Source: Corynebacterium suedekumii (GTDB lineage Bacteria > Actinomycetota > Actinomycetes > Mycobacteriales > Mycobacteriaceae). Taken from it: 64,000 nt of DNA. The notes under the pieces were generated by a model that saw nothing but the letters and a program-made list of their open reading frames with translations, did not search any database and had not been told where the DNA came from. A program made the translations under genes and the position numbers. Below are positions 1 to 64,000 of this stretch, piece by piece. Position 1 is the first letter of the stretch. Every line of letters starts with the position of its first letter. The stretch lies in contig NZ_CP126970.1 of assembly GCF_030252185.1 (NCBI RefSeq), positions 2,294,001 through 2,358,000 of the forward strand, written 5' to 3'.

Positions 1-835
1 TGTCCAGTCCGAGGGCGCGGCCGAGGATCTGGTTACCGAAGCAGATGCCGAACAGCGGGATGCCGGCCTCGATGACCTGGCGGGTGATCTCCACCATCTC
101 GTCGGCGGTGGCGGGGTCGCCGGGGCCGTTGGAGAGGAACACCCCGTCCGGGCGGTACTCCCGGATCTTCTCCACGGGGGTGTTGGCGGGCACGACGACG
201 GTGCGGATGCCGCGCTGGGCGAAGTGGCCCGGGGTGGCGGTCTTGATGCCGAGGTCGTAGGCGACGACGGTGTACCGGGTGTCCCCGACGGCGGGCACCT
301 CGTAGGGCTCGTCGGTGGAGACCTCGGCGGACAGGTCCGCGCCCTTCATGGACGGCTGCGCGGTGACCTCGGCGACGAGCTCCTCGACCGGACGCTGCGC
401 GTCCTCACCGGTGAAGATGCCGGCGGCCAGGGAGCCGTTGTCCCGGAGGTGCCGCACCAGGGCGCGCGTATCGACGCCGCGGATGCCCACCACGTCCTGC
501 TTCTCCATCTCCTCGGGCAGGGTGCGCTGCGCCCGCCAGTTGGACACGCGGTGCGCGAGGTCACGGATGACCAGGCCGGCGACCCAGATGTCGCCGGTGC
601 GGGACTCGTTGTCCTCGTCGTTCCAGCCGGTGTTGCCGATCTGCGGCGCGGTGGTGACCACGATCTGCCGGTGGTAGGAGGGGTCCGTCATGGTCTCCTG
701 GTAGCCGGTCATGGCGGTGGTGAACACCGCCTCGCCGAGGGTGGTGCGCCGGGCGCCGAAGTTGTAGCCGCGGAAGGTGCGGCCGTCGGCGAGGACGAGC
801 ACGGCCGGGATGCGGGCGGGGGTGGAGGACGTCAC
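1..835 (-). CDS. carA: Carbamoyl-phosphate synthase small subunit, 3' end cut by the window
   Basis: Glutaminase subunit that hands ammonia to CarB for carbamoyl phosphate, feeding pyrimidine and arginine synthesis. The reading frame runs off the left edge. The N-terminal CarA domain is complete, and the start of the class I glutamine amidotransferase domain is visible, with the nucleophile Cys in GICFGNQ near positions 25-45. The catalytic His and Glu lie outside. I chose GTG at 835 because AAAGGTGA sits 7 nt upstream and it gives a normal-length N-terminus. An in-frame ATG at 883 has a weak ribosome site and is the alternative. It is the fourth gene of the pyr operon, 72 nt after pyrC with this start or 24 nt with the ATG, and carB is expected just beyond the edge. 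Confidence 0.95.
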   Translation of the reverse strand, partial: MTSSTPARIPAVLVLADGRTFRGYNFGARRTTLGEAVFTTAMTGYQETMTDPSYHRQIVVTTAPQIGNTGWNDEDNESRTGDIWVAGLVIRDLAHRVSNWRAQRTLPEEMEKQDVVGIRGVDTRALVRHLRDNGSLAAGIFTGEDAQRPVEELVAEVTAQPSMKGADLSAEVSTDEPYEVPAVGDTRYTVVAYDLGIKTATPGHFAQRGIRTVVVPANTPVEKIREYRPDGVFLSNGPGDPATADEMVEITRQVIEAGIPLFGICFGNQILGRALGLD

Positions 836-907
836 TGCGTCACCTTTCGCGGGGGTCGACTGAGCAATCTGCATGTTATTCATCTGCCTGTATCTTATAC
901 GGAAGTT

Positions 908-2254
908 CTAGTTGTTCTCACGCGGCTCGGCCGGCACGCCGTCGGCGCAGGTCACCCGGCCCCGCAGGATGGTGGTGGTCACCTTCGCACCGAAGTCCAT
1001 GCCCTCGTACGGGGTGTTCTCGGCCTTGGACGCCATGTCGGCGCCGTGGGCGGTCCAGGTGGCCCCGGGATCGACGATGGTGAGGTTGGCCGGCTCCCCC
1101 TCGGCGATGGGTCGGCCGTGGTCGGGCAGCTGCACGATCTCGGCGGGGCGCTCGCTCATCACCTTGGCCACCCATCGCCAGTCGGCCTCCCCGGTGGCGA
1201 TGAACAGGTCGGCGATGACCGCCAGGGAGGTCTCCAGGCCGAGCATGCCGGGGCGGGCGTGCTCGAACTCGCAGCACTTGTCCTCCGAACCGTGCGGGGC
1301 ATGGTCGGTGGCCACGCAGTCGATGGTCCCGTCGAGCAGCGCCTTCCGCAGGGCGAGGGTGTCGTGCTCCTCCCGCAGCGGCGGGTTGACGCGGTAGGTG
1401 CCGTCGTAGGTGTGCAGCTTCTCGTCGGTGAGCAGCAGGTGGTGCGGGGTGACCTCGGCGGTCAGCGGGATGCCCTGCCCCTTGGCCCAGGCGACGAGTT
1501 CGACGGTGCCGGTGGTCGAGGCGTGGCAGATGTGGACGCGGTTGCCGTAGTCGCGGGCGAGCAGGGCGTCCCGGGCGACGATGGACTCCTCGGCGGCGCG
1601 CGGCCAGCCGCGCAGGCCGAGCTTGGCGGCGGTCTCCCCTTCGTGGGCGACCGCGCCTTCCGTCAGCCGGGGCTCCTCGGCATGCTGGGCCAGCAGCACG
1701 CCCTGCCCCTTGGCGTACTCGAGGGCGCGGCGCATCAGCTGCGGGTCGTCGACGCACTTGCCGTCGTCGGAGAACATCCGCACCTTCGCCTGGGAGGTGG
1801 TCATCATGCCGAACTCGGTGAGCTCCTTGCCGGCCAGGCCCTTGGTGATGGAACCGACCGGGTGGACGTCGCAGATGCCGGCGTGCTGGCCCTTGAGCCA
1901 CACCGACTCGGCGATGACCGGCTGGTCCATGACCGGCGCGGTGTTCGCCATGGTGAACACGGCGGTGAACCCGCCCTTGGCGGCGGCCTGGGAACCGGTG
2001 ATGATGGTCTCGGTGTCCTCTCGGCCGGGTTCACGCAGGTGGACGTGCATGTCCACCAGGCCCGGGAGGAGGACGTGGCCGTGGCCCTCGATGACCCGGT
2101 CGGCGTCGGCGTCCGGGTCGGCGTCGAGGGAGACGATGACGCCGTCCTCGATGCGGACGGTGACGGGCTCACCCTCGCCGTAGGGGCGGACGTCGACAAG
2201 CTTGAGGGTGCCCTGTTCGGCCGGGGCGAGCGGACCGGTGGCGGGATAGGTCAT
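908..2254 (-). CDS. pyrC: Dihydroorotase
   Basis: Cyclises N-carbamoyl-aspartate to dihydroorotate, third step of de novo pyrimidine synthesis, in the cytoplasm. About 448 residues, normal for the long class I dihydroorotase. The metal-binding signature [10 protein letters not shown] (His70, His72) is present and the downstream histidines ITCHAST-like (IHICHAS) and ATDHAPH are visible. ATG at 2254 is preceded by AAGGAGAAT, a clear ribosome site. Longer in-frame extensions only cover the end of pyrB. The start is 13 nt after the pyrB stop, so the two are co-transcribed. Confidence 0.97.
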
Positions 2255-2267
2255 GGGTGGATTCTCC

Positions 2268-3212
2268 TTAGTATCCGGCCTCGGCGCTGTCGCCGACGAG
2301 CAGGGTGAACAGGACGGCCATACGCAGGTGAACACCGTTGTTGACCTGCTGGAGGATGGCGGTGGTGTCATAGTCGGCGACGGCGTAGTTGATCTCCATG
2401 CCGCGCAGCATCGGGCCCGGGTGCATGATGATCGCGTCCTTCTTCATCCGCGCGGCGCGGGCCTTGGACAGGCCGAAGAAGGTGGCGTACTCGCGGTGGG
2501 AGGGGAAGAACCCGCCCTGCATGCGCTCGGCCTGGACGCGCAGCATCATCACCACGTCGGCGTCGGCGATCTCGGCGTCGAAGTCCTGGGTGGTGCGCAC
2601 CGGCCACTGCTCCACACCGTGCGGCAGCAGCGTCGGCGGGGCGACGAGCACGACCTCGGCGCCGAGGGTGGACAGCAGGTCCACGTTGGAGCGCACGACC
2701 CGGGAGTGGAGGACGTCGCCGACGATGAGGATCTTCCGCCCCGCCACATCCCCGATGCGCTGACGCATGGTCACCGCGTCGAGCAGGGCCTGGGTGGGGT
2801 GCTGGTGGGTGCCGTCACCGGCGTTGATCACGCTCGGGCCGACCCCGCCGGGGGCGACCCAGTCCGCGACGAGCTGCGCGGCCCCCGAGGAGGGGTGGCG
2901 CATGATGATGGCGTCCGCGCCGATGGAGGCCAGCGTCAGGGCGGTGTCCTTGAGGGACTCGCCCTTCTTCACCGACGAGGTCGACGCCGAGAGGTTGATC
3001 ACGTCGGCGCTCATCCACTTGCCGGCCGTCTCGAAGGAGGAGCGGGTGCGGGTGGAGTTCTCGTAGAACAGGGTGTAGATCGTCCGGCCCCGCAGGGTGG
3101 GCAGCTTCTTGATCTCCCGGCCCTCGAGCGCCTCGCGGAACCGGTCAGCCTCGTCCATGAGGCCGATGATCTCGTCCCGGTCGAGGTCGGAGATGGACAG
3201 CAGGTGTTTCAT
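2268..3212 (-). CDS. pyrB: Aspartate carbamoyltransferase catalytic subunit
   Basis: Condenses carbamoyl phosphate with aspartate to carbamoyl-aspartate, the committed pyrimidine step. 314 residues, the usual catalytic-chain length. The carbamoyl-phosphate loop STRTR (residues 53-57) and HPTQ (138-141) are intact. No regulatory chain pyrI is present, as expected for actinobacteria, where control is through PyrR. The ATG overlaps the pyrR stop by 4 bp (ATGA), indicating translational coupling. Confidence 0.97.
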
Positions 3213-3802
3213 CGCGGGTTCTCCTCGCGGGTGTCCTCGTGGTGGATCAGCTCGACCGCGTCCCGGCCGTCAATGGCCTCGAGCAGCACGGTGATGTCCT
3301 CCGCCCGGGAGGTGGGCAGGTTCTTGCCCACGTAGTCCGCGCGAATGGGCAGCTGACGGTGGCCCCGGTCGACGAGGACCGCGAGCTGGATGTTCTCGGG
3401 CCGACCGATGTCGCGCAACGCGTCGAGGGCGGCGCGGATGGTGCGGCCGGAGTAGAGCACGTCGTCGACAAGGACGACGGTCACCCCGTCAATACCCCCG
3501 GCCGGGATGGTGGTGGGCTTGAGCGCCCGGTGCGGGCCGCGACGCAGGTCGTCGCGGTAGAGGGTGATGTCCAGGGCGCCGACGGGCACGGCCACGCCGG
3601 AGAACTCCTCGATCTTGGCCGCCAGCCGCTGTGCCAGGGGCACTCCCCCCGACGGGATGCCCAGCAGCATGACCGGGGTGGCGTCCGGTGAATCCAGCGC
3701 CGTCTTCTCGATGATCTGGTGCGCGATGCGTGCGACGGTCCGCGCGACATCGTCCGAGCCGAGTAGCTCGACGGTGCCGGCGCCGCCGGTGTGTTCACTC
3801 AT
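3209..3802 (-). CDS. pyrR: PyrR: pyr operon regulator / uracil phosphoribosyltransferase
   Basis: RNA-binding attenuator or translational repressor of pyr genes that responds to UMP and PRPP, with side activity as uracil phosphoribosyltransferase. 197 residues with the PRPP-binding segment [13 protein letters not shown] at about residues 109-121. It is the first gene of the operon pyrR-pyrB-pyrC-carA. ATG at 3802 has a strong AAGGAGGT ribosome site ending 4 nt upstream. A hairpin whose loop matches the PyrR consensus lies immediately 5' of that site, so PyrR probably represses its own operon. Confidence 0.96.
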
Positions 3803-3810
3803 CGTGACCT

Positions 3811-3832
3811 CCTTCCCCGCCTCTCTGTGCGG
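3811..3832 (-). promoter_or_regulatory. Probable PyrR-binding hairpin abutting the pyrR ribosome site
   Basis: Transcript-sense sequence forms CCGC (3832-3829) and GCGG (3820-3817) stem arms around an 8-nt loop. The segment CAGAGAGG at 3827-3820 fits the CNGNGAGG core of the PyrR-binding loop known from Bacillus and Mycobacterium. The AAGGAGG Shine-Dalgarno begins 3 nt after the 3' arm. In mycobacteria PyrR binding at such a site blocks translation, and I infer the same here. No terminator with a T run is visible, which argues for translational control. Confidence 0.65.
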
Positions 3833-3888
3833 TCCTTAAAGGATGTCTGAATGGTTCGATTGGTGTCTATGCTTGATACCTGACGCTG

Positions 3889-3894
3889 ATCATA
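3889..3894 (-). promoter_or_regulatory. Candidate -10 box of the pyr operon
   Basis: TATGAT, one mismatch from TATAAT, lies about 85 nt upstream of pyrR and would give a leader carrying the PyrR hairpin. No convincing -35 is visible, which is common in corynebacteria. Confidence 0.4.
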
Positions 3895-3951
3895 GCATCA
3901 CCGGGCCCACCACCCCGCGTGCCCGCCGACCGACGAGAGAGACACCCGCCT

Positions 3952-5331
3952 GTGAGCCTGACCACCAGCCACGTCGTCCCCGCCGACCGCGAGCGGGTGT
4001 GGGACTGGCACACCCGCCCGGGGGCGATGGCCCGGCTCACCCCGCCGTTCCTGCCCCTGACCCCGCTCACGCAGGCGGACAAGCTCTCCGACGGCACCTC
4101 CGTCTTCGCCCTCCCGGCCGGCCTCAAGTGGACCTCCCGGCATGACCTGTCCAACTTCCGCCGCGGCCACCGCTTCACTGACGTGTGCACCTCCGCGCCA
4201 GTGAAGATGCTGGCCAACTGGCGCCACGTCCACGACTTCGCCGACCACCCGGACGGCACCCTGGTCACCGACACCGTGACCACCCGCATGCCCGGGTCCA
4301 CCCTGGCCAGCTTCTTCGCCTACCGCCAGCACCAGCTCATCAACGACATCGCCTTCCTCAACCGGATGGAGCACCTCCAGCCGGACCGGCCGCTGACCAT
4401 CGCGCTCACCGGCTCCCGGGGCCTGGTCGGCCGCGCCCTCAACGCCCAGCTGAGCACCGCCGGCCACCACGTCATCCGCCTGGTGCGCAAGAACGCGAAA
4501 CCGGGCCAGCGCTACTGGGACACCTTCTCCCCCGACCCGCACCTGCTCGACGGGGTCGACGTCGTCGTCCACCTCGCCGGCGAACCCTTCTACGGCCGTT
4601 TCAACGACGCCCACAAGAAGGTCATCCGCGACTCCCGCATCGAACCGACCCGCCGCCTGGCCCAGCTGGTCGCCGACTCCCCCACCGTGACCACCATGGT
4701 CTCCGGTTCCTCCATCGGCTACTACGGCTACGACCGGGGCGAGGAGGTCCTCGACGAGTCCGCCGAGCGCGGCGAGGGCTTCCTCGCCGACGTGGTCAGC
4801 GACTGGGAGGCCGCCACCGCCCCCGCCGAAGCCGCCGGCAAGCGGGTCCTCCGGGTCCGCACGGGATCGGTCATGTCCGGGCGCAGCGGCATGCTCCCGG
4901 TCCTCAAGGCCCTGTCCGCCACCGGCCTGGGCGGCAGCTTCGGCGACGGCAACTTCTGGTTCTCCTGGATCAGCCTGGACGACCTCACCGACCTCCTCTT
5001 CCGCGCCGTCATCGACAACGACCTCCGCGGCGTGGTCAACGGCGTGTCCCCCCATCCCGTGCTCAACCGCGATCTCACCGCCGCTCTGGCGAAACAGCTG
5101 CGCCGACCGGTGAAGATCCCCGTCCCCTCCCTCGGCCCCACCATCCTGCTGGGCAAGGAGGGTGCGCAGCAGCTGGCGCTGGCCGATCAGCGGGTGGTCC
5201 CCGCGACGCTTGTCGACGCCGCGCACACCTTCCGCTATCCGGACATCACCACCGCACTGGCCCACGAACTCGGCGGCGAGGAGCTCGCCGGTCCCGGCGT
5301 GGTGGAGGAGCCTGACACGACCCAGGAGTAG
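3952..5331 (+). CDS. TIGR01777-type NAD(P) epimerase with N-terminal SRPBCC domain
   Basis: Two-domain protein of 459 residues. The first ~150 residues resemble an SRPBCC lipid or ligand-binding fold (YfcH N-terminal extension). The rest is an atypical short-chain dehydrogenase of the TIGR01777 / SulA-like epimerase family, with the nucleotide loop GSRGLVGRAL, VVHLAGEPFYGRF and SGSSIGYYG. The substrate is unknown. I chose GTG at 3952, where similarity to the SRPBCC domain starts; the ribosome site GAGAGA is weak. It is divergent from pyrR with 149 bp between starts and stands 17 nt before the YbjN pair. Confidence 0.8.
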   Translation: MSLTTSHVVPADRERVWDWHTRPGAMARLTPPFLPLTPLTQADKLSDGTSVFALPAGLKWTSRHDLSNFRRGHRFTDVCTSAPVKMLANWRHVHDFADHPDGTLVTDTVTTRMPGSTLASFFAYRQHQLINDIAFLNRMEHLQPDRPLTIALTGSRGLVGRALNAQLSTAGHHVIRLVRKNAKPGQRYWDTFSPDPHLLDGVDVVVHLAGEPFYGRFNDAHKKVIRDSRIEPTRRLAQLVADSPTVTTMVSGSSIGYYGYDRGEEVLDESAERGEGFLADVVSDWEAATAPAEAAGKRVLRVRTGSVMSGRSGMLPVLKALSATGLGGSFGDGNFWFSWISLDDLTDLLFRAVIDNDLRGVVNGVSPHPVLNRDLTAALAKQLRRPVKIPVPSLGPTILLGKEGAQQLALADQRVVPATLVDAAHTFRYPDITTALAHELGGEELAGPGVVEEPDTTQE

Positions 5332-5335
5332 CCAT

Positions 5336-5341
5336 TAGGGT
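5336..5341 (+). promoter_or_regulatory. Candidate -10 for a leaderless YbjN transcript
   Basis: TAGGGT fits TAnnnT and ends exactly 7 nt before the in-frame GTG at 5349, the geometry of a leaderless mRNA. No Shine-Dalgarno precedes this GTG. Confidence 0.4.
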
Positions 5342-5348
5342 GGGCCAG

Positions 5349-5855
5349 GTGACTAATCCACCATCCTCCCCCATTCCCGACACCCCGGTCGCCCCGGTGA
5401 CCCCGGAGCGGCTGGCCGAGCTGCTGGAGGCCGAGGGCCTGCAGTACCGCCTGGAGTCCGCCCCCGTCCCCGACGGTGAGGCGTCCACCGTCGTGGTCCG
5501 TACCGGTTTCATCAACGCCGCCATCGCCTTCAGCCTCGACGGCGACCGCCTCATCTGCGACTCGATGTGGCGCGGCGAGGTGACCAAGGCCGACGCGCCG
5601 AAGGTTCTCGGCATCGTCTCCGAGTGGAACCAGTCCCAGTACATGCCGACGCTGCGCTTCTTCGAGTCCTCCGTCGGCGAAGGGCACCTCACCATCAGTG
5701 CCCACCGGCAGGTCAACACCGCCGAGGGCCTGAGCCGCAACCAGATCGGCGCCTTCGTCATGTCCTCCCTCGACGGCGTCCTGCGCGCCTACGACTGGGT
5801 GGAGAAGCAGCTGCCGGAACTCGTCACCTGGGAGGATCCCCACAATGAGCAGTAA
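5349..5855 (+). CDS. YbjN domain-containing protein (first of two)
   Basis: 168-residue cytoplasmic protein of the YbjN/DUF1790 family, whose fold resembles type III secretion chaperones and whose role in actinobacteria is unproven. Visible features are an acidic N-terminus, a central beta-rich segment (VVVRTGFINAAIAFSLDGD) and the conserved region around SEWNQSQYMPTLRF. No signal peptide or membrane segment. GTG at 5349 was chosen for its -10 spacing; an in-frame GTG at 5340 is possible. Its 3' end overlaps the next YbjN gene by 11 bp, so the pair is one unit. Confidence 0.75.
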   Translation: MTNPPSSPIPDTPVAPVTPERLAELLEAEGLQYRLESAPVPDGEASTVVVRTGFINAAIAFSLDGDRLICDSMWRGEVTKADAPKVLGIVSEWNQSQYMPTLRFFESSVGEGHLTISAHRQVNTAEGLSRNQIGAFVMSSLDGVLRAYDWVEKQLPELVTWEDPHNEQ

Positions 5856-6321
5856 CACCGACATCACCCCCGTCACCATCCAGCGGGTGGCCGACGCCAT
5901 GTCCGGGTTCGACGTCCAGCTCGACGTCCACGAGGGCAACGACGTCGCCTCCGCGAACCTCAACGGACTGCCCGTCACCTTCGCGGTCCTCGGCTCCGTC
6001 GCCCTCGTGCGCGCGGACACCGTCACCGAGCAGACCCTCGCCGACGCCGACCCGACGCTCTACCTGGCCAGCAACCAGGTCAACTGCGTGAGCTTCGGCG
6101 CCCGCGCATCCGTCATGGACCGCGGCGAGAACCTCATCGTCCGCACCGAACGCGAGTTCAGCATCGCCGCGGGCCTGACCGACGCCCAGCTGTCGGCGAC
6201 GCTGCGCGACGCTGTTGACGCCGTCCTGGCCACCCAGGACGGCGTCAAGGTCGCGGCGGAGGAACTGGCGGAGCTGCGCGCGGCCGTCGAGAAGCAGCTC
6301 GACGAGCACCAGAACTCCTAG
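5845..6321 (+). CDS. YbjN domain-containing protein (second of two)
   Basis: 158-residue paralogue-like partner of the preceding gene, translated through an 11-bp overlap. It shares the YbjN layout (DVQLDVHEGNDVASANL, then a charged C-terminal helix) but little sequence identity with it. Such tandem pairs are usual in corynebacteria. Function is unknown and a heteromeric complex is only an inference. Its TAG stop overlaps the convergent ppk2 stop in the 4-bp palindrome CTAG. Confidence 0.75.
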   Translation: MSSNTDITPVTIQRVADAMSGFDVQLDVHEGNDVASANLNGLPVTFAVLGSVALVRADTVTEQTLADADPTLYLASNQVNCVSFGARASVMDRGENLIVRTEREFSIAAGLTDAQLSATLRDAVDAVLATQDGVKVAAEELAELRAAVEKQLDEHQNS

Positions 6322-7187
6322 GAGTTCGCCAGACGCTCCTTCTCGGCCTCGACATCGACGTCGGCCGGCGGCCACGTCAGGTCGAGGGAGCGCAGGGCGT
6401 CGAGCACGAGGTACTTGACCGCCATGCGGGCGTACTTCTTGTTGTCGCCCGGGATGCAGTACCAGGGCGCGTGATCAGTGGAGGTCCGCGTCATCGCGAT
6501 CTCGTACGCCTCCTGGTACTCGTCCCAGAGCATCCGCTCGTCGATGTCGCCGGGGTTGTACTTCCAGTGCTTCTCCGGGTCCTCGAGCCGCTCGAGTAGA
6601 TTCTCCGCCTGGAACTCCCGGGAGATGTGCAGCATCACCTTGATGATGCGGACATTGCGGTCCGCCATCTCCTTCTCAAAGTCGACGATGGCGCCGTAGC
6701 GGCGTTCGATCTCCTCCGGCGGGGCCATCTGGCGCACGCGCTGGATGAGGACGTCCTCGTAGTGGGAGCGGTCGAACACCGCGATCTGGCCGATCTCCGG
6801 CTCCTGCGGGCGAACCCGCCAGAGGAAGTCGTGCTTGCGTTCCTCCGCGGTCGGCGCGCCGAAGGCGGCGATCTTCAGGGCCTGCGGGTCGAAGGCACGG
6901 AACACGTGGCGGACGACGCCACCCTTACCGGAGGTGTCCATGCCCTGCAGGACCAGGAGCACCGCGCCGGTGCCGGGCACCTTGGCGCGGCCGTTGGCGA
7001 AGAGCTTCTCCTGGAGCTCATCGAGTTCGTCGTCGTGCTCGTGGAACTCACGCTCCCAGTCCTTCTTGTCCCATTCGAAACCGGGCGTGGAACCCGGGTC
7101 GACGTCGGCGAGTGAGAAGTCGGGGCCGACCCGGTGCTGGAATGCCTCATCCATGGTGAATTTGTCCATGCCCACCATCGTAGGCAC
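6318..7187 (-). CDS. ppk2: Polyphosphate kinase 2 family protein (class III-like)
   Basis: Transfers phosphate between polyphosphate and nucleotides in the cytoplasm. Up to 289 residues with one PPK2 domain: Walker A GMDTSGKGG, lid region with FGAPTAEERKHDFLWR, Walker B FDRSHYEDV. The single-domain architecture and the start MDEAF fit the PPK2_rel_1/class III group that acts on AMP and ADP, but the direction is not provable here. The start is uncertain: GTG 7187, ATG 7178 and ATG 7169 are all in frame without a good ribosome site. It follows nusB by 8 nt and probably rides on the aro-nusB transcript. Confidence 0.85.
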   Translation of the reverse strand: MPTMVGMDKFTMDEAFQHRVGPDFSLADVDPGSTPGFEWDKKDWEREFHEHDDELDELQEKLFANGRAKVPGTGAVLLVLQGMDTSGKGGVVRHVFRAFDPQALKIAAFGAPTAEERKHDFLWRVRPQEPEIGQIAVFDRSHYEDVLIQRVRQMAPPEEIERRYGAIVDFEKEMADRNVRIIKVMLHISREFQAENLLERLEDPEKHWKYNPGDIDERMLWDEYQEAYEIAMTRTSTDHAPWYCIPGDNKKYARMAVKYLVLDALRSLDLTWPPADVDVEAEKERLANS

Positions 7188-7195
7188 AACTGCAC

Positions 7196-7846
7196 TCAGG
7201 AGATGTCCGGATCCTCGGTGGTGCGGGACGGGCCGGGGCCGGGATCGGCTGCGGAGGCCGGACGCGGCTCGGCGTCGACGGTCGGGTCCTCCGGGGTGAA
7301 CTCCGGGTCGGACTCGGAGTCCGCGATCGGCTCGGCGACGGCGTCGGCGTCAGCCTCCGCCGTGGCCAGCGGATGGAGGTCCGAGGTGGACTGGGCGACA
7401 TCGTCGAGCACCGCGTGGATGTAGGGGGCGGCGACGTCGTTGCCGTACTGGGACGCCAGCTCGACGCCCTCGACCACGGCGACGGGTGAGTCAACCTCCG
7501 GGTTGAACAGGATCTCCCACACGGCGACGCGCAGAATGGCGCGGTCGACGGCGGGCAGGCGGTCCAGCTCCCAGGTCTCCGCCAGGTAGCGCTCGATGGC
7601 TTCGTCGATGGTGTCCAGTTCCTCGGCGGCACCGGCGACGATCTGCCGGGTGTAGTCGGCGACCGGGGCGACGGCGGAATCGGCCTGGCGGGACAGCTGC
7701 ACGCGGTCCTCGACCACGGCGACGGGATCCAGGTCCCGGGCCTCGGCCTCGAAGAGGATGTCCACGGCGCGTCGGCGGGCGCGGTAGCGCGATCCGTGGC
7801 GGCGCCAGTTCTGCTCGTCGGCCGCCTCGTTGGGGGTGTCAGTCAC
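7196..7846 (-). CDS. nusB: Transcription antitermination factor NusB with long acidic tail
   Basis: Binds boxA with NusE (S10) in rRNA antitermination. Residues ~15-150 are the all-helical NusB fold ([15 protein letters not shown], then [16 protein letters not shown] and [14 protein letters not shown]). The total of 216 residues is far above the usual ~140-150: the last ~65 are an Asp/Glu/Pro/Ala-rich low-complexity tail. GTG at 7846 lies 14 nt after efp, so efp and nusB are one operon. Confidence 0.93.
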
Positions 7847-7860
7847 AGTAGGTGTCGCCC

Positions 7861-8424
7861 CTAGTTGGAGACGCGGGAGAGGTAGTCGCCGGTGCGGGTG
7901 TCCACCTTGACCACGTTGCCGGTCTCCAGGAACAGCGGCACCTGGATCTCGGCGCCGGTCTCCAGGGTGGCGGGCTTGGTGCCACCGGAGGAACGGTCGC
8001 CCTGCAGGCCGGGCTCGGTGTGGGAGATGGTCAGGTCAACGGAGACCGGGAGCTCGGCGAACAGTGCCTCGCCCTCGTGGAAGGAGACCTGGACGCGCAT
8101 GTTCTCCAGGAGGAAGTCGGCGGCCTTGCCGAACTTGTCCGGGCTCAGCTCGACCTGCTCGTAGTTCTTGTCGTCCATGACGACGTAGGAGGAGCCGTCG
8201 TTGTACAGGTAGGTCATGTCGCGGCGGTCCACGGTGGCGGTCTCGACCTTGACGCCGGCGTTCCAGGTCTTGTCGATGGTCTTGCCGGAGACGACATCCT
8301 TGAGCTTGGTGCGCACGAAGGCGGGGCCCTTGCCCGGCTTCACGTGCTGGAACTCGATGATCTGCTGGAGCTTGCCGTCGACCTTGAGCACGAGACCGTT
8401 CTTGAAATCAGCGGTGGATGCCAC
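7861..8424 (-). CDS. efp: Elongation factor P
   Basis: Relieves ribosome stalling at polyproline. 187 residues with three beta domains (KOW-like N domain and two OB domains). The tip loop is PGKGP with Lys32, the palindromic form which in actinobacteria works without lysine modification (established for this loop type). No modifying enzyme such as EpmA or a rhamnosyltransferase is nearby. It starts with GTG at 8424 after GGGAG. It follows pepQ by 48 nt. Confidence 0.96.
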
Positions 8425-8472
8425 GAAGCTATCTCCCTTTGATGGTTGTCCTGGATTATCAGCTTTCCCAGC

Positions 8473-9564
8473 CTACACCACGAGCAGGTCCTTCTTGACC
8501 GGGGTGATTATGTGGGCCGGCCCGGCGGTGATGAGGACGGTGTCCTCGATCCGCACACCGCCGCGGCCCGGGACGTAGATGCCCGGCTCGATGGTCAGGG
8601 TCATGTGTTCGCGCAGCTCCCCCTCCCCGATCTTCGAGGCCGACGGTGCCTCGTGGACCTCGAGCCCGATGCCGTGTCCGGTGGAGTGGACGAAGTAGTC
8701 GCCGTAGCCGGCGTCCTCGATGACCGCGCGGGCGGCGGCGTCGACGTCGACGAGTGTCGTGCCCGGGGTGGCGGCCTCGACACCGGCGAGCTGGGCGCGC
8801 AGGACGATGTCGTAGATCTCGCGGGAGAACTCGTCGGCCTCGCCCATGACGACGGTGCGGGTCATGTCCGAGTTGAAGCCGCGGGAGTGGGCACCGAAGT
8901 CGACGATGACCAGGTCGCCGCGGTGGATGATGCGGTCACCGGCGGAGTGGTGCGGCTTGGCGGAGTTCTCGCCGGAGGCGACGATGGTGTCGAAGCTGGG
9001 GCGTTCCGCCCCGAGGCGGCGCATGCGGTACTCGAGGTCGGCGGCGACGTCGCGTTCGGACCGGCCGACGGCGAGCTCACCGGCGTCGATGAGCTGCTCG
9101 AAGGCCTCACACGCCAGCTCGGCGACCTCGGTGAGGCGGATGCGTTCGGTGTTGTCCTTGGTCAGGCGGATGTCCTCGATGATCCCGGTGACGGGCACGA
9201 GGGTGACATCCTCCTGGCAGGCGGCCTGCAGCTTCTCCAGCTGGGCGACGGAGACGTAGTCGGCCTCGAAGCCGACGCGACGCGGGCCCTCGATGCGCGC
9301 GAGCAGGGCCTCGGCGCTGGGCCGGTCGATGACCGCCTCAATGTCCGGGACCTCCTCGGCGATCTGGGTGGTGTAGCGCCCGTCAGTGCAGATCGTCGCG
9401 GTGAGGTCCTTGGCCAGGACGAGGGCGGCGTTGGAGCCGGAGAACCCGGAGAGGTAGCGCACGTGGATGAGGTTGGTCACCAGCATCTCGTCGATGCGCA
9501 TGCCGGCGAGCTTGGCTGACAGTGCTCGGCGACGGGTGGCGAAACGGGTATCCGCGTAGGCCAT
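8473..9564 (-). CDS. pepQ: Xaa-Pro peptidase (M24 family)
   Basis: Cytoplasmic metallopeptidase that releases residues next to proline. 363 residues: creatinase-like N-domain, then pita-bread catalytic domain with all five metal ligands (VDFGAHSRGFNSDMTR with two Asp, STGHGIG with His, IEPGIYV and RIEDTVL with Glu). The call between dipeptidase and aminopeptidase cannot be made from sequence. ATG at 9564 is preceded by AGGAGGA, which excludes the 14-residue upstream extension. It heads a pepQ-efp-nusB unit with its own probable promoter. Confidence 0.93.
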   Translation of the reverse strand: MAYADTRFATRRRALSAKLAGMRIDEMLVTNLIHVRYLSGFSGSNAALVLAKDLTATICTDGRYTTQIAEEVPDIEAVIDRPSAEALLARIEGPRRVGFEADYVSVAQLEKLQAACQEDVTLVPVTGIIEDIRLTKDNTERIRLTEVAELACEAFEQLIDAGELAVGRSERDVAADLEYRMRRLGAERPSFDTIVASGENSAKPHHSAGDRIIHRGDLVIVDFGAHSRGFNSDMTRTVVMGEADEFSREIYDIVLRAQLAGVEAATPGTTLVDVDAAARAVIEDAGYGDYFVHSTGHGIGLEVHEAPSASKIGEGELREHMTLTIEPGIYVPGRGGVRIEDTVLITAGPAHIITPVKKDLLVV

Positions 9565-9586
9565 GGGGGCTCCTCCTGCGTTTAAG

Positions 9587-9613
9587 AGTTGTGGTGTGCT
9601 GCACACAACTGTA
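9587..9613 (-). promoter_or_regulatory. Probable pepQ promoter with imperfect inverted repeat
   Basis: TACAGT (9613-9608) is a good -10 for pepQ, giving a leader of about 35-40 nt. Directly downstream lies an imperfect palindrome with arms GTTGTG and CACAAC around a G/C-A rich centre, which could be an operator. Confidence 0.4.
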
Positions 9614-9637
9614 TCCGGCGGGCCCCCGTCACCGGCG

Positions 9638-10078
9638 CTACGGGGCCGGATGCTCGGCGAGATACTCCAGTGCGAGGAGGTAGCCGGTCACGCCGAGCCC
9701 GGCGATGACGCCGCGGGCGATCGGTGAGAGGTAGCTGTGCTGCCGGAACTCCTCCCGGGCGTGGACGTTGGAGATGTGGACCTCGACGAAGCCGGCGCCG
9801 TCGGCGACCTCGGCCAGCGCGTCACGCAGGGCGACGGAGGTGTGGGTGAAGCCACCGGGGTTGATGATCACGGCCCAGCCGTGGTCGGCCGCCTCGTGCG
9901 CCCAGTCGAGCAGGTCACCCTCGTGGTTGGACTGACGGCACTCCACCTCGACGCCGAGCGTCACGGCCCGCTCCGCGATGAGCTTCTCCACGTCCGCGAG
10001 CGTCGTCGATCCGTACACCTCCGGCTGGCGTCGCCCCAGGCGGTTGAGGTTGGGGCCGTTGAGGACCAGGACCTTCAT
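9638..10078 (-). CDS. aroQ: 3-dehydroquinate dehydratase, type II
   Basis: Converts 3-dehydroquinate to 3-dehydroshikimate, third step of the shikimate pathway. 146 residues, the usual type II size. The signature [17 protein letters not shown] holds the catalytic Tyr and Arg, and the substrate loop [16 protein letters not shown] and [12 protein letters not shown] are present. The ATG overlaps the aroB stop by 1 nt (TGATG). Confidence 0.96.
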
Positions 10079-11154
10079 CACGCCTCCCGGGAGATCGCGT
10101 CGTAGGCGGCGCGCAGTTCGTCGACGCCCGGACCCTCGAGGCGGGTTGTCTGCCCCGGTCCGGTGAGTGCCACGAAGCGGATGTGGCCGTCGCGGTTCTT
10201 CTTGTCCCGGGTCATGCCGGCGTAGAGCTCGTCGAAGTGCCCGGGCTCGTAGCTCACGGGCAGGCCGATGGATTCGAGGATGGCGGCGTGACGGGCGACG
10301 AGGTCGGCGTCGATGAGCCCGCGCTGCTGAGCGAGGTGGGCGATGAACATCATGCCCACGGCGACGGCGTTGCCGTGACGCCAGTGGAAGTTCTCCCGCA
10401 GCTCGACGGCGTGGCCGAAGGTGTGCCCGTAGTTGAGGATCTCCCGCAGGCCGGCCTCCTTGAGGTCCTGGCCGACGACGTTCGCCTTGACGGTGACCGA
10501 CCGGGCGATGAGTTCGGGCAGGTGCCCGTCGGCGCGCAGGCAGGCGGCCGGGTCGGACTCGTAGCGGTCGAGGATGGCGGTGTCGGCGATGAAGCCGGTC
10601 TTGATGATCTCGGCGGAGCCGGCCACCAGTTCCTCCTCCGGCAGGGTGGCCAGGCGGTCGAGGTCGATGAACACGGCGTCCGGCTCGTGGAACGCCCCGA
10701 CGAGGTTCTTGCCCGCGGCGGTGTTGATGCCGGTCTTGCCGCCGACGGCGGCGTCGACCATCGCCAGCAGCGTGGTGGGCACCTGGATGACCTTGATGCC
10801 GCGCATCCAGGCGGCGGCGACGAAGCCGGCGAGGTCGGTGACCGCTCCCCCGCCGAGGCCGATGATGACGTCGCGGCGACCGAAGGTCTCCGCGCCGAGG
10901 CGGTCCCACAGGGTGCCGGCGACGTCGAGGGTCTTGCCGGGTTCGGCGTCGGGAACCTCGGCGAGGACGACCTCGAGGCCGCGCTCCTCGACGGCCCGGC
11001 CGAGGGCGGCCGCGGGTTCGGTGAGCGTCGGCTGGTGGATGATCATCACCTTGGCCGCGCCGGTGGCGGCCGCGCGGTCGGCGATCGCGGTGTCGAGGCC
11101 GTGGTCGATGGTGACCTCGTAGGGGGTGGGTCCGGTGACCGGGATCGTCGTCAC
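10078..11154 (-). CDS. aroB: 3-dehydroquinate synthase
   Basis: NAD- and metal-dependent cyclisation of DAHP to dehydroquinate. 358 residues. Visible: glycine-rich NAD loop [35 protein letters not shown], and the metal-site helix [11 protein letters not shown] with its histidines. Start is GTG at 11154 with AAAGGA 8 nt upstream, 15 nt after the aroK stop. The neighbours aroK and aroQ make an uninterrupted aroC-aroK-aroB-aroQ operon. Confidence 0.96.
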
Positions 11155-11169
11155 GGGGCGGTGTCCTTT

Positions 11170-11721
11170 CTAGAGCGCGTCGAGGTAGCCCAGGATGTCG
11201 GCGACAACCTGCGCGGGAGTGCGGCCGTCGGTGCGCACCCGGAATCCGGCGACCTCGTGGTAGAGCGGGGAACGCTGTTCGATGAGGTTGCGGTAGTGCG
11301 CGGCCGGGTCCTCGGCGGCGAGTACCGGGCGGGAGGTCTCGTGCGCGGTACGGCGGACCCCCTCCTCGACGGAGACGTCGACCCACACGACGTCGTGCTG
11401 GGTGAGCAGCCGCCGGGTGGCGTCGGTGAGCACGGCGCCACCACCGAGACTGACCACACCGCCGCTTGCGAGCGCGGCAGCCACGTGGCGGGCCTCGAGT
11501 TCCCGGAAGGCGGGTTCGCCGAGTTCGGAGAACACGTCACCGCAGGAACGGCCGGTCTCCTGCTCGATGAGCTGATCGGAATCCACCAACGGCAGTGCCA
11601 GCGCCCGGGCGAGACGGCGGCCGATGGTGGACTTGCCGGCGCCGGGTGGGCCGACGAGGACGACACGGGGGCGGGTGTGGCAGACCGAGGTGCTCAGGTC
11701 GAGGCTGTCGGGGTGGGTCAT
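11170..11721 (-). CDS. aroK: Shikimate kinase
   Basis: Phosphorylates shikimate at the 3-hydroxyl using ATP. 183 residues of the P-loop kinase fold: Walker [10 protein letters not shown] (residues 24-32), shikimate-binding DSDQ, and LGGGAVL. ATG at 11721 overlaps the aroC stop by 4 bp (ATGA), so translation is coupled. The first ~18 residues are an extension beyond the usual start of the fold. Confidence 0.95.
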
Positions 11722-12932
11722 GCCTCCTCCCCGAAATCCAGGCGGCCGGCGACATAGTCACGGTAGGAGTCGATGTTGCGCTTCGTCTCCGCGAGGGAGT
11801 CGCCGCCGAACTTCTCCAGCACGGCGCGGGCGAGGACGAGGGCGACCATGGCCTCAGCGACGACTCCGGCGGCGGGGACCGCGCAGACGTCGGAACGCTG
11901 GTGGATGCCGGTGGCGGCGGACCCGTCGGTCATGTCGACTGTCCTGAGGGCCCGCGGCACCGTGGAGATCGGCTTCATGGCTGCCCGGACGCGGAGGGTC
12001 TGGCCGTTGGTCATGCCACCCTCGAGGCCGCCGGCGCGATTGCTCAGGCGGTCGACGCCGTCGGCGGTCCGGACCATCTCGTCGTGGGCCTCGCTGCCGC
12101 GACGGCGGGCCTCCTCGAAACCGTCACCGACCTCGACGCCCTTGATGGCCTGGATGCCCATGAGGGCGGCGGCGAGCTGGGCGTCGAGCCGGTCCTCACC
12201 GGAGACATGGGAACCCAGGCCGATGGGCAGGCCCTCGACGATGACCTCCACGATGCCGCCGAGGGTGTCACCGGCCTTCTTGGCCGCCTCGATCTCCGCG
12301 ATCATGGACTCCTCGGCGACGCGGTTGAAGGCACGCACCGGGGACTCGTCGATCTTCTCCAGATCGGCGAAGGTCGGCTGCTCCCCTTCGACGACCTCGG
12401 AGCGGCCGATGGAGATGACGTGGCTGAGGACCTCGACGCCGAGGGTCTCACGCAGGAAGCTGCGGGCGATGGCGGCGGCGGCGACACGCGCGGCGGTCTC
12501 GCGGGCGGAGGAGCGTTCGAGGATCGGGCGGGCCTCGTCGTGGTTGTACTTGATCATGCCGGCGAAGTCGGCGTGCCCGGGGCGGGGGCGGGTGAGCTTA
12601 GCACCCCGACCGGAGGTCATGGCCTTGGCCACGTCCTCGTCGTCCATGTCGACGGGCTCGGCGGACATGATGGTGGTCCACTTCGGCCACTCGGTGTTGC
12701 CGATCATCACCGCGATGGGGCTGCCCAGGGTGTAACCGTGCCGGATGCCGGTGAGCAGGGTGAGTTCATCGGCCTCGAACTTCATGCGGGCGCCGCGGCC
12801 GTAGCCGAGGCGACGGCGGGAAAGCTGGGTGGCGATCTCCTCGCGGGTGACCGGAACGCCGGCGGGCATGTGTTCAAGCAGGGCGATCAGCGCCTGACCG
12901 TGCGATTCCCCTGCGGTAGTCCATCGAAGCAT
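11718..12932 (-). CDS. aroC: Chorismate synthase
   Basis: Reduced-FMN-dependent conversion of EPSP to chorismate. 404 residues, a normal length. Recognised by the N-terminal [19 protein letters not shown], the core [13 protein letters not shown] and [16 protein letters not shown]. It is first in the aroC-aroK-aroB-aroQ operon, 58 nt downstream of the prepilin peptidase gene. ATG at 12932 has no obvious Shine-Dalgarno. Confidence 0.96.
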
Positions 12933-12990
12933 GCGGACATTGTCTCATGGAGCGCCGATTTCTCCGACATAGACGCCGTGGACGCCGGAA

Positions 12991-13410
12991 TTACGCACCG
13001 AACCACATGCCCACCGCGAACGCGGTGGACAGCAGCATCGACGGCCCGTGGGCCACCGCCTTCCGCCGCGTGAGTGCGCCGCGCAGCACCGTCACCACGG
13101 ACGCCCCCAGCACCGCCACGAACCACGCCGCTGTCCCACCGGCCGCAGCGGCGAGGATCCCCAGGCTCAGCCCGAGCTTGACGTCCCCTCCCCCGACGCC
13201 ACCGAAGCTCACCCCCAGGAGGAGGTAGAGCCCCGCCCAGCCCAGCCCGCCGAGCAGGAGAATCGGGTCCGTGACCGCGGCGCCGAACGCGGCACCCGCG
13301 GCCGCGGGCAGGGTGAGGAGGTCCGGAAGGCGGCGACGTTTCTCGTCGACAAGCAACAACGCCACGGCCCAGCAGACGGTGACGGCAACGGCTCCCCCGA
13401 GCACCCACAT
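12991..13410 (-). CDS. Minimal A24 prepilin peptidase
   Basis: Membrane aspartyl peptidase that would process type IV or Tad pilin leaders. It has 139 residues with four or five hydrophobic segments. The two catalytic aspartates are visible: one in DEKRRRLPD near residue 22 and one in GGVGGGDVK. It lacks the N-terminal methyltransferase half of classical PilD, as in TadV/CpaA. No pilin or tad gene is in the window, so its substrates lie elsewhere. ATG at 13410 comes 10 nt after the aroE stop. Confidence 0.82.
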   Translation of the reverse strand: MWVLGGAVAVTVCWAVALLLVDEKRRRLPDLLTLPAAAGAAFGAAVTDPILLLGGLGWAGLYLLLGVSFGGVGGGDVKLGLSLGILAAAAGGTAAWFVAVLGASVVTVLRGALTRRKAVAHGPSMLLSTAFAVGMWFGA

Positions 13411-13420
13411 GCCCCGCAGC

Positions 13421-14224
13421 CTAGCGCAGGGAATCCTCCAGCGCCTGCCGCATGGCGTCGCGGGGGGCGGGGCGACCGGTGAACTGTTCGAACTGGCCGA
13501 AGGCCTGGTGGGCGAGCATGACGTGACCACCGACGGTGAGGTAGCCGTTGGCGGCGGCCGCGGTGGTCAGGCGGGTGGGCCAGGGATCGTAGATGACGTC
13601 GAGGACCGGCGCGTGCGCCAGAGCTGACTCATGCCCGTCGAGAGCGGCGGAAGGGACGGTGGAGACGACCACGTCCGCCTCGATCGAGGCCGTCGACAGG
13701 TCGGCGTCGAACCCGAGGAACCGCACCTGCACCCTGGCGGGCTCGAGCAGCGGTGCCAGTTCGGCGCTGCGGTCGGTCCGGTTGATCACGGTGATCTCCT
13801 CCACCCCGGCCTGGGCGAGCGCCCACAGGGCGGGACGCGCGGTTCCTCCCCCACCGACGACCAGTGCCCGTCGGATCGGGGTGTCACCCATGAGCTCACC
13901 GAGTGCGCCGGTGACACCGTCGCAGTCGGTGTTGTCGGCCCGCCAACCGTCGCCGGTGCGCACCAGCGTGTTGGCGGAGCCGATCTGCTGGGCCCGCTCG
14001 GTGACGTCGTCGGCGAACTCGAGGGCCGCGAACTTGGACGGCATGGTGACGGAGAAACCGACGAAGGACTCCTCCGCCCCGCCGACGATGCCCGGCAGGT
14101 CCTCGGCGGTGCACCGGATGCGGGTGTACTCCCACCCGTCCATGCCCAGCTCCCGGTAGCCGGCGTTGTGCAGGATCGGCGACCGGGAATGCTCGATCGG
14201 CGAACCGAGGACGGCCGCCTTCAT
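13421..14224 (-). CDS. aroE: Shikimate dehydrogenase
   Basis: Reduces 3-dehydroshikimate to shikimate. 267 residues. Substrate side: SPIEHSRSPILHNAGY and SVTMPSKFAAL with the catalytic Lys, then ADNTDCDG. Nucleotide side: VVGGGGTARPALWAL, with NRTDRSAEL after it. ATG at 14224 overlaps the mltG stop by 4 bp (ATGA). The upstream part of the open frame is antisense-like low-complexity Arg and was excluded. Confidence 0.93.
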   Translation of the reverse strand: MKAAVLGSPIEHSRSPILHNAGYRELGMDGWEYTRIRCTAEDLPGIVGGAEESFVGFSVTMPSKFAALEFADDVTERAQQIGSANTLVRTGDGWRADNTDCDGVTGALGELMGDTPIRRALVVGGGGTARPALWALAQAGVEEITVINRTDRSAELAPLLEPARVQVRFLGFDADLSTASIEADVVVSTVPSAALDGHESALAHAPVLDVIYDPWPTRLTTAAAANGYLTVGGHVMLAHQAFGQFEQFTGRPAPRDAMRQALEDSLR

Positions 14225-15426
14225 CGGTTGGTGTCCAGGACGCCCGACTCGAGGGCCTGCTGGACGTCCTCGAGGTGCTGCTCGAAGGTGTCGTTGAACA
14301 CGGTGGTGCCGTCCTGGTCGACGGTGACGAAGAACAGCCAGTTGCCCTCGGCGGGATGCTCCATAGCCTCGATGGCCTCGATGGAGGCGGCGGCGATGGG
14401 GGTCTCGGGCAGACCGTCCGTGGCGTAGGTGTTCCACGGGGTGACGTTGGCGCGGTCCTCGTCGGTGGTGGCCACCTCGACGTCCTCCAGGCCGTAGTTG
14501 ACGGTGGAGTCGAACTCGAGCCGCATGGGCTCCTCGAGGCGGTTGAGGATGACGCGGGCGACCTTGTCGAACTCACCCGCCGGGGCCTCGCGCTCGACGA
14601 GGGAGGCCGCGGTGAGCAGTTCATAGGGTGTCAGGCCGATGGCGCCGGCCCGGTCGACGATGCCCGTCTCGTTGAACTGGTTGGCCGAGCGGGTGATGAG
14701 GCCGGTGAGGATGCCCTCGGCGTCGTGCGCGGGGTTGACCACGTACTGGCCGGGGGCGATGAGGCCCTCGAGGCGCTTGGGGTCGTTGCCGCGGGCGGCG
14801 ACGGCCTCGCGGGCCCACTCCGGCACACCCAGTGCCTCGAGGTCGGCGGAGGCGCCGACCTGCTCGAGCTGCTGGGCGGTGATGCAGTTCTCAGAGCCCT
14901 CGGTGCAGGTCACCGCGGAGATCTGGCTGTAGACACCGGGGCGGGTCTGACCACCGACGACGCGGACGTCGAGCAGCGTGGAGCCGCCGTGGATGTCGAG
15001 CATCTCCACGCGGTTGGCGGGGTCGAGCAGCGCCTGGACCGCCGCCGAGGCACTCATCTCCTCCTGCAGGCGGTAGATGCCCGGCTGGATGGCGGCGGCG
15101 TCGGGGTTGTTGGCGGCGGCGGTCTGGAAGGCGCCGTCGGTCTTGACGATGCCGCGCTCCTCCAGCTCCGGACCCAGCAGGGACACGGCGGAGCCCTCGG
15201 GGATCTCCACCAGCTGGTCGACCCCGTTGCCGGTGCCCTCGAAGTCGGCGGAGTTGGTGGAGCCGGAGGATCCACTACCGGAGATCTGCATGCCGATGTA
15301 GATCACGGCGCCGATGATGAGGATGAGCGATGCCACGAGCACCGCGAGTCCGCGCTGGCGGCGCTTGACGAACTTGTTGTCCATGCGTCGGCCACCGGGG
15401 CCACGGGCGGGAGAGTGGGTACTCAT
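14221..15426 (-). CDS. mltG: Endolytic murein transglycosylase MltG
   Basis: Cleaves nascent glycan strands and sets their length at the outer face of the membrane. 401 residues: short cytoplasmic tail, one membrane segment ([20 protein letters not shown], about residues 26-45), a LysM-like part and the YceG catalytic domain. The catalytic Glu sits in [11 protein letters not shown]. The neighbouring ruvX stop overlaps its start by 4 bp, and the order alaS-ruvX-mltG-aroE is typical of actinobacteria. An internal ATG at 15384 is the alternative start. Confidence 0.9.
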
Positions 15427-15944
15427 GGGTGCTGCTCCTGGGTAGTGGTGGCTGTCGCTGAGGTTCGGGCATCGAGCCAGGACTGGAGGATCTCCACCGC
15501 CGCGGCCTGGTCGATGACCTTCCGGCCCGCCTTCTCCGAGACACCGGAGGCACGCAGTGCCGAGGTGGCGGCGACGGTGGTGAGGCGTTCATCGCCCATG
15601 CGGACCGGGATGTCCTGGCCGGCGCCGGTGATCCGACGACGGAGACGGAACGCGATGTCCTTCGCGTGTTTGACGCTGGCGGAGCCGTTGCCCTGCAGAT
15701 CGCGGGGCAGGCCCACGACGATCTCCACGACCTCGTACTCGTCCACGAGCGCCAGCAGGCGGTCGATGTCGCCCATGTCCCGGCCCTTGAGGCCGGTTTC
15801 CCGCGGCACCGTCTCCACCGGGGTGGCCAGGACGGCTCCCCGGTCGGAGACGGCGACGCCGATGCGGACGGTTCCCACGTCGATGCCGAGGCGACGCCCA
15901 GCTCCGGGGTCGTCGACGCCCGGGGTGTCGGGTGAGACCTTCAT
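15423..15944 (-). CDS. ruvX: Holliday junction resolvase-like RuvX (YqgF)
   Basis: RNase H-fold nuclease implicated in 16S pre-rRNA 5'-end maturation and possibly recombination. About 173 residues. Conserved acidic motifs: [36 protein letters not shown] and [15 protein letters not shown] chose ATG at 15944, about 10 nt after AAAGG, over an upstream in-frame start at 15989. It lies 152 nt downstream of alaS, and that gap shows no gene. Confidence 0.87.
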
Positions 15945-16096
15945 CGTGGGTGGGGACCTTTCGTCGGTGTCGGTGCGCGGGGGCGTCACCCGCCGCGGTC
16001 AGGCCGGGCGTGGGTCAAATGTAATCGCCACCACGCCGGACCGATGCCACCGGTACCGGCGTGTCCCGTAACCGTTTCGTGATGTTACCGCGATGG

Positions 16097-18763
16097 TCAG
16101 CGTCGGGCCAGTTCATCCCGCACGGCGGCGAAGCCGGCGTCGAGCCCGGCGGCGTCGGAGCCGGACCCCTGGGCCATGTCGGGCTTGCCGCCACCGCGGC
16201 CGTTGACGTGGCCGGACAGGACCTTGACCAGGTCGCCGGACTTCACGCCCAGGTCGACGGCCTCCTTCGTCGCTCCGACGATGAACGGTAGCTTGTCGCC
16301 GTCCGCCGAGGCCAGGACCACGACGCCCGCCTTCCCGGCCAAGCGGCCACGCAGGTCGGTGGCGATGGTGCGCAGGTCGCCACCGGACACCCCGTCAGGC
16401 AGGCGGTGGGTGAGCACGGTGATCTCCCCGACCTGTTGGGCCTGGGCGAGCAGTTCACCGGTGCGGGAGGCCAGCTGCTGGCGGCGCAGGGCGGCGATCT
16501 CCTTCTCGGCGGCCCGCAGCTTCTCCGTCAGCTGGGAGACGCGTTCCGGCAGTTCCTCCGTCGGCGCCTTGAGGGAGGCGGCCAGGCCGGAGGCCAGCGC
16601 GGCCTCCTTGGAGTAGTAGCGGAAGGAGTCCATGCCGGAGTACGCCTCGATGCGGCGGGCGCCGGAGCCGACGGAGGATTCGCCAAGGACGGCGACGGGG
16701 CCGATCTGGGAGGTGTGCTCAGTGTGGGTGCCGCCGCACAGCTCGATGGAGAAGGGCCCGCCGATCTCGACGACACGGACGTCGGTGCCGTAGTTCTCGC
16801 CGAACAGGGCCATCGCACCCATCTTCTTCGCCTCGTCGAGGGTGGTCTCGATGGTGTTGACGGCGAAGTCGGCGTCGACGGCCTGGTTGGCGATCGTCGT
16901 GATCTCGGTCAGCTGCTCCGGGGTGAGCTGGTCGGTGTAGTTGAAGTCGAAACGCAGGTAGCCGGGGCGGTTGAGCGAGCCGGCCTGGACGGCGGTGGGG
17001 CCGAGCACCTGGCGCAGGGCGGCGTGGATGAGGTGGGTGCCGGTGTGTGCCTGGCGGGCGCCGTGTCGCCAGTCGGGGTCGACCTCCGCGCGGACGGCCT
17101 GGCCCAGGTCGATGCCGCCGGCGGTGACGGTGGCCTTGTGGACCCACAGCTTCTTGCCGATCTTCTGGACATCGTTGACCTCCAGGATCGTGCCGTCGGC
17201 GACGAGGCGGCCGCGGTCGGCGGTCTGGCCGCCGGACTCGGCGTAGAGCGGGGAGACGTCGAGGATGACCTCCACCTCGTCACCTTCGGTGGCGTGGGTG
17301 ACGGACTGGCCGTCGATGACCAGGCCGAGGACCTTCGCGTCGGCGGTGAGCTCGGAGAAGCCGACGAACTCGGTGGGGTTGTCGTCCACCCACTCGCGGT
17401 AGACGGACACGTCGGCATGGCCGTGCTTCTTGGCCTGGTTGTCGGCCTTGGCCCGGGCCCGCTGCTCGCTCATGGCGGCCTCGAAACCGGCGACGTCGAC
17501 ATCGAGGCCGGCCTCGGCGGCCATCTCGAGGGTGAGGTCGATGGGGAAACCGTAGGTGTCGTGGAGGGTGAAGGCGTCCTCGCCGGAGAAGGTGGTCACA
17601 CCCGCCGACTTGATGCGGTCGGCGGCCTCGTCGAAGCGGTGGGTGCCGGACTCCAGGGTCTTGAGGAAGGCGCGCTCCTCCGCCACGGCGGTCCGGACGA
17701 TGCGGTCGCGGTTCTGGGCGATCTCCGGGTAGGACGGCGTCATGGTGTCCATGATGGTGTTCATGAAACGCTCGAGGGTCTCACCGGTGGCGCCGAGCAG
17801 GCGGGCGGATCGGATGATGCGGCGCAGCAGGCGGCGGAGGATGTAGCCGCGGCCCTCGTTGGACGGGGTGACGCCGTCGAGGATGAGCATCATGCCGGTG
17901 CGCGAGTGGTCGGCGATGACGCGGAAGCGGATGGCGTCCTGGCCGTCGCCCTCGTAGCGGGCGCCGGTGATCTGCTCGGCGACGTCGATGACCGGGCGCA
18001 GCAGGTCGGTCTCGTAGACGTTGTCCACGCCCTGGAGCAGGCAGGCGACGCGTTCGACGCCCATGCCGGTGTCGATGTTCTTCTTCGGCAGGTCGCCGAG
18101 GATCTCGAAGGAGTCCTTGCCGGTGCCGGCGCCGCGCTCCTTCTCCATGAACACGAGGTTCCAGATCTCCAGGTAGCGGGTGTCGTCGGCCTCGGGGCCG
18201 CCCTCCCTGCCGTGCTCGGGGCCACGGTCGTAGTAGATCTCGGAGCAGGGGCCACAGGGCCCGGGCACGCCCATGGACCAGTAGTTGTCGGCCATGCCCA
18301 GGCGCTGGATACGCTCGGCGGGCACGCCGATCTTCTTCTCCCAGATCTCGGCGGCCTCGTCGTCGTCGAGGTAGACGGTGACCCACAGGCGTTCGGGGTC
18401 GAGGCCGTAGCCGCCGTCCTCCTGCGGTCCGGTGAGCAGCTGCCAGGCGTGGGTGATCGCACCTTCCTTGAAGTACTGGCCGAAGGAGAAGTTGCCGGCC
18501 ATCTGGAAGAAGGTGTTGTGGCGGGTGGTCACGCCCACTTCCTCGATGTCGAGGGTGCGCACGCACTTCTGGATGGAGGTGGCGGTGCCGTTGGGGTACG
18601 GCGGGTTCTGCTCGCCGAGGAAGTAGGGCTTGAAGGGCACCATGCCGGCGTTGACGAACAGCAGGTCCGGGTCCTCGAGGATCAGCGAGGCGCTGGGGAC
18701 GTCCGCGTGTCCGGCCTCGACGAAGTGACGGGTGAAACGCTCCCGGATCTCATGGGTCTGCAC
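16097..18763 (-). CDS. alaS: Alanyl-tRNA synthetase
   Basis: Charges tRNA-Ala and edits misacylated Ser/Gly. 888 residues, full length: class II catalytic core ([13 protein letters not shown], motif 2-like [14 protein letters not shown]), tRNA-recognition region, editing domain with HTGTHLIH and CGGTHTEH zinc ligands, and C-Ala domain ending in a glycine-rich DHH-associated part. GTG start at 18763 with GAGGA upstream. No T-box is visible upstream. Confidence 0.97.
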
Positions 18764-18830
18764 GGTGGTGGTCCTCGCTTATACAGGTGGTGACAGGTCG
18801 GTCCTCAACTGTACTCGCCCACCGGGCCGG

Positions 18831-20183
18831 CTACTTCTTGCCCCGCACCATCTGGCGTAGCCGGCCAAGGTAGCCGGCGATGCGCTTCTCCGCGCCGTGC
18901 TCGGTGGGCCGGTAGTACACGGCATCGGTCAGGTCGTCGGGGATGTACTGCTGTTCCACCACGCCCCGGGGATCGTCGTGCGGGAAGCGGTAGCCCACGG
19001 CGTTGCCAAGGCGTTTGGCACCCTCGTAATGGCCGTCCCGCAGGTGGGCGGGCACGTGCCCGATCCTCCCCTCGCGCACGTCGGCCTGCGCGGCGGAGAT
19101 GGCGTTGATCACCGCCGGGGACTTCGGGGCGGTGGCCAGGTGGATGGTGGCCTGCGCGAGGGTGAGCCGGGCCTCGGGCATGCCGATCAGTGCGACGGCC
19201 TGGGCGGCGGCCACCGCGGTCTGCAGGGCGGTGGGATCCGCCATGCCGATGTCCTCGGAGGAGTGGATGATCAGTCGCCGGGCGATGAATCGCGGGTCCT
19301 CCCCCGCCTCGAGCATCCGCGCGAGGTAGTGCAGGGCGGCGTCGACGTCCGAGCCGCGGATGGACTTGATGAACGCGCTGATGACGTCGTAGTGCTGGTC
19401 ACCGTCACGGTCGTAGCGCACCACGGCGCGGTTGACGTTGTCCCGCACCGTCTCCGTGCTTATCGACGCCCCCTCGTCCCCCTCCTCTGCCGCCGCCTCC
19501 GCTGCCGCCTCGAGGTAGGTCAGCGCCCGCCGGGCGTCTCCCCCGGCGAGCAGGACGAGCTGGTCGAGGGCGTCGGAATCGGCACGCACGCGCCCGGCAA
19601 GTCCGCGCTCGTCGGTGAGCGCACGGGTGAGGACCTCGCGCACGGCGGCCTCGTCGAGGGGTTTGAGCTGCAGCAGCAGGGACCGGGACAGCAGCGGGGC
19701 GACGACGGAGAACGAGGGGTTCTCGGTGGTGGCGGCGACGAGCAGGACGGTCCGGTTCTCCACCGCACCGAGCAGGGCGTCCTGCTGGGTCTTGGAGAAG
19801 CGGTGCACCTCGTCGATGAACAGGACGGTGCGTTCACCGTGGATGAGGTCGCGGCGGGCCTTGGTGATCACCTCCCGGACCTCCTTAACCCCGGAGTTCA
19901 GGGCGGAGAGGCCGACGAAGTTGCGGTCGGTGGCCGAGGACACCAGGGAGGCGATCGTCGTCTTGCCGGTGCCGGGTGGGCCGTAGAGGATGACCGAGGC
20001 CTCCCCCGATCCCTCGACCAGCCGGCGCAGCGGGCGGCCGGGGCCGAGCAGGTGGTCCTGGCCGACGACCTCATCGAGGGTGCGCGGGCGCATCCGGGCC
20101 GCGAGCGGGGCGTGGGAGCCGGCGTGGAAGAAATCCTCGGCCGGCTCCTCCGCCGACCCGCCGAACAGTGCGTCCTGGGACAC
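18831..20183 (-). CDS. rarA: Replication-associated recombination protein A (MgsA/RarA ATPase)
   Basis: Clamp-loader-like AAA+ ATPase acting at stalled replication forks. 450 residues: Walker [10 protein letters not shown] near residue 70, Walker B LFIDEVHR, sensor TTENPSF, and the C-terminal tetramerisation region ([18 protein letters not shown]). A single intact copy. GTG at 20183 begins 2 nt after the stop of the phosphotransferase-like gene, so the two are probably co-transcribed with aspS upstream. Confidence 0.93.
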
Positions 20184-20185
20184 GG

Positions 20186-21415
20186 TCAGTATCCCGGCAG
20201 GCCCGGTTCGGCGACGCGGGCGGCGACCTCGCGGGCGAAGGCCGCGATGACCCCGTAGGAGGGGTCGACACCGCGGGCGGCGTAGCGGGCCAGCGCCTCG
20301 AAGGTCTCGTACATGTCGCGGCGGACGATGAGCTCCTCCCGGGCGAAGGGGCCGTGGTTACCCGGGCGCAGCAGCCGGCCGTCGGTCTCCATCGCCTCGG
20401 CGTCGAAGTCCCCGTCCTCGAGGTGGAGGGCGGCGACCGCCCCGGACAGGGAGCCGAACTCCATGATTGCGACGGTGGACAGCGCCCAGCCGAGCAGGGC
20501 CGCCACGACGCGGGAGTGCAGGTGAGCCTCGTTGGTCACGTTCGGCCACAGCTGGGAGACCTCGTGAACCCAGGCCTCGACGAAGACGTCCGCCTCGTCG
20601 TCGCTGATCGGGTGGGAGAACACGAACTGGGGGAAGCCGGCGATGACGCACGCGATGTCGAAGCTGACGTCGCGGAACCCGGCCCATTCGTAGTCGAGGA
20701 AATGGGTCTTCTCGGCGACGATGATGTTGTCGGGCGAGAGGTCGAAGGGGGTGAAGGCCCGGTGGTGGGCGGCGAGCAGCCGGCTGCGACCGTCGGCCGC
20801 GAAGGTGCTCACGAGGTCGGGGATGTCGAAGCCGGCGTTGCGCAGCAGCTGCTCGCCGATGGTGATGGACTGCAGCAGCGCGGTGTCGCGCAACCGCTGG
20901 ATCTCCCCGAAGTCGGGGTGGTTGCGCAGCATGCGGGTGAGCAGGATCTCGAAGTCGTGCTCGCGCTGCGCGGTGCCGGAGTGCATCCGACCCAGGGCGG
21001 TGCCCAGGTTGCGCAGGATGTTGACCCGACGTTCCCCGTTGTCGGTCTCCAGCAGGTCGGCGAAGGTGTCGCCGTCGCCGGAGTCGGTGATGACGATGAT
21101 CCGCTGGGCCACGTCGTGTGCCAACAGGACGGGGCCGGGGCGGACCACCTCGCTCAGCGAGGTGGTGAACTGGTAGGAGACGATCTCGCGGATGAGGGCG
21201 GCGTCGTCAAGCTGCTCCCCGGTGACGGGGACGTACTTGAGGATGACGGAGCGCTGCTGCAGGAACGGCGAGGGCGCCACGCGGGCGCGCAGGACGATGG
21301 CGCTGCCCGAGCCACTGAGCTGCTGGACATCGGTGAGCTGCTGGGACCCGCCGAATCGCTTCGAGAGCAGGTCCGCGGCAACGCCGACGATGTCGTCATG
21401 GGTGAGCAGTGGCAT
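20186..21415 (-). CDS. Aminoglycoside phosphotransferase-fold protein, unknown substrate
   Basis: 409 residues with a protein-kinase-like APH fold. The catalytic loop reads [13 protein letters not shown] (Brenner-type, with Asp and Asn present) and the metal-binding segment is [11 protein letters not shown]. The N-lobe has VILKYVPV with a candidate ATP lysine. There is no evidence that it modifies antibiotics; members next to aspS and rarA are conserved in corynebacteria without known function. ATG at 21415. The longer open frame upstream runs inside aspS and was rejected. Confidence 0.75.
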
Positions 21416-21443
21416 GGGCTGTGCGTTCCTTGGTCCGGGTCGG

Positions 21444-23243
21444 TTACGCCTGGTCGGCGTTCTCGGTCTTCTTCGGCTTGGCGTCGATGCCGGACTCCTT
21501 GCGCTGTTGCGCGGTGATCGGGGCCGGGGCGTCGGTGAGCGGGTCGACGCCGCCACCGGACTTCGGGAAGGCGATGACGTCGCGGATGGAGTCGAACCCG
21601 CCGAGCAGGGACACGATGCGGTCCCAGCCGAAGGCGATGCCACCGTGCGGCGGGGCGCCGAACGCGAAGGCGTCGAGCAGGAAGCCGAACTTCTCCTGCG
21701 CCTCCTCCTCGGTGATGCCCATGACCTCGAAGACCCGCTCCTGCACATCGCGCTGGTGGATACGGATGGAACCGCCACCGATCTCGTTGCCGTTGCAGAC
21801 GATGTCGTAGGCGTAGGCGGTGGCCTCGCCCGGGTTCTCGTCGAAGGAGTCGATCCACTCCGGCTTCGGGGAGGTGAAGGCGTGGTGGACGGCGGTCCAC
21901 TTCGAGTGACCCAGGGCGACGTCGCCGGAGGCGGTGGCGTCGGCGGCGGGCTCGAACATCGGGGCGTCGACCACCCAGGTGAAGGCCCAGTCGCCTTCCT
22001 TGATCAGGCCGAGCTTGTCGGCGATCTCACCGCGGGCGGCGCCGAGCAGTGCGCGGGAGGACTTGGTCTCGCCGGCGGCGAAAAAGATGGCGTCGCCGGG
22101 CTTCGCGCCGACGTGGGCGGCGATGCCCTCACGCTCGGCGTCGGTGATGTTCTTGGCCACGGGGCCGGAGAGCTCACCGTCCTCGCCGACGAGGATGTAG
22201 GCCAGGCCCTTGGCGCCACGCTGCTTGGCCCACTCCTGCCAGGCGTCGAGCTGACGACGCGGCTGCGAGGCACCACCCTCCATGACCACGGCGCCGACGT
22301 ACTCGTTCTTGAACACGCGGAAGGTGGTGTCGGCGAAGAACTCGGTGCACTCGGTGATCTCGATGTCGAAGCGCAGGTCCGGCTTGTCGGAACCGTAGCG
22401 GCGCATCGCGTCGGCGTAGGTCATCCGTGGGATCGGGGTGGTGATCTCGTAGCCGATGAGCTTCCACAGCTCGACGAGGATCTCCTCGGCCAGGGCGATG
22501 ACGTCATCCTGGTCGACGAAGCTCATCTCCACGTCCAGCTGCGTGAACTCCGGCTGGCGGTCGGCGCGGAAGTCCTCGTCACGGTAGCAGCGGGCGATCT
22601 GGTAGTAACGCTCCATGCCGGCGACCATGAGCAGCTGCTTGAACAGCTGCGGGGACTGCGGCAGGGCGTAGAAGGAACCCGGCTTGAGGCGAGCCGGCAC
22701 GAGGAAGTCGCGGGCACCCTCCGGGGTGGAACGCGTCAGCGTCGGGGTCTCGATCTCGGTGAACTCGTGGGTGTCGAGCACCCGGCGGGCGGCCTGGTTC
22801 GCCTTGGAGCGCAGCCGCAGGGCATCACCCTGGGTGCGGCGGCGCAGGTCGAGGTAGCGGTAGCGCAGGCGCGCCTCCTCGCCGACCTCGCCGGAGGAGG
22901 AGGGATCGTCGATCTGGAACGGCAGCGGGGCGGAGGAGTTGAGGACCTCCAGCTCGGAGACGTTGACCTCGATGTCGCCGGAGGCCAGGTTCGGGTTCTC
23001 GGAGCCCTCCGGGCGGGGCTCGACGACGCCGGTGACGCGCACGCAGTACTCGGAACGCAGGTCATGGGCCCGCTCGGCCACATCCGACTCACGGAACACG
23101 ACCTGGGCGATGCCGGAACGGTCCCGCAGGTCGATGAAGATGACGCCGCCATGGTCACGGCGACGGGACACCCAGCCCGTCAGCGTCACATTCTGGCCGG
23201 CGGTTTCTTTGCGGAGGTCACCCGCGAGGTGAGTGCGCAGCAC
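21444..23243 (-). CDS. aspS: Aspartyl-tRNA synthetase (bacterial type)
   Basis: 599 residues: N-terminal OB anticodon-binding domain, class II core with motif 2 [19 protein letters not shown], bacterial GAD insertion, and motif 3 [15 protein letters not shown]. In corynebacteria, which generally lack AsnRS, this enzyme is expected to be non-discriminating and to feed the GatCAB amidotransferase; that is inference. Start is GTG at 23243 after GAAGGA. It is divergent from the zinc protease with 134 bp between starts. Confidence 0.96.
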
Positions 23244-23264
23244 GTTCGTTCTACGTCCTTCCAG

Positions 23265-23286
23265 GATCGTCTAGAGATCGTCTAGG
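23265..23286. repeat. Two tandem copies of an 11-bp repeat upstream of aspS
   Basis: GATCGTCTAGA at 23265-23275 is followed directly by GATCGTCTAGG. It lies in the aspS leader, between the ribosome site and a candidate -10 (TACACT at 23312-23307, minus strand). Function unknown; a regulator site is possible. Confidence 0.5.
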
Positions 23287-23377
23287 GGCAGTCGTTTCTC
23301 CGGTGGAGTGTACCCCTCCCCTCTTTTTACTGATCGCTGCGCCCCACCCCAGGTGTGATCTATGTAATGATGAGCGC

Positions 23378-24256
23378 ATGACTTTCCGTAAAGACGCCAA
23401 CTACACCGGCGGTCGTCGCGCGCGTACCAGCGGTGGTGGCCGCGGCGGTGTCGTCGCCGCGGGCGGTGGCCTCGGCTCCCTCCTGCTCATCGGACTCTTC
23501 CTCCTCTTCGGCGGCAACCCCAGTGATCTCGGCCAGATCACCGGCGGCGGGCAACAGGGTGAGCGCTCCGGTTCCCTCGAGCACTGCAACACCATCAATG
23601 ACGCCAACGAGTACACGGACTGCCGCGTCGAGGCGGCCGCGGTCTCCGTCGACCGGATGTGGTCGACGATGCTTCCCGAGCAGGCCGGCATCGAGTACAC
23701 CGAACCCCTTCTGGTGGTCTTCCAGGACACCACCCAGTCCGGCTGCGGCATGGCCTCCGCCCAGACCGGCCCGTTCTACTGCCCCGCCGACCAGGGCGCG
23801 TACTTCGACGTCTCCTTCTTCGAGCAGCTCGAACAGCTCGGCGGCACCAACGCCCCGCTGGCGCAGATGTACATCGTGGCGCACGAGTTCGCCCACCACA
23901 TCCAGCAGCTCGAGGGCACCCTGTCCCTGAGCAACTACAACGATCCCGGCGAGGACTCCAACGCTGTCAAGATCGAGCTCCAGGCCGACTGCTACGCCGG
24001 CATCTGGATCAGCCAGGCCGACAAGGGCGATGACGCCCTGCTTGAGCCGATCACCGAGGAGCAGGTTGCTGGCGCCATCGACACCGCCCGCGCCGTCGGC
24101 GACGACAACATCCAGCAGCGCTCCGGCGGCGAGGTCCGCCCGGACCTGTGGACCCACGGTTCCTCCGAGCAGCGCCAGAACGCCCTGCTCACCGGCTACC
24201 GTGAGGGCACCATGGCTGCCTGCGACACCCTCAATCGAGGCGTGTACAACTCCTAG
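23378..24256 (+). CDS. Membrane-anchored neutral zinc metallopeptidase (YpfJ family)
   Basis: 292 residues: charged Gly/Arg-rich cytoplasmic N-terminus, one membrane segment (about residues 26-45, LGSLLLIGLFLLF) and an extracytoplasmic zinc peptidase domain with VAHEFAHHIQ as HExxH-type motif (HEFAH) plus a downstream ELQADCYAG glutamate. Four Cys (SGCGM, YCPAD and others) may form disulfides. Physiological substrate unknown. ATG at 23378 has no Shine-Dalgarno; TATGTAATGAT lies just upstream, so a near-leaderless transcript is plausible. Confidence 0.87.
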   Translation: MTFRKDANYTGGRRARTSGGGRGGVVAAGGGLGSLLLIGLFLLFGGNPSDLGQITGGGQQGERSGSLEHCNTINDANEYTDCRVEAAAVSVDRMWSTMLPEQAGIEYTEPLLVVFQDTTQSGCGMASAQTGPFYCPADQGAYFDVSFFEQLEQLGGTNAPLAQMYIVAHEFAHHIQQLEGTLSLSNYNDPGEDSNAVKIELQADCYAGIWISQADKGDDALLEPITEEQVAGAIDTARAVGDDNIQQRSGGEVRPDLWTHGSSEQRQNALLTGYREGTMAACDTLNRGVYNS

Positions 24257-24268
24257 TCCACCGCTTAT

Positions 24269-24305
24269 CGACGCCCCCGTGTCTCACCGAGATGCGGGGG
24301 TGTCG
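24269..24305. terminator. Bidirectional hairpin between convergent genes
   Basis: Arms CGACGCCCCCG (24269-24279) and CGGGGGTGTCG (24295-24305) pair over 11 bp with one G-U, and an inner TCTC/GAGA pairing extends the stem. It sits between the stops of the zinc protease and the SNF2 helicase. No T run follows on either strand, so strength is uncertain. Confidence 0.65.
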
Positions 24306-24310
24306 CCGTG

Positions 24311-26931
24311 TCAGGAGGCTGCGAAGCCGAGCCGCTCGCGCTCGGCGGCGATGATCTCCGCGGCCAGCTGCCTCTCGGTGACGTCGACGGCGTCGTGGAC
24401 GGACGCGGATTCCGAGGGCCGCGCGTAGGCGTCGAAGATCGCCGACTTCCCGGCGAGCATCTCGAGCATGCGCTCGTCGACGGTGTCATCGGCCACCAGG
24501 CGGTGGACCAGGACGGTGGAGGTCTGCCCCATCCGGTGGACCCGGGCGATGGCCTGCGCCTCGATCGACGGCTTGACCTGTGGTTCGACGAGGATGACCA
24601 CAGACGCCGTCTGGATGTTCAGGCCCGTGCCGCCGGCGGTGATCTGGGCGAGCAGGACGGAGCCGCCCGGGGCCTTACCGAGCGCGTCGATGAGCTCCTG
24701 ACGCTGGTTCGGGGACACCGCCCCGGAGACGGTGCCCACGACCCGATCCCCCAGTGCCCGTTCGAGGACGCCCAGGACGTCGAGGAAGTAGGTGAACACG
24801 AGCACCCGCCGGTCTGACTCGGCGGCCTCCTCGACGATCTCCATGATCCGCTCGAGTTTCGCCGGCACCGCGTCAGGCGTGGTCATGGGGGCCCGGCGCA
24901 TGGCCATGAAGTTCCCGGCCTCGACCGCCTCGGCGTAATGCGCCTGATCCGCCTCCGTGAGGTCGATCCAGTCGAGCTGGTCGAGTTTCTCGGGCAGCTC
25001 ATCGAGGACGTCGGCCTGGTTACGCCGCAGGTAGGCCGGCGCGACCCGGACGCGGAAATCCTCCGCCGACATCGACTCCATCCCCGCGACCAGCAGATCG
25101 GGTGCGACGTAACTGACCAACGTGGCGAACTCCGCGACCCGGTTCTCCAGCGGCGTACCGGTCATGAGGAGGGCGTGGGAGGCGGCGTCGATGAGCGCGC
25201 GGCACGCCCTCGTCCGGGCGGCGGCCGGGTTCTTGATCATGTGCGCCTCATCCACCACGACAAACTCCGGGGTGGGCAGGTCCATGGTGCGGGCACCGTC
25301 ATAGGTGACCACGCAGATACCACCCGTGTCCTCCCAGGCCCGGACGGCGTCCTCCTTGCCGTCCCCGTGCGCCTTGTACACCGGCAGATCGGTGAAGCGC
25401 CGGGACTCGCGCACCCAGTTGGTGACCACGGACGCGGGACAGACCACCAGGGTCCGCCCACCGAGGTGGGCCGCGACGGCCAACGCCTGGACCGTCTTGC
25501 CCAGGCCCATCTCGTCGCCGAGGATCACCTTCTCCTGGACGATCGTGAAACGCGCGCCGAAGGACTGGTACCCGCGCAGGTGCAGGTCCGTCAGGTGCGT
25601 CTGGTCCAGTCGCAGGGCCCGGATGCGTTCGAGGACGTCGGCGGCGAGGTCGTCGCCACCCTCCACCTCCAGGTCGAGCAGCGTGGCCAACAGCCCCTGG
25701 TAGTGGGCGGGCCGGGCGAGATAGTCCGACCAGGTGTCCTCACCGAGAGTGACCGGCCGGGCGGGGGCGAGCACCGCCGGATGGGCGTGGGCCCAGTCGA
25801 TGTCGTCGATGAACCGGTCCCACCCGACCCGGCTGCCGCTGAGGCCGACCGCCCAGGGCTCAACCCCGCCCACCGCCGGAATGGTCTCCGCGTACCCCAG
25901 GATGCGCCGCCGGCGGGCGCGCTCGACCTCGTCGAGGGTGTTGATGTGGTCGAAGCTGGCCAACACCCGGACCAGGGCGGTCGCGGCGGCGGTCGGAGTG
26001 TCACCGATACCGTGCGTGTGGGTGGCCACGGCCTCCTGCCGCAGGGCTTCAGCCGCGGCCTTGAGGCGTCGGGCCGTCTGCTCACCGATGCCCTGGACCT
26101 GGGTCAGCAGACCGACCGGGGCGGCGAGCACGTCCGCCACCGTGTTCACCCGAACCTGATCGAGGCCGCTGAACCGCAGTCGTTCATTGGTGGCCGTCTT
26201 CAGGGCCTCCACCGGCAACTGGGCGAGCAGCACCCCAGCACGCTCAGCGGTGAGCGCATCCAACTGCCGCTCCGCCGCCAGCCGCAGCGCCGGCTCAGAA
26301 TGCGGATCATCGCGCAGACGTCGGGCCGCGGCGAGGACCTGGTGCAGGCGGGTGGGATCGTAGGTCTCGAACACCAGCGATGACCCCACCGCCTGCTCCA
26401 CCGCTTCTCTGGCAGCGTCGATGAGCCGGTCCGGAGTGCCATGCGGACCAGCAAACAGATGCACACCCCGCTGCTGCAGCGCCGAGGCGGCATGAGCCAG
26501 TTCGACGTACCCACGGGCATCCGAGAACAGAGCATCCATCCCCGGGTCAGCCAGCCGCCCCCGCAGCTCCTCCGCCGCGCGCTGCGCCTGCTCCACCTTC
26601 GCCCCACCGAAGATGCGACCAAGAAACCCGGAGCAGCGTCACGGGCCCGGGAACGCACCATCGCCACCGTCCCGGCCCGGGCCAGAAACTCCCCCAGCCG
26701 CTCCCGGGCACCCGGCAGGCCGTCGAGTTCGGACGTGGCATAGAGCGACGGCGGGAACACCGTCGCCCCGGGAATGATGAGGTGGGCGGAGCCGTCCTCA
26801 TCGGCGATGGTGAGAACGCCGCGGACGGTGGCCGGGGCGGCGTCGAGAAGCGCGCGGGCGGAAGGAACGATCTCGAGGACACGGTCGGCCTGCTGGAGCA
26901 GGTACCGCAGCTCGTCACGGGAAACGGCCAT
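24311..26931 (-). pseudogene. SNF2-type DEAD/DEAH helicase, broken by a one-base frameshift
   Basis: The two open frames join into one helicase of about 873 residues if one base is restored near 26627-26629. The first ~101 codons (ATG 26931) read through RDAAPGF. Restoring one G gives PGFLGRIFGGAK and continues into the rest. Beyond that: a helix-hairpin-helix (LTQVQGIGEQTARRL), SNF2 motif I DEMGLGKT, motif II DEAH in VVDEAHMIKN, motif III MTGTPLEN and motif VI QAIARVHRMGQ. As given, translation from the true start ends early; the C-terminal frame alone (from 26596) lacks the N-terminus. A natural mutation or a sequencing error fits equally. It is divergent from the HEPN-CBS gene. Confidence 0.8.
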
Positions 26932-26939
26932 GACCGAAA

Positions 26940-26949
26940 AGTCTACGCT
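26940..26949. promoter_or_regulatory. Shared bidirectional -10 for two leaderless genes
   Basis: On the minus strand TAGACT (26945-26940) ends 8 nt before the helicase ATG at 26931. On the plus strand TACGCT (26944-26949) ends 6 nt before the HEPN-CBS GTG at 26956. The two hexamers share the TA at 26944-26945. With only 24 bp between start codons there is no room for separate leaders, so both mRNAs are predicted to be leaderless and to start from one symmetrical promoter. Confidence 0.6.
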
Positions 26950-26955
26950 GGAGAC

Positions 26956-27678
26956 GTGACTGACAATCGGGCAATCCCCTTCCTGGCCGCCTTCAACGAC
27001 ATCGAATCACACCTCCGGGAGACCCTCGGCGCGAAGAAGACCGACAGCTTCCGGTGGATGGTGGACCAGGCCAACAAACGCCACCTCATCTCCGAGGACC
27101 AGGCCGCCGATCTACGAGAGTTCGGTGACCTCCGCAATGCCATCAGCCACGGCCGCTACACCGACGACCTGCGCCCCATCGCCGAACCACTCCCGGAAAC
27201 CGTCGCCGAGATCGAGCACATCCGCGACATCCTCCGCGATCCCCCGTTGGCGCTCACCGTCCTCGGGCCACAGGAGGTGCGCACCTTCTCCCCCACCGCA
27301 CCGATCGGCACCGTGCTCGCGGTCATCCGGGACACCGAGATCAGCCAGTTCCCCGTCTACGACAACGGACGATCGGTGGACCTGCTCACCACCAACACCA
27401 TCGCCCGTTGGGTCGCCGCAGATCTGGACGACAACGACCATCTCGACGCCCGTTCCGTGGCAGAGGTCCTGCGCTACGCCGAATCAACGGACCGGGCGGT
27501 GTTCCTGCCCCGGGACGTCACCGCCCAGGCGGCGCTGGATGCCATGACCACGCCCGGGAAGGACGGATCGCTGCCGCGGGCGGGACTGATCACGGAGGAC
27601 GGCCGGAAGGATCAGCGCCCGATCCGGGTGATCGGCGGCTCCGACATCGCCCGGCTGATGGAGGCGGTGGACTCCTGA
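26956..27678 (+). CDS. HEPN-like domain fused to CBS-pair region
   Basis: 240 residues, cytoplasmic. Residues ~5-90 are helical and carry RNAISH (Arg60-Asn61...His65), the R-x4-6-H signature of HEPN domains, which are often RNases or nucleotidyl-transfer partners. Residues ~100-240 look like a CBS pair (TFSPTAPIGTVLAVIRD then QFPVYDNG), usually an adenine-nucleotide sensor. Chosen start GTG at 26956 is positioned for a leaderless mRNA. The divergent helicase suggests a functional pair, but no role is known. Confidence 0.65.
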   Translation: MTDNRAIPFLAAFNDIESHLRETLGAKKTDSFRWMVDQANKRHLISEDQAADLREFGDLRNAISHGRYTDDLRPIAEPLPETVAEIEHIRDILRDPPLALTVLGPQEVRTFSPTAPIGTVLAVIRDTEISQFPVYDNGRSVDLLTTNTIARWVAADLDDNDHLDARSVAEVLRYAESTDRAVFLPRDVTAQAALDAMTTPGKDGSLPRAGLITEDGRKDQRPIRVIGGSDIARLMEAVDS

Positions 27679-27713
27679 ACGACGGGGCCGAGGGAGGTGG
27701 GCCCAGGAGCAGG

Positions 27714-27886
27714 TTCTTTCGTTCTTTTCGTTTCCCTTCCATTCTCGCTGGTCAGGAGCCCATCCCAGGGGCAGGGCGATTCGAAAAAATCGAAAGCCTC
27801 GGGGTTCTTTCGTTCCTTTCGTTTCCACCCCTTCCTTGAAAGCGCCCTGACCTGCACGTTCTGGATCAGATCGAAAAAGACGAAAA
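27714..27886. repeat. Two tandem degenerate inverted-repeat units in a 320-bp spacer
   Basis: The gap 27679-27998 has no gene. It holds two ~90-bp units. Each opens with a pyrimidine arm (CTTTCGTTCTTTTCG at 27716-27730; CTTTCGTTCCTTTCG at 27807-27821) and closes with a purine arm (CGAAAAAATCGAAAG at 27782-27796; CGAAAAAGACGAAAA at 27872-27886). The arms pair 13/15 in the first unit and 11/15 in the second, with ~50-nt loops, and cross-pairing between units is possible. The composition is clearly AT-richer than the flanks. Function unknown. Confidence 0.7.
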
Positions 27887-27936
27887 TTCTCCCCTCGCCG
27901 CACACCCCACGGCGGACCGACCGAGCGGAACCCTCC

Positions 27937-27966
27937 TTGACACATTGTTGACATGTCACATACAGT
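27937..27966 (+). promoter_or_regulatory. Strong sigma-A-type promoter of the luciferase-like/FMN reductase operon
   Basis: A consensus TTGACA (27937-27942), an 18-nt spacer and TACAGT (27961-27966) give an expected start near 27973. The leader ends in AAAGGAG 6 nt before the ATG at 27999. It is the best -35 match in the window. Confidence 0.75.
27946..27960. promoter_or_regulatory. Operator-like palindrome inside the promoter spacer
   Basis: TGTTGACATGTCACA contains the perfect palindrome TGACATGTCA and is symmetric over all 15 bp except one base pair. It fills the space between -35 and -10, where a bound repressor would block polymerase. The cognate regulator is not encoded nearby. Confidence 0.55.
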
Positions 27967-27998
27967 GTGGGCATTAGCAACCCACAAAGGAGTTAACA

Positions 27999-29117
27999 AT
28001 GCAGTTCGGCATCTTCACCATCGGTGACGTCACGCAGGATCCGACAACCGGCAAGACCCCGACCGAGAATGAGCGGATCAAGGCCACCGTCGCCATCGCC
28101 AAGAAGGCCGAGGAGGTCGGCCTCGACGTCTTCGCCACCGGCGAGCACCACAACCCGCCCTTCGTCGCCCCCGGCACCCCACCTGTGCTGCTGGCCAACA
28201 TAGCGGCCCAGACCGAACGTCTCCAGCTGTCCACCGCCACCACGCTGATCACCACCAATGACCCGGTGAAGATCGCCGAGGATTACGCCTACCTCCAGCA
28301 CCTGGCCGACGGCCGGGTGGACCTCATGATGGGCCGTGGCAACACCGGTCCGGTGTACCCGTGGTTCGGCAAGGACATCCGCCAGGGCATTCCACTGGCG
28401 ATCGAGAACTATCATCTGCTGCGCCGGCTGTGGCGTGAGCCGGTGGTCAACTGGCAGGGCCAGTTCCGTACTCCGCTGCAAGGGTACACCTCCACTCCGG
28501 CCCCGCTCGACGGTGTTCCGCCGTTCGTGTGGCACGGTTCCATTCGTTCCGTGCAGATTGCCGAGCAGGCCGCGTTCTACGGTGACGGCTTCTTCCACAA
28601 CAACATCTTCTGGAACAAGGAGCACACGGCGAAGATGGTGGAGATCTACCGTCGTCGTTACGAGTCCTACGGTCACGGCCAGGCGGACCAGGCCATCGTG
28701 GGTCTCGGTGGCCAGGTGTTCATCGGTGCGACGGAGGAGGAGGCGAAGGAGACCTTCCGCCCCTACTTCGACAATGCTCCGGTGTACGGCCACGGCCCGT
28801 CGATGGAGGAGTTCACCGACATGACGCCGCTGACGGTGGGCACGGTGGAGCAGGTCATCGACCGCACTATGGAGTTCGCGGACTGGGTGGGCGACTACCA
28901 GCGTCAGCTCTTCCTCATCGACCACGCCGGCCTGCCGCTGGAGATGGTGCTCGAGCAGATCGAGATTCTGGGCACCCAGGTCGTGCCGGAGCTGCGTACC
29001 CGCATGGAGGCGCGTCGCCCCGATCACGTCCCGTCCGACCCGCCGACCCACGCGTCGTTGAAGAACACCCCGGATTCCCCGCACTTCAAGGTGCGCCCGG
29101 TGGAAGAGGAGGCGTAG
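27999..29117 (+). CDS. Luciferase-like flavin-dependent monooxygenase, CE1758 family
   Basis: 372-residue TIM-barrel FMN-dependent oxidoreductase of the bacterial luciferase superfamily, as judged from MQFGIFTIGDV, the GEHHNPPF segment and the ADGRVDLMMGRGNTGP region. It forms with the next gene the pair known as CE1758/CE1759 in corynebacteria: a monooxygenase and its own FMN reductase. The substrate is unknown. ATG at 27999 has an AAAGGAG ribosome site, and the strong promoter above suggests regulated high expression. The stop is immediately followed by the reductase start. Confidence 0.87.
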   Translation: MQFGIFTIGDVTQDPTTGKTPTENERIKATVAIAKKAEEVGLDVFATGEHHNPPFVAPGTPPVLLANIAAQTERLQLSTATTLITTNDPVKIAEDYAYLQHLADGRVDLMMGRGNTGPVYPWFGKDIRQGIPLAIENYHLLRRLWREPVVNWQGQFRTPLQGYTSTPAPLDGVPPFVWHGSIRSVQIAEQAAFYGDGFFHNNIFWNKEHTAKMVEIYRRRYESYGHGQADQAIVGLGGQVFIGATEEEAKETFRPYFDNAPVYGHGPSMEEFTDMTPLTVGTVEQVIDRTMEFADWVGDYQRQLFLIDHAGLPLEMVLEQIEILGTQVVPELRTRMEARRPDHVPSDPPTHASLKNTPDSPHFKVRPVEEEA

Positions 29118-29780
29118 GTGCGTACTCTCACCGTCATCTCCTCCGGCCTGTCCACTCCGTCCACCACCCGCCGGGTGGCCGACTCCATCGCAGCGGCGGT
29201 CACCGCCGCGGTCTCCGCCCGCGGGGAGTCCCTGGAGGTGGAGGTCATCGAGCTGCGTGAGCTGGTCAATGACCTCGGTCGCTCGCTGACCACCGGCATG
29301 TCCTCCCCCGCCCTCGATGAGGTGAAGGCGAAGGTCTCCGCCTCCGACGGCCTGGTCGTGGTCACTCCGGTGTTCAAGGCGAGCTATTCGGGCCTGTTCA
29401 AGACGTTCTTCGACGTGCTCGACCAGGATGCGCTCAACGGCATGCCGGTCATCATCGCGGCGACGGCGGGTACCGCCCGGCATTCGCTGGTCCTGGACTA
29501 CGCGCTGCGTCCGCTGATGACCTACATGCGTGCGTTCGTCGTCCCCACCGGTGTGTTCGCCGCGACCGATGACTTCGGTTCCGAGGACGGTGCCGGCCTG
29601 GAGTCCCGGGTCAACCGTGCCGCGGGTGAGCTCGCCGATCAGATGGTGGCCTCCGCCAGCGTCGGCGGCCTCGGTGGGGTCACCGCCGAGGGCCAGGGTG
29701 TGCGCCGACGCACGGGTGTGGAGCCCGGCGAGGGTTTCGTCGATTTCGCCGCCCTGTTAAAGGGCCACGACGGCCAGTAG
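29118..29780 (+). CDS. NADPH-dependent FMN reductase, CE1759 family
   Basis: 220-residue flavodoxin-fold reductase expected to supply reduced FMN to the adjacent monooxygenase. Visible: N-terminal beta strand and phosphate loop (SSGLSTPSTTRRVADSI), VVVTPVFKASYSGLFKTFFD, and AATAGTARHSL. GTG at 29118 abuts the previous TAG, with GAGGAGG 6-8 nt upstream, so both are one transcript. The C-terminal ~40 residues are Gly/Val-rich and poorly conserved. Confidence 0.85.
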   Translation: MRTLTVISSGLSTPSTTRRVADSIAAAVTAAVSARGESLEVEVIELRELVNDLGRSLTTGMSSPALDEVKAKVSASDGLVVVTPVFKASYSGLFKTFFDVLDQDALNGMPVIIAATAGTARHSLVLDYALRPLMTYMRAFVVPTGVFAATDDFGSEDGAGLESRVNRAAGELADQMVASASVGGLGGVTAEGQGVRRRTGVEPGEGFVDFAALLKGHDGQ

Positions 29781-29790
29781 GCTGGCGGCC

Positions 29791-31146
29791 ATGACCATCA
29801 GCGTCCTGGACCTGTTCAGCGTCGGTATCGGACCCTCCTCCTCCCATACGGTCGGTCCCATGCGGGCCGCCGGCGCCTGGGTGGAGCAGCAGGGTGGCCT
29901 GCCGGACCACGTGGACATCATTCTCCACGGATCACTGGCTGCCACGGGCGCCGGTCACGGCACCGACCGGGCCATTCTTCTCGGTCTCGTCGGGTGGACA
30001 CCGACGACCGTGCCCGCTGACGCGGATCCCCCGCTCGGCGCCCAGATCCCGGCCGCGGGGGAGTTCACCGGCCCAGCCGGGACGATCAGCTATCGGCTGA
30101 CCTTCGACCCGACACCGGTGGCGGAACACCCCAACTGTGTCGCCTTCAACGGCGACCGTTTCTTCTCCGTCGGCGGCGGTTTCATCCTCTCGCAGGCGGA
30201 GTTCGACGCCCGCTCCACCACCGGCCTACCCTCCGGCGCCGCCACCGCCGCCCCGACCGGGGAGGTGCCGTACCCCTTCACGAGCGCGCAGGATCTGCTG
30301 GCCCACTGCGCGCGGGAGAAGCTCACCGTCGCAGAACTGATGCGCCACAACGAGAACGCCCTGCGCCCCGGAGTGGACCAGCACCTCGACGAGGTGTGGA
30401 TGACCATGCGCCAGTGCGTCACCGCCGGCATCGCCACCAGCGGGTTGCTGCCCGGCGGGCTCGGTGTCGTCCGACGCGCGCCGGGCCTGTACGCCCAGCT
30501 CATCGGCCAGTCCGAGGGAAACTACGACGGCGGGCTGGGCGCGATTGAGTGGGTCAATCTCTACGCTCTGGCGGTCAACGAGGAGAATGCGGCCGGCGGG
30601 CGGATCGTCACCGCGCCCACGAACGGTGCGGCCGGGATCATTCCTGCCGTCATGCACTACGCGCGGGACTTCCTGCCCGAGTTCTCCCGGGAAGATGCCC
30701 GGGATTTCCTGCTCGTGGCCGGGGCAATCGGGATCATCATCAAGGAGAACGCCTCGATCTCGGGTGCGGAGGTCGGCTGCCAAGGTGAGGTGGGGTCCGC
30801 TTCCGCGATGGCCGCGGCGGGCCTGTGCGCCATCCTCGGTGGCAGCACGGCTCAGGTCGAGAACGCCGCCGAGATCGCCCTGGAGCACAACCTCGGCCTG
30901 ACCTGTGACCCGGTCGGTGGGCTCGTGCAGATCCCCTGCATCGAGCGCAACGCCATCGGCGCGGTGAAGTCCATCAACGCCGCCCGCCTGGCCCGGCTGG
31001 GCAACGGCACCAACCGGGTCACCCTCGACGAGGTCGTGGCCACGATGGCCGAGACCGGTCGCGACATGATGACCAAGTACAAGGAGACCTCCACCGGAGG
31101 GCTGGCCGTCAACCTCGGCCTGCCCGTCAACATCACGGAGTGCTGA
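29791..31146 (+). CDS. sdaA: L-serine ammonia-lyase, iron-sulfur type
   Basis: Deaminates L-serine to pyruvate. 451 residues in the single-chain form: beta domain at the N-terminus ([18 protein letters not shown]) and alpha domain at the C-terminus. Cys at about 330 ([12 protein letters not shown]), 372 (TCDPVGG) and 382 (QIPCIERN) can ligate the oxygen-labile [4Fe-4S] cluster. It starts 10 nt after the FMN reductase stop with GGC-rich spacing, so read-through transcription is likely, but a metabolic link is not evident. Confidence 0.95.
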
Positions 31147-31147
31147 C

Positions 31148-31489
31148 ATGATCGCCCGCATCGTCATGGCCACCGGTCTCACCACCCTGGGGGTGTTCCA
31201 GGCCGGTCTGGCCCTGGGCCGGCCGTGGGGTGCCGCCTCCTACGGTGGCGCCCATTCCGGGGTCCTGCCCGGTCATCTCCGGCTGAGCAGCGCGGTGGCG
31301 GCACCGGTCTACCTCGGCGTCGCCGCCGCGGTCGGCATCGGCTCCCGGGCCGGCCTGGGGGCGCTGGCCACTGTCATGGCGGTGGCCACCATTCCCAATG
31401 CCCTCTCCCCCGCCCGTGCGGAGAAGGTATGGGCGCCGGTGTGTGCAGCTATCGCGTGGGCGGCGTGGAGCGAAAAGCGTCGTCGATGA
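31148..31489 (+). CDS. Small hypothetical membrane protein
   Basis: 113 residues, mostly hydrophobic, with three or four predicted membrane segments (ARIVMATGLTTLGVFQAGLA, AAPVYLGVAAAVGI, LATVMAVATIPNAL) and a basic C-terminus EKRRR. I do not recognise a family. ATG at 31148 is 1 nt after the sdaA stop, so it is translationally linked to sdaA. Its last 41 bp overlap the convergent glpD 3' end. Confidence 0.6.
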   Translation: MIARIVMATGLTTLGVFQAGLALGRPWGAASYGGAHSGVLPGHLRLSSAVAAPVYLGVAAAVGIGSRAGLGALATVMAVATIPNALSPARAEKVWAPVCAAIAWAAWSEKRRR

Positions 31490-33116
31490 CGGCCGTCTCA
31501 CCGGCCAGCTGAGCCAGGTACGCCTGCGCCTGGCCGTCGCGGGTGGCGTCGTCCCAGCCCAGCAACGGAGCGATGGTGCCCGCCACCTGATTCACGGCCT
31601 GCTCGGAGACCAATCCGAGGGTGCCCACGGTCAGCCGCCGGTCGAGGACGTCCGTGAGGTTCTCGGCGGCCTCCTCGGTCACCGCGTACACGGCCTGGGC
31701 GAGGATGTCATCGCTGCCGTCGACGCGCTCAGCCAGCTCCGGATGCTCCGTGACCAGACGCAGGACCTGTTCGTGGGCGGTGCCGTAGAGCCGGGCGAGA
31801 TGGATGCGGGTCTCCCGCGGCAGGCCGGCCTCAGGCCGGCGGGCGGCGGCGGCCTCGAAGGCGGCGGCGACGGTGTCGTAGTCGCCGAAGGAGGTCGACA
31901 GGCCGAGGTGACGGGAGTCGAAGTCGCGGGTCGGTGGCAGCTGGTCGCGCTGTGCCCTGATCACCGTGTCCATGACCTTCTCCCCCATCGCCCGCCCCGT
32001 GGTCCACTTGCCGCCGGTGACGGTGTAGAGGCCGGGCAGCCCGCCGTCGGCGTGGTCGCGGATGTCGAAGCGGCGGGAGGAGGTGTAGGTGTCGGAGCCG
32101 TCGTCGACGAGCGGGCGCACGCCGACGATGGTGGATTCGACGTCCTCCCGGGTCAGCGGCGTCGCGGAGACGGAGTCGATGGTCTCGCGCAGCAGGTTGA
32201 TGTCGTCGACGTCGGCGACGGCGTCGTCGGCGCTGCCCGCCATCGCGGTGTCCGTCGGCCCGACGAGGGTCTTGCCCTCCCAGGGGTTGACCACGATGTG
32301 GCGTCCGTTGCGCCCGCGCACGAACACGCCGTCGCGCCCGCCCAGGTCACGGGTGACCAGGTGGACGCCCTTGGCCTGCTTCACCCGGACGCCGGCGGGT
32401 TCGGCGAGATCGCCGAGGGCGGCGGCGACCCACGGGCCCGCGGCGTTGATGACCACGGTGGCCTCGATGTCGGTGTCGCCGGTGACCTGCACGCCGCGGA
32501 CGGTGCCGGCGGCGTCGCGGAGCAGACCGGTGACCGGCGCATGGTTGACGGCGGTGCCGGCGTCGGCGACGAAGCTCTGCAGAATGGCCAACAGGAGGCG
32601 CTCGGGGTGGATGTTGAGGGTGTCGTCGTGGCGCCACGCACCGGTCAAGCCCTCGGGGGTGAGCCACGGAACCTGCTTGAGTAGCGCCTTCTTGCCCACC
32701 CAACGGAAGCGGGGCGAGCGGATGTCCTTGGGCACGCCGACGTTGCGGCGCAGGGCCATCGCCTCGTAGAGGGCGACTCCCGCACCGAGGACCGGTGCCG
32801 GAGGAGCGGACCAGTCATAGGCGGTGAGCAGGAAACTGCGCGGCTGCACAAGGTGCGGGGCGGCGAGGCCGAGATAGCGGCGTTCGCTCACGGACTCGGC
32901 GACGACGCCGAAGTCGTACTGCTCGAGGTAGCGCAGGCCGCCGTGGATGGCCTTGGTGGTGGCGGCGGAGGTGCCGGAGCCGAAGTCGTCGCGTTCGAAC
33001 AGGACGGTGCGCAGGCCACGTCCGGCGGCGTGGCGGGCGATCTGGACGCCGGAGATGCCGCCGCCGATGACGGCGACATCATAACGCCCGCTGACGGGCT
33101 GGCCGAGGACGCTCAC
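31449..33116 (-). CDS. glpD: Glycerol-3-phosphate dehydrogenase (FAD, membrane-associated)
   Basis: Oxidises glycerol 3-phosphate to DHAP and passes electrons to menaquinone. 555 residues: FAD-binding VIGGGISGVQIARHAAGRG, then GSGTSAATTKAIHGGLRYLE, the AAGPWV segment and a C-terminal helical cap. GTG at 33116 overlaps the mtnC stop by 4 bp (GTGA), placing it last in an operon of a sugar kinase, mtnD and mtnC. No glycerol kinase or facilitator is present here. Confidence 0.95.
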   Translation of the reverse strand: MSVLGQPVSGRYDVAVIGGGISGVQIARHAAGRGLRTVLFERDDFGSGTSAATTKAIHGGLRYLEQYDFGVVAESVSERRYLGLAAPHLVQPRSFLLTAYDWSAPPAPVLGAGVALYEAMALRRNVGVPKDIRSPRFRWVGKKALLKQVPWLTPEGLTGAWRHDDTLNIHPERLLLAILQSFVADAGTAVNHAPVTGLLRDAAGTVRGVQVTGDTDIEATVVINAAGPWVAAALGDLAEPAGVRVKQAKGVHLVTRDLGGRDGVFVRGRNGRHIVVNPWEGKTLVGPTDTAMAGSADDAVADVDDINLLRETIDSVSATPLTREDVESTIVGVRPLVDDGSDTYTSSRRFDIRDHADGGLPGLYTVTGGKWTTGRAMGEKVMDTVIRAQRDQLPPTRDFDSRHLGLSTSFGDYDTVAAAFEAAAARRPEAGLPRETRIHLARLYGTAHEQVLRLVTEHPELAERVDGSDDILAQAVYAVTEEAAENLTDVLDRRLTVGTLGLVSEQAVNQVAGTIAPLLGWDDATRDGQAQAYLAQLAGETAVIDDAFRSTPPTR

Positions 33117-33823
33117 CGGAACTCCACCTCGTCGAAGGAGGCGATCTCGGGGTGCTCGCCCACGCCGCGGTCGAAGTACTGGTCGCCCTCGCGGCGCACG
33201 CCGACGGTGCCCCAGCCGTCCGCACGGGCCGCGTCGAGTTCCTCGACGAGGTCGGAGAAGAACAGCAGCTGCTCCGCCGGCACCCCGATCTCCTCGCGGA
33301 TGGTGGCGTAGGAGGCGGCGAGTTTCTTCGGGCCGACGTTCTCGGTGTCGAAGTGGCCGGAGAACAGCGGCAGCAGGTCCCCGTCGGGGGTGTTGCCGAA
33401 CCAGGAGGTCTGCGCGTTGACAGAGCCGGAGGAGAAGATCTGCAGCCCGATGCCCTGCTCGTGCCAGCGCCGGATCGCGGGAATCGCGTCCGGGTAGAAG
33501 TGCGAGGTCAGCTCCCCTGCCGCGAAACCCTCCGCCCAGATCAGACCCTGCAGGGTCTTCAGCGGTGTGCGTTTCTCGTCGTTGTCCAGCCAGCCCTCGA
33601 GGGCCGCGACGAGCTTCTCGACGCCCGCGTCCCCCGCCAGTCCCGCCTCCTCGACGATCTGCGTGCGGGCGCGTTCGACGTCCGGGTGCCGGTCACGGCG
33701 CGACAGGATCGCGGCGAAACGCTCCCGGGAGTAGGGGTAGAGGGTGTCGTGGACGAACCACGTCGAGGACGTGGTGCCCTCGATGTCGAGGACGATGACG
33801 CTGGGGCGGGGCAGGGTGATCAT
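33113..33823 (-). CDS. mtnC: Acireductone synthase (enolase-phosphatase E1)
   Basis: Methionine salvage: converts 2,3-diketo-5-methylthiopentyl-1-phosphate to acireductone. 236-residue HAD enzyme: motif I VLDIEGTTSS (Asp and Glu typical of E1), motif II FSSGS, Lys in VGPKKLAAS, and motif IV FFSDLVEELDAA. ATG at 33823 has GGAAAG upstream and lies just behind the restored mtnD stop at 33829, consistent with coupling. Confidence 0.92.
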   Translation of the reverse strand: MITLPRPSVIVLDIEGTTSSTWFVHDTLYPYSRERFAAILSRRDRHPDVERARTQIVEEAGLAGDAGVEKLVAALEGWLDNDEKRTPLKTLQGLIWAEGFAAGELTSHFYPDAIPAIRRWHEQGIGLQIFSSGSVNAQTSWFGNTPDGDLLPLFSGHFDTENVGPKKLAASYATIREEIGVPAEQLLFFSDLVEELDAARADGWGTVGVRREGDQYFDRGVGEHPEIASFDEVEFR

Positions 33824-33828
33824 GGGTG

Positions 33829-34403
33829 CTACTTTCCGGCGATGAGTTCGTCGTGGCCGGGGAAGGAGGCGGAGATCTTCTCCCTGTGAAGTCGCCGACC
33901 CAGCCCTCGCCGTCATGGAAGAAGCGGATGGCGCAGAACTGCGGGTCATTGACCCCCATGTCGAACCAGTGGGTGGCTCCCTCGGGGACGGAGAGCAGGT
34001 CGCCGGCCTCGCAGACGACACCGTAGACGGTGTCGTCGATGTGCAGGTAGAAGGTGCCGGAGCCCTCGACGAAGAAGCGGACCTCGTCGTCGGCGTGGGT
34101 GTGTTCGTCGAGGAACTTCTCCCGGGCACCCTTCGCCGTGGCGGCGAAGTCGGGCTGGCCGGTGTCGCGGAGGCGGGCGACGTCGACGGTGACGAAGTTC
34201 TCCTCCTCGCTGATCCTGCGCACCTCCTCGGCGTAGGCGGCGAGGACGGCGTCCTGGTCGGCGTCGTCGGCGAGCTCCTTGGTGGCCCACCGGTCGTAGC
34301 GCACGCCCAGGGTCTGCAGTTCGGCGGCGATCTCGGTGGGGTTGTCGGTGCGCAGCAGTTCGACGTCGGGGGCGGTGGCGTTCCACTTGTACAGCAGGGT
34401 CAT
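33829..34403 (-). CDS. mtnD: Acireductone dioxygenase, frameshifted near its 3' end
   Basis: Oxidises acireductone to the keto acid precursor of methionine plus formate. The cupin is intact: metal ligands in EHTHADDE (His, His, Glu) and the distal His in EGATHWFDMG. About 20 residues before the expected end, a G run at 33882-33884 appears one base short. Restoring it gives FTGEKISASFPGHDE and a TAG at 33829-33831. As given, the frame instead runs on to 33693 inside mtnC with a foreign Pro/Ser tail. The catalytic core should survive in either case. ATG at 34403, 10 nt after the kinase stop. Confidence 0.85.
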
Positions 34404-34413
34404 GGTGTTTCTC

Positions 34414-35955
34414 CTAGAGGTGTCGAAGTTGGCGGACGGAGGCGAAGACCTCCTGCATCGGCCCGGCGAGCAGCCGGGTGCGGATCTCGGCGGCCCGCCG
34501 GTAGATCTCGTGGGCGTCCTCGTCCGTTGTGACGGTCTCCCCACCGGAGGTCCAGTCGGCGAGCTGGGCCGCCATGTCCGAGGTGAGCCCGAGGGCCTGG
34601 TTGACCAGCGCGGCATTGGCCAGGGGTGGGCCGTCGACGCGGTGGGGTCGCCGCCACGGCACGCCGGTGACGTCCGCCTTGATCTGATTCCACACCGTAC
34701 TCCCCGCCCCACCACCGGTGACCAGGACTTCGGAGAGGTCGACGCCGCCGCGTTCGACGACCCCCAGGGTGGCGGCGTACTCGAAGGCGACGGCCTCGAG
34801 GGCGCTGCGCCACAGGCGGGCGGTGTCGGTGCCGGAATCCATGCCGAGCCAGGTACCGGAGGCATGCGGGCTGTCCGGGTTGCCGCCGGCCAGGTACGGC
34901 AGGAAGAGCACACCGTCCGAGCCGGGGGCGACCTGCTCGGCGAGTGCGTCGAAGGTGGCGTAGATGGAGTCGTCCCCGTCCAGGCGGGCCACGTGGTCGC
35001 GGAACCAGCGCAGGGAGAGCCCGCCGGCGCGGATGTACCCCCAGTAGATGGCCTGCCCCGGCAGGGTGCCCAGGCTGAAGAGCATGCCGGGCATGTCGGT
35101 GACCTCGGGGATGATCCCGTCGACGCCGACGGTGAGGATGCTTGTCGTACCGGCCGAGTCGGTGGCCTGGCCGGTGTCGGTCATGCCGGTGGCCAGGGTG
35201 GACTGCATGACATCCCCGGCGCCGGCGATGACGGGGGTGCCCTCGGGCAGGCCGGTCCGGTCGGCGGCCTCGGCGGTGACGTGACCGATGACGCTGTCGG
35301 AGGGGACGACCCGGGGAAGGATGTCGGTGGGCAGGCCGAAGGCGGCGAACTGGCGTGGGGAGAAGTCACCGGTGGCGTAGTCCCAGCCGACCATCCACCC
35401 GGAGACGTGGGTGGGGTCGGTGACCATCTCCTGCTGGGTCAGGCCGGCCAGCCGCGCGGAGACATAGGGCGCCACGGAGACGCTACGGGCGACGCGGTCG
35501 AACACCTCGGGGCGGTGGTCGCGGATCCACTGCAGCTGGAAGGGGGCGGCGTAGGCGTCGAGGGTGGAGGTACCGGACTCGGTGAGCCACAGCGGTTCCA
35601 GGTCGCGGGCGGCGGCCGCGGCATGCCCCTCGGCGCGGGTGTCCAGGCTGGTGATCACCGGGTGGAGGATCTGGCCGTCCTCGTCAAGCAGGACCTGGCC
35701 GACGAGGATGCCGGACAGGGCGATGCCGGCGACCTCGGAGCGGTGGATTCCGGCGGCGACGGCGTCATCGAGCGCGTCCGCGATGGCGGCGAAGGCAGCG
35801 GTGACAAGGTGCTCAACGTCCATCTCCGCGCGGCCGGGGCCGAGGTAGTCGATGGTGTGCGGGGCATACGCCTTACCCACCTGCACCCCGTCGGCGGTGT
35901 ACACCCCCGCCTTGCTGCCCTGCGTTCCGACATCCACTCCGACGGTGACGGTCAT
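34414..35955 (-). CDS. FGGY-family carbohydrate kinase
   Basis: 513-residue actin-fold sugar kinase resembling xylulokinase: N-terminal phosphate loop GVDVGTQGSKAGVY, central GAGDVMQSTLATG and AGTTS, and adenosine motif VTGGGAGSTVWNQIKAD. It is first in the operon with mtnD, mtnC and glpD. In that setting a ketopentose such as 5-methylthioribulose is a candidate substrate, but xylulose or another pentulose is equally possible. ATG at 35955 has AAGGAGC 5 nt upstream, which rules out the 14-residue extension. Confidence 0.85.
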   Translation of the reverse strand: MTVTVGVDVGTQGSKAGVYTADGVQVGKAYAPHTIDYLGPGRAEMDVEHLVTAAFAAIADALDDAVAAGIHRSEVAGIALSGILVGQVLLDEDGQILHPVITSLDTRAEGHAAAAARDLEPLWLTESGTSTLDAYAAPFQLQWIRDHRPEVFDRVARSVSVAPYVSARLAGLTQQEMVTDPTHVSGWMVGWDYATGDFSPRQFAAFGLPTDILPRVVPSDSVIGHVTAEAADRTGLPEGTPVIAGAGDVMQSTLATGMTDTGQATDSAGTTSILTVGVDGIIPEVTDMPGMLFSLGTLPGQAIYWGYIRAGGLSLRWFRDHVARLDGDDSIYATFDALAEQVAPGSDGVLFLPYLAGGNPDSPHASGTWLGMDSGTDTARLWRSALEAVAFEYAATLGVVERGGVDLSEVLVTGGGAGSTVWNQIKADVTGVPWRRPHRVDGPPLANAALVNQALGLTSDMAAQLADWTSGGETVTTDEDAHEIYRRAAEIRTRLLAGPMQEVFASVRQLRHL

Positions 35956-36125
35956 GCGTGCTCCTTGGTCCCTGGGGGAGGTCAATGATCCGTCCACGCT
36001 AACAGCAGCAATGGTGTCACCAGAACTTCCCCGGAGATTATTATTCAGCCGGCCCGGATGAGAGTTTCCTCAGACGACCGCTGCCACGGTTGCCGGCGAC
36101 CGATAGGTGGACAACAGTGGCGGGC

Positions 36126-36674
36126 ATGAACCGCAGCCTCCTCCCCCTGGCCACCGCCCTGCTCCACGCCACCACCGCTGCCCCTGCTTCTGAGGCCGGC
36201 ACCCTGCCGGCCCTGCCCCGCACCGCCATGAGCGTCGACCACCCGGCCACCGGCTTCCACGCCGGCACCGGCAACGAACACGAGTCCCGACCCGCGCTCT
36301 CGCTGATCAAGCTCTACCTCGCCGACTACGTCCTGTCCCACGGCGATCCGGCGGACGCGGAGAAGGCCCGTCACATGGTGCGCACCTCCGATGATGCGAC
36401 GGCCTCCGAGCTGCAGGCCCGCTATCCCGGCGCCATCCGCCACACCGCCGACTACTACGGACTCCGGGCGACGACGGAGGCCCCGCACTGGGGCAACTCG
36501 ACGACGTCGACGGCGGACGTCACCACCTTCCTGCTGGCCAAGCAGCGGCAGAACCCGCAGGATCCCGTGCTCGTCGAGATGACACGGGCCGCCCTGCCCG
36601 CAGACCCGGTGCGTCAGGCCCGGGACACGTTCAACGAGAACGTCGCCGCACTGCGCGCACTGCTGCCCGACTAG
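36126..36674 (+). CDS. Secreted serine hydrolase-like protein (beta-lactamase fold remnant)
   Basis: 182 residues with a signal peptide ([20 protein letters not shown], likely cut after about residue 24). The mature part has ALSLIK, which fits the SxxK active-site motif of penicillin-recognising enzymes, and SDDATASEL in the place of the SDN loop. No KTG triad is visible and the protein is shorter than class A beta-lactamases (~260 residues). It may be a divergent, possibly non-catalytic member. Its TAG overlaps the hisS stop in CTAG. Confidence 0.6.
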
Positions 36675-37948
36675 GTCAGGCGGCGACCCAGCTCCGCGAC
36701 GACCTCGTCGAGTGCGACGCCCGCCTGGTCATGGGAGCCGAGGTCCTTGACCTGGACCTGGCCGTCGGCAAGTTCGGACTCGCCGAGGACGAGGGCGAAA
36801 CGGGCACCGGCGCGGTCCGCGCCCTTCATCGCGCCCTTGAGGCCGCGGTCGCCGTAGGACATGTCGACGGCGATGCCGGCGGCACGCAGGTCGTTGATGA
36901 GCCGGGCCATGCGCCTCTTGGCCTCCGCACCGAGGGCGACCCCGTAGACGTCGACGCGACGGTCCACGCCGTCGAGGACCACGCCCTCGGCCTCGAGTGC
37001 CAGGACGGTGCGGTCGACGCCGAGGCCGTAGCCGATGCCGGACAGGTCCTGCCCGCCGAGCTGTGCCATGAGGCCGTCGTAGCGGCCGCCGCCGCCGATG
37101 CCGGACTGGGCGCCGAGGCCGTCGTGGACGAACTCGAAGCAGGTCTTGGTGTAGTAGTCCAGGCCACGGACCATGCGGGGGTTGATCACGTAGGGGACGG
37201 ACATGTCGTCGAGAAGCCCGGTGACGGTCTCGAAGTGCTCGCGGGACTCGGCCGAGAGGTGGTCGAGCATGAGCGGGGCGTCGGCGGTCATCTCCTGGAC
37301 CTCCGGGCGCTTGTCGTCGAGCACGCGCAGCGGGTTGAGCTCCGCGCGTTTGCGGGTCTCCTCGTCGAGGGGCAGGGTGAAGAGAAACTGCTGCAGCTTC
37401 TCCCGGTAGGCGGGGCGGCAGGTGTGGTCACCCAGGCTGGTCAGTTCCAGGCGGAATCCGGTCAGGCCGAGGGAACGGTAGGAGCGGTCGGCCAGTGCGA
37501 CGATCTCGGCGTCGAGGGCCGGGTCATCGACACCGATCGCCTCGACGCCGACCTGCTGCAGCTGGCGGTAGCGGCCGGCCTGGGGACGCTCATAACGGAA
37601 GAAAGGGCCCGCGTAGTTGAGCTTGACGGGCAGCTGGCCCCGGTCGAGGTTGTGCTCGATGACCGCGCGCATGACACCTGCGGTGCCCTCGGGACGCAGG
37701 GTGACGGAGCGGTCGCCCCGGTCGGCGAAGGTGTACATCTCCTTGCTCACCACGTCCGTGGACTCGCCGACGCCGCGGGCGAACAGGGCGGTGTCCTCGA
37801 AGATCGGCAGCTCGATGTGCTGGAAGCCGGCCAGGTGGGCCTGGTGGATCAGGGTGTCGCGCACCTTGAGGAACACCGGGGACACCGGGGGGACGTAGTC
37901 CGGGACACCCTTGGGTGCGGACAGGGCCTGAAACTTCTTCTCACTCAC
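36671..37948 (-). CDS. hisS: Histidyl-tRNA synthetase
   Basis: 425 residues, class II. Motif 2 [15 protein letters not shown], histidine-A loop [12 protein letters not shown], motif 3 [13 protein letters not shown], and C-terminal anticodon domain. It is immediately downstream (21 nt) of the metallo-hydrolase gene, a pairing typical of actinobacteria. Confidence 0.96.
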
Positions 37949-37969
37949 GGGTACTCACAGTACCCGTCG

Positions 37970-38608
37970 TCACCGGAGGTTCCGCAGGAAGGGGTTGCCG
38001 GATCGCTCAGCCCGCATGGAGGTGACCCCGCCGTGGCCGGGCAGCAGTTGCAGCGCATCCGCCATCTCCCACACGGGCCCGCGCAGACTGGCGTCCATCG
38101 CGGCCGGGTCGGAGTGCGGCAGGTCGGTGCGCCCGATCGACCCCTGGAACAGCACGTCACCGGTGAAGGCGAACTCGTCGGCGATGAGCAGCACGCTGCC
38201 GGGGGAATGCCCCGGGGCATGGCGCACGAGCGTATCGACGCCAGCGAGGGTCACTCTCTGCCCGTCCTGCAGCGACCGCAGGTCGCTGACGGGCGTCATG
38301 TTCGCGGCGTCGAAAAGAATCTGCGACTGCGGTGACACCCCCTCCCCGCCCTCGAGCATGAACGCGTCGGCGGGGTGGATGTACACCGGCACCGAGAACC
38401 GGCGCGCCAGCTGGCCCGCGTCCCGGGTGTGGTCGATGTGGCCGTGGGTGAGCACGACCGCCTCCAGCTCCAGGCCGTGCTCCTCGAGCAGGTCGACCAC
38501 CCGGTCGTGGGTGTGCATGCCGGGGTCAATGACCACCGCGGACCCGTCCCCGGCCAACAGGTAACAGTTGGTCTGGTACGGGCCCGCGGCGAAACCGTAG
38601 AGCTGCAT
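37970..38608 (-). CDS. MBL-fold metallo-hydrolase (glyoxalase II-like)
   Basis: 212 residues with the zinc motif THGHIDHT and downstream His/Asp ligands (APGHSPGSV, FTGDVLF, LLPGHGG). The first residues MQLYGFAAGPYQTNCYLL are typical of YcbL/GloB-type hydrolases. The substrate is probably a thioester such as S-lactoyl-mycothiol or another small thiol conjugate, an inference from the thiol chemistry of actinobacteria. It follows tpx by 3 nt. Confidence 0.85.
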   Translation of the reverse strand: MQLYGFAAGPYQTNCYLLAGDGSAVVIDPGMHTHDRVVDLLEEHGLELEAVVLTHGHIDHTRDAGQLARRFSVPVYIHPADAFMLEGGEGVSPQSQILFDAANMTPVSDLRSLQDGQRVTLAGVDTLVRHAPGHSPGSVLLIADEFAFTGDVLFQGSIGRTDLPHSDPAAMDASLRGPVWEMADALQLLPGHGGVTSMRAERSGNPFLRNLR

Positions 38609-38611
38609 TGC

Positions 38612-39106
38612 CTAGAGGGCGTTGACGGCGGCGTCGTAGTCCGGCTCGTCGGTGATCTCCTCGACCAGCTGGGTGTAGATGACCTTGCCGTTCTCGTCGG
38701 CGACGACGACGGAGCGGGCGAGCAGGCCCTCCAGCGGGGAACCCTGCAGGGTCACGCCGAAGTCCTCACCGAAGGAGGAACGGAACGCGGAGGCGGCAAT
38801 CGCGTTCTCGATGCCCTCGGCGGCGCAGAAACGCTCCTGGGCGAAGGGCAGGTCCTTGGAGACGTTGAGGACGACGGTGTTGTCCAGGGAAGTCGCCCGC
38901 TCGTTGAACTCACGGACGGACGCCGCGCACACGCCGGTGTCCAGGGAGGGGAAGATGTTGAGCACGACCCGCTTGCCGGCGAAGTCACCCGGGGTGACGT
39001 CCGCGAGATCGGTGCCGACCACGGTGAAGTCAGGGAGCTGGTCCCCCACCTGGGGAAGCTCGCCGACGGTGGTGGTTGCGTTGTTCTTGAAGGTTACGTT
39101 AGCCAT
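38612..39106 (-). CDS. tpx: Thiol peroxidase
   Basis: Atypical 2-Cys peroxiredoxin reducing hydroperoxides with thioredoxin. 164 residues: peroxidatic Cys60 in [14 protein letters not shown] and resolving Cys94 in ERFCAAEG, the spacing of the Tpx class. ATG at 39106; the open frame extends 18 codons further up but without similarity. The cyclophilin gene diverges 92 bp upstream. Confidence 0.95.
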
Positions 39107-39198
39107 GCCACAAGCGTAGAGATCATTCCGCCCGCCTGCCAGGGCGCTAGACTGTGCCACTGTCCGTACATCCGTCGACGCCTGAGGAAGATCAACCG

Positions 39199-40050
39199 GT
39201 GACCAGCAACAAGAAACGCGGCGAGGACGCCCTCGCCCAGCTCGACCGCGAACTCAAGTCCCGCGACCGCGCCGAAAAGTCCAAGCCCATCAAGGTCGCC
39301 CTGGCCGCAGCCGTGGCCATCGTGGTCATCGTCGCCGGCATCTGGTTCCTGGCCACCCGCTCCTCCGACGAGGAGATCACCGCCTCCGAGGAGTCGACCG
39401 AGGCCACCACCCCGGAGACCCCGGAGATGGAGCCGCTGGCCATGACCCGCGCGCAGCCCCTGCCGGAGACCGTCACCTGCGAGTACCCGGAAGCGGGCGA
39501 GGCCTCCCGCGACGCCGGCACCCCGCCGACCGAGAACATCCCCACCACCGGCACGCTCAACGTCACCCTGGCCACCAACCAGGGTGAGATCGGCATGGAG
39601 CTCGACCGCACCACCGCCCCCTGCACCGTCAACGCCATCGAGCACCTGGTGGACAACGGCTACTACGACGACACCGTCTGCCACCGCCTGACCACCTCCG
39701 GCATCTTCGTCCTCCAGTGCGGTGACCCGTCCGGCGCCGGCTCCGGTGGCCCGGGCTTCCAGTTCGCCAACGAGTACCCGACCGACGAGCTCGAGGGCGA
39801 GGCCACCTCCCCGGTCATCTACCCGCGCGGTTCCATCGCCATGGCGAACGCGGGTGCCGACACCAACGGTTCCCAGTTCTTCCTCAACTACGAGGACTCT
39901 CCCCTGGCCCCGAACTACACCTACTTCGGCCAGATCTCCGAGGAGGGCCTGGCCACCCTCGACGGCATCGCCGAGACCGGTGTCGAGGGCGGTGCCGGTG
40001 ACGGTGCCCCCGCCGAGGAGGTCCGCATCGAGACCGCCTCCCTGACTTAA
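39199..40050 (+). CDS. Membrane-anchored cyclophilin-type peptidyl-prolyl isomerase
   Basis: 283 residues: basic N-terminus, one membrane segment (about residues 32-52, [20 protein letters not shown]), an acidic Thr/Glu/Pro linker, then a cyclophilin domain outside the membrane ([33 protein letters not shown] with the active-site Gln/Phe). It probably assists folding of exported proteins. GTG at 39199 has GAGGAAG 9 nt upstream. A perfect terminator hairpin follows. Confidence 0.9.
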
Positions 40051-40075
40051 CAGGTCAACTTCAGCTGACTCTCAG

Positions 40076-40110
40076 ACGGGACCCGCCCACGTGGGCGGGT
40101 CCCGTTCTTT
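40076..40110 (+). terminator. Intrinsic terminator after the cyclophilin gene
   Basis: A perfect 15-bp palindrome, arm ACGGGACCCGCCCAC (40076-40090) and its complement (40091-40105), is followed by TCTTTC. The stem is extremely GC-rich. Confidence 0.85.
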
Positions 40111-40160
40111 CACACACGTCACAGCAGTAACAGTTTTGACAGCAAATTGTAATGTCACTG

Positions 40161-40189
40161 TTGCAAACCCTTGATGCGCCGGTTAATCT
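40161..40189 (+). promoter_or_regulatory. Promoter of the small secreted protein gene
   Basis: TTGCAA (40161-40166), a 17-nt spacer and TAATCT (40184-40189) predict a start near 40196 and a leader of ~37 nt carrying AAGGA. Upstream, TGACA (40137-40141) and TGTCA (40153-40157) form an inverted repeat with an 11-nt gap, a possible activator or repressor site. The whole interval 40106-40232 has no gene. Confidence 0.6.
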
Positions 40190-40232
40190 GTCCCATGTCA
40201 TCGCGATCCTTCTCCTCTAAGGAATCAATTAC

Positions 40233-40601
40233 ATGAAGCTCTTCTCCCGCAAGGCCCTCGCCGCCGTTGCCACCACCGCTGCCCTGACCGTCTCCGGCAT
40301 GACCGCCCCGGCCTTCGCTGAAGATGCTCCGGCCAACTCCGAGGTCAACACCTCCCAGGAGGCCGGCGAGGGCACCGGCACCGAGGACGGCGGCTCCGAC
40401 AACGACGGCACCGAGGGCGACGACACCCCGGCTCCGGCTCCGGCCGACAACTCCTCCTCCTTCGGCAGCTCCTCCAACGAGAACGGCGAGGGCTCCTCCG
40501 ACGACCTCGAGGCCAAGGAGATCCGCGAGTGGATCGGCGTCTTCACCGCCATCATCGGCGCCCTCTCCACCGTCTTCGTCTTCGCCCAGCGCATCATGTA
40601 A
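40233..40601 (+). CDS. Small secreted acidic Ser/Gly-rich protein with C-terminal hydrophobic segment
   Basis: 122 residues: a clear Sec signal peptide cut at AFA-EDAPA (after about residue 29), a low-complexity Glu/Asp/Gly/Ser/Pro region of ~60 residues, and a C-terminal hydrophobic helix (about residues 99-117, EWIGVFTAIIGALSTVF). I recognise no family. It stands alone between two strong terminators with its own promoter, which suggests a well-expressed envelope protein. It could be anchored in the membrane or mycomembrane. Confidence 0.7.
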   Translation: MKLFSRKALAAVATTAALTVSGMTAPAFAEDAPANSEVNTSQEAGEGTGTEDGGSDNDGTEGDDTPAPAPADNSSSFGSSSNENGEGSSDDLEAKEIREWIGVFTAIIGALSTVFVFAQRIM

Positions 40602-40629
40602 GACCTCCTACTGCCCCGGCAGTAACGTA

Positions 40630-40660
40630 AACCGCCTCCCCCACGGGAGGCGGTTTTTTT
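40630..40660 (+). terminator. Intrinsic terminator of the small secreted protein gene
   Basis: Perfect 11-bp stem AACCGCCTCCC (40630-40640) / GGGAGGCGGTT (40645-40655), loop CCAC, followed by five more T. It lies 3 nt before the stop of the convergent DUF421 gene and may serve that gene as well. Confidence 0.92.
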
Positions 40661-40663
40661 GAA

Positions 40664-41200
40664 TCAGCCCAGGCGGTCGGCCCCACGAACGTTGCGGAGT
40701 ACGTCCCTGTCCAGCGGTTGACCGGTCCTGATGATGGAGAGAGTGCCGGTGGGTTCGAGGATCATCGCCTGGACACCGTCGAGGCTGCCCAGGCCGGCAC
40801 GGCGCACCGCGGAGTAGACGTCGGTGCGACTGACGTGGCAGCGTCGCATGTTCTCCGGCAGGAGCTGTCCGTCGGCGACGACGAGGACGGGGCTGCGGTC
40901 CAGGCGCCTGCCCCACCCGGTGTAGCGGCGGAGGGTGCCGAAGGCGGCTTCGAGAAGCATGAGGGTGAACAGTCCGATGAGGCCGGCGGCGAGGGTCGGC
41001 GGGTGGCCGAGGATGACACGCCCGCCCACAGCACCGAACATGATGACCACGACGGCGTCGGAGGCCGTCATGGAGCTCAAGACCCGGGAGCCGAAGATCT
41101 TCACCAGGACCATGAATCCGAGATAGATCCCGATCGCAGAGAGGACGACGACCGGAATCCGCCGGGGTTCGATGCTGAGTTCAGTGATCAGGAAGTCCAC
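40664..41200 (-). CDS. DUF421 (YetF-type) membrane protein
   Basis: 178 residues: three N-terminal membrane segments (VVVLSAIGIYLGFMVLVKIFG, DAVVVIMFGAVGGRVIL, LAAGLIGLFTLMLLEAAFG) and a cytoplasmic YetF domain ending at LSIIRTGQPL. Function unknown in corynebacteria; relatives in Bacillus belong to spore or envelope pathways. GTG at 41200 lies 8 nt after a TACCCT -10, so a leaderless mRNA is possible. Confidence 0.8.
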   Translation of the reverse strand: MDFLITELSIEPRRIPVVVLSAIGIYLGFMVLVKIFGSRVLSSMTASDAVVVIMFGAVGGRVILGHPPTLAAGLIGLFTLMLLEAAFGTLRRYTGWGRRLDRSPVLVVADGQLLPENMRRCHVSRTDVYSAVRRAGLGSLDGVQAMILEPTGTLSIIRTGQPLDRDVLRNVRGADRLG

Positions 41201-41208
41201 AGCCTCCG

Positions 41209-41214
41209 AGGGTA
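41209..41214 (-). promoter_or_regulatory. Candidate -10 for leaderless DUF421 mRNA
   Basis: TACCCT (41214-41209) ends 8 nt before the GTG start codon at 41200. Confidence 0.35.
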
Positions 41215-41218
41215 CGCG

Positions 41219-41563
41219 TCAGAGCACCGTGCCCTGGTGGTACACCTGCTGCCACCGCCCAGCCGCCCGTAGCCACAGCGAGGTTCTCCTGGCCCGACGC
41301 CCCTGCTGTTCTGACACCCAGAAGACCTGGATGATCTCCGGGGTCAGTGCCCTCGCCGCCAGGTGGGACATCCGAATGTCATCACCCGACTCGTGGGAGA
41401 GCAGATTGAGGATCGCTTCCCTGTCCCACTGACGCCCGGAGGCACCGATCTCGAGGAAGTCGGGGGCCAGCAGTTCCCTGAGTCGGTCGACGTCACCTCG
41501 CACGGCAGGTGTCTGCAGCTCGCGTTCCAGATCGAGGACGTGATCGAGGTCGGGGTGGGGCAT
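41219..41563 (-). CDS. NTF2-like / DUF4440 protein
   Basis: 114-residue single-domain protein predicted to adopt the SnoaL/NTF2 cone fold: N-terminal helices (LDHVLDLERELQTPAVRGD), LLAPDFLEIGASGRQWDREAI, and a C-terminal strand (SLWLRAAGRWQQVYHQGT). No catalytic residues can be assigned. It lies 9 nt downstream of the nucleotidase gene in the same direction, so co-transcription is likely. Confidence 0.65.
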   Translation of the reverse strand: MPHPDLDHVLDLERELQTPAVRGDVDRLRELLAPDFLEIGASGRQWDREAILNLLSHESGDDIRMSHLAARALTPEIIQVFWVSEQQGRRARRTSLWLRAAGRWQQVYHQGTVL

Positions 41564-41572
41564 GCCGTGATT

Positions 41573-43618
41573 CTACGGGTTGAGCAGCGCGTTGATCTGG
41601 GCCTCGATCTGGGAGGTCACACCCGCGAACAGTTCGGGGGCGAAGAACTGGACACCGCCGAGGATGCCGGCGACGGCCGCGAGGATGGCGACGATTCCGG
41701 CGGCGGAGCTGCCGGCGGAGGAACCGTCGGAGTCGTCGTCACCTGTGCCGGCGTCGGTGCCGTCGATGGTGACCGGGACGGTGACCTCGGTGCCGGTGTC
41801 GGTGGTGATGATGATCTGCTGGGTGCCGGTCAGGCCCTCGGGAATGGTGAGCTCGACGGTCGCGGTGCCGTGCTCGTTGTAGCGGTCGAACTCCGGGATG
41901 AACCGCGTGTCAATGTCCGCGGTGCCGGTGGCGTCACCGAGGGTGGCGGTCACGGCGGTGGCCTGGGGTTCGGTCTCGGTGGAGTAGTTGAGCGAGGTGA
42001 GGTTGAGGGTGACGGTCTCACCGGCGGCGAGGGTGCCGTCGATGGTCACGCCCACGTCACCCTGGGCGCCGCGGGGCTCGACGGCGGGGTTGGCCTCAAG
42101 GTAGTCGGCGAGGGCGGTGACGTCCTTGTAGCCGACGTCTCGGTAGTCGGTGACGTTGGTGAAGGCGTCGAATCCGTCGCCGCCGTCGAAGAGGAAGGAG
42201 GACATGGCCACGGAGTAGGTGCGGGCGGGGTCGATGGCCTCGCCGTGGAGGGTGGCCTCGATGACCCGCTCCCCCTGCGGTGCGGTGGGGTCGTAGCTGT
42301 AGGAGAAGCCGTCGGAGAAGCCGAGGGCCAGGCGCGGGCGGCTGGCGGCCGCGTCCTTCCACTGCTGCTCCAGGGCGAGGAGGATGTCGGCGCCGGTGAG
42401 CTTGCCGACGGCGATGCCGTTGCCGAAGGGCTGGATGTTGAACACGTCGCGGTAGGTGACCTCGCCGGCCGGGAGGTCCTGGCGGACGCCGCCGGCGTTC
42501 ATGAAGCCGAGGTCGACCTCCTCACCGAGGAAGTCGGCCATGCTGGCGCGGCCGGCTTCGGCGATGAGGTGGTTGAGGGTGGACTCGGACCCGCGGTTGT
42601 TGCCGGTTGTGGGGTTGCCGTTCTGGTCGAGGCCGTAGTCGTTGCCGCGGGAGAAGGAGTTGGCCAGGGTGGCGACCTGCTCGGCGCCGAGGACGTCTGC
42701 CTGGGTCCGGGCCTGGTCGACGATGGCGGCGACGGTGGCGTCCGGGGTGGCTCCGGTGGCCTGGGCGGCGGCGAGGTCGTACTGGGTGATCTCGGCGGCG
42801 GTGATCTCCCGGGTGGTCGGGTTGAAGGTGAAGTCGATGTCGGTGAGGATCTTGCCGTACTCACCGGACTGGGCGGCGATGATCGGGGTCTGGGCCGCGT
42901 GGACGACGTGCGAGTCGCCGCCGAAGACGGCGTCGACGTAGTCAGTGTCGAACCCTGCGGCGAGGGAGGCAGCGTCGTCGTGCATGAGGGCGATGACCAC
43001 GTCGGCCTGGTCACCGTCGATGAGTTCCCGGGCCACCTGGTTGGTCTCGGCGACGGGGTCGCGGAACTCGACGCCCTCGATGGCGGAAGGGGCGACCTTC
43101 TTGGCGGTCTGCGGGGTGACGGTGCCGACGAAGGCGATGCGGACGCCGTTGCGCTCCTGGATGTCGTGCGCCGGCAGGATGCGCTCACCGTTGCGGTAGA
43201 CGTTGGCGCCGAGGATCGGGTAGTCGGAGGCAGGGACGATGCGGTTGCGCAGGTCGTCCTGGCCCTGGTCGAACTCATGGTTGCCCACGGCGGAGACGTC
43301 GACACCCGCGGCGTTGAGGGCCTGGAGGGTGTCCTCGTCATTCGAGATGGCGGAGACGAAGTTGGAGCCACCGACGTTGTCGCCCGAAGTGGTGAAGACG
43401 TTCTCGTCGCCGTTGATCTGGTTGTTCAGGCCGGCGAGCAGGGCGGCACCGAGGTAACCGTTGTAGTCGTCGAACTCAAGGTAGCCGTGGAAGTCGGTGA
43501 TGTTGGAGACGGAGAATTCGACGGTCTCCTGGGCGATTGCCGCCGGCGCGAGGGTGAGGGCGACGGACGCGGTGGTCGTGGCGGCGATGAGGCGGCCCAG
43601 ACGACGGGACTTGTTCAC
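41573..43618 (-). CDS. Exported 5'-nucleotidase/metallophosphatase with C-terminal anchor
   Basis: UshA/NadN-type enzyme that hydrolyses extracellular nucleotides. 681 residues: signal peptide cut near AAIAQ-ETV (about residue 30), metallophosphoesterase domain (NITDFHGYL, TSGDNVGGS, GNHEFDQG), 5'-nucleotidase C domain (RQDLPAGEVTYRDVFNIQPFGN), an extra immunoglobulin-like region, a Gly/Asp/Ser linker and a final hydrophobic helix (AGIVAILAAVAGILGG). No LPxTG motif. GTG at 43618 has CAGGAG upstream. Phosphate-starvation control is plausible but not shown by any box I can define. Confidence 0.88.
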   Translation of the reverse strand: MNKSRRLGRLIAATTTASVALTLAPAAIAQETVEFSVSNITDFHGYLEFDDYNGYLGAALLAGLNNQINGDENVFTTSGDNVGGSNFVSAISNDEDTLQALNAAGVDVSAVGNHEFDQGQDDLRNRIVPASDYPILGANVYRNGERILPAHDIQERNGVRIAFVGTVTPQTAKKVAPSAIEGVEFRDPVAETNQVARELIDGDQADVVIALMHDDAASLAAGFDTDYVDAVFGGDSHVVHAAQTPIIAAQSGEYGKILTDIDFTFNPTTREITAAEITQYDLAAAQATGATPDATVAAIVDQARTQADVLGAEQVATLANSFSRGNDYGLDQNGNPTTGNNRGSESTLNHLIAEAGRASMADFLGEEVDLGFMNAGGVRQDLPAGEVTYRDVFNIQPFGNGIAVGKLTGADILLALEQQWKDAAASRPRLALGFSDGFSYSYDPTAPQGERVIEATLHGEAIDPARTYSVAMSSFLFDGGDGFDAFTNVTDYRDVGYKDVTALADYLEANPAVEPRGAQGDVGVTIDGTLAAGETVTLNLTSLNYSTETEPQATAVTATLGDATGTADIDTRFIPEFDRYNEHGTATVELTIPEGLTGTQQIIITTDTGTEVTVPVTIDGTDAGTGDDDSDGSSAGSSAAGIVAILAAVAGILGGVQFFAPELFAGVTSQIEAQINALLNP

Positions 43619-43775
43619 GGGGAACTCCTGGAAATTCTGAGGACTGATATCGGTGATATCTTTCTATCCCTTATCCAGGCATGTCACAGGCTCAGTTAAT
43701 TCTGCGAACTGGGCCTTCACCTGCGGGCGGACAAGTGTTCACCTCGCGGCCACCCGCGCCACCCCCACATGTGGG
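43619..43775. other. Spacer between rel and the nucleotidase gene
   Basis: 157 bp without a gene. It holds the nucleotidase leader (AT-rich TATCACCGATATC-type segment near 43645-43660) and the palindromic CCCACATGTGGG at 43763-43774, next to the rel stop, which may act as part of a weak terminator. Confidence 0.4.
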
Positions 43776-46064
43776 TCAGGCGGTGACGCGGTAGACGTCG
43801 AACACGCCCTCGGTGTTGCGCAGGGTGGTGAGCAGCTGGCCGAGCTGTTTCGTGTCGGAGACGGTGAACGTCAGCCGGATGGTGGCGATGTGGTCGTCGG
43901 CGGCGTGGGAGTTCATCGACATGACCGAGAGTTTCTGGTCGCTGAACACGCGGGTGATCTCGAAGAGCAGGCCCTGACGGTCGAGCGCCTCCAGCTGGAG
44001 GGTCGCGGCGAATGCTCCGCCGGAGATCCCCCGCGGTGCCCAGGCCACCGACACCAGGCGGGCCGGTTCGTCGTTGAGTTTGTCGGCGTTGGTGCAGTCG
44101 GTGCGGTGGACGGAGACTCCCCCGCCGCGGGTGACGAAGCCGAAGATCTCGTCTCCCGGCACCGGCTGGCAGCACTTGGCCATCTTCGCCATGACGTCGG
44201 GGCTGCCCTCGACGAGGATCCCGGTGCCGGCCTCGGAGTCCGCGGCCTTGGCCTGCGAACTGATGAGCTCGGAGATGGGGGCGCGGGCGGCGAGGGCGTC
44301 GACGGCGTCGTCCTGGTCGCCGAAGATGGCCATGAGCTGGTTGGCCACGTGCTGGGCGGAGACGTGGCCGGCACCGATGGCGGTGTAGAGGGCGTCGACG
44401 TCCGGGTAGTGCAGCTGGGTGGCCACCGTCTTCATGGACTGGGCGGTGAACAGCCGGTGCATGGGCAGGCCGCCACGCTGGACCTCGGCGGCGAGGGCGT
44501 CACGGCCGGCGTCGAGGTGCTCCTCGCGGCGTTCCTTGGCGAACCACTGCCGGATCTTCGCCTTCGCCCGCGGGGAGATGACGAAGTCCTGCCAGTCGAG
44601 GGAGGGGCCGGCGTTCTCGTCCTTGGAGGTGAACACCTCGACGCGGTCGCCGGACTTGAGGGTCGATTCCAGGGCGACGAGCTTGCCGTTGACCTTGGCA
44701 CCGATGCACCGGTGGCCGACCTCGGTGTGGACGGCGTAGGCGAAGTCGACCGGGGTGGCGTCGGCAGGCAGGTTGACTACGTCGCCCTTGGGGGTGAACA
44801 CGAAGATCTGCCGGGCCGTGAGGTCGTAGCGCAGGGAGTCGAGGAACTCGTTGGGGTCCGCGGCCTCCTTCTGCCAGTCGAGCAGCTGGCGCATCCACGC
44901 CATCTGGTCGACCTCCTCCCGGTCGCCCTTGTGGGAGCCCTTGGTCTCCTTGTACCGCCAGTGGGCGGCGACGCCGAACTCGGCGTTGTAGTGCATCTCG
45001 TGGGTGCGCACCTGCACCTCGAGGGGCTTGCCCTCCAGTGCCATGACGCTGGTGTGGAGCGACTGGTAGACGCCGAAGCGGGGCGAGGAGATGTAGTCCT
45101 TGAAGCGGCCCGGGAGGGCGGAGAAGATGGAGTGGACGACACCGATGGCGGCGTAGCAGTTGTTGATGTTGTCCACGAGGATGCGGATGCCCACGAGGTC
45201 GAAGATCTCGTCGAAGTCGCGGCCGCGGACGATCATCTTCTGGTAGATCGACCAGTAGTGCTTGGGCCGGCCCATGACGTCGGCCTCGATGTTGTTCTCC
45301 CGCAGGGCGGCGGTGACCTGCTCGGTGATGGCCTTGAGAGCCCGGTCGCGCGACGGTGCACGGTCGGCGACGAGGCGGACGATCTCGTCGTACTTCTTCG
45401 GGTAGAGGATGGCGAAGGACAGATCCTCCAGCTCCCACTTGACGTTGGCCATGCCCAGGCGGTGAGCCAGCGGCGCGATGACCTCGAGGGTCTGGCGGGC
45501 CTTCTTGGCCTGTTTCTCCGGCGGGAGGAAGCGCATGGTGCGCATATTGTGCAGGCGGTCGGCCACCTTGATCACCAGGACGCGGGGGTCCTGGGCCATG
45601 GCGACGATCATCTTGCGGATGGTCTCGGCCTCGGCGGCCGCCCCGAGCGCGACCTTGTCCAGCTTGGTCACCCCGTCGACCAGGCGGGCGACCTCGGCGC
45701 CGAACTCGTCGGTGAGCTGCTCGAGTCCGTAGTCGGTGTCCTCGACGGTGTCGTGCAGCAGGGCGGCGACGAGGGTGGTGGTGTCCATGCCGATCTCGGC
45801 GGCGATGGTGGCCACGGCCAGCGGGTGGGTGATGTACGGATCGCCCGACTTGCGCACCACGCCCTCGTGGAGCCGCTCGGCGGTCTCGTAGGCCCGGGAG
45901 AGCACCTCCGCGTCCGCCTTGGGGTGGAACTGGCGGTGGATGGACAGCAGCGGGTCGAGCACCGGGTTCGACTTGACCCGCGTGCCGGTGAGGCTGCGGG
46001 CGAGCCGGGCGGACATGCTGCGCACGCCGACGGCGTTGCGGCTGCGGGGGCGTTCCTCGGTCAT
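43776..46064 (-). CDS. rel: Bifunctional (p)ppGpp synthetase/hydrolase Rel
   Basis: Stringent-response enzyme. 762 residues with the full long-RSH layout: HD hydrolase ([10 protein letters not shown]), synthetase domain ([28 protein letters not shown]), TGS domain ([20 protein letters not shown]), zinc-finger-like/helical part and C-terminal ACT domain ending [13 protein letters not shown]. Both catalytic halves look intact. ATG at 46064 overlaps the apt stop by 4 bp, the usual apt-rel arrangement. Confidence 0.96.
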
Positions 46065-46621
46065 GCGTTTATCACCACCAGCGGAGCACCGCTGAGGCGG
46101 TCACGGCCGCCCAGGGACTCCACCTCCAGGACGACGACGTAGCCGACGACGGTGCCGCCGGAGGCCTGGATGAGATCGCGGGCGGCGAGGAGTGTGCCGC
46201 CGGTGGCCAGCACGTCGTCGACAAGCACCACGCGCTTACCGGCCAGGTCCTGCCCGTCCGCGGGGATCTCCAGCGCGGCGCTGCCGTACTCCAGGGCGTA
46301 CTCCTGGGTGTGCACCGGTGGCGGCAGCTTGCCCTTCTTACGGATGGCGAGGATGCCCAGGCCGAGGTTGTAGGCCACCGCCGAGCCGAGGAGGAAACCG
46401 CGGGCGTCGAGACCGCCGATGAGGTCGGCGCCCATGGCCTGGCAGGCGTCGGAGAGTTCGTCGACCACGATGTGGAAGGCGTCGGCGTCGGCGAGCACCG
46501 GCGTGAGATCCTCGAACAGGACACCCTCGGCGGGGAAGTCCTGCACGAGGCGGATCTTGTCCGCCAGTGCCTCCCGGGCCGAGTCGTAGCGGTTAGTTCG
46601 AGTCTGGGTCTTGTCGAGCAT
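46061..46621 (-). CDS. apt: Adenine phosphoribosyltransferase
   Basis: Salvages adenine to AMP. 186 residues with PRPP motif [13 protein letters not shown] and adenine-side [18 protein letters not shown] at 46621 has GAGGA 7 nt upstream. The first 29 bp overlap the 3' end of the lipoprotein gene, so translation is likely coupled: lipoprotein-apt-rel form one unit. Confidence 0.94.
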
Positions 46622-48245
46622 CGTTGTCCTCACTCACGTGCCATCGGTCCATGTTCCAGCCGATGCCGGCCAGTCCCGTGTACACCACCACGTTACCTAC
46701 TGTGCGGTCGATCACGAATCGTCGGGGCTGCGCTGCGAGCGGGATCATCGGCACCTCCTCCCACAGGGTCGACTCCACCGAGCGGAGGTGGTCGACCTCC
46801 GTGGCGCGTGCCGAGGGTGCGTCGATCTCCGCCATCGGGTCGATGCCCATGAGCACCGCGTCGAGCGCCCCCTCGTGGATGATCTGCTCACCCCACCGAC
46901 CGGTGGTCACGCGGGTGAGATCGGAGAGGCTGCCCGCCTCGGCGGAGGCGTCGACGACGGTGATGCCCGCCGGCTCGCAGGAGGCCCGGATCGCCTCGAC
47001 CATGGCGGCCTTGCGTTCGTTGACGCCCGGGTACCCGATCCGCACCGTCATTCCCGCGTAGGCCTGCGCGGCCGGGATGTCCACCGCCAGGTGCGGGGTG
47101 GTCACGTCGGCGAGATAACCGGCGAGGGGGTCGTGGTGCGGCAGGGAGTTGAGCGTCACCGCGGGCACGTCGATCCCGGACACGCGTGACGACGCCGCCG
47201 CCACCGCCGTCTGATCCACACACGCGGCGAACGCGGCGCGCGCCGCGGGATATGCGAACACTCCGGCATCGCCGAGCCGCAGCGTCTCGGTGAGATCACC
47301 CACCCCCGCTTCGAGGTCGAAGACGTTGGTGGGGTCGTCCCGGTTGACCCATTCCGGTTCTCCGACCCGCACGTCGGCGATCTGCAGGGCGCCGGATTCC
47401 GCCAGCTGGCGCTGATCGGAACCACTCGGCCACACCACGAGCCGGTCAAGACTCGGGGCATCCCCGAAGTAGTGGTCGTTGGGGGCGAGAATGACCTCTC
47501 CGGACTCCCCCACCGACTCGATGCGGAAGGGGCCGGAGGACACCTGCAGTTCCGGATCGAACTCGGCCAGGGCGAATCCGTCATGCCAGATGGAGGCCAC
47601 GTCCTGGAGCATCGCCAGATCATCGTCCCGCAGTGCGCGGTGCATGTCCGTGATGCTCAGTCCCGCCCGCTGGGCGATGACGTGACTGGGCAGGACGGTG
47701 CCGGGGCCGAAGACGTGCCGCCAGCGCCCGCCGCCGTCCTCGTCGAAGACGACGGTGAACCGCTTGGCGCCCGGCTGGCAGTCGATCCGCAGGATCTTCT
47801 CCGTCAGCGGCAGATGGGACCCGAACAGACCCTCGTGCTGACCGGCCCTGACGTGCAGGAGGAAGTCCGTGCACGTGACCGGGGCGCCGTCGGAGTAGGT
47901 GGCGTCCTCGGCGATGGTGTAGATGACCTGCCGGTTCGCCCCGGGAAGCACCTGGGTGCGCACGAGGTCGGTGTTGGGGATCATCTGCCCCGACGGGCCC
48001 GGCACGAACACCGCCGGGTACAGCCGGCCGGACAGTGCCTCGGTGTTGGAGGAGGCACCGATGTCGGTCGCGGCGTTCGACGTGATCAGTTCGGTGTCCA
48101 CCAGGTAGCCGAAATAATCGGTCGACTGCGGTGCCGCGGAATCACCGGAGCCGCCGTCCGCGCCGTCCTGGCCGCCGGTGCACGCGGCGAGGGCGAGCAT
48201 GCTGACGGCGGTCACTGCCGCGAGGAACCCGCGCCGTGCGCCCAC
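46593..48245 (-). CDS. Family 5 solute-binding lipoprotein (peptide/nickel type)
   Basis: 550 residues. Lipobox LALAAC at about residues 17-22 follows a short signal peptide, so it is a lipoprotein on the outer face of the membrane. The rest is an SBP_bac_5 domain ([38 protein letters not shown]). No permease or ATPase genes are adjacent, so it is an orphan receptor or works with a distant transporter. It is placed between secDF and apt-rel, as in other corynebacteria. GTG at 48245 follows AGGCAGGA. Confidence 0.85.
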
Positions 48246-48303
48246 GCTGTCCTGCCTTCGTGCTGGAGGGATATGTGAAGTTCTCAGTATACGACGGCAG
48301 ACG

Positions 48304-49422
48304 TCACCGTCGGTCAGGACGCCAGCTGGACCCGGAGGGCCGGGGGGCGGCGACGCTGCGCTTCGGCTCAGTCTCCTCCACCGATTCCGTCTCCCCGGAA
48401 TCCTCGTCGAGCTCGCCGGCGCGGTAGGCGGCGACCTCCTCGTTGTGCTTCTTCGTGTCCTTGCGTCGGTTGACCAGGCTCACCAGGATCGGGGTGGCCA
48501 GGAAGATGGAGGAGAAGATGCCTTCGATGACGCCGATGAGCTGGATGAGGGCGAGGTCCTTGAGGGTGCCCACGCCCATCATCCACACGGCGACGACCAT
48601 GAGCGCGATGATCGGCAGTGCCGAGATCACTGACGTGGAGATCGAGCGCATGACGGTCTGGTTGACCGCCAGGTTCGCCTCCTCCGCGTAGGTCCGGCGA
48701 CGGGTGTCCAGATAGCCGGCCGTGTTCTCGCGGACCTTGTCGAAGACGATGACCGTGTCGTAGATGGAGAAGGACAGGACGGTGAGCAGACCGATGACGG
48801 TCGCCGGGGACACCTCGAGCCCGAAGAGGGCGTAGATGCCGGCGATGACGACGCCGTCGACAACCAGGGCGATCATCGCGGCGGCGGCCATCTCGCGCTC
48901 GAGACGCAGCGCGATGTACAGCGCCGCCAGACCCAGGAACACCGCCATGGCGATGAGCATGCGCTGCGTGATCGTCGAGCCCCAGGACTCGGAGACCGTG
49001 GAGTCACCGATGGCGTCCGGGGAAGGTTCGCCGGTGGCGTCGAGCGGCTGGTGCTCCTCGTAGATGGCGGCCCGGGCGGAGTCGACCTGCTCGGTGGTCA
49101 GTCGCTCGGAGTTGATCTCCAGGGTGCGGGAGTCACCGGCGCCGACGATCTGGGTGATCTCGGGGGTCACCCCGGTGGCCTCGACGAAGGTCTCCTCGAC
49201 CTGCTCGGCGACGAGGTCACCGGCGGGCATGTTGAGCTTGGTGCCGCCCTCGAAGTCGATGCTGAGGTCGAATCCGCGGACACCGATCGCCGCAATGGAG
49301 ATGACGAGCAGTCCGGCGGTAATCCAGTACCAAAGGCGGGAGCGACCGATGAAGTCGACACCGCCCTCGCCGGTGTACAGGCGGTTGATCATGCCTCGGG
49401 AGTGGGTGGTTGCGGTGCTCAT
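48304..49422 (-). CDS. secF: Protein translocase subunit SecF
   Basis: Membrane partner of SecD that uses the proton gradient to finish translocation. 372 residues, six membrane segments (first WYWITAGLLVISIAAIGVRG), periplasmic domain with IDFEGGTKLNM, and the conserved YDTVIVFDKVRENT. A basic, low-complexity C-terminal tail of ~45 residues. ATG at 49422 follows the secD TAG with no gap. Confidence 0.96.
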   Translation of the reverse strand: MSTATTHSRGMINRLYTGEGGVDFIGRSRLWYWITAGLLVISIAAIGVRGFDLSIDFEGGTKLNMPAGDLVAEQVEETFVEATGVTPEITQIVGAGDSRTLEINSERLTTEQVDSARAAIYEEHQPLDATGEPSPDAIGDSTVSESWGSTITQRMLIAMAVFLGLAALYIALRLEREMAAAAMIALVVDGVVIAGIYALFGLEVSPATVIGLLTVLSFSIYDTVIVFDKVRENTAGYLDTRRRTYAEEANLAVNQTVMRSISTSVISALPIIALMVVAVWMMGVGTLKDLALIQLIGVIEGIFSSIFLATPILVSLVNRRKDTKKHNEEVAAYRAGELDEDSGETESVEETEPKRSVAAPRPSGSSWRPDRR

Positions 49423-51246
49423 CTACTTCTCCTCGGGTGCGGCAGTGACGATGGCGGGCGCTTCTTCAGTGGTGCGTGCTTCTCGACGCTGCTGTTCAGC
49501 GAGCTCGAAGACCTTGCCCATGCCGTTGACCGACGGCCGGGCGAAGAACGGGCGACGGGCCGCCAGCAGCATGAGCGGAGCGGTGACCAGGAAGGTGACC
49601 AGCAGGTCGAACACGGTGGTCAAACCCAGGGTGAAGGCGAAGCCCTTGACCTCGCCGACCGCCAGGAAGTAGATGACCACGGCACCGATGAGGGTGACCA
49701 TGTTGCCCGTGACGATGGTGCGCTTCGCCCTGTCCCAACCACGCTGGGTGGCGGAACGGAAGGTCCGGCCCTCACGCACCTCATCCTTGACGCGCTCATA
49801 GAACACGACGAAGGAGTCGGCGGTGGTGCCGATACCGATGATGAGGCCGGCCACGCCCGAGAGATCGAGCGAGTAGCCGATCCAGCGGCCCAGCAGGATG
49901 AGCGAACCGTAGACCAGCAGGCCGGCGGCGCCCAGGGTGATCAGCGAGATGAAGCCGAACATCCGGTAGTAGGCGAAGACGAACACCGCCACCAGGGCCA
50001 GGCCCACGAGGCCGGCGACGAGGCCCGCCTGCAGGGAGGCGGCGCCGAGGGAGGCGGGGACGGACTGGGCGGTGCCGCCCGGCTCCCCGTCCTCACCGGC
50101 GAAGGACAGTGGCAGCGCGCCGTAGCGGAGGTTGTTGGCCAGCTCCTGGGCCTCCTCCTGGGTGAACTGCCCGGTGATGGAGGTGGCGGAGCCGAAGGGG
50201 GTGGCCGACTGGATGACCGGGGCGGAGATGACCCGCGAGTCGAGGGTGATGGCGATCTGGCGCTGCAGGTACTCCTGGGTGAGGTTCGCCCAGGTCTCGG
50301 AGCCGTTGGGGGCGCCCTCGGTCTTGAAGGCGAAGTTGATCTCCATCTGGCCGGTCTGCGGGTTGAAGCCACCGGTGATGGGGCGCTCGGTGTCGATCTC
50401 GTTGCCGGTCAGGCGCGGGCCCTCCGGGTCCTCGACGCCGCTGAGCAGCGGGGCGGGATCGAGCAGGTAGACCTGGCCGGTGCCGGCCTCACAGGTGACC
50501 AGCGGCAGCGACGGGTCGTCGGTGCCGGAGAGCAGGTCGGTCGGGGCGTCACACTGCAGCAGGGTGCTGGCGGCCGCCTGGACCGTCGGGTCGGTGGACT
50601 GCCGGTCGGCGCGCAGCGCCTCGGTGGTCTCCTGGCGGCGTTCCGTCGCCTCCAGGGAGTTGGCCGGTTCCGGCAGCGGCTCGGCGGTGACCTCGGGGGC
50701 CTCCACCGGGGTGGCGTCCTCGCCCTGCTGCTGGTTGACGGCGTCGATGACCGTGGAGATGGAGGCCTCGGCCTGCTCCGGGGTGACCACACCGAATTCG
50801 ACCCACCGGTTGGCCATGTCACCGAGCACGTCCGGCAGGCTGGCCATGTCCGGGTTCGCCGGGGTGCCCACCGGGCGGAACAGCAGCTGGGAGGTCTGGC
50901 CGACCGCGCGGGCCTGCGAGGTGTCCTCGCCCGGAACGGTGATGACCAGGGTGTTGCCGTCGGAGACCACGCTGGCACCGCTGACACCCATGCCGTTGAC
51001 GCGGTTTTCCAGGATGACCCGCGCCTGGGAGAGCTGCTCCTGCGTCGGCTCCTCACCCTGCGGGACGAGGGTGACCCGGGTGCCACCCTGCAGGTCGATG
51101 CCCAACTTGGGGGACGCCTGCCGGTCGCCGGTGAAGAATACGAGGGCCCAGATCACGGCGAGGGCCAGGACGAACAGGGCCAGCGCGCGCTTCGGCCAGG
51201 TCCGCTGACTGCCGCCGGCTGCGGCGCGTCGGTTAGATGCGGTCAA
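49423..51246 (-). CDS. secD: Protein translocase subunit SecD
   Basis: 607 residues with the chosen start: first membrane segment (KRALALFVLALAVIWALVFF), periplasmic P1 domain (GIDLQGGTRVTLVPQG), and a C-terminal block of five membrane helices with GTTADSFVVFYERVKDE. Between them is a ~100-residue Glu/Pro/Thr/Gln-rich insertion with two Cys (LLQCDAP and VTCEAG), possibly a disulfide. TTG at 51246 is preceded by GGAGGAG with 8-nt spacing. An in-frame TTG at 51360 adds 38 residues but has no ribosome site. Confidence 0.92.
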   Translation of the reverse strand: MTASNRRAAAGGSQRTWPKRALALFVLALAVIWALVFFTGDRQASPKLGIDLQGGTRVTLVPQGEEPTQEQLSQARVILENRVNGMGVSGASVVSDGNTLVITVPGEDTSQARAVGQTSQLLFRPVGTPANPDMASLPDVLGDMANRWVEFGVVTPEQAEASISTVIDAVNQQQGEDATPVEAPEVTAEPLPEPANSLEATERRQETTEALRADRQSTDPTVQAAASTLLQCDAPTDLLSGTDDPSLPLVTCEAGTGQVYLLDPAPLLSGVEDPEGPRLTGNEIDTERPITGGFNPQTGQMEINFAFKTEGAPNGSETWANLTQEYLQRQIAITLDSRVISAPVIQSATPFGSATSITGQFTQEEAQELANNLRYGALPLSFAGEDGEPGGTAQSVPASLGAASLQAGLVAGLVGLALVAVFVFAYYRMFGFISLITLGAAGLLVYGSLILLGRWIGYSLDLSGVAGLIIGIGTTADSFVVFYERVKDEVREGRTFRSATQRGWDRAKRTIVTGNMVTLIGAVVIYFLAVGEVKGFAFTLGLTTVFDLLVTFLVTAPLMLLAARRPFFARPSVNGMGKVFELAEQQRREARTTEEAPAIVTAAPEEK

Positions 51247-51366
51247 TGAGGTAGCTCCTCCGGGAACAGGCCCTCGACTGGGGGCTGATGTGAGGCCAAG
51301 AATGTGCGTTGCCGCCGACGATGGGGATCGCGGCGGCTTGCGGTCGAACTCGTCGAACAACCGACC

Positions 51367-51372
51367 ATGCTA
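51367..51372 (-). promoter_or_regulatory. Candidate -10 for secDF in the yajC-secD gap
   Basis: TAGCAT fits TAnnnT. A start near 51360 would give secDF its own mRNA with a ~114-nt leader before the TTG at 51246. The 221-nt interval between yajC and that TTG holds no other gene. Confidence 0.4.
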
Positions 51373-51467
51373 CGTCATGGCACCGGGTGGGTCCGAGTCC
51401 GACCCGGACAAGTCCAGCTGGCTGTCCGGTCCACCGGGTTCACCGCCGGCCAGCGCGACGACCTCCG

Positions 51468-51872
51468 TCAGCGGTTGTCCGGGCGCCCGCCGTCGGGGTG
51501 GTTCTCCGGGTGATCATCGTCCACCGGGTACTCGGGGTGCCGGTAACCGGTCTCGTCGGAGCCGGCCGGGGCGGTGCCCAGGGGGTCCGCGGTCGGGGTC
51601 GCGGTGCCGAGGTCCTGCGGGGTGGCCTTACGGAGGATGGCGATGCGGTCCATGGTCACGTCCACGGACGGTGCGATCTCGACGGTGATCTGGTCACCCT
51701 GCTCACCGGTGATGGTGCCGTGGATGCCGGAGACGGTGACCACGCGGTCACCGATGCCGACGGAGGCCTGCATGTTCTGCAGCTCGGCCTGGCGGCGACG
51801 CTGGGAGCGCATCATGAAGAAGGACGGCAGGATGAACACGGCCATGATGAGAAGGAGAAGAATGAGATCCAT
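51468..51872 (-). CDS. yajC: Preprotein translocase subunit YajC
   Basis: Small accessory of SecDF. 134 residues: one N-terminal membrane segment (LILLLLIMAVFILPSFFMM), a conserved basic strip RSQRRRQAE, the YajC core (VGIGDRVVTVSGIHGTI), then a ~45-residue Pro/Asp/Thr tail unusual in length. It lies 29 nt after ruvB. Confidence 0.92.
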   Translation of the reverse strand: MDLILLLLIMAVFILPSFFMMRSQRRRQAELQNMQASVGIGDRVVTVSGIHGTITGEQGDQITVEIAPSVDVTMDRIAILRKATPQDLGTATPTADPLGTAPAGSDETGYRHPEYPVDDDHPENHPDGGRPDNR

Positions 51873-51901
51873 GGTGGTTCAGTCTGCCAGACGGCCCCGG
51901 A

Positions 51902-52951
51902 TCAGTGCAGACCCAGGGTCCCGTCGGGTGGCGTGAGCCCGAGGTGGTGCCAGGCGGCGGCGGTGGCGACCCGGCCGCGTCCGGTGCGGGCGATGAGGCC
52001 GGCGCGGACGAGGTAGGGTTCGCACACCTCCTCGACGGTGGTGGACTCCTCCCCCACTGCGACGGCGAGGGTGTTCACACCCACGGGCCCGCCGCCGTGT
52101 CCGCGGATGAGCGCGCTGAGGACGGCACGGTCGAGGCGGTCGAGGCCGGCCTCGTCGACGTCGAAGACCTCGAGGGCTCCCCGGGCGGCGGCCATGTCGA
52201 TGTGACCGTCGGCGTTGACCTCCGCGAAGTCGCGCACCCGGCGCAGTAGCCGGTTGGCGATGCGGGGTGTGCCCCGCGAGCGGGAGGCGATCTCGACGGC
52301 GGCGTCATGGTCGATGCTCACACCGAGAATCGTCGCCGCGCGGGTGACCACGCGGGTGAGGTCGGTGACGTCGTAGAACTCCATCTGGGCAGTGAATCCG
52401 AAGCGGTCGCGCAGCGGGCCGGTGAGCATGCCCGAGCGGGTGGTCGCGGCGACGAGGGTGAACGGGGGGATCTCCAGTGGGATGGAGGTGGCGCCGGGAC
52501 CCTTGCCCACGATGACGTCGATTCGGAAGTCCTCCATCGCCATGTAGAGCATCTCCTCCGCCGGGCGGGCGATGCGGTGGATCTCGTCGATGAACAGGAC
52601 GTCGCCCTCCATGAGGTTCGACAGCATCGCGGCGAGGTCACCCGCCCGTTCGAGCGCGGGCCCGGACGTCATGCGCAGGTTCGTGTTCAGTTCCTGCGCG
52701 ATGATCATGGCCATGGTCGTCTTGCCCAGGCCGGGCGGGCCGGACAGCAGGACGTGGTCGGGGGTGACCCCCCGGTTCTTCGCGCCGGTGAGCACGAGGG
52801 AGAGCTGGCTGCGGACCTTCTGCTGGCCGATGAACTCGTCGAGGCTGCGCGGGCGCAGCGTCGTCTCCGCGTCCTGTTCGCCGGCCTGCAGGCGAGTGTC
52901 CACCACGTCCCGCTCGGGCAGCTGGAACTCGGTGCGCTCCACGTCAGACAT
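51902..52951 (-). CDS. ruvB: Holliday junction branch migration helicase RuvB
   Basis: AAA+ motor of the RuvAB complex. 349 residues: Walker [10 protein letters not shown], Walker B LFIDEIHR, sensor ATTRSG, arginine finger region RDRFG, and winged-helix C-terminus. ATG at 52951, 12 nt after ruvA. Confidence 0.97.
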
Positions 52952-52963
52952 GTGCCCGCTCCC

Positions 52964-53566
52964 CTACTTCCGGCCGAGCTGGCTCAGGGCGGCGCGCAGC
53001 GCGGCGGCCGTGTCCAGTTCCGGGTTGTCGGTGAGCACGCCCTCGACGACGGGGACGGCGACCCGGTCGGTGAATCCGAGGCCCATGAGTGCCTCGGTGA
53101 CCTGGTCGGCGACGCCGGCGGCGGCGATCGGCAGCGGCGTCGTCGTGGGGACCTCGGCCGGCGTGTAGGCGGCGACCTTGTCCCGCAGTTCCAGGACGAG
53201 GCGTTCGGCCATACGTTTGCCCACCCCGGGGATCCGCTGCAGCGCCTTGGCGTCCTCCCCGGCGATGGCCTGGGAGATCTCCCCGGCGTTCATCACCGAC
53301 AGGGAGGCCACCGCGAGGCGCGGGCCCAGGCCGGTGACGGTCTGCAGGAGGTGGAACATCCCGCGGTCCTCGTCGGAGACGAAGCCGTAGAGGGTCATCG
53401 CGTCCTCCTTGACCGCGAGGTAGGTCAGGACGGTCGCGTCCTCGCCCCGGGTCAGGGTGGCCAACGTCCCCGGGGTCGCCTCCACGCGGTAGCCCACCCC
53501 GGCGCATTCGATGACCGCGTGATCGAGGCCGAGGGAGATGACGGTGCCGCGCAGCGAGGCGATCAT
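52964..53566 (-). CDS. ruvA: Holliday junction branch migration protein RuvA
   Basis: Binds four-way junctions as a tetramer. 200 residues: OB domain ([12 protein letters not shown]), tandem helix-hairpin-helix ([10 protein letters not shown] and [13 protein letters not shown]), and C-terminal RuvB-binding domain ([12 protein letters not shown]). ATG at 53566 with AAAGGA overlaps the ruvC stop by 4 bp. Confidence 0.96.
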
Positions 53567-54108
53567 GGGCGGGTCCTTTCGGTGGAGGATTCCAGCAGGG
53601 CGCCGGTCCGGGCCAGCAGGGGTGCGCGCCAGCAGTGGCACACGGCCAGGGCGAGGGCGTCGGCGGCGTCGGCCGGCTTCGGGGGTTCGGACAGCCCGAG
53701 GATCCGGGTGATCATGGTGGTCATCTGTTTCTTGTCCGCACGCCCGTTGCCGGAGACGGCCTTCTTGACCTCCGACGGGGTGTACATGTGCACCGGGATG
53801 TCGCGCTGGGCCGCCCCCAGGACGAGGACGCCGACGGCGTGGGCGGTGTGCATGACGGTGGAGACGTTGCCACGCTCGAACACGCGCTCGATGGCGACGA
53901 CGTCGGGCTGGTAGTCATCCATCCAGTCGTTGACGGCGGCCGAAAGCCGCTTGAGGCGTTCCGCCAGTTCGGCACCGGCCGGGGTGCGGACGACGCCCAC
54001 CGCGACGGGCAGGACCGCCCGACCGCGACCGGCCTGGACGACGGAGAGCCCGCACCGGGTCAGACCCGGGTCGATGCCCATCACCCGCAGGTTCTCCAGA
54101 CTGTTCAC
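53563..54108 (-). CDS. ruvC: Holliday junction resolvase RuvC
   Basis: Dimeric endonuclease resolving junctions. 181 residues: Asp in GIDPGLT, Glu in AIERVF, Asp in [12 protein letters not shown] chose GTG at 54108: it yields [13 protein letters not shown] and a TATACC box lies exactly 7 nt upstream, the leaderless arrangement. An internal ATG at 54081 is an alternative. First gene of ruvC-ruvA-ruvB-yajC. Confidence 0.93.
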
Positions 54109-54115
54109 ACACCCA

Positions 54116-54121
54116 GGTATA
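54116..54121 (-). promoter_or_regulatory. Candidate -10 for leaderless ruvC mRNA
   Basis: TATACC (54121-54116) ends 7 nt before the ruvC GTG at 54108. No LexA-type SOS box is apparent in the short yebC-ruvC gap (54109-54139). Confidence 0.45.
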
Positions 54122-54139
54122 GCACACGTGTCCGAAAGA

Positions 54140-54886
54140 TCAGAGCTGTGCCAGGACCTCGTCGGCGACGTCGGCGTTGGTGTAGACGTTCTGCACGTCG
54201 TCGGAGTCCTCCAGCGCGTCGATGAGACGGAACACCTTCTTCGCGTCCTCGAGCTCCAGCGGCACCTCGACCGTGGCGCGGAAATCCTGATCGGAGTCGT
54301 CGACCTCGATACCGGCGTCCTCGAGAGCCTCCCGGACGGTGGCGATGTCGGTCGGGGCGCAGACGATCTCGAACTTCTCGCCCAGGTCGTTGACCTCCTC
54401 GGCGCCGGCCTCGAGGACGGCCATGAGCACGTCGTCCTCGGTGAGCTCACCCTTGTCCACGACGACGATGCCGGTGCGGGTGAACATGTAGGCCACGGAG
54501 CCGGACTCGCCGAGGTTGCCGCCGTTGCGCGACATGGCGGTGCGGACCTCGGTGGCGGCGCGGTTGCGGTTGTCGGTGAGGCACTCGATGAGCATGGCCA
54601 CACCGTTGGGGCCGTACCCCTCGTAGGTGATGGTCTCCCAGTCGGCGCCGCCGGCCTCCTCACCGGAGCCGCGCTTGCGGGCGCGCTCGATGTTGTCGTT
54701 GGGGACCGAGGCCTTCTTGGCCTTCTTGATCATGTCGTCGAGCGTCGGGTTGGCCGCGGGGTCGCCGCCACCCTGCCGGGCCGCGACCTCGATGTTCTTG
54801 ATCATCTTCGCGAATTCTTTGCCACGCTTGGCGTCGTTCGCGGCCTTCTTGTGCTTGGTGGTCGCCCACTTGGAATGGCCTGCCAT
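54140..54886 (-). CDS. YebC/PmpR family transcription or translation factor
   Basis: 248 residues of the YebC family; recent work links this family to translation of difficult sequences besides DNA binding. The N-terminus [22 protein letters not shown] (first 19 shown in part) is diagnostic, and GTGES-like and acidic C-terminal regions follow. ATG at 54886 lies 8 nt behind GAAAGG. A GTG two codons upstream is possible. It is upstream of ruvCAB in the usual order. Confidence 0.93.
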
Positions 54887-54977
54887 GTTCACTACCTTTC
54901 ATCGGTCCGCGTGCTCGACCCCTCTGTGGGGAGCACGGCGACGTTTTTGACTCGCTCCACTATACGCAGCGTGCGGC

Positions 54978-55832
54978 TCAGTCCTCGGGGCGACGCGAGG
55001 GGACGGACTGGGCACCCTCGCGCAGCGTGCGGGTGAGCCCCTCCTGGGTGACCATGGCGACGAGGTTGCCGGCCCGGTCGAAGATCCGCCCGTGGGTCAG
55101 TGCCCGGCCCGCGGAGGCGGACGGGGAGACCTGGTCGTAGAGCAGCCACTCGTCGGTGCGGAAGGGCCTCAGGAACCACATGGCGTGGTCGAGGCTGGCC
55201 ATCTGCACCTTGTGCCCGGGGTGCGGGACCAGCGAGGAGTGCAGCAGTGTCATGTCGGACATGTAGGCCAGGGTGCACACGTGCAGGGTCTCGTCATCCG
55301 GCAGGGGGCGCTTCGAACGGAACCACACCACCTGCTGGCTCGGGGTGTACGGGTTGTGCTCGTAGCGGTCGGAGGGCACGACCCGGATGTCCCAGTCGCC
55401 CCACTCCTCCAGCAGGGCCCGGGAGCTGACGGGCATGGTCGACGGGTCGACCGGCAGGGTCTCCGGGTCCGGGACGTCGCGCATGAGGTCGGAGTGCTCG
55501 GGCCCGACGTCCCCGCGCCGGTGGAAGCTGGCCTGCATGGAGAAGATGGTCTCGCCGTCCTGGATGGCACGGACCTGGCGGGAGGAGAAACTCCGGCCGT
55601 CCCGGATCGGGTCGACGAGGTAGACGGTGGGTTGGTCCGCCTTGCCGGGGGCCACGAAGTAGCCGTGCAGGGAGTGGACGGCCTTGTCCGTGATCGTCTC
55701 GGTGGCGGCCACCAGCGCCTGGGCGGCGACCTGCCCGCCGAAGGTGCGGGTGAGCGCCGACTCCACCGGATCACCCCGGAAGATGAGTTCGTCGATCCGC
55801 TCGAGGCTGAGGATCTGTTCAATCGTGCTCAC
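54978..55832 (-). CDS. tesB: Acyl-CoA thioesterase II
   Basis: Double-hotdog thioesterase of 284 residues that hydrolyses acyl-CoA in the cytoplasm. Features: N-terminal hotdog (RTFGGQVAAQALVAA, HSLHGYFVAPG), C-terminal hotdog with ASLDHAMWFLRPFRTDEW holding the catalytic Asp, and a terminal VTQEGLTRTLR. It likely recycles CoA from fatty acids. Start at 55832. Confidence 0.93.
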   Translation of the reverse strand: MSTIEQILSLERIDELIFRGDPVESALTRTFGGQVAAQALVAATETITDKAVHSLHGYFVAPGKADQPTVYLVDPIRDGRSFSSRQVRAIQDGETIFSMQASFHRRGDVGPEHSDLMRDVPDPETLPVDPSTMPVSSRALLEEWGDWDIRVVPSDRYEHNPYTPSQQVVWFRSKRPLPDDETLHVCTLAYMSDMTLLHSSLVPHPGHKVQMASLDHAMWFLRPFRTDEWLLYDQVSPSASAGRALTHGRIFDRAGNLVAMVTQEGLTRTLREGAQSVPSRRPED

Positions 55833-55875
55833 GCGTGTTCTCCTTACCGGTTCACCGTCTGTCGAGTCTAGCCAC

Positions 55876-55881
55876 TAGCAT
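55876..55881 (+). promoter_or_regulatory. Candidate -10 for a leaderless DUF3817 mRNA
   Basis: TAGCAT ends 8 nt before the ATG at 55890; no Shine-Dalgarno is present. Confidence 0.45.
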
Positions 55882-55889
55882 GTCCACCC

Positions 55890-56357
55890 ATGACACCGAA
55901 GAATCTTCACCGGCTCGCCGCCGCCACCGAGATGGTCACCTGGACACTGCTCATCCTGGGGATGATCCTCAAGTACTCGGGCACGACGGACGCGCTCATG
56001 CCCGTCGCCGGCGGGGTCCACGGCTTCGGTTTCCTCTGCTTCGTCGCCATCACCGTCCTGCTGTGGGTGAACAACCGGTGGTCCTTCGGGCACGGCGTGC
56101 TCGGTCTGTTCGTCTCCGTTGTCCCGTGGGCCGCGTGGCCGTTCACCATGTGGGCGGACCGGCGGGGTCTGCTCGAGGGCGGCTGGCGTTTCCGTGGCAC
56201 CGATGAGCAGCCGACGTCGCTGCCGGACAAGGTGCTGGCCCAGTTCGTCCGTCATCCCGCCCGCTCCATCGCGGTGCTCGCGGTGGTCATCGTCATCGTG
56301 TTCATCGCCCTGCTCACCATGGGCCAGCCCTACGACCCTGAGGCGATCACCGGATGA
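55890..56357 (+). CDS. DUF3817 membrane protein
   Basis: 155 residues with four membrane segments (MVTWTLLILGMILKYSG, GFGFLCFVAITVLLWVN, VLGLFVSVVPWAAWPFTMW, SIAVLAVVIVIVFIALLTM). The first three form the DUF3817 domain found near envelope genes. Function unknown. The stop overlaps the next start by 4 bp (ATGA), so it is co-translated with the GT87 enzyme and may belong to the same glycolipid process. Confidence 0.78.
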   Translation: MTPKNLHRLAAATEMVTWTLLILGMILKYSGTTDALMPVAGGVHGFGFLCFVAITVLLWVNNRWSFGHGVLGLFVSVVPWAAWPFTMWADRRGLLEGGWRFRGTDEQPTSLPDKVLAQFVRHPARSIAVLAVVIVIVFIALLTMGQPYDPEAITG

Positions 56358-57580
56358 CGCGCCCGGCGGTGTGGATCGGGTGGCTCATCTCCCGTCTCCT
56401 GCTCTGCTGGCTGATCTGGCGTGACCAGCGTCCCTTCGGGGACGTCCGCTACTACTTCAACGGCGTCACCGGGCTCGACCCGACCGCCCTGACGGAGTAC
56501 CCGGACGCCGGGGTGTGGCCGGTCCGGTTCCTCGCCCTGCTCACCGGCGATTCCTGGGAGACGTTCCGCGTCGGCTTCCTGGTCATGTGCCTGCTTCTCG
56601 ACGCCGCCTTCCTCGCCCTCATCCTCCGCCGCACCGACCGCAGCCGGCTCACCGCCGGCTGGTTCTGGGTGTGCTTCGGCCTCGCCGTGGGGCACGTGTT
56701 CTACCTGCGGCTGGATCTGTTCCCCGGCCTGCTCGTCGCCGCCTTCGGTGCGCTGCTGTTCCACCGTCCCGCCTGGGCGTCGGTGGCGTTGGCGGCGGCC
56801 ACCGTAGTGAAGCTGTGGCCGGGTGTGCTCGCCGCAAGTCTCGTGGGAGGTCTCCGGCGGGCCGGCACCTGGCTGCGGCTGCTCGCGTTCTTCGGCAGCC
56901 TTGCCGCCTTCGCCCTGGTCACGGTGGTCACCTCCGGGGTGGACCGGCTCATCAGCCCACTGACCTACCAGGGTGAGCGGGGCCTGCAGATCGAGTCCCT
57001 GGCGGCCACCCCGTTCATGCTCGACGCCCACCGCAACCCGACCGACTACTGGATCGGCTACTCCTCGTCGAAGAGCTTCGAGATCCACGGGCCCGTTACC
57101 GACGGGGCCGTCACGGCCGTCGACGTGGGCATACTCGTCGTCCTCGGTTTCGCGGTCATCGTCGCCGCGACGATGATGCTCACCGACCGCTGGCATCCCC
57201 GTTCCGCGCTGGCGTTCGCCCTGCTGCTGGTGCTGCTGCTCATCGTCACCAACAAGGTGTTTTCCCCGCAGTATCTCGTGTGGATCGGTCCGCTGCTCGC
57301 CGTGTGCCTGTGCGTCAGCGCCGACTGGCAGGTGCGCGCGATGGCGGTGCTGACCGTCATTGCGGCGGGACTGACCTTCCTCATCTACCCGGTCCATTAC
57401 GACGTCCTCTACCAGGACATCGCCTCCGCAGGACTGCCGCTGACGTTACTGGTCGCGCGGAACGGACTCGTCGTGCTCCTCACCCTGCTGTCCGCCTGGT
57501 GGCTGGGACGAGTGGTGTTCAAAGAACTCGGGCAGCGGGGCTGTCCCGCCGAGCCGCAGCGCGCGCACGGCCGGGCGTAG
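56354..57580 (+). CDS. GT87-family polyprenyl-phosphate mannosyltransferase-like membrane protein
   Basis: 408 residues, about ten membrane segments. The early extracytoplasmic Asp in GDVRYYFNG fits the catalytic Asp of GT-C enzymes of the GT87/DUF2029 family, which move mannose from decaprenyl-phosphate onto PIM, lipomannan or arabinan. Its position opposite the PIM operon supports a glycolipid role, but the acceptor cannot be named. The last 135 bp lie antisense inside the LemA-like gene. Confidence 0.82.
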   Translation: MTRPAVWIGWLISRLLLCWLIWRDQRPFGDVRYYFNGVTGLDPTALTEYPDAGVWPVRFLALLTGDSWETFRVGFLVMCLLLDAAFLALILRRTDRSRLTAGWFWVCFGLAVGHVFYLRLDLFPGLLVAAFGALLFHRPAWASVALAAATVVKLWPGVLAASLVGGLRRAGTWLRLLAFFGSLAAFALVTVVTSGVDRLISPLTYQGERGLQIESLAATPFMLDAHRNPTDYWIGYSSSKSFEIHGPVTDGAVTAVDVGILVVLGFAVIVAATMMLTDRWHPRSALAFALLLVLLLIVTNKVFSPQYLVWIGPLLAVCLCVSADWQVRAMAVLTVIAAGLTFLIYPVHYDVLYQDIASAGLPLTLLVARNGLVVLLTLLSAWWLGRVVFKELGQRGCPAEPQRAHGRA

Positions 57581-57952
57581 CCGCAGCGCCCGGGTGTCGG
57601 CGACGGCCTCGTTGTAGAAGCGGTGGGCCAGCTGGACGCGTACCTCCGCGTCGACGAGCTGGACCGGTCGATGAGGCCCGAGCGCCTCGATGGCCTGGGA
57701 GATCTGCCGCTCCCGCACGGCCCGGGCCTCGAGCCGGCCGTGGTCGAGGGCGTGGTTCTCCGCGGCGACGGCCAGCGGCATCGCCTCCGGTTCTACCACC
57801 GCGAGGACGGCCGCCCGCCGGTCGAGCGCGGCCTGCAGGGCGGCGAGCGCCGAGTCGGTGCGGATGTGCAGACGGTTGAGCCGCTGCGCGGTGAAGTAGG
57901 CCCACAGGGCGATCGCCGTGATGATGACGGCGGCGAGGATGTACCAGATCAC
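57446..57952 (-). CDS. LemA-like membrane protein
   Basis: 168 residues: N-terminal membrane helix (WYILAAVIITAIALWAYF), then a helical part ending in QLAHRFYNEAVADTRALRLR, which is the LemA signature region, and LGGTAPLPEFFE. Role unknown. It starts within the pimA stop (4-bp overlap) and so is the last gene of the PIM operon. Its C-terminal ~29 residues past LPEFFE are encoded inside the 3' end of the convergent GT87 gene and may be an extension through a lost stop. Confidence 0.65.
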   Translation of the reverse strand: MIWYILAAVIITAIALWAYFTAQRLNRLHIRTDSALAALQAALDRRAAVLAVVEPEAMPLAVAAENHALDHGRLEARAVRERQISQAIEALGPHRPVQLVDAEVRVQLAHRFYNEAVADTRALRLRPAVRALRLGGTAPLPEFFEHHSSQPPGGQQGEEHDESVPRDQ

Positions 57953-59030
57953 CGGTCCACCTCCACGGTCGTGCCGTCGGCGACGGTCTCATAGACGGTG
58001 AGCACGTCGCGGGCCACGCTCTGCCAGTCATACCGGCGGGCACGTTCGGTGCCGGCGGCGACGAGCCGGGCGCGGGCGGCGGGGGCGTCGATAAGCGACT
58101 GCAGCGCCGCGGCGAGTGCCGACGCCGAGCCCGTCTCGAAGAGCAGGCCCGCGTCGTCGCAGACGGCGGCGAAGGCCTCGAGGTCACTGGCGACGACCGC
58201 GCAGCCCGCCGCCATCGCCTCCACCAGCACGATGCCGAAGCTCTCACCGCCGGTGTTGGGGGCGACGTAGATGTCGGCGCGGCCGAGGATGAGGGCCTTG
58301 ACCTCGTCGCTCACCCGCCCGACGAACTCCACCCCGGGTGCGTGGCGCGGGCGGCCGCCGCCGATGACGGTGACCCGGATGTCGCGGTCGACGAGGCGGA
58401 GGGCGTCGAGAAGAATGTCCAGTCCCTTGCGGGAGTCGTCGAGGCGGCCGAGGAAGACGATCTCCACCGGCCCCGACTTTTGGTCCTCCGGCACACGGGA
58501 CGCGGCGTAGCGGGAGGTGTCCACCCCGTTGGGGATGAGCACCGGGTCGCCGCCGAGCTGCTCGACCTGCCAGCGGCGCGCCATCTCGGAGACCGCGATC
58601 CCGCCGCGGATCTTCTCCAGGGCCGGGCGCAGCAGCGGGCGGGTCAGCGCCAGCATTCGCGAGCCGGCGCTCGAGGCGTGGTAGGTGGCCACGATGGGCC
58701 CCGACGCCATCCACAACGCCGCCATGGAGTAGCTCGGCGAGTTGGGTTCGTGGATGTGGAGGAGGTCGAATCTCCCTGACCGATGAACTCGCGGATCTTC
58801 GTGCGCACGTGCGGGCCGATGGACAGCCGGGCGACAGAACCGTTGTAGCGCACCGGCACGCTCCGGCCGCCCCGGGTGACGAAGCCGGGCAGCTCCGTGT
58901 CCGCCGACGCCGGCCCGAGGACGCCGACATGGTGGCCGGAATCGATGAGCACCTGCGCAAGGTCAAGGATGTGGGCTTGAACTCCGCCGGGTTCATCGAA
59001 GGAGTAGGGGCAGACGATACCGACGCGCAT
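57949..59030 (-). pseudogene. pimA: Phosphatidylinositol mannosyltransferase PimA, one-base frameshift
   Basis: GT4 enzyme adding the first mannose to phosphatidyl-inositol at the inner membrane face. The N-terminal part (MRVGIVCPYSFDEPGGVQAH) reads to about residue 94 (EFIGQG), and the frame then moves. Adding one G to the run at 58774-58776 gives GRFDLLHIHEPNSPSYSMAAL and joins the rest, including GESFGIVLVEAMA (EX7E motif). Restored length is ~360 residues, as expected. Loss of PimA would be costly for this lineage, so a sequencing error is more likely than a true null. ATG at 59030 overlaps patA by 1 nt. Confidence 0.88.
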
Positions 59031-59893
59031 CAGCCTCTCCCCCGCTTGTCCGCCGTCCACTGCGGCTGCAGCATGTGCCAGTCCGCCGGGTGCCGGGCGA
59101 TATTTACCGCGAACCGGTCGGCGAGGCGCTGGGTGGTGGCGCCCACGTCATCCACGGCGATCTCCTCCGACACGGAGAAACCCCACCCGTCCTCCTCGAA
59201 CCAGCAGTGCACCGCGTGCAGGGCGGCGCCGGTCGCCACCGCCAGCTGGGCGGGCCCGGCGGGCATGGTCGTCTCCTCGCCGAAGAAGTCGACGGCGATC
59301 CCCCGGTCCGTGAGATCACGCTCCCCGAGCAGGCAGACGATGCCACCACCCTCGAGCACCTCCCGGAGCCGGGGGAAGGCCGGCCGCCCACCGGTCAGCG
59401 GCAGGACCTCGAAGCCGAGGGACTCCCGGAACTCGACGAACGCGGTGAACAGCACCTCCGGCTTCAGTCGTTCCGCCACGGTGGTGAACTGGCCGTAATG
59501 ACGGACGAGAAACGTACCCGCCATGTCCCAGTTACCCGAGTGCGGCAGCGCGAGAATGACCCCGCGGCCGGCGGCCAGGGAGGCATCGAGATGCTCCCGG
59601 CCCACCACGCCCGCCGCCAGACGCGCATCCAGTCGCGGGTCGTCCTTCATCGCCGGCAGGCGGAAGGCCTCCAACCAGTAGCGCGCGTAGGAACGCACCG
59701 AATCCCGCACCAGCTCCGCGGTGACGTTCTCCGCCCCCACGACGCGGATGAGGTTGCGCCGCAGCTGCTCCATCCCCCGACCGTGGTCACTGGCCTTGTC
59801 CGCCCCGGCTCGGAACAGTGCCCGGGCCACCGGTTCCGGCAGCAGACGCACCATCCGCCAGCCCGCCAGGTACCCCAGGGCCGCCAGATTCAC
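59030..59893 (-). CDS. patA: Phosphatidylinositol mannoside acyltransferase PatA-like
   Basis: Acylates mannose of PIM with palmitoyl-CoA. 287-residue LpxL/HtrB-type acyltransferase: HSGNWD (H-x4-D catalytic dyad), GERDLTDRGIAVDFFG, and C-terminal ARHPADWHMLQPQW. GTG at 59893 overlaps the pgsA stop by 4 bp. Order HIT-pgsA-patA-pimA is the standard actinobacterial PIM operon. Confidence 0.9.
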   Translation of the reverse strand: MNLAALGYLAGWRMVRLLPEPVARALFRAGADKASDHGRGMEQLRRNLIRVVGAENVTAELVRDSVRSYARYWLEAFRLPAMKDDPRLDARLAAGVVGREHLDASLAAGRGVILALPHSGNWDMAGTFLVRHYGQFTTVAERLKPEVLFTAFVEFRESLGFEVLPLTGGRPAFPRLREVLEGGGIVCLLGERDLTDRGIAVDFFGEETTMPAGPAQLAVATGAALHAVHCWFEEDGWGFSVSEEIAVDDVGATTQRLADRFAVNIARHPADWHMLQPQWTADKRGRG

Positions 59894-60537
59894 TTCGCCG
59901 CCTCAGCGCCGGCCGGGGGCGCGATGGTCTCCCGGGCGCGGTCGTCCCGGTTGGCCAGCATGAGTCGTTGGATGACGGTGATGACCGAACCGGCGGCCAG
60001 CACCCAGATGGCGACGTCGATGGCGTAGGGGACGCCGAACCCCTGGAGACCGACACCCACCAGCCCGATGATGAGCCGTTCGGGGCGTTCGATGAGTCCG
60101 CCGACCATGCGGAAGCCGCTCGCCTCGCCGCGGGCCTTGACGTAGCTGATGACCTGGGAGGACACCAGGACGATGAAGGCGGCGACGACGAGGGAGGGGT
60201 GGGCGTCGTAGGAGTAGATCAGCCACCAGGTGATGGCGGCGAACAGTGCGCCGTCGGTGATCCGGTCGCAGGTGGCGTCGAGTGTCGCGCCGAAGCGGGT
60301 GCCGCCGCCCCGCAGGCGGGCCATGGTGCCGTCGATCATGTCGAAGGCGGCGAACAGGCCCGACAGCACTGCCGCCCACACGAGGTGACCGGTGGGGATG
60401 AGCACGACGGTGATGGCGATGGTCACCGCGGCACCGGCGACGGTGACGGTGTTGGGGCTGACACCCGTCTTCAGCAGCGCCCGGGCGAGCGGTTCGACGA
60501 TGACGGCGGCCGGCCGGCGGCCGTGGACACTAAGCAC
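59890..60537 (-). CDS. pgsA: Phosphatidylinositol phosphate synthase (CDP-alcohol phosphatidyltransferase)
   Basis: Makes PI-phosphate from CDP-diacylglycerol and inositol-1-phosphate, the precursor of PIM. 215 residues, five or six membrane segments. The signature D-x2-DG-x2-AR-x8-G-x3-D-x3-D is complete in the segment starting DMIDGTMAR and ending TLDATCD. GTG at 60537 after GGGGGGA overlaps the HIT gene end by 8 bp. Upstream extension reads antisense-like and was rejected. Confidence 0.92.
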   Translation of the reverse strand: MLSVHGRRPAAVIVEPLARALLKTGVSPNTVTVAGAAVTIAITVVLIPTGHLVWAAVLSGLFAAFDMIDGTMARLRGGGTRFGATLDATCDRITDGALFAAITWWLIYSYDAHPSLVVAAFIVLVSSQVISYVKARGEASGFRMVGGLIERPERLIIGLVGVGLQGFGVPYAIDVAIWVLAAGSVITVIQRLMLANRDDRARETIAPPAGAEAAK

Positions 60538-61105
60538 GGGTCCCCCCGTCGACCTGGTCCCACGCGTCCGCCAGCAGCTTCCGGGTGTCCCGCAGGAGCT
60601 GGGGCAGCACCTTCGTGCCGCCGAGGATGGTGAGGAAGTTCGCGTCACCGGCCCACCGCGGGACGATGTGCATGTGCAGGTGGTCGCCGACGGACCCGCC
60701 GGAGGCACGGCCCAGGTTGAAACCGACGTTGATCCCCTCGGGCCGCGAGACCTTCCGCAGGACCTTGACCGCGTGTTTGGCGAAGACCATCATCTCCGCG
60801 GTCTCGGCGTCGTCGAGATCCTCGATGCTGGCGACCTTGCGGTACGGGATGACCATGAGGTGCCCGGCGTTGTACGGGTACAGGTTGAGGATGGCGAACA
60901 CGGACTCACCGCGGGCGACGATGAGGGCCTCCTCGTCGCTGCGTTTCGGCGCCTCCAGGAAGGGGTCGTGCGGCTCAGCGTGACCGGGCCGCTCGGCGAT
61001 GTACCCCATCCGGTAAGGCGCCCACAGGCGGGTGAGGGCGTCCGGCTCCCCCACCCCGGTGTCGACCCAGGTGTCCTCAGCGCCGCGCTGCAAGGGCTTC
61101 CTCAC
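60530..61105 (-). CDS. HIT-family hydrolase / Ap4A phosphorylase-like
   Basis: 191 residues with histidine triad [10 protein letters not shown]. Relatives in mycobacteria (Rv2613c type) act as Ap4A phosphorylases, so nucleotide cleavage is the likely role. Start at 61105; 29 bp overlap thrS. It links thrS to the PIM genes in one long transcript. Confidence 0.87.
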
Positions 61106-63122
61106 TCGGCTGCTCGTTGATCCGTTCCTTCACCCACGCGTCGATGAGGTTGACGGCCTCGTCGACGGGCACACCGTTGACCTGGGTGCCGTCGAGGAAG
61201 CGGAAGCTGACGGCGTCGGCCTCCACGTCGCGGGCACCGGCCAGCAGCATGAAAGGCACCTTGCCGGTGGTGTGGGTGCGGATCTTCTTCTGCATGCGGT
61301 CATCGGAGGTGTCCACCTCGGCGCGGATGCCCCGCTGGCGCAGCTGGTCGGTGATCTTCTCCAGGTGCGGGGCGAAGTCGTCCGCGACCGGGATGCCGAT
61401 GACCTGGTGCGGGGCCAGCCACACCGGGAACGCACCGGCGTAGTGCTCGAGCAGCACGCCGAAGAAGCGCTCGATGGAGCCGAAGAGCGCGCGGTGGATC
61501 ATGATGGGGCGCTTCTTGGTTCCGTCGGAGGCGGTGTACTCCAGGTTGAAGCGCTCCGGCAGGTTGAAGTCGAGCTGCACGGTGGACATCTGCCAGGTCC
61601 GGCCGATGGCGTCGCGTGCCTGCACGGAGATCTTCGGGCCGTAGAAGGCCGCTCCTTCGGGGTCCGGCACGAGGGTGAGGCCGGAGGCGTCGGCCACCCG
61701 CTGCAGGATCTCGGTGGACCGCTCCCAGATCTCGTCCGAGCCAACGGACTTCTTCGGGTCCCGGGTGGACAGCTCCAGGTAGAAGTCGTCCAGGCCGTAG
61801 TCCTTGAGCAGGGAGATGATGAAGTCGAGGACGGTGGTCAGCTCGTCCTCGAGCTGGTCGTCGGTGCAGTAGATGTGGGCGTCGTCCTGCGTGAACCCGC
61901 GGGCGCGGGTGAGGCCGTGGATGACGCCGGACTTCTCGTAGCGGTAGACGGTGCCGAACTCGAACAGGCGCAGCGGCAACTCGCGGTAGGACCGGCCCCG
62001 GGAATCGAAGATGAGGTTGTGCATGGGGCAGTTCATCGGCTTGGCGTAGTAGTCCTGGCCCGGCTTCGTCTCGTTGCCGTCCTCGTCATACTCCGCGTCC
62101 AGCTGCAGCGGCGGGAACATGCCCTCCTTGTAGAAGCCGAGGTGGCCCGACTTCTCGAAGAGATCTCCCTTGGTGATGTGCGGGGTGTTGACGAAGGAGT
62201 ACCCGGCCTCGATGTGCCGTCGACGGGAGTGCTCCTCCATCTCCAGGCGGACGATGCCGCCGTCGGGGTGGAACACCGGGAAACCCGAGCCGATCTCATC
62301 CGGGAAGGAGAACAGGTCGAGTTCTGCGCCGAGGCGACGGTGGTCGCGCTTTTCGGCCTCGGCCAGCATGTGCTGGTACTCCTCGAGCGCCTCCTTCGAC
62401 TCCCAGGCGGTGCCGTAGATGCGCTGCAGGTCGGCGTTGGCCTGGTCGCCGCGCCAGTAGGCGGCCGAGGACCGGGTGAGGGCGAAGGCCGGGATGTAGC
62501 GGGTGGTGGGGATGTGCGGGCCGCGGCACAGATCCGACCACTCCACCTCGTTGGTGCGCGGGTTGACGTTGTCGTAGGCGGTGAGATCACCGGCACCGAC
62601 CTCGGTGGCCTCGTCCGAGTTCGGGTCGACGTTGCCCTTGTCCTGCACGAGCTCGAGCTTGAACGGCTCATCCTTGAGCTCCGCGGCGGCGGCCTCGGCG
62701 GACTCGTACACCCGGCGTTCGAAGCGCTGCCCGGACTTGATGATCTTCTTCATCCGCTTCTCCAGCGTCTTCAGATCCTCCGGGGTGAAGGGCTCGGCCA
62801 CCTGGAAGTCGTAGTAGAAGCCGTTCTCGATGGCCGGGCCGATTCCCAGCTTCGTGCCGGGGAACTCGGCCTGCACGGCCTGCGCGAGGACGTGGGCGCA
62901 GGAATGGCGGATCACGGAGCGACCGGCCTCGGAGTTGGCGGGCACCGGGGTGAACTCACCGTCCGTGTCGGGCACGTGGGCCAGATCCTTGAGCTGCCCC
63001 TCGGTGTCCCGGACGCAGACGATGGCGTCCGGGCCCTTGTTGGGCAGGTCAAGCTCCCGCATGGCGGTTCCGACGGCGGTGCCGGCGGGTACCTGGAACG
63101 GGGAAACGGTGGTGTTCACCAT
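61077..63122 (-). CDS. thrS: Threonyl-tRNA synthetase
   Basis: 681 residues, full length: N-terminal TGS, editing domain ([14 protein letters not shown]), class II core with zinc Cys in [10 protein letters not shown], motif 2 [12 protein letters not shown], and C-terminal anticodon domain. ATG at 63122; AAGGAG lies about 15 nt upstream. No T-box leader is seen. Confidence 0.97.
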
Positions 63123-63151
63123 GAGTGTGCTGCGCTCCTTACTGCGCTCGC

Positions 63152-63182
63152 GCAGGCGGCGGCATACCTGGCCGCCGCCTGC
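63152..63182 (-). promoter_or_regulatory. Strong stem-loop in the thrS leader
   Basis: A perfect 12-bp stem GCAGGCGGCGGC (63152-63163) / GCCGCCGCCTGC (63171-63182) with a 7-nt loop lies 30-60 nt upstream of the thrS ATG. It lacks a T run. Direct repeats GAGCGCAG follow it. It may regulate thrS or be a terminator for the upstream peroxidase. Confidence 0.5.
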
Positions 63183-63207
63183 TCAACGTCTGACGTTCGC
63201 GGATCAT

Positions 63208-63225
63208 CCTACCCCGCGGGGTAGG
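63208..63225. terminator. Perfect 18-bp palindrome behind the DyP peroxidase gene
   Basis: CCTACCCCGCGGGGTAGG is fully self-complementary and ends 2 nt from the peroxidase TGA. It could be a hairpin terminator (no T run) or a dimeric regulator site. Confidence 0.4.
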
Positions 63226-63227
63226 CC

Positions 63228-64000
63228 TCACTCGTCCTCGAGGAGGCGTTGCGCCCAGAACCTGTCCCGCTCGCGCCCGTCGGGGCTCGTGCCCGGCGGG
63301 ATCCAGTACACCGCGGAGCCGATGTGGGAGATCCACTCGTTGAGCCGGTCGGCGTCGTCAAGCCGTTGCTGGATGGGGACGTACTGGCGCACCGGGTCCT
63401 GCTGGTAGCAGATGAACACCAGACCGGAGTTGGACAGTTGTTCGCTGCCCGGCTCCGGCGGGAGATCGTAGTTGTAGGGGCGGCGCAGGAGTTTCTGGTC
63501 CGGGTGGTGGGCGCGGGCGACGTGGCTGTCCTTGTCGATCACCGGCAGGCCGTACTTGTCGACGGCCGCGAAATCCGGCTCGTCGAACTCCTCCGTCCCC
63601 GTCAGGGGCGCACCGTTGTGCAGACTGCGGCCCATGGACACCTCCCGGGAGGTGCGGTCGAGCATCTCCCACGTGTCCATGTTCATGGTGATCCGGCGGA
63701 CCACCATCGACGTCGACCCCTGCGCCCACGCCGGCTGGTTACCGGAGATCCACACCTGATCGTCGAAGTCCTCGTCCTGTCGGGGGTTGACGGTACCGTC
63801 CACCTGGCCGAAGAGGTTGCGGGGCGTGGTGCCCTCGGAGACGGAGCCGTCGGCGTGGAGGAAGCCCTGCTGGAGCCAGGCCACCCGGGCGTAGTCCACA
63901 CCCGAACGCACGAGATGCCGGGTGGCGTGAGAAACCATGAGCGGATCATCGGCGCACACCTGGATGACCAGGTCGGACTGGCCCCACTGTGGATCCAGTT
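63228..64000 (-). CDS. DyP-type (EfeB-like) heme peroxidase, 5' end beyond the window
   Basis: C-terminal ~257 residues of a dye-decolourising peroxidase. The distal-site motif appears as NLFGQVDGTVNP (Asp of GxxDG), followed by MGRSLHNGAPLTG and the proximal His/Arg region near VARAHHPDQK. The segment PRNLF...YNYDLPPEPGS is typical of the Tat-exported EfeB of iron-uptake systems, so efeO/efeU may lie to the right. The signal peptide is outside the window. Confidence 0.88.
   Translation of the reverse strand, partial: LDPQWGQSDLVIQVCADDPLMVSHATRHLVRSGVDYARVAWLQQGFLHADGSVSEGTTPRNLFGQVDGTVNPRQDEDFDDQVWISGNQPAWAQGSTSMVVRRITMNMDTWEMLDRTSREVSMGRSLHNGAPLTGTEEFDEPDFAAVDKYGLPVIDKDSHVARAHHPDQKLLRRPYNYDLPPEPGSEQLSNSGLVFICYQQDPVRQYVPIQQRLDDADRLNEWISHIGSAVYWIPPGTSPDGRERDRFWAQRLLEDE

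Follow-up and report, generated by a model that had tools for sequence, protein, structure and literature searches.

In phase-variable homopolymer tracts, the reading frame of a gene is set by the length of a G or C run. The frame breaks described here likewise depend on G/C run length, but the runs are much shorter and core genes are hit. Residual homopolymer indels accompanied by frameshifts are a known error type of long-read-only assemblies (PMC8812927). The record analysed here resembles such assemblies in having many indels per genome, mostly in homopolymers, with apparent frameshifts as their consequence; unlike there, half of the localised losses in our case carry a CTCCC/GGGAG core. 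Motif-bound nanopore errors caused by DNA modification have also been described, consisting chiefly of mismatches at GCAGC and GCTGG in Listeria (PMC10687267). The present errors are similarly tied to a short motif, but they are one-base losses, seen in the sequence alone, rather than the mismatches that dominate there.

The window, a stretch of 64 kb, belongs to a genome assembled as one contig (2,858,263 bases, 2.86 Mb), of which it covers bases 2,294,001-2,358,000. It has a G+C content of 69%, and its nearest named matches are from Corynebacterium. Three of its minus-strand genes, a helicase gene, mtnD and pimA, are each split into two pieces read in different frames (coordinates relative to the window):

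24311..26931, minus strand: gene of an SNF2-family helicase, split between two frames (beginning at 26931; the later piece is the open frame 24311-26596)
26618..26634, minus strand: credible span of the helicase frame break (frameshift-aware alignment to P0121 and P0122)
33829..34403, minus strand: mtnD, acireductone dioxygenase, in two frames (Pfam ARD; ab initio gene 33828-34403)
33874..33887, minus strand: credible span of the mtnD frame break (frameshift-aware alignment to P0241 and P0242)
57949..59030, minus strand: pimA-like gene for a glycosyltransferase, split between two frames (the later piece has matches to Pfam glycosyl transferase families)
58768..58781, minus strand: credible span of the pimA frame break (alignment to P0001, and also a blind scan with the relative G019 as reference)

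Full-length proteins at 99-100% identity are known for all three genes, namely P0121 (873 aa) for the helicase, P0241 (191 aa) for mtnD and P0001 (360 aa) for pimA. No single frame of the window encodes any of them, and they were taken as near-identical records; the longest contigs listed for P0001, P0121 and P0241 measure 3910, 4009 and 6236 bases, none of them a chromosome. Their identity to the window suggests that they come from the same species. For the helicase, the piece 26200-26931 agrees with P0121 at 104/104 positions over residues 1-104, and the piece 24311-26596, which carries the Pfam domains SNF2-rel_dom and Helicase_C, matches residues 113-873 at 757/761; at the DNA level, the gene is 78% identical to its counterpart in G019 and 76% to that in G029. 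In mtnD, whose end was placed from the 191-aa length of P0241, a 174-aa piece shows 100% identity to that protein and the frame is lost near the end, and in pimA, residues 1-86 of P0001 are matched at 86/86 and a 258-aa piece at 100%. The original prediction that each gene is broken by one missing base was thus borne out against full-length relatives. It had also proposed that a G4 run was read as G3 in all three, which holds for mtnD and pimA, where a GGG is the sole G/C run of at least three bases in the break span. The helicase break, however, could not be pinned to its GGG: the span contains runs of GGG and TTT as well as a GG pair, which the intact protein cannot tell apart, the top weight (0.32) falls at 26622, and positions 26627-26629 are one of several allowed places.

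A count of such breaks along the genome, set against relatives, had been proposed as a check. We scanned the chromosome with an ab initio coding model that allows frameshift steps, using three samples of 400 kb each: A1 (2,130,001-2,530,000, with the window inside), A2 (1,730,001-2,130,000) and A3 (twenty 20-kb stretches distributed over 20,001-1,674,000). The yardsticks were two relatives only, both of the same genus, G019 (2,681,312 bases) and G029 (2,721,150 bases), of each of which 800 kb were scanned. At the strict setting (a cost of 22 nats and a distance of at least 90 bases to any gene end), 60 internal breaks were called in 1.2 Mb (24 in A1, 17 in A2 and 19 in A3) against 2 in G019 and 2 in G029. 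The coding signal picks up again past each break. This density of approximately one break per 20 kb amounts to about 3.2 per 64 kb and, extrapolated, to some 140 per genome; three breaks in 64 kb are ordinary for this genome, and the window is not special. By type, the strict calls comprise 43 missing-base and 17 extra-base breaks, and the ratio varies along the chromosome (22:2 in A1, 11:6 in A2 and 10:9 in A3). The error type is therefore not uniform, since in A3 extra-base breaks (9) are nearly as numerous as missing-base ones (10).

Looser settings proved less discriminating. At a cost of 14, a first scan called 38 breaks in A1 and 24 in G019, several of the G019 ones near gene ends, and at a cost of 11 the internal missing-base calls numbered 43, 47 and 36 in A1, A2 and A3 (400 kb each) versus 44 in G019 and 36 in G029 (800 kb each). 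The cost-11 scan is thus noisy, and the counts used here come from the strict setting or from protein-confirmed sites. A two-frame tblastn comparison was likewise discarded: its 48 candidates here and 39 in G019 included many shadow frames, and a codon-usage filter reduced them to 11 and 1, respectively.

For protein confirmation, the looser-scan candidates of A1+A2 (147, of which 146 were scored), G019 (95, all 95 scored) and G029 (74, 69 scored) were aligned to proteins of relatives, and a site was accepted at a gain of at least 130 and a span of at most 30 bases. In the 800 kb of A1+A2, 39 distinct sites were confirmed, 30 with a missing and 9 with an extra base, against 4 in G019 (3 extra, 1 missing) and none in G029. 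At a gain of 200, 30 sites remain in A1+A2 and 0 in either relative, and at 60 A1+A2 yields 45 rows, including two repeats, compared with 7 for G019 and 1 for G029. Some of the four G019 candidates above 130 may be overlapping neighbour genes instead of broken ones. Sample A3 rests on the ab initio count, as the G019 and G029 stretches compared seem to be non-orthologous to it, and one A3 site passed 60. The figure of 39 is a lower bound, as regards the window too. There, the loose scan made 8 calls, of which protein alignment confirmed pimA only, the sole window site among the 39; mtnD was called and has no orthologue in the G019 and G029 stretches compared, and the helicase break was not called by the loose scan of the window.

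The 39 sites correspond to 38 distinct reference proteins, all of them orthologues with single open frames. When 34 of these, some cut at the end of a stretch, were scanned with NCBIfam, 17 scored above a curated cut-off and the other 17 had no match above it. The genes identified in this way encode hydroxyethylthiazole kinase, PafA, SufU, MptB, guanylate kinase, MsrB, LexA, a fructose PTS EIIC component, Dxr, PriA (with two breaks), an ISL3 transposase, SelA, PrmC, AtpA, isochorismate synthase, TyrS and cytidylate kinase (cmk). Guanylate kinase, Dxr and cmk are indispensable to life. In a search of the whole genome, each of the three was represented by two neighbouring pieces only, neither above the cut-off, and no further match to any of them was found. 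Since no living cell should carry a chromosome devoid of these genes, the record must be wrong at gmk, dxr and cmk, and the remaining breaks are most likely record errors as well, by their common pattern. TyrS is a weaker case: its main piece (positions 3-343) lies above the cut-off and its tail is read in a different frame, and the genome has one further, weak match below the cut-off. The ISL3-family transposase gene, with an extra-base break at G000:1,749,288-1,749,295, is the sole broken gene recognised as mobile.

Taken together, the three breaks of the window are very probably single-base consensus errors in the genome record, members of a larger set with a density of about one per 20 kb, because breaks occur chromosome-wide, three indispensable genes are split without another copy, and near-identical full-length proteins exist. 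Three traits of an under-polished assembly are present, namely an excess of breaks over relatives, their concentration in homopolymers and the involvement of indispensable single-copy genes. Their likely origin is the base calling or the consensus step of an assembly that was poorly polished and probably based on long reads. A base is lost in most cases and gained in some, chiefly within short G or C runs, with losses several-fold more frequent at G runs that precede AG (CTCCC on the opposite strand). The systematic base-calling error first proposed is hence strongly supported in kind; its restriction to G4 read as G3 and to the context TCTCCC(C)TG was too narrow.

The sequence around the breaks bears on both of these specifics. 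The largest G/C run at the 30 deletions measures 2 bases at 2 sites, 3 at 6, 4 at 15 and 5 at 7, so that a run of 4 or 5 is found at 22/30 deletions, compared with a run of at least 4 in about 15% of random coding windows matched for length. With runs of 2-5 bases and insertions at 9/39 sites, a G4-to-G3 change cannot be extended to all breaks. The eight-base context, in turn, is indeed common to the mtnD and pimA breaks: the two plus-strand copies of TCTCCCTG in the window are those very breaks, and its complement CAGGGAGA occurs there twice more. It is not the determinant, however, as only these two of its 64 copies in 800 kb (both strands) lie at a deletion; TCTCCCCTG has 10 copies in 800 kb and 23 in the whole record.

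A shorter core, CTCCC/GGGAG, is enriched instead. It is present at 15/30 deletions, where 3.5 are expected from the mean of windows matched for length and run, a value reached in 0 of 2000 draws. The core was first spotted on A1 (11/21 deletions), before A2 was obtained, and A2 as a second sample gave 4/9 against 0.96 expected (13 of 2000 draws). It occurs at 0/9 insertions. Twelve context patterns were counted, of which eight, besides the core and its overlaps, show no clear excess. The overlapping patterns are raised as well, with GGAG/CTCC at 18/30 (8.1 expected), GGGA/TCCC at 19/30 (9.5) and GAG/CTC at 25/30 (17.1), and their excess is weaker in A2 alone, being reached in 89, 437 and 266 of 2000 draws, respectively. 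On the plus strand, CTCCC was found at 9 sites, GGGAG at 5 and both at 1, with no clear preference; on the coding strand, GGGAG was found at 8 and CTCCC at 6. The 800 kb contain 2639 copies of the core, the large majority at no break, and CTCCC/GGGAG thus raises the odds of a base loss without causing a loss every time.

The preference of the breaks for G/C runs is also what slippage would leave behind if the strain were a slippage mutator or decaying and its broken genes were young pseudogenes, and Actinobacteria use mismatch repair without MutS/MutL, which counts in favour of such recent mutations. Guanylate kinase, Dxr and cmk would then all be dead, with no other copy. Moreover, the 30:9 ratio of missing to extra bases runs counter to the bias seen in Mycobacterium smegmatis, a species of another genus that also lacks MutS/MutL, whose mutation lines gave 141 insertions and 66 deletions (PMC4938668). 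We consider real mutations of this kind highly improbable. Phase variation, in which genes would be switched on and off by changes of run length within the population, had been raised in the original prediction together with relaxed C4 runs. A GGG run is indeed present at two window sites, and an eight-base context is common to two, but the runs at deletions span 2-5 bases, no long simple repeat occurs at the breaks, many core genes (atpA, priA and gmk among them) are hit at a density of about one break per 20 kb, and the orthologues of relatives are open; this idea was not upheld, and its probability is close to nil. Hardly any weight can be given either to tolerated or programmed frameshifting, by which slippage of ribosomes at GGGAG/CTCCC would yield whole proteins in spite of the broken frames. 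The core is present at half of the localised deletions and the coding signal resumes after each break, as such slippage would have it; against this, most of the 2639 core copies lie off breaks, no insertion carries the core, the near-identical proteins of full length are predicted from uninterrupted frames, and the relatives are nearly without breaks. Nor is a shift site conserved in the orthologues, the reference orthologues being single open frames.

Within the preferred reading, that of consensus errors, the core bias may reflect plain run-length under-calling with a neighbour effect, or an effect of DNA modification. The deletions do share a short motif beyond run length (15/30 versus 3.5), the trait expected of motif-bound errors. 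It seems rather unlikely that the bias is the footprint of an undescribed Corynebacterium DNA modification disturbing single-molecule base calling; if it were, the errors themselves would map a methylation motif. The CTCCC/GGGAG bias offers a cheap lead to holders of raw data. The record stands for its species, and some 140 genes, by extrapolation, look broken in it and probably are not, indispensable ones included; claims of gene loss resting on this record, for instance of pimA or mtnD, would be wrong.

The comparison with G019 also revealed a difference in gene order. Between positions of approximately 2,170,000-2,260,000 in this genome and 1,340,000-1,410,000 in G019, the orthologues are reversed in both strand and order, and this block seems to be inverted between the two genomes.
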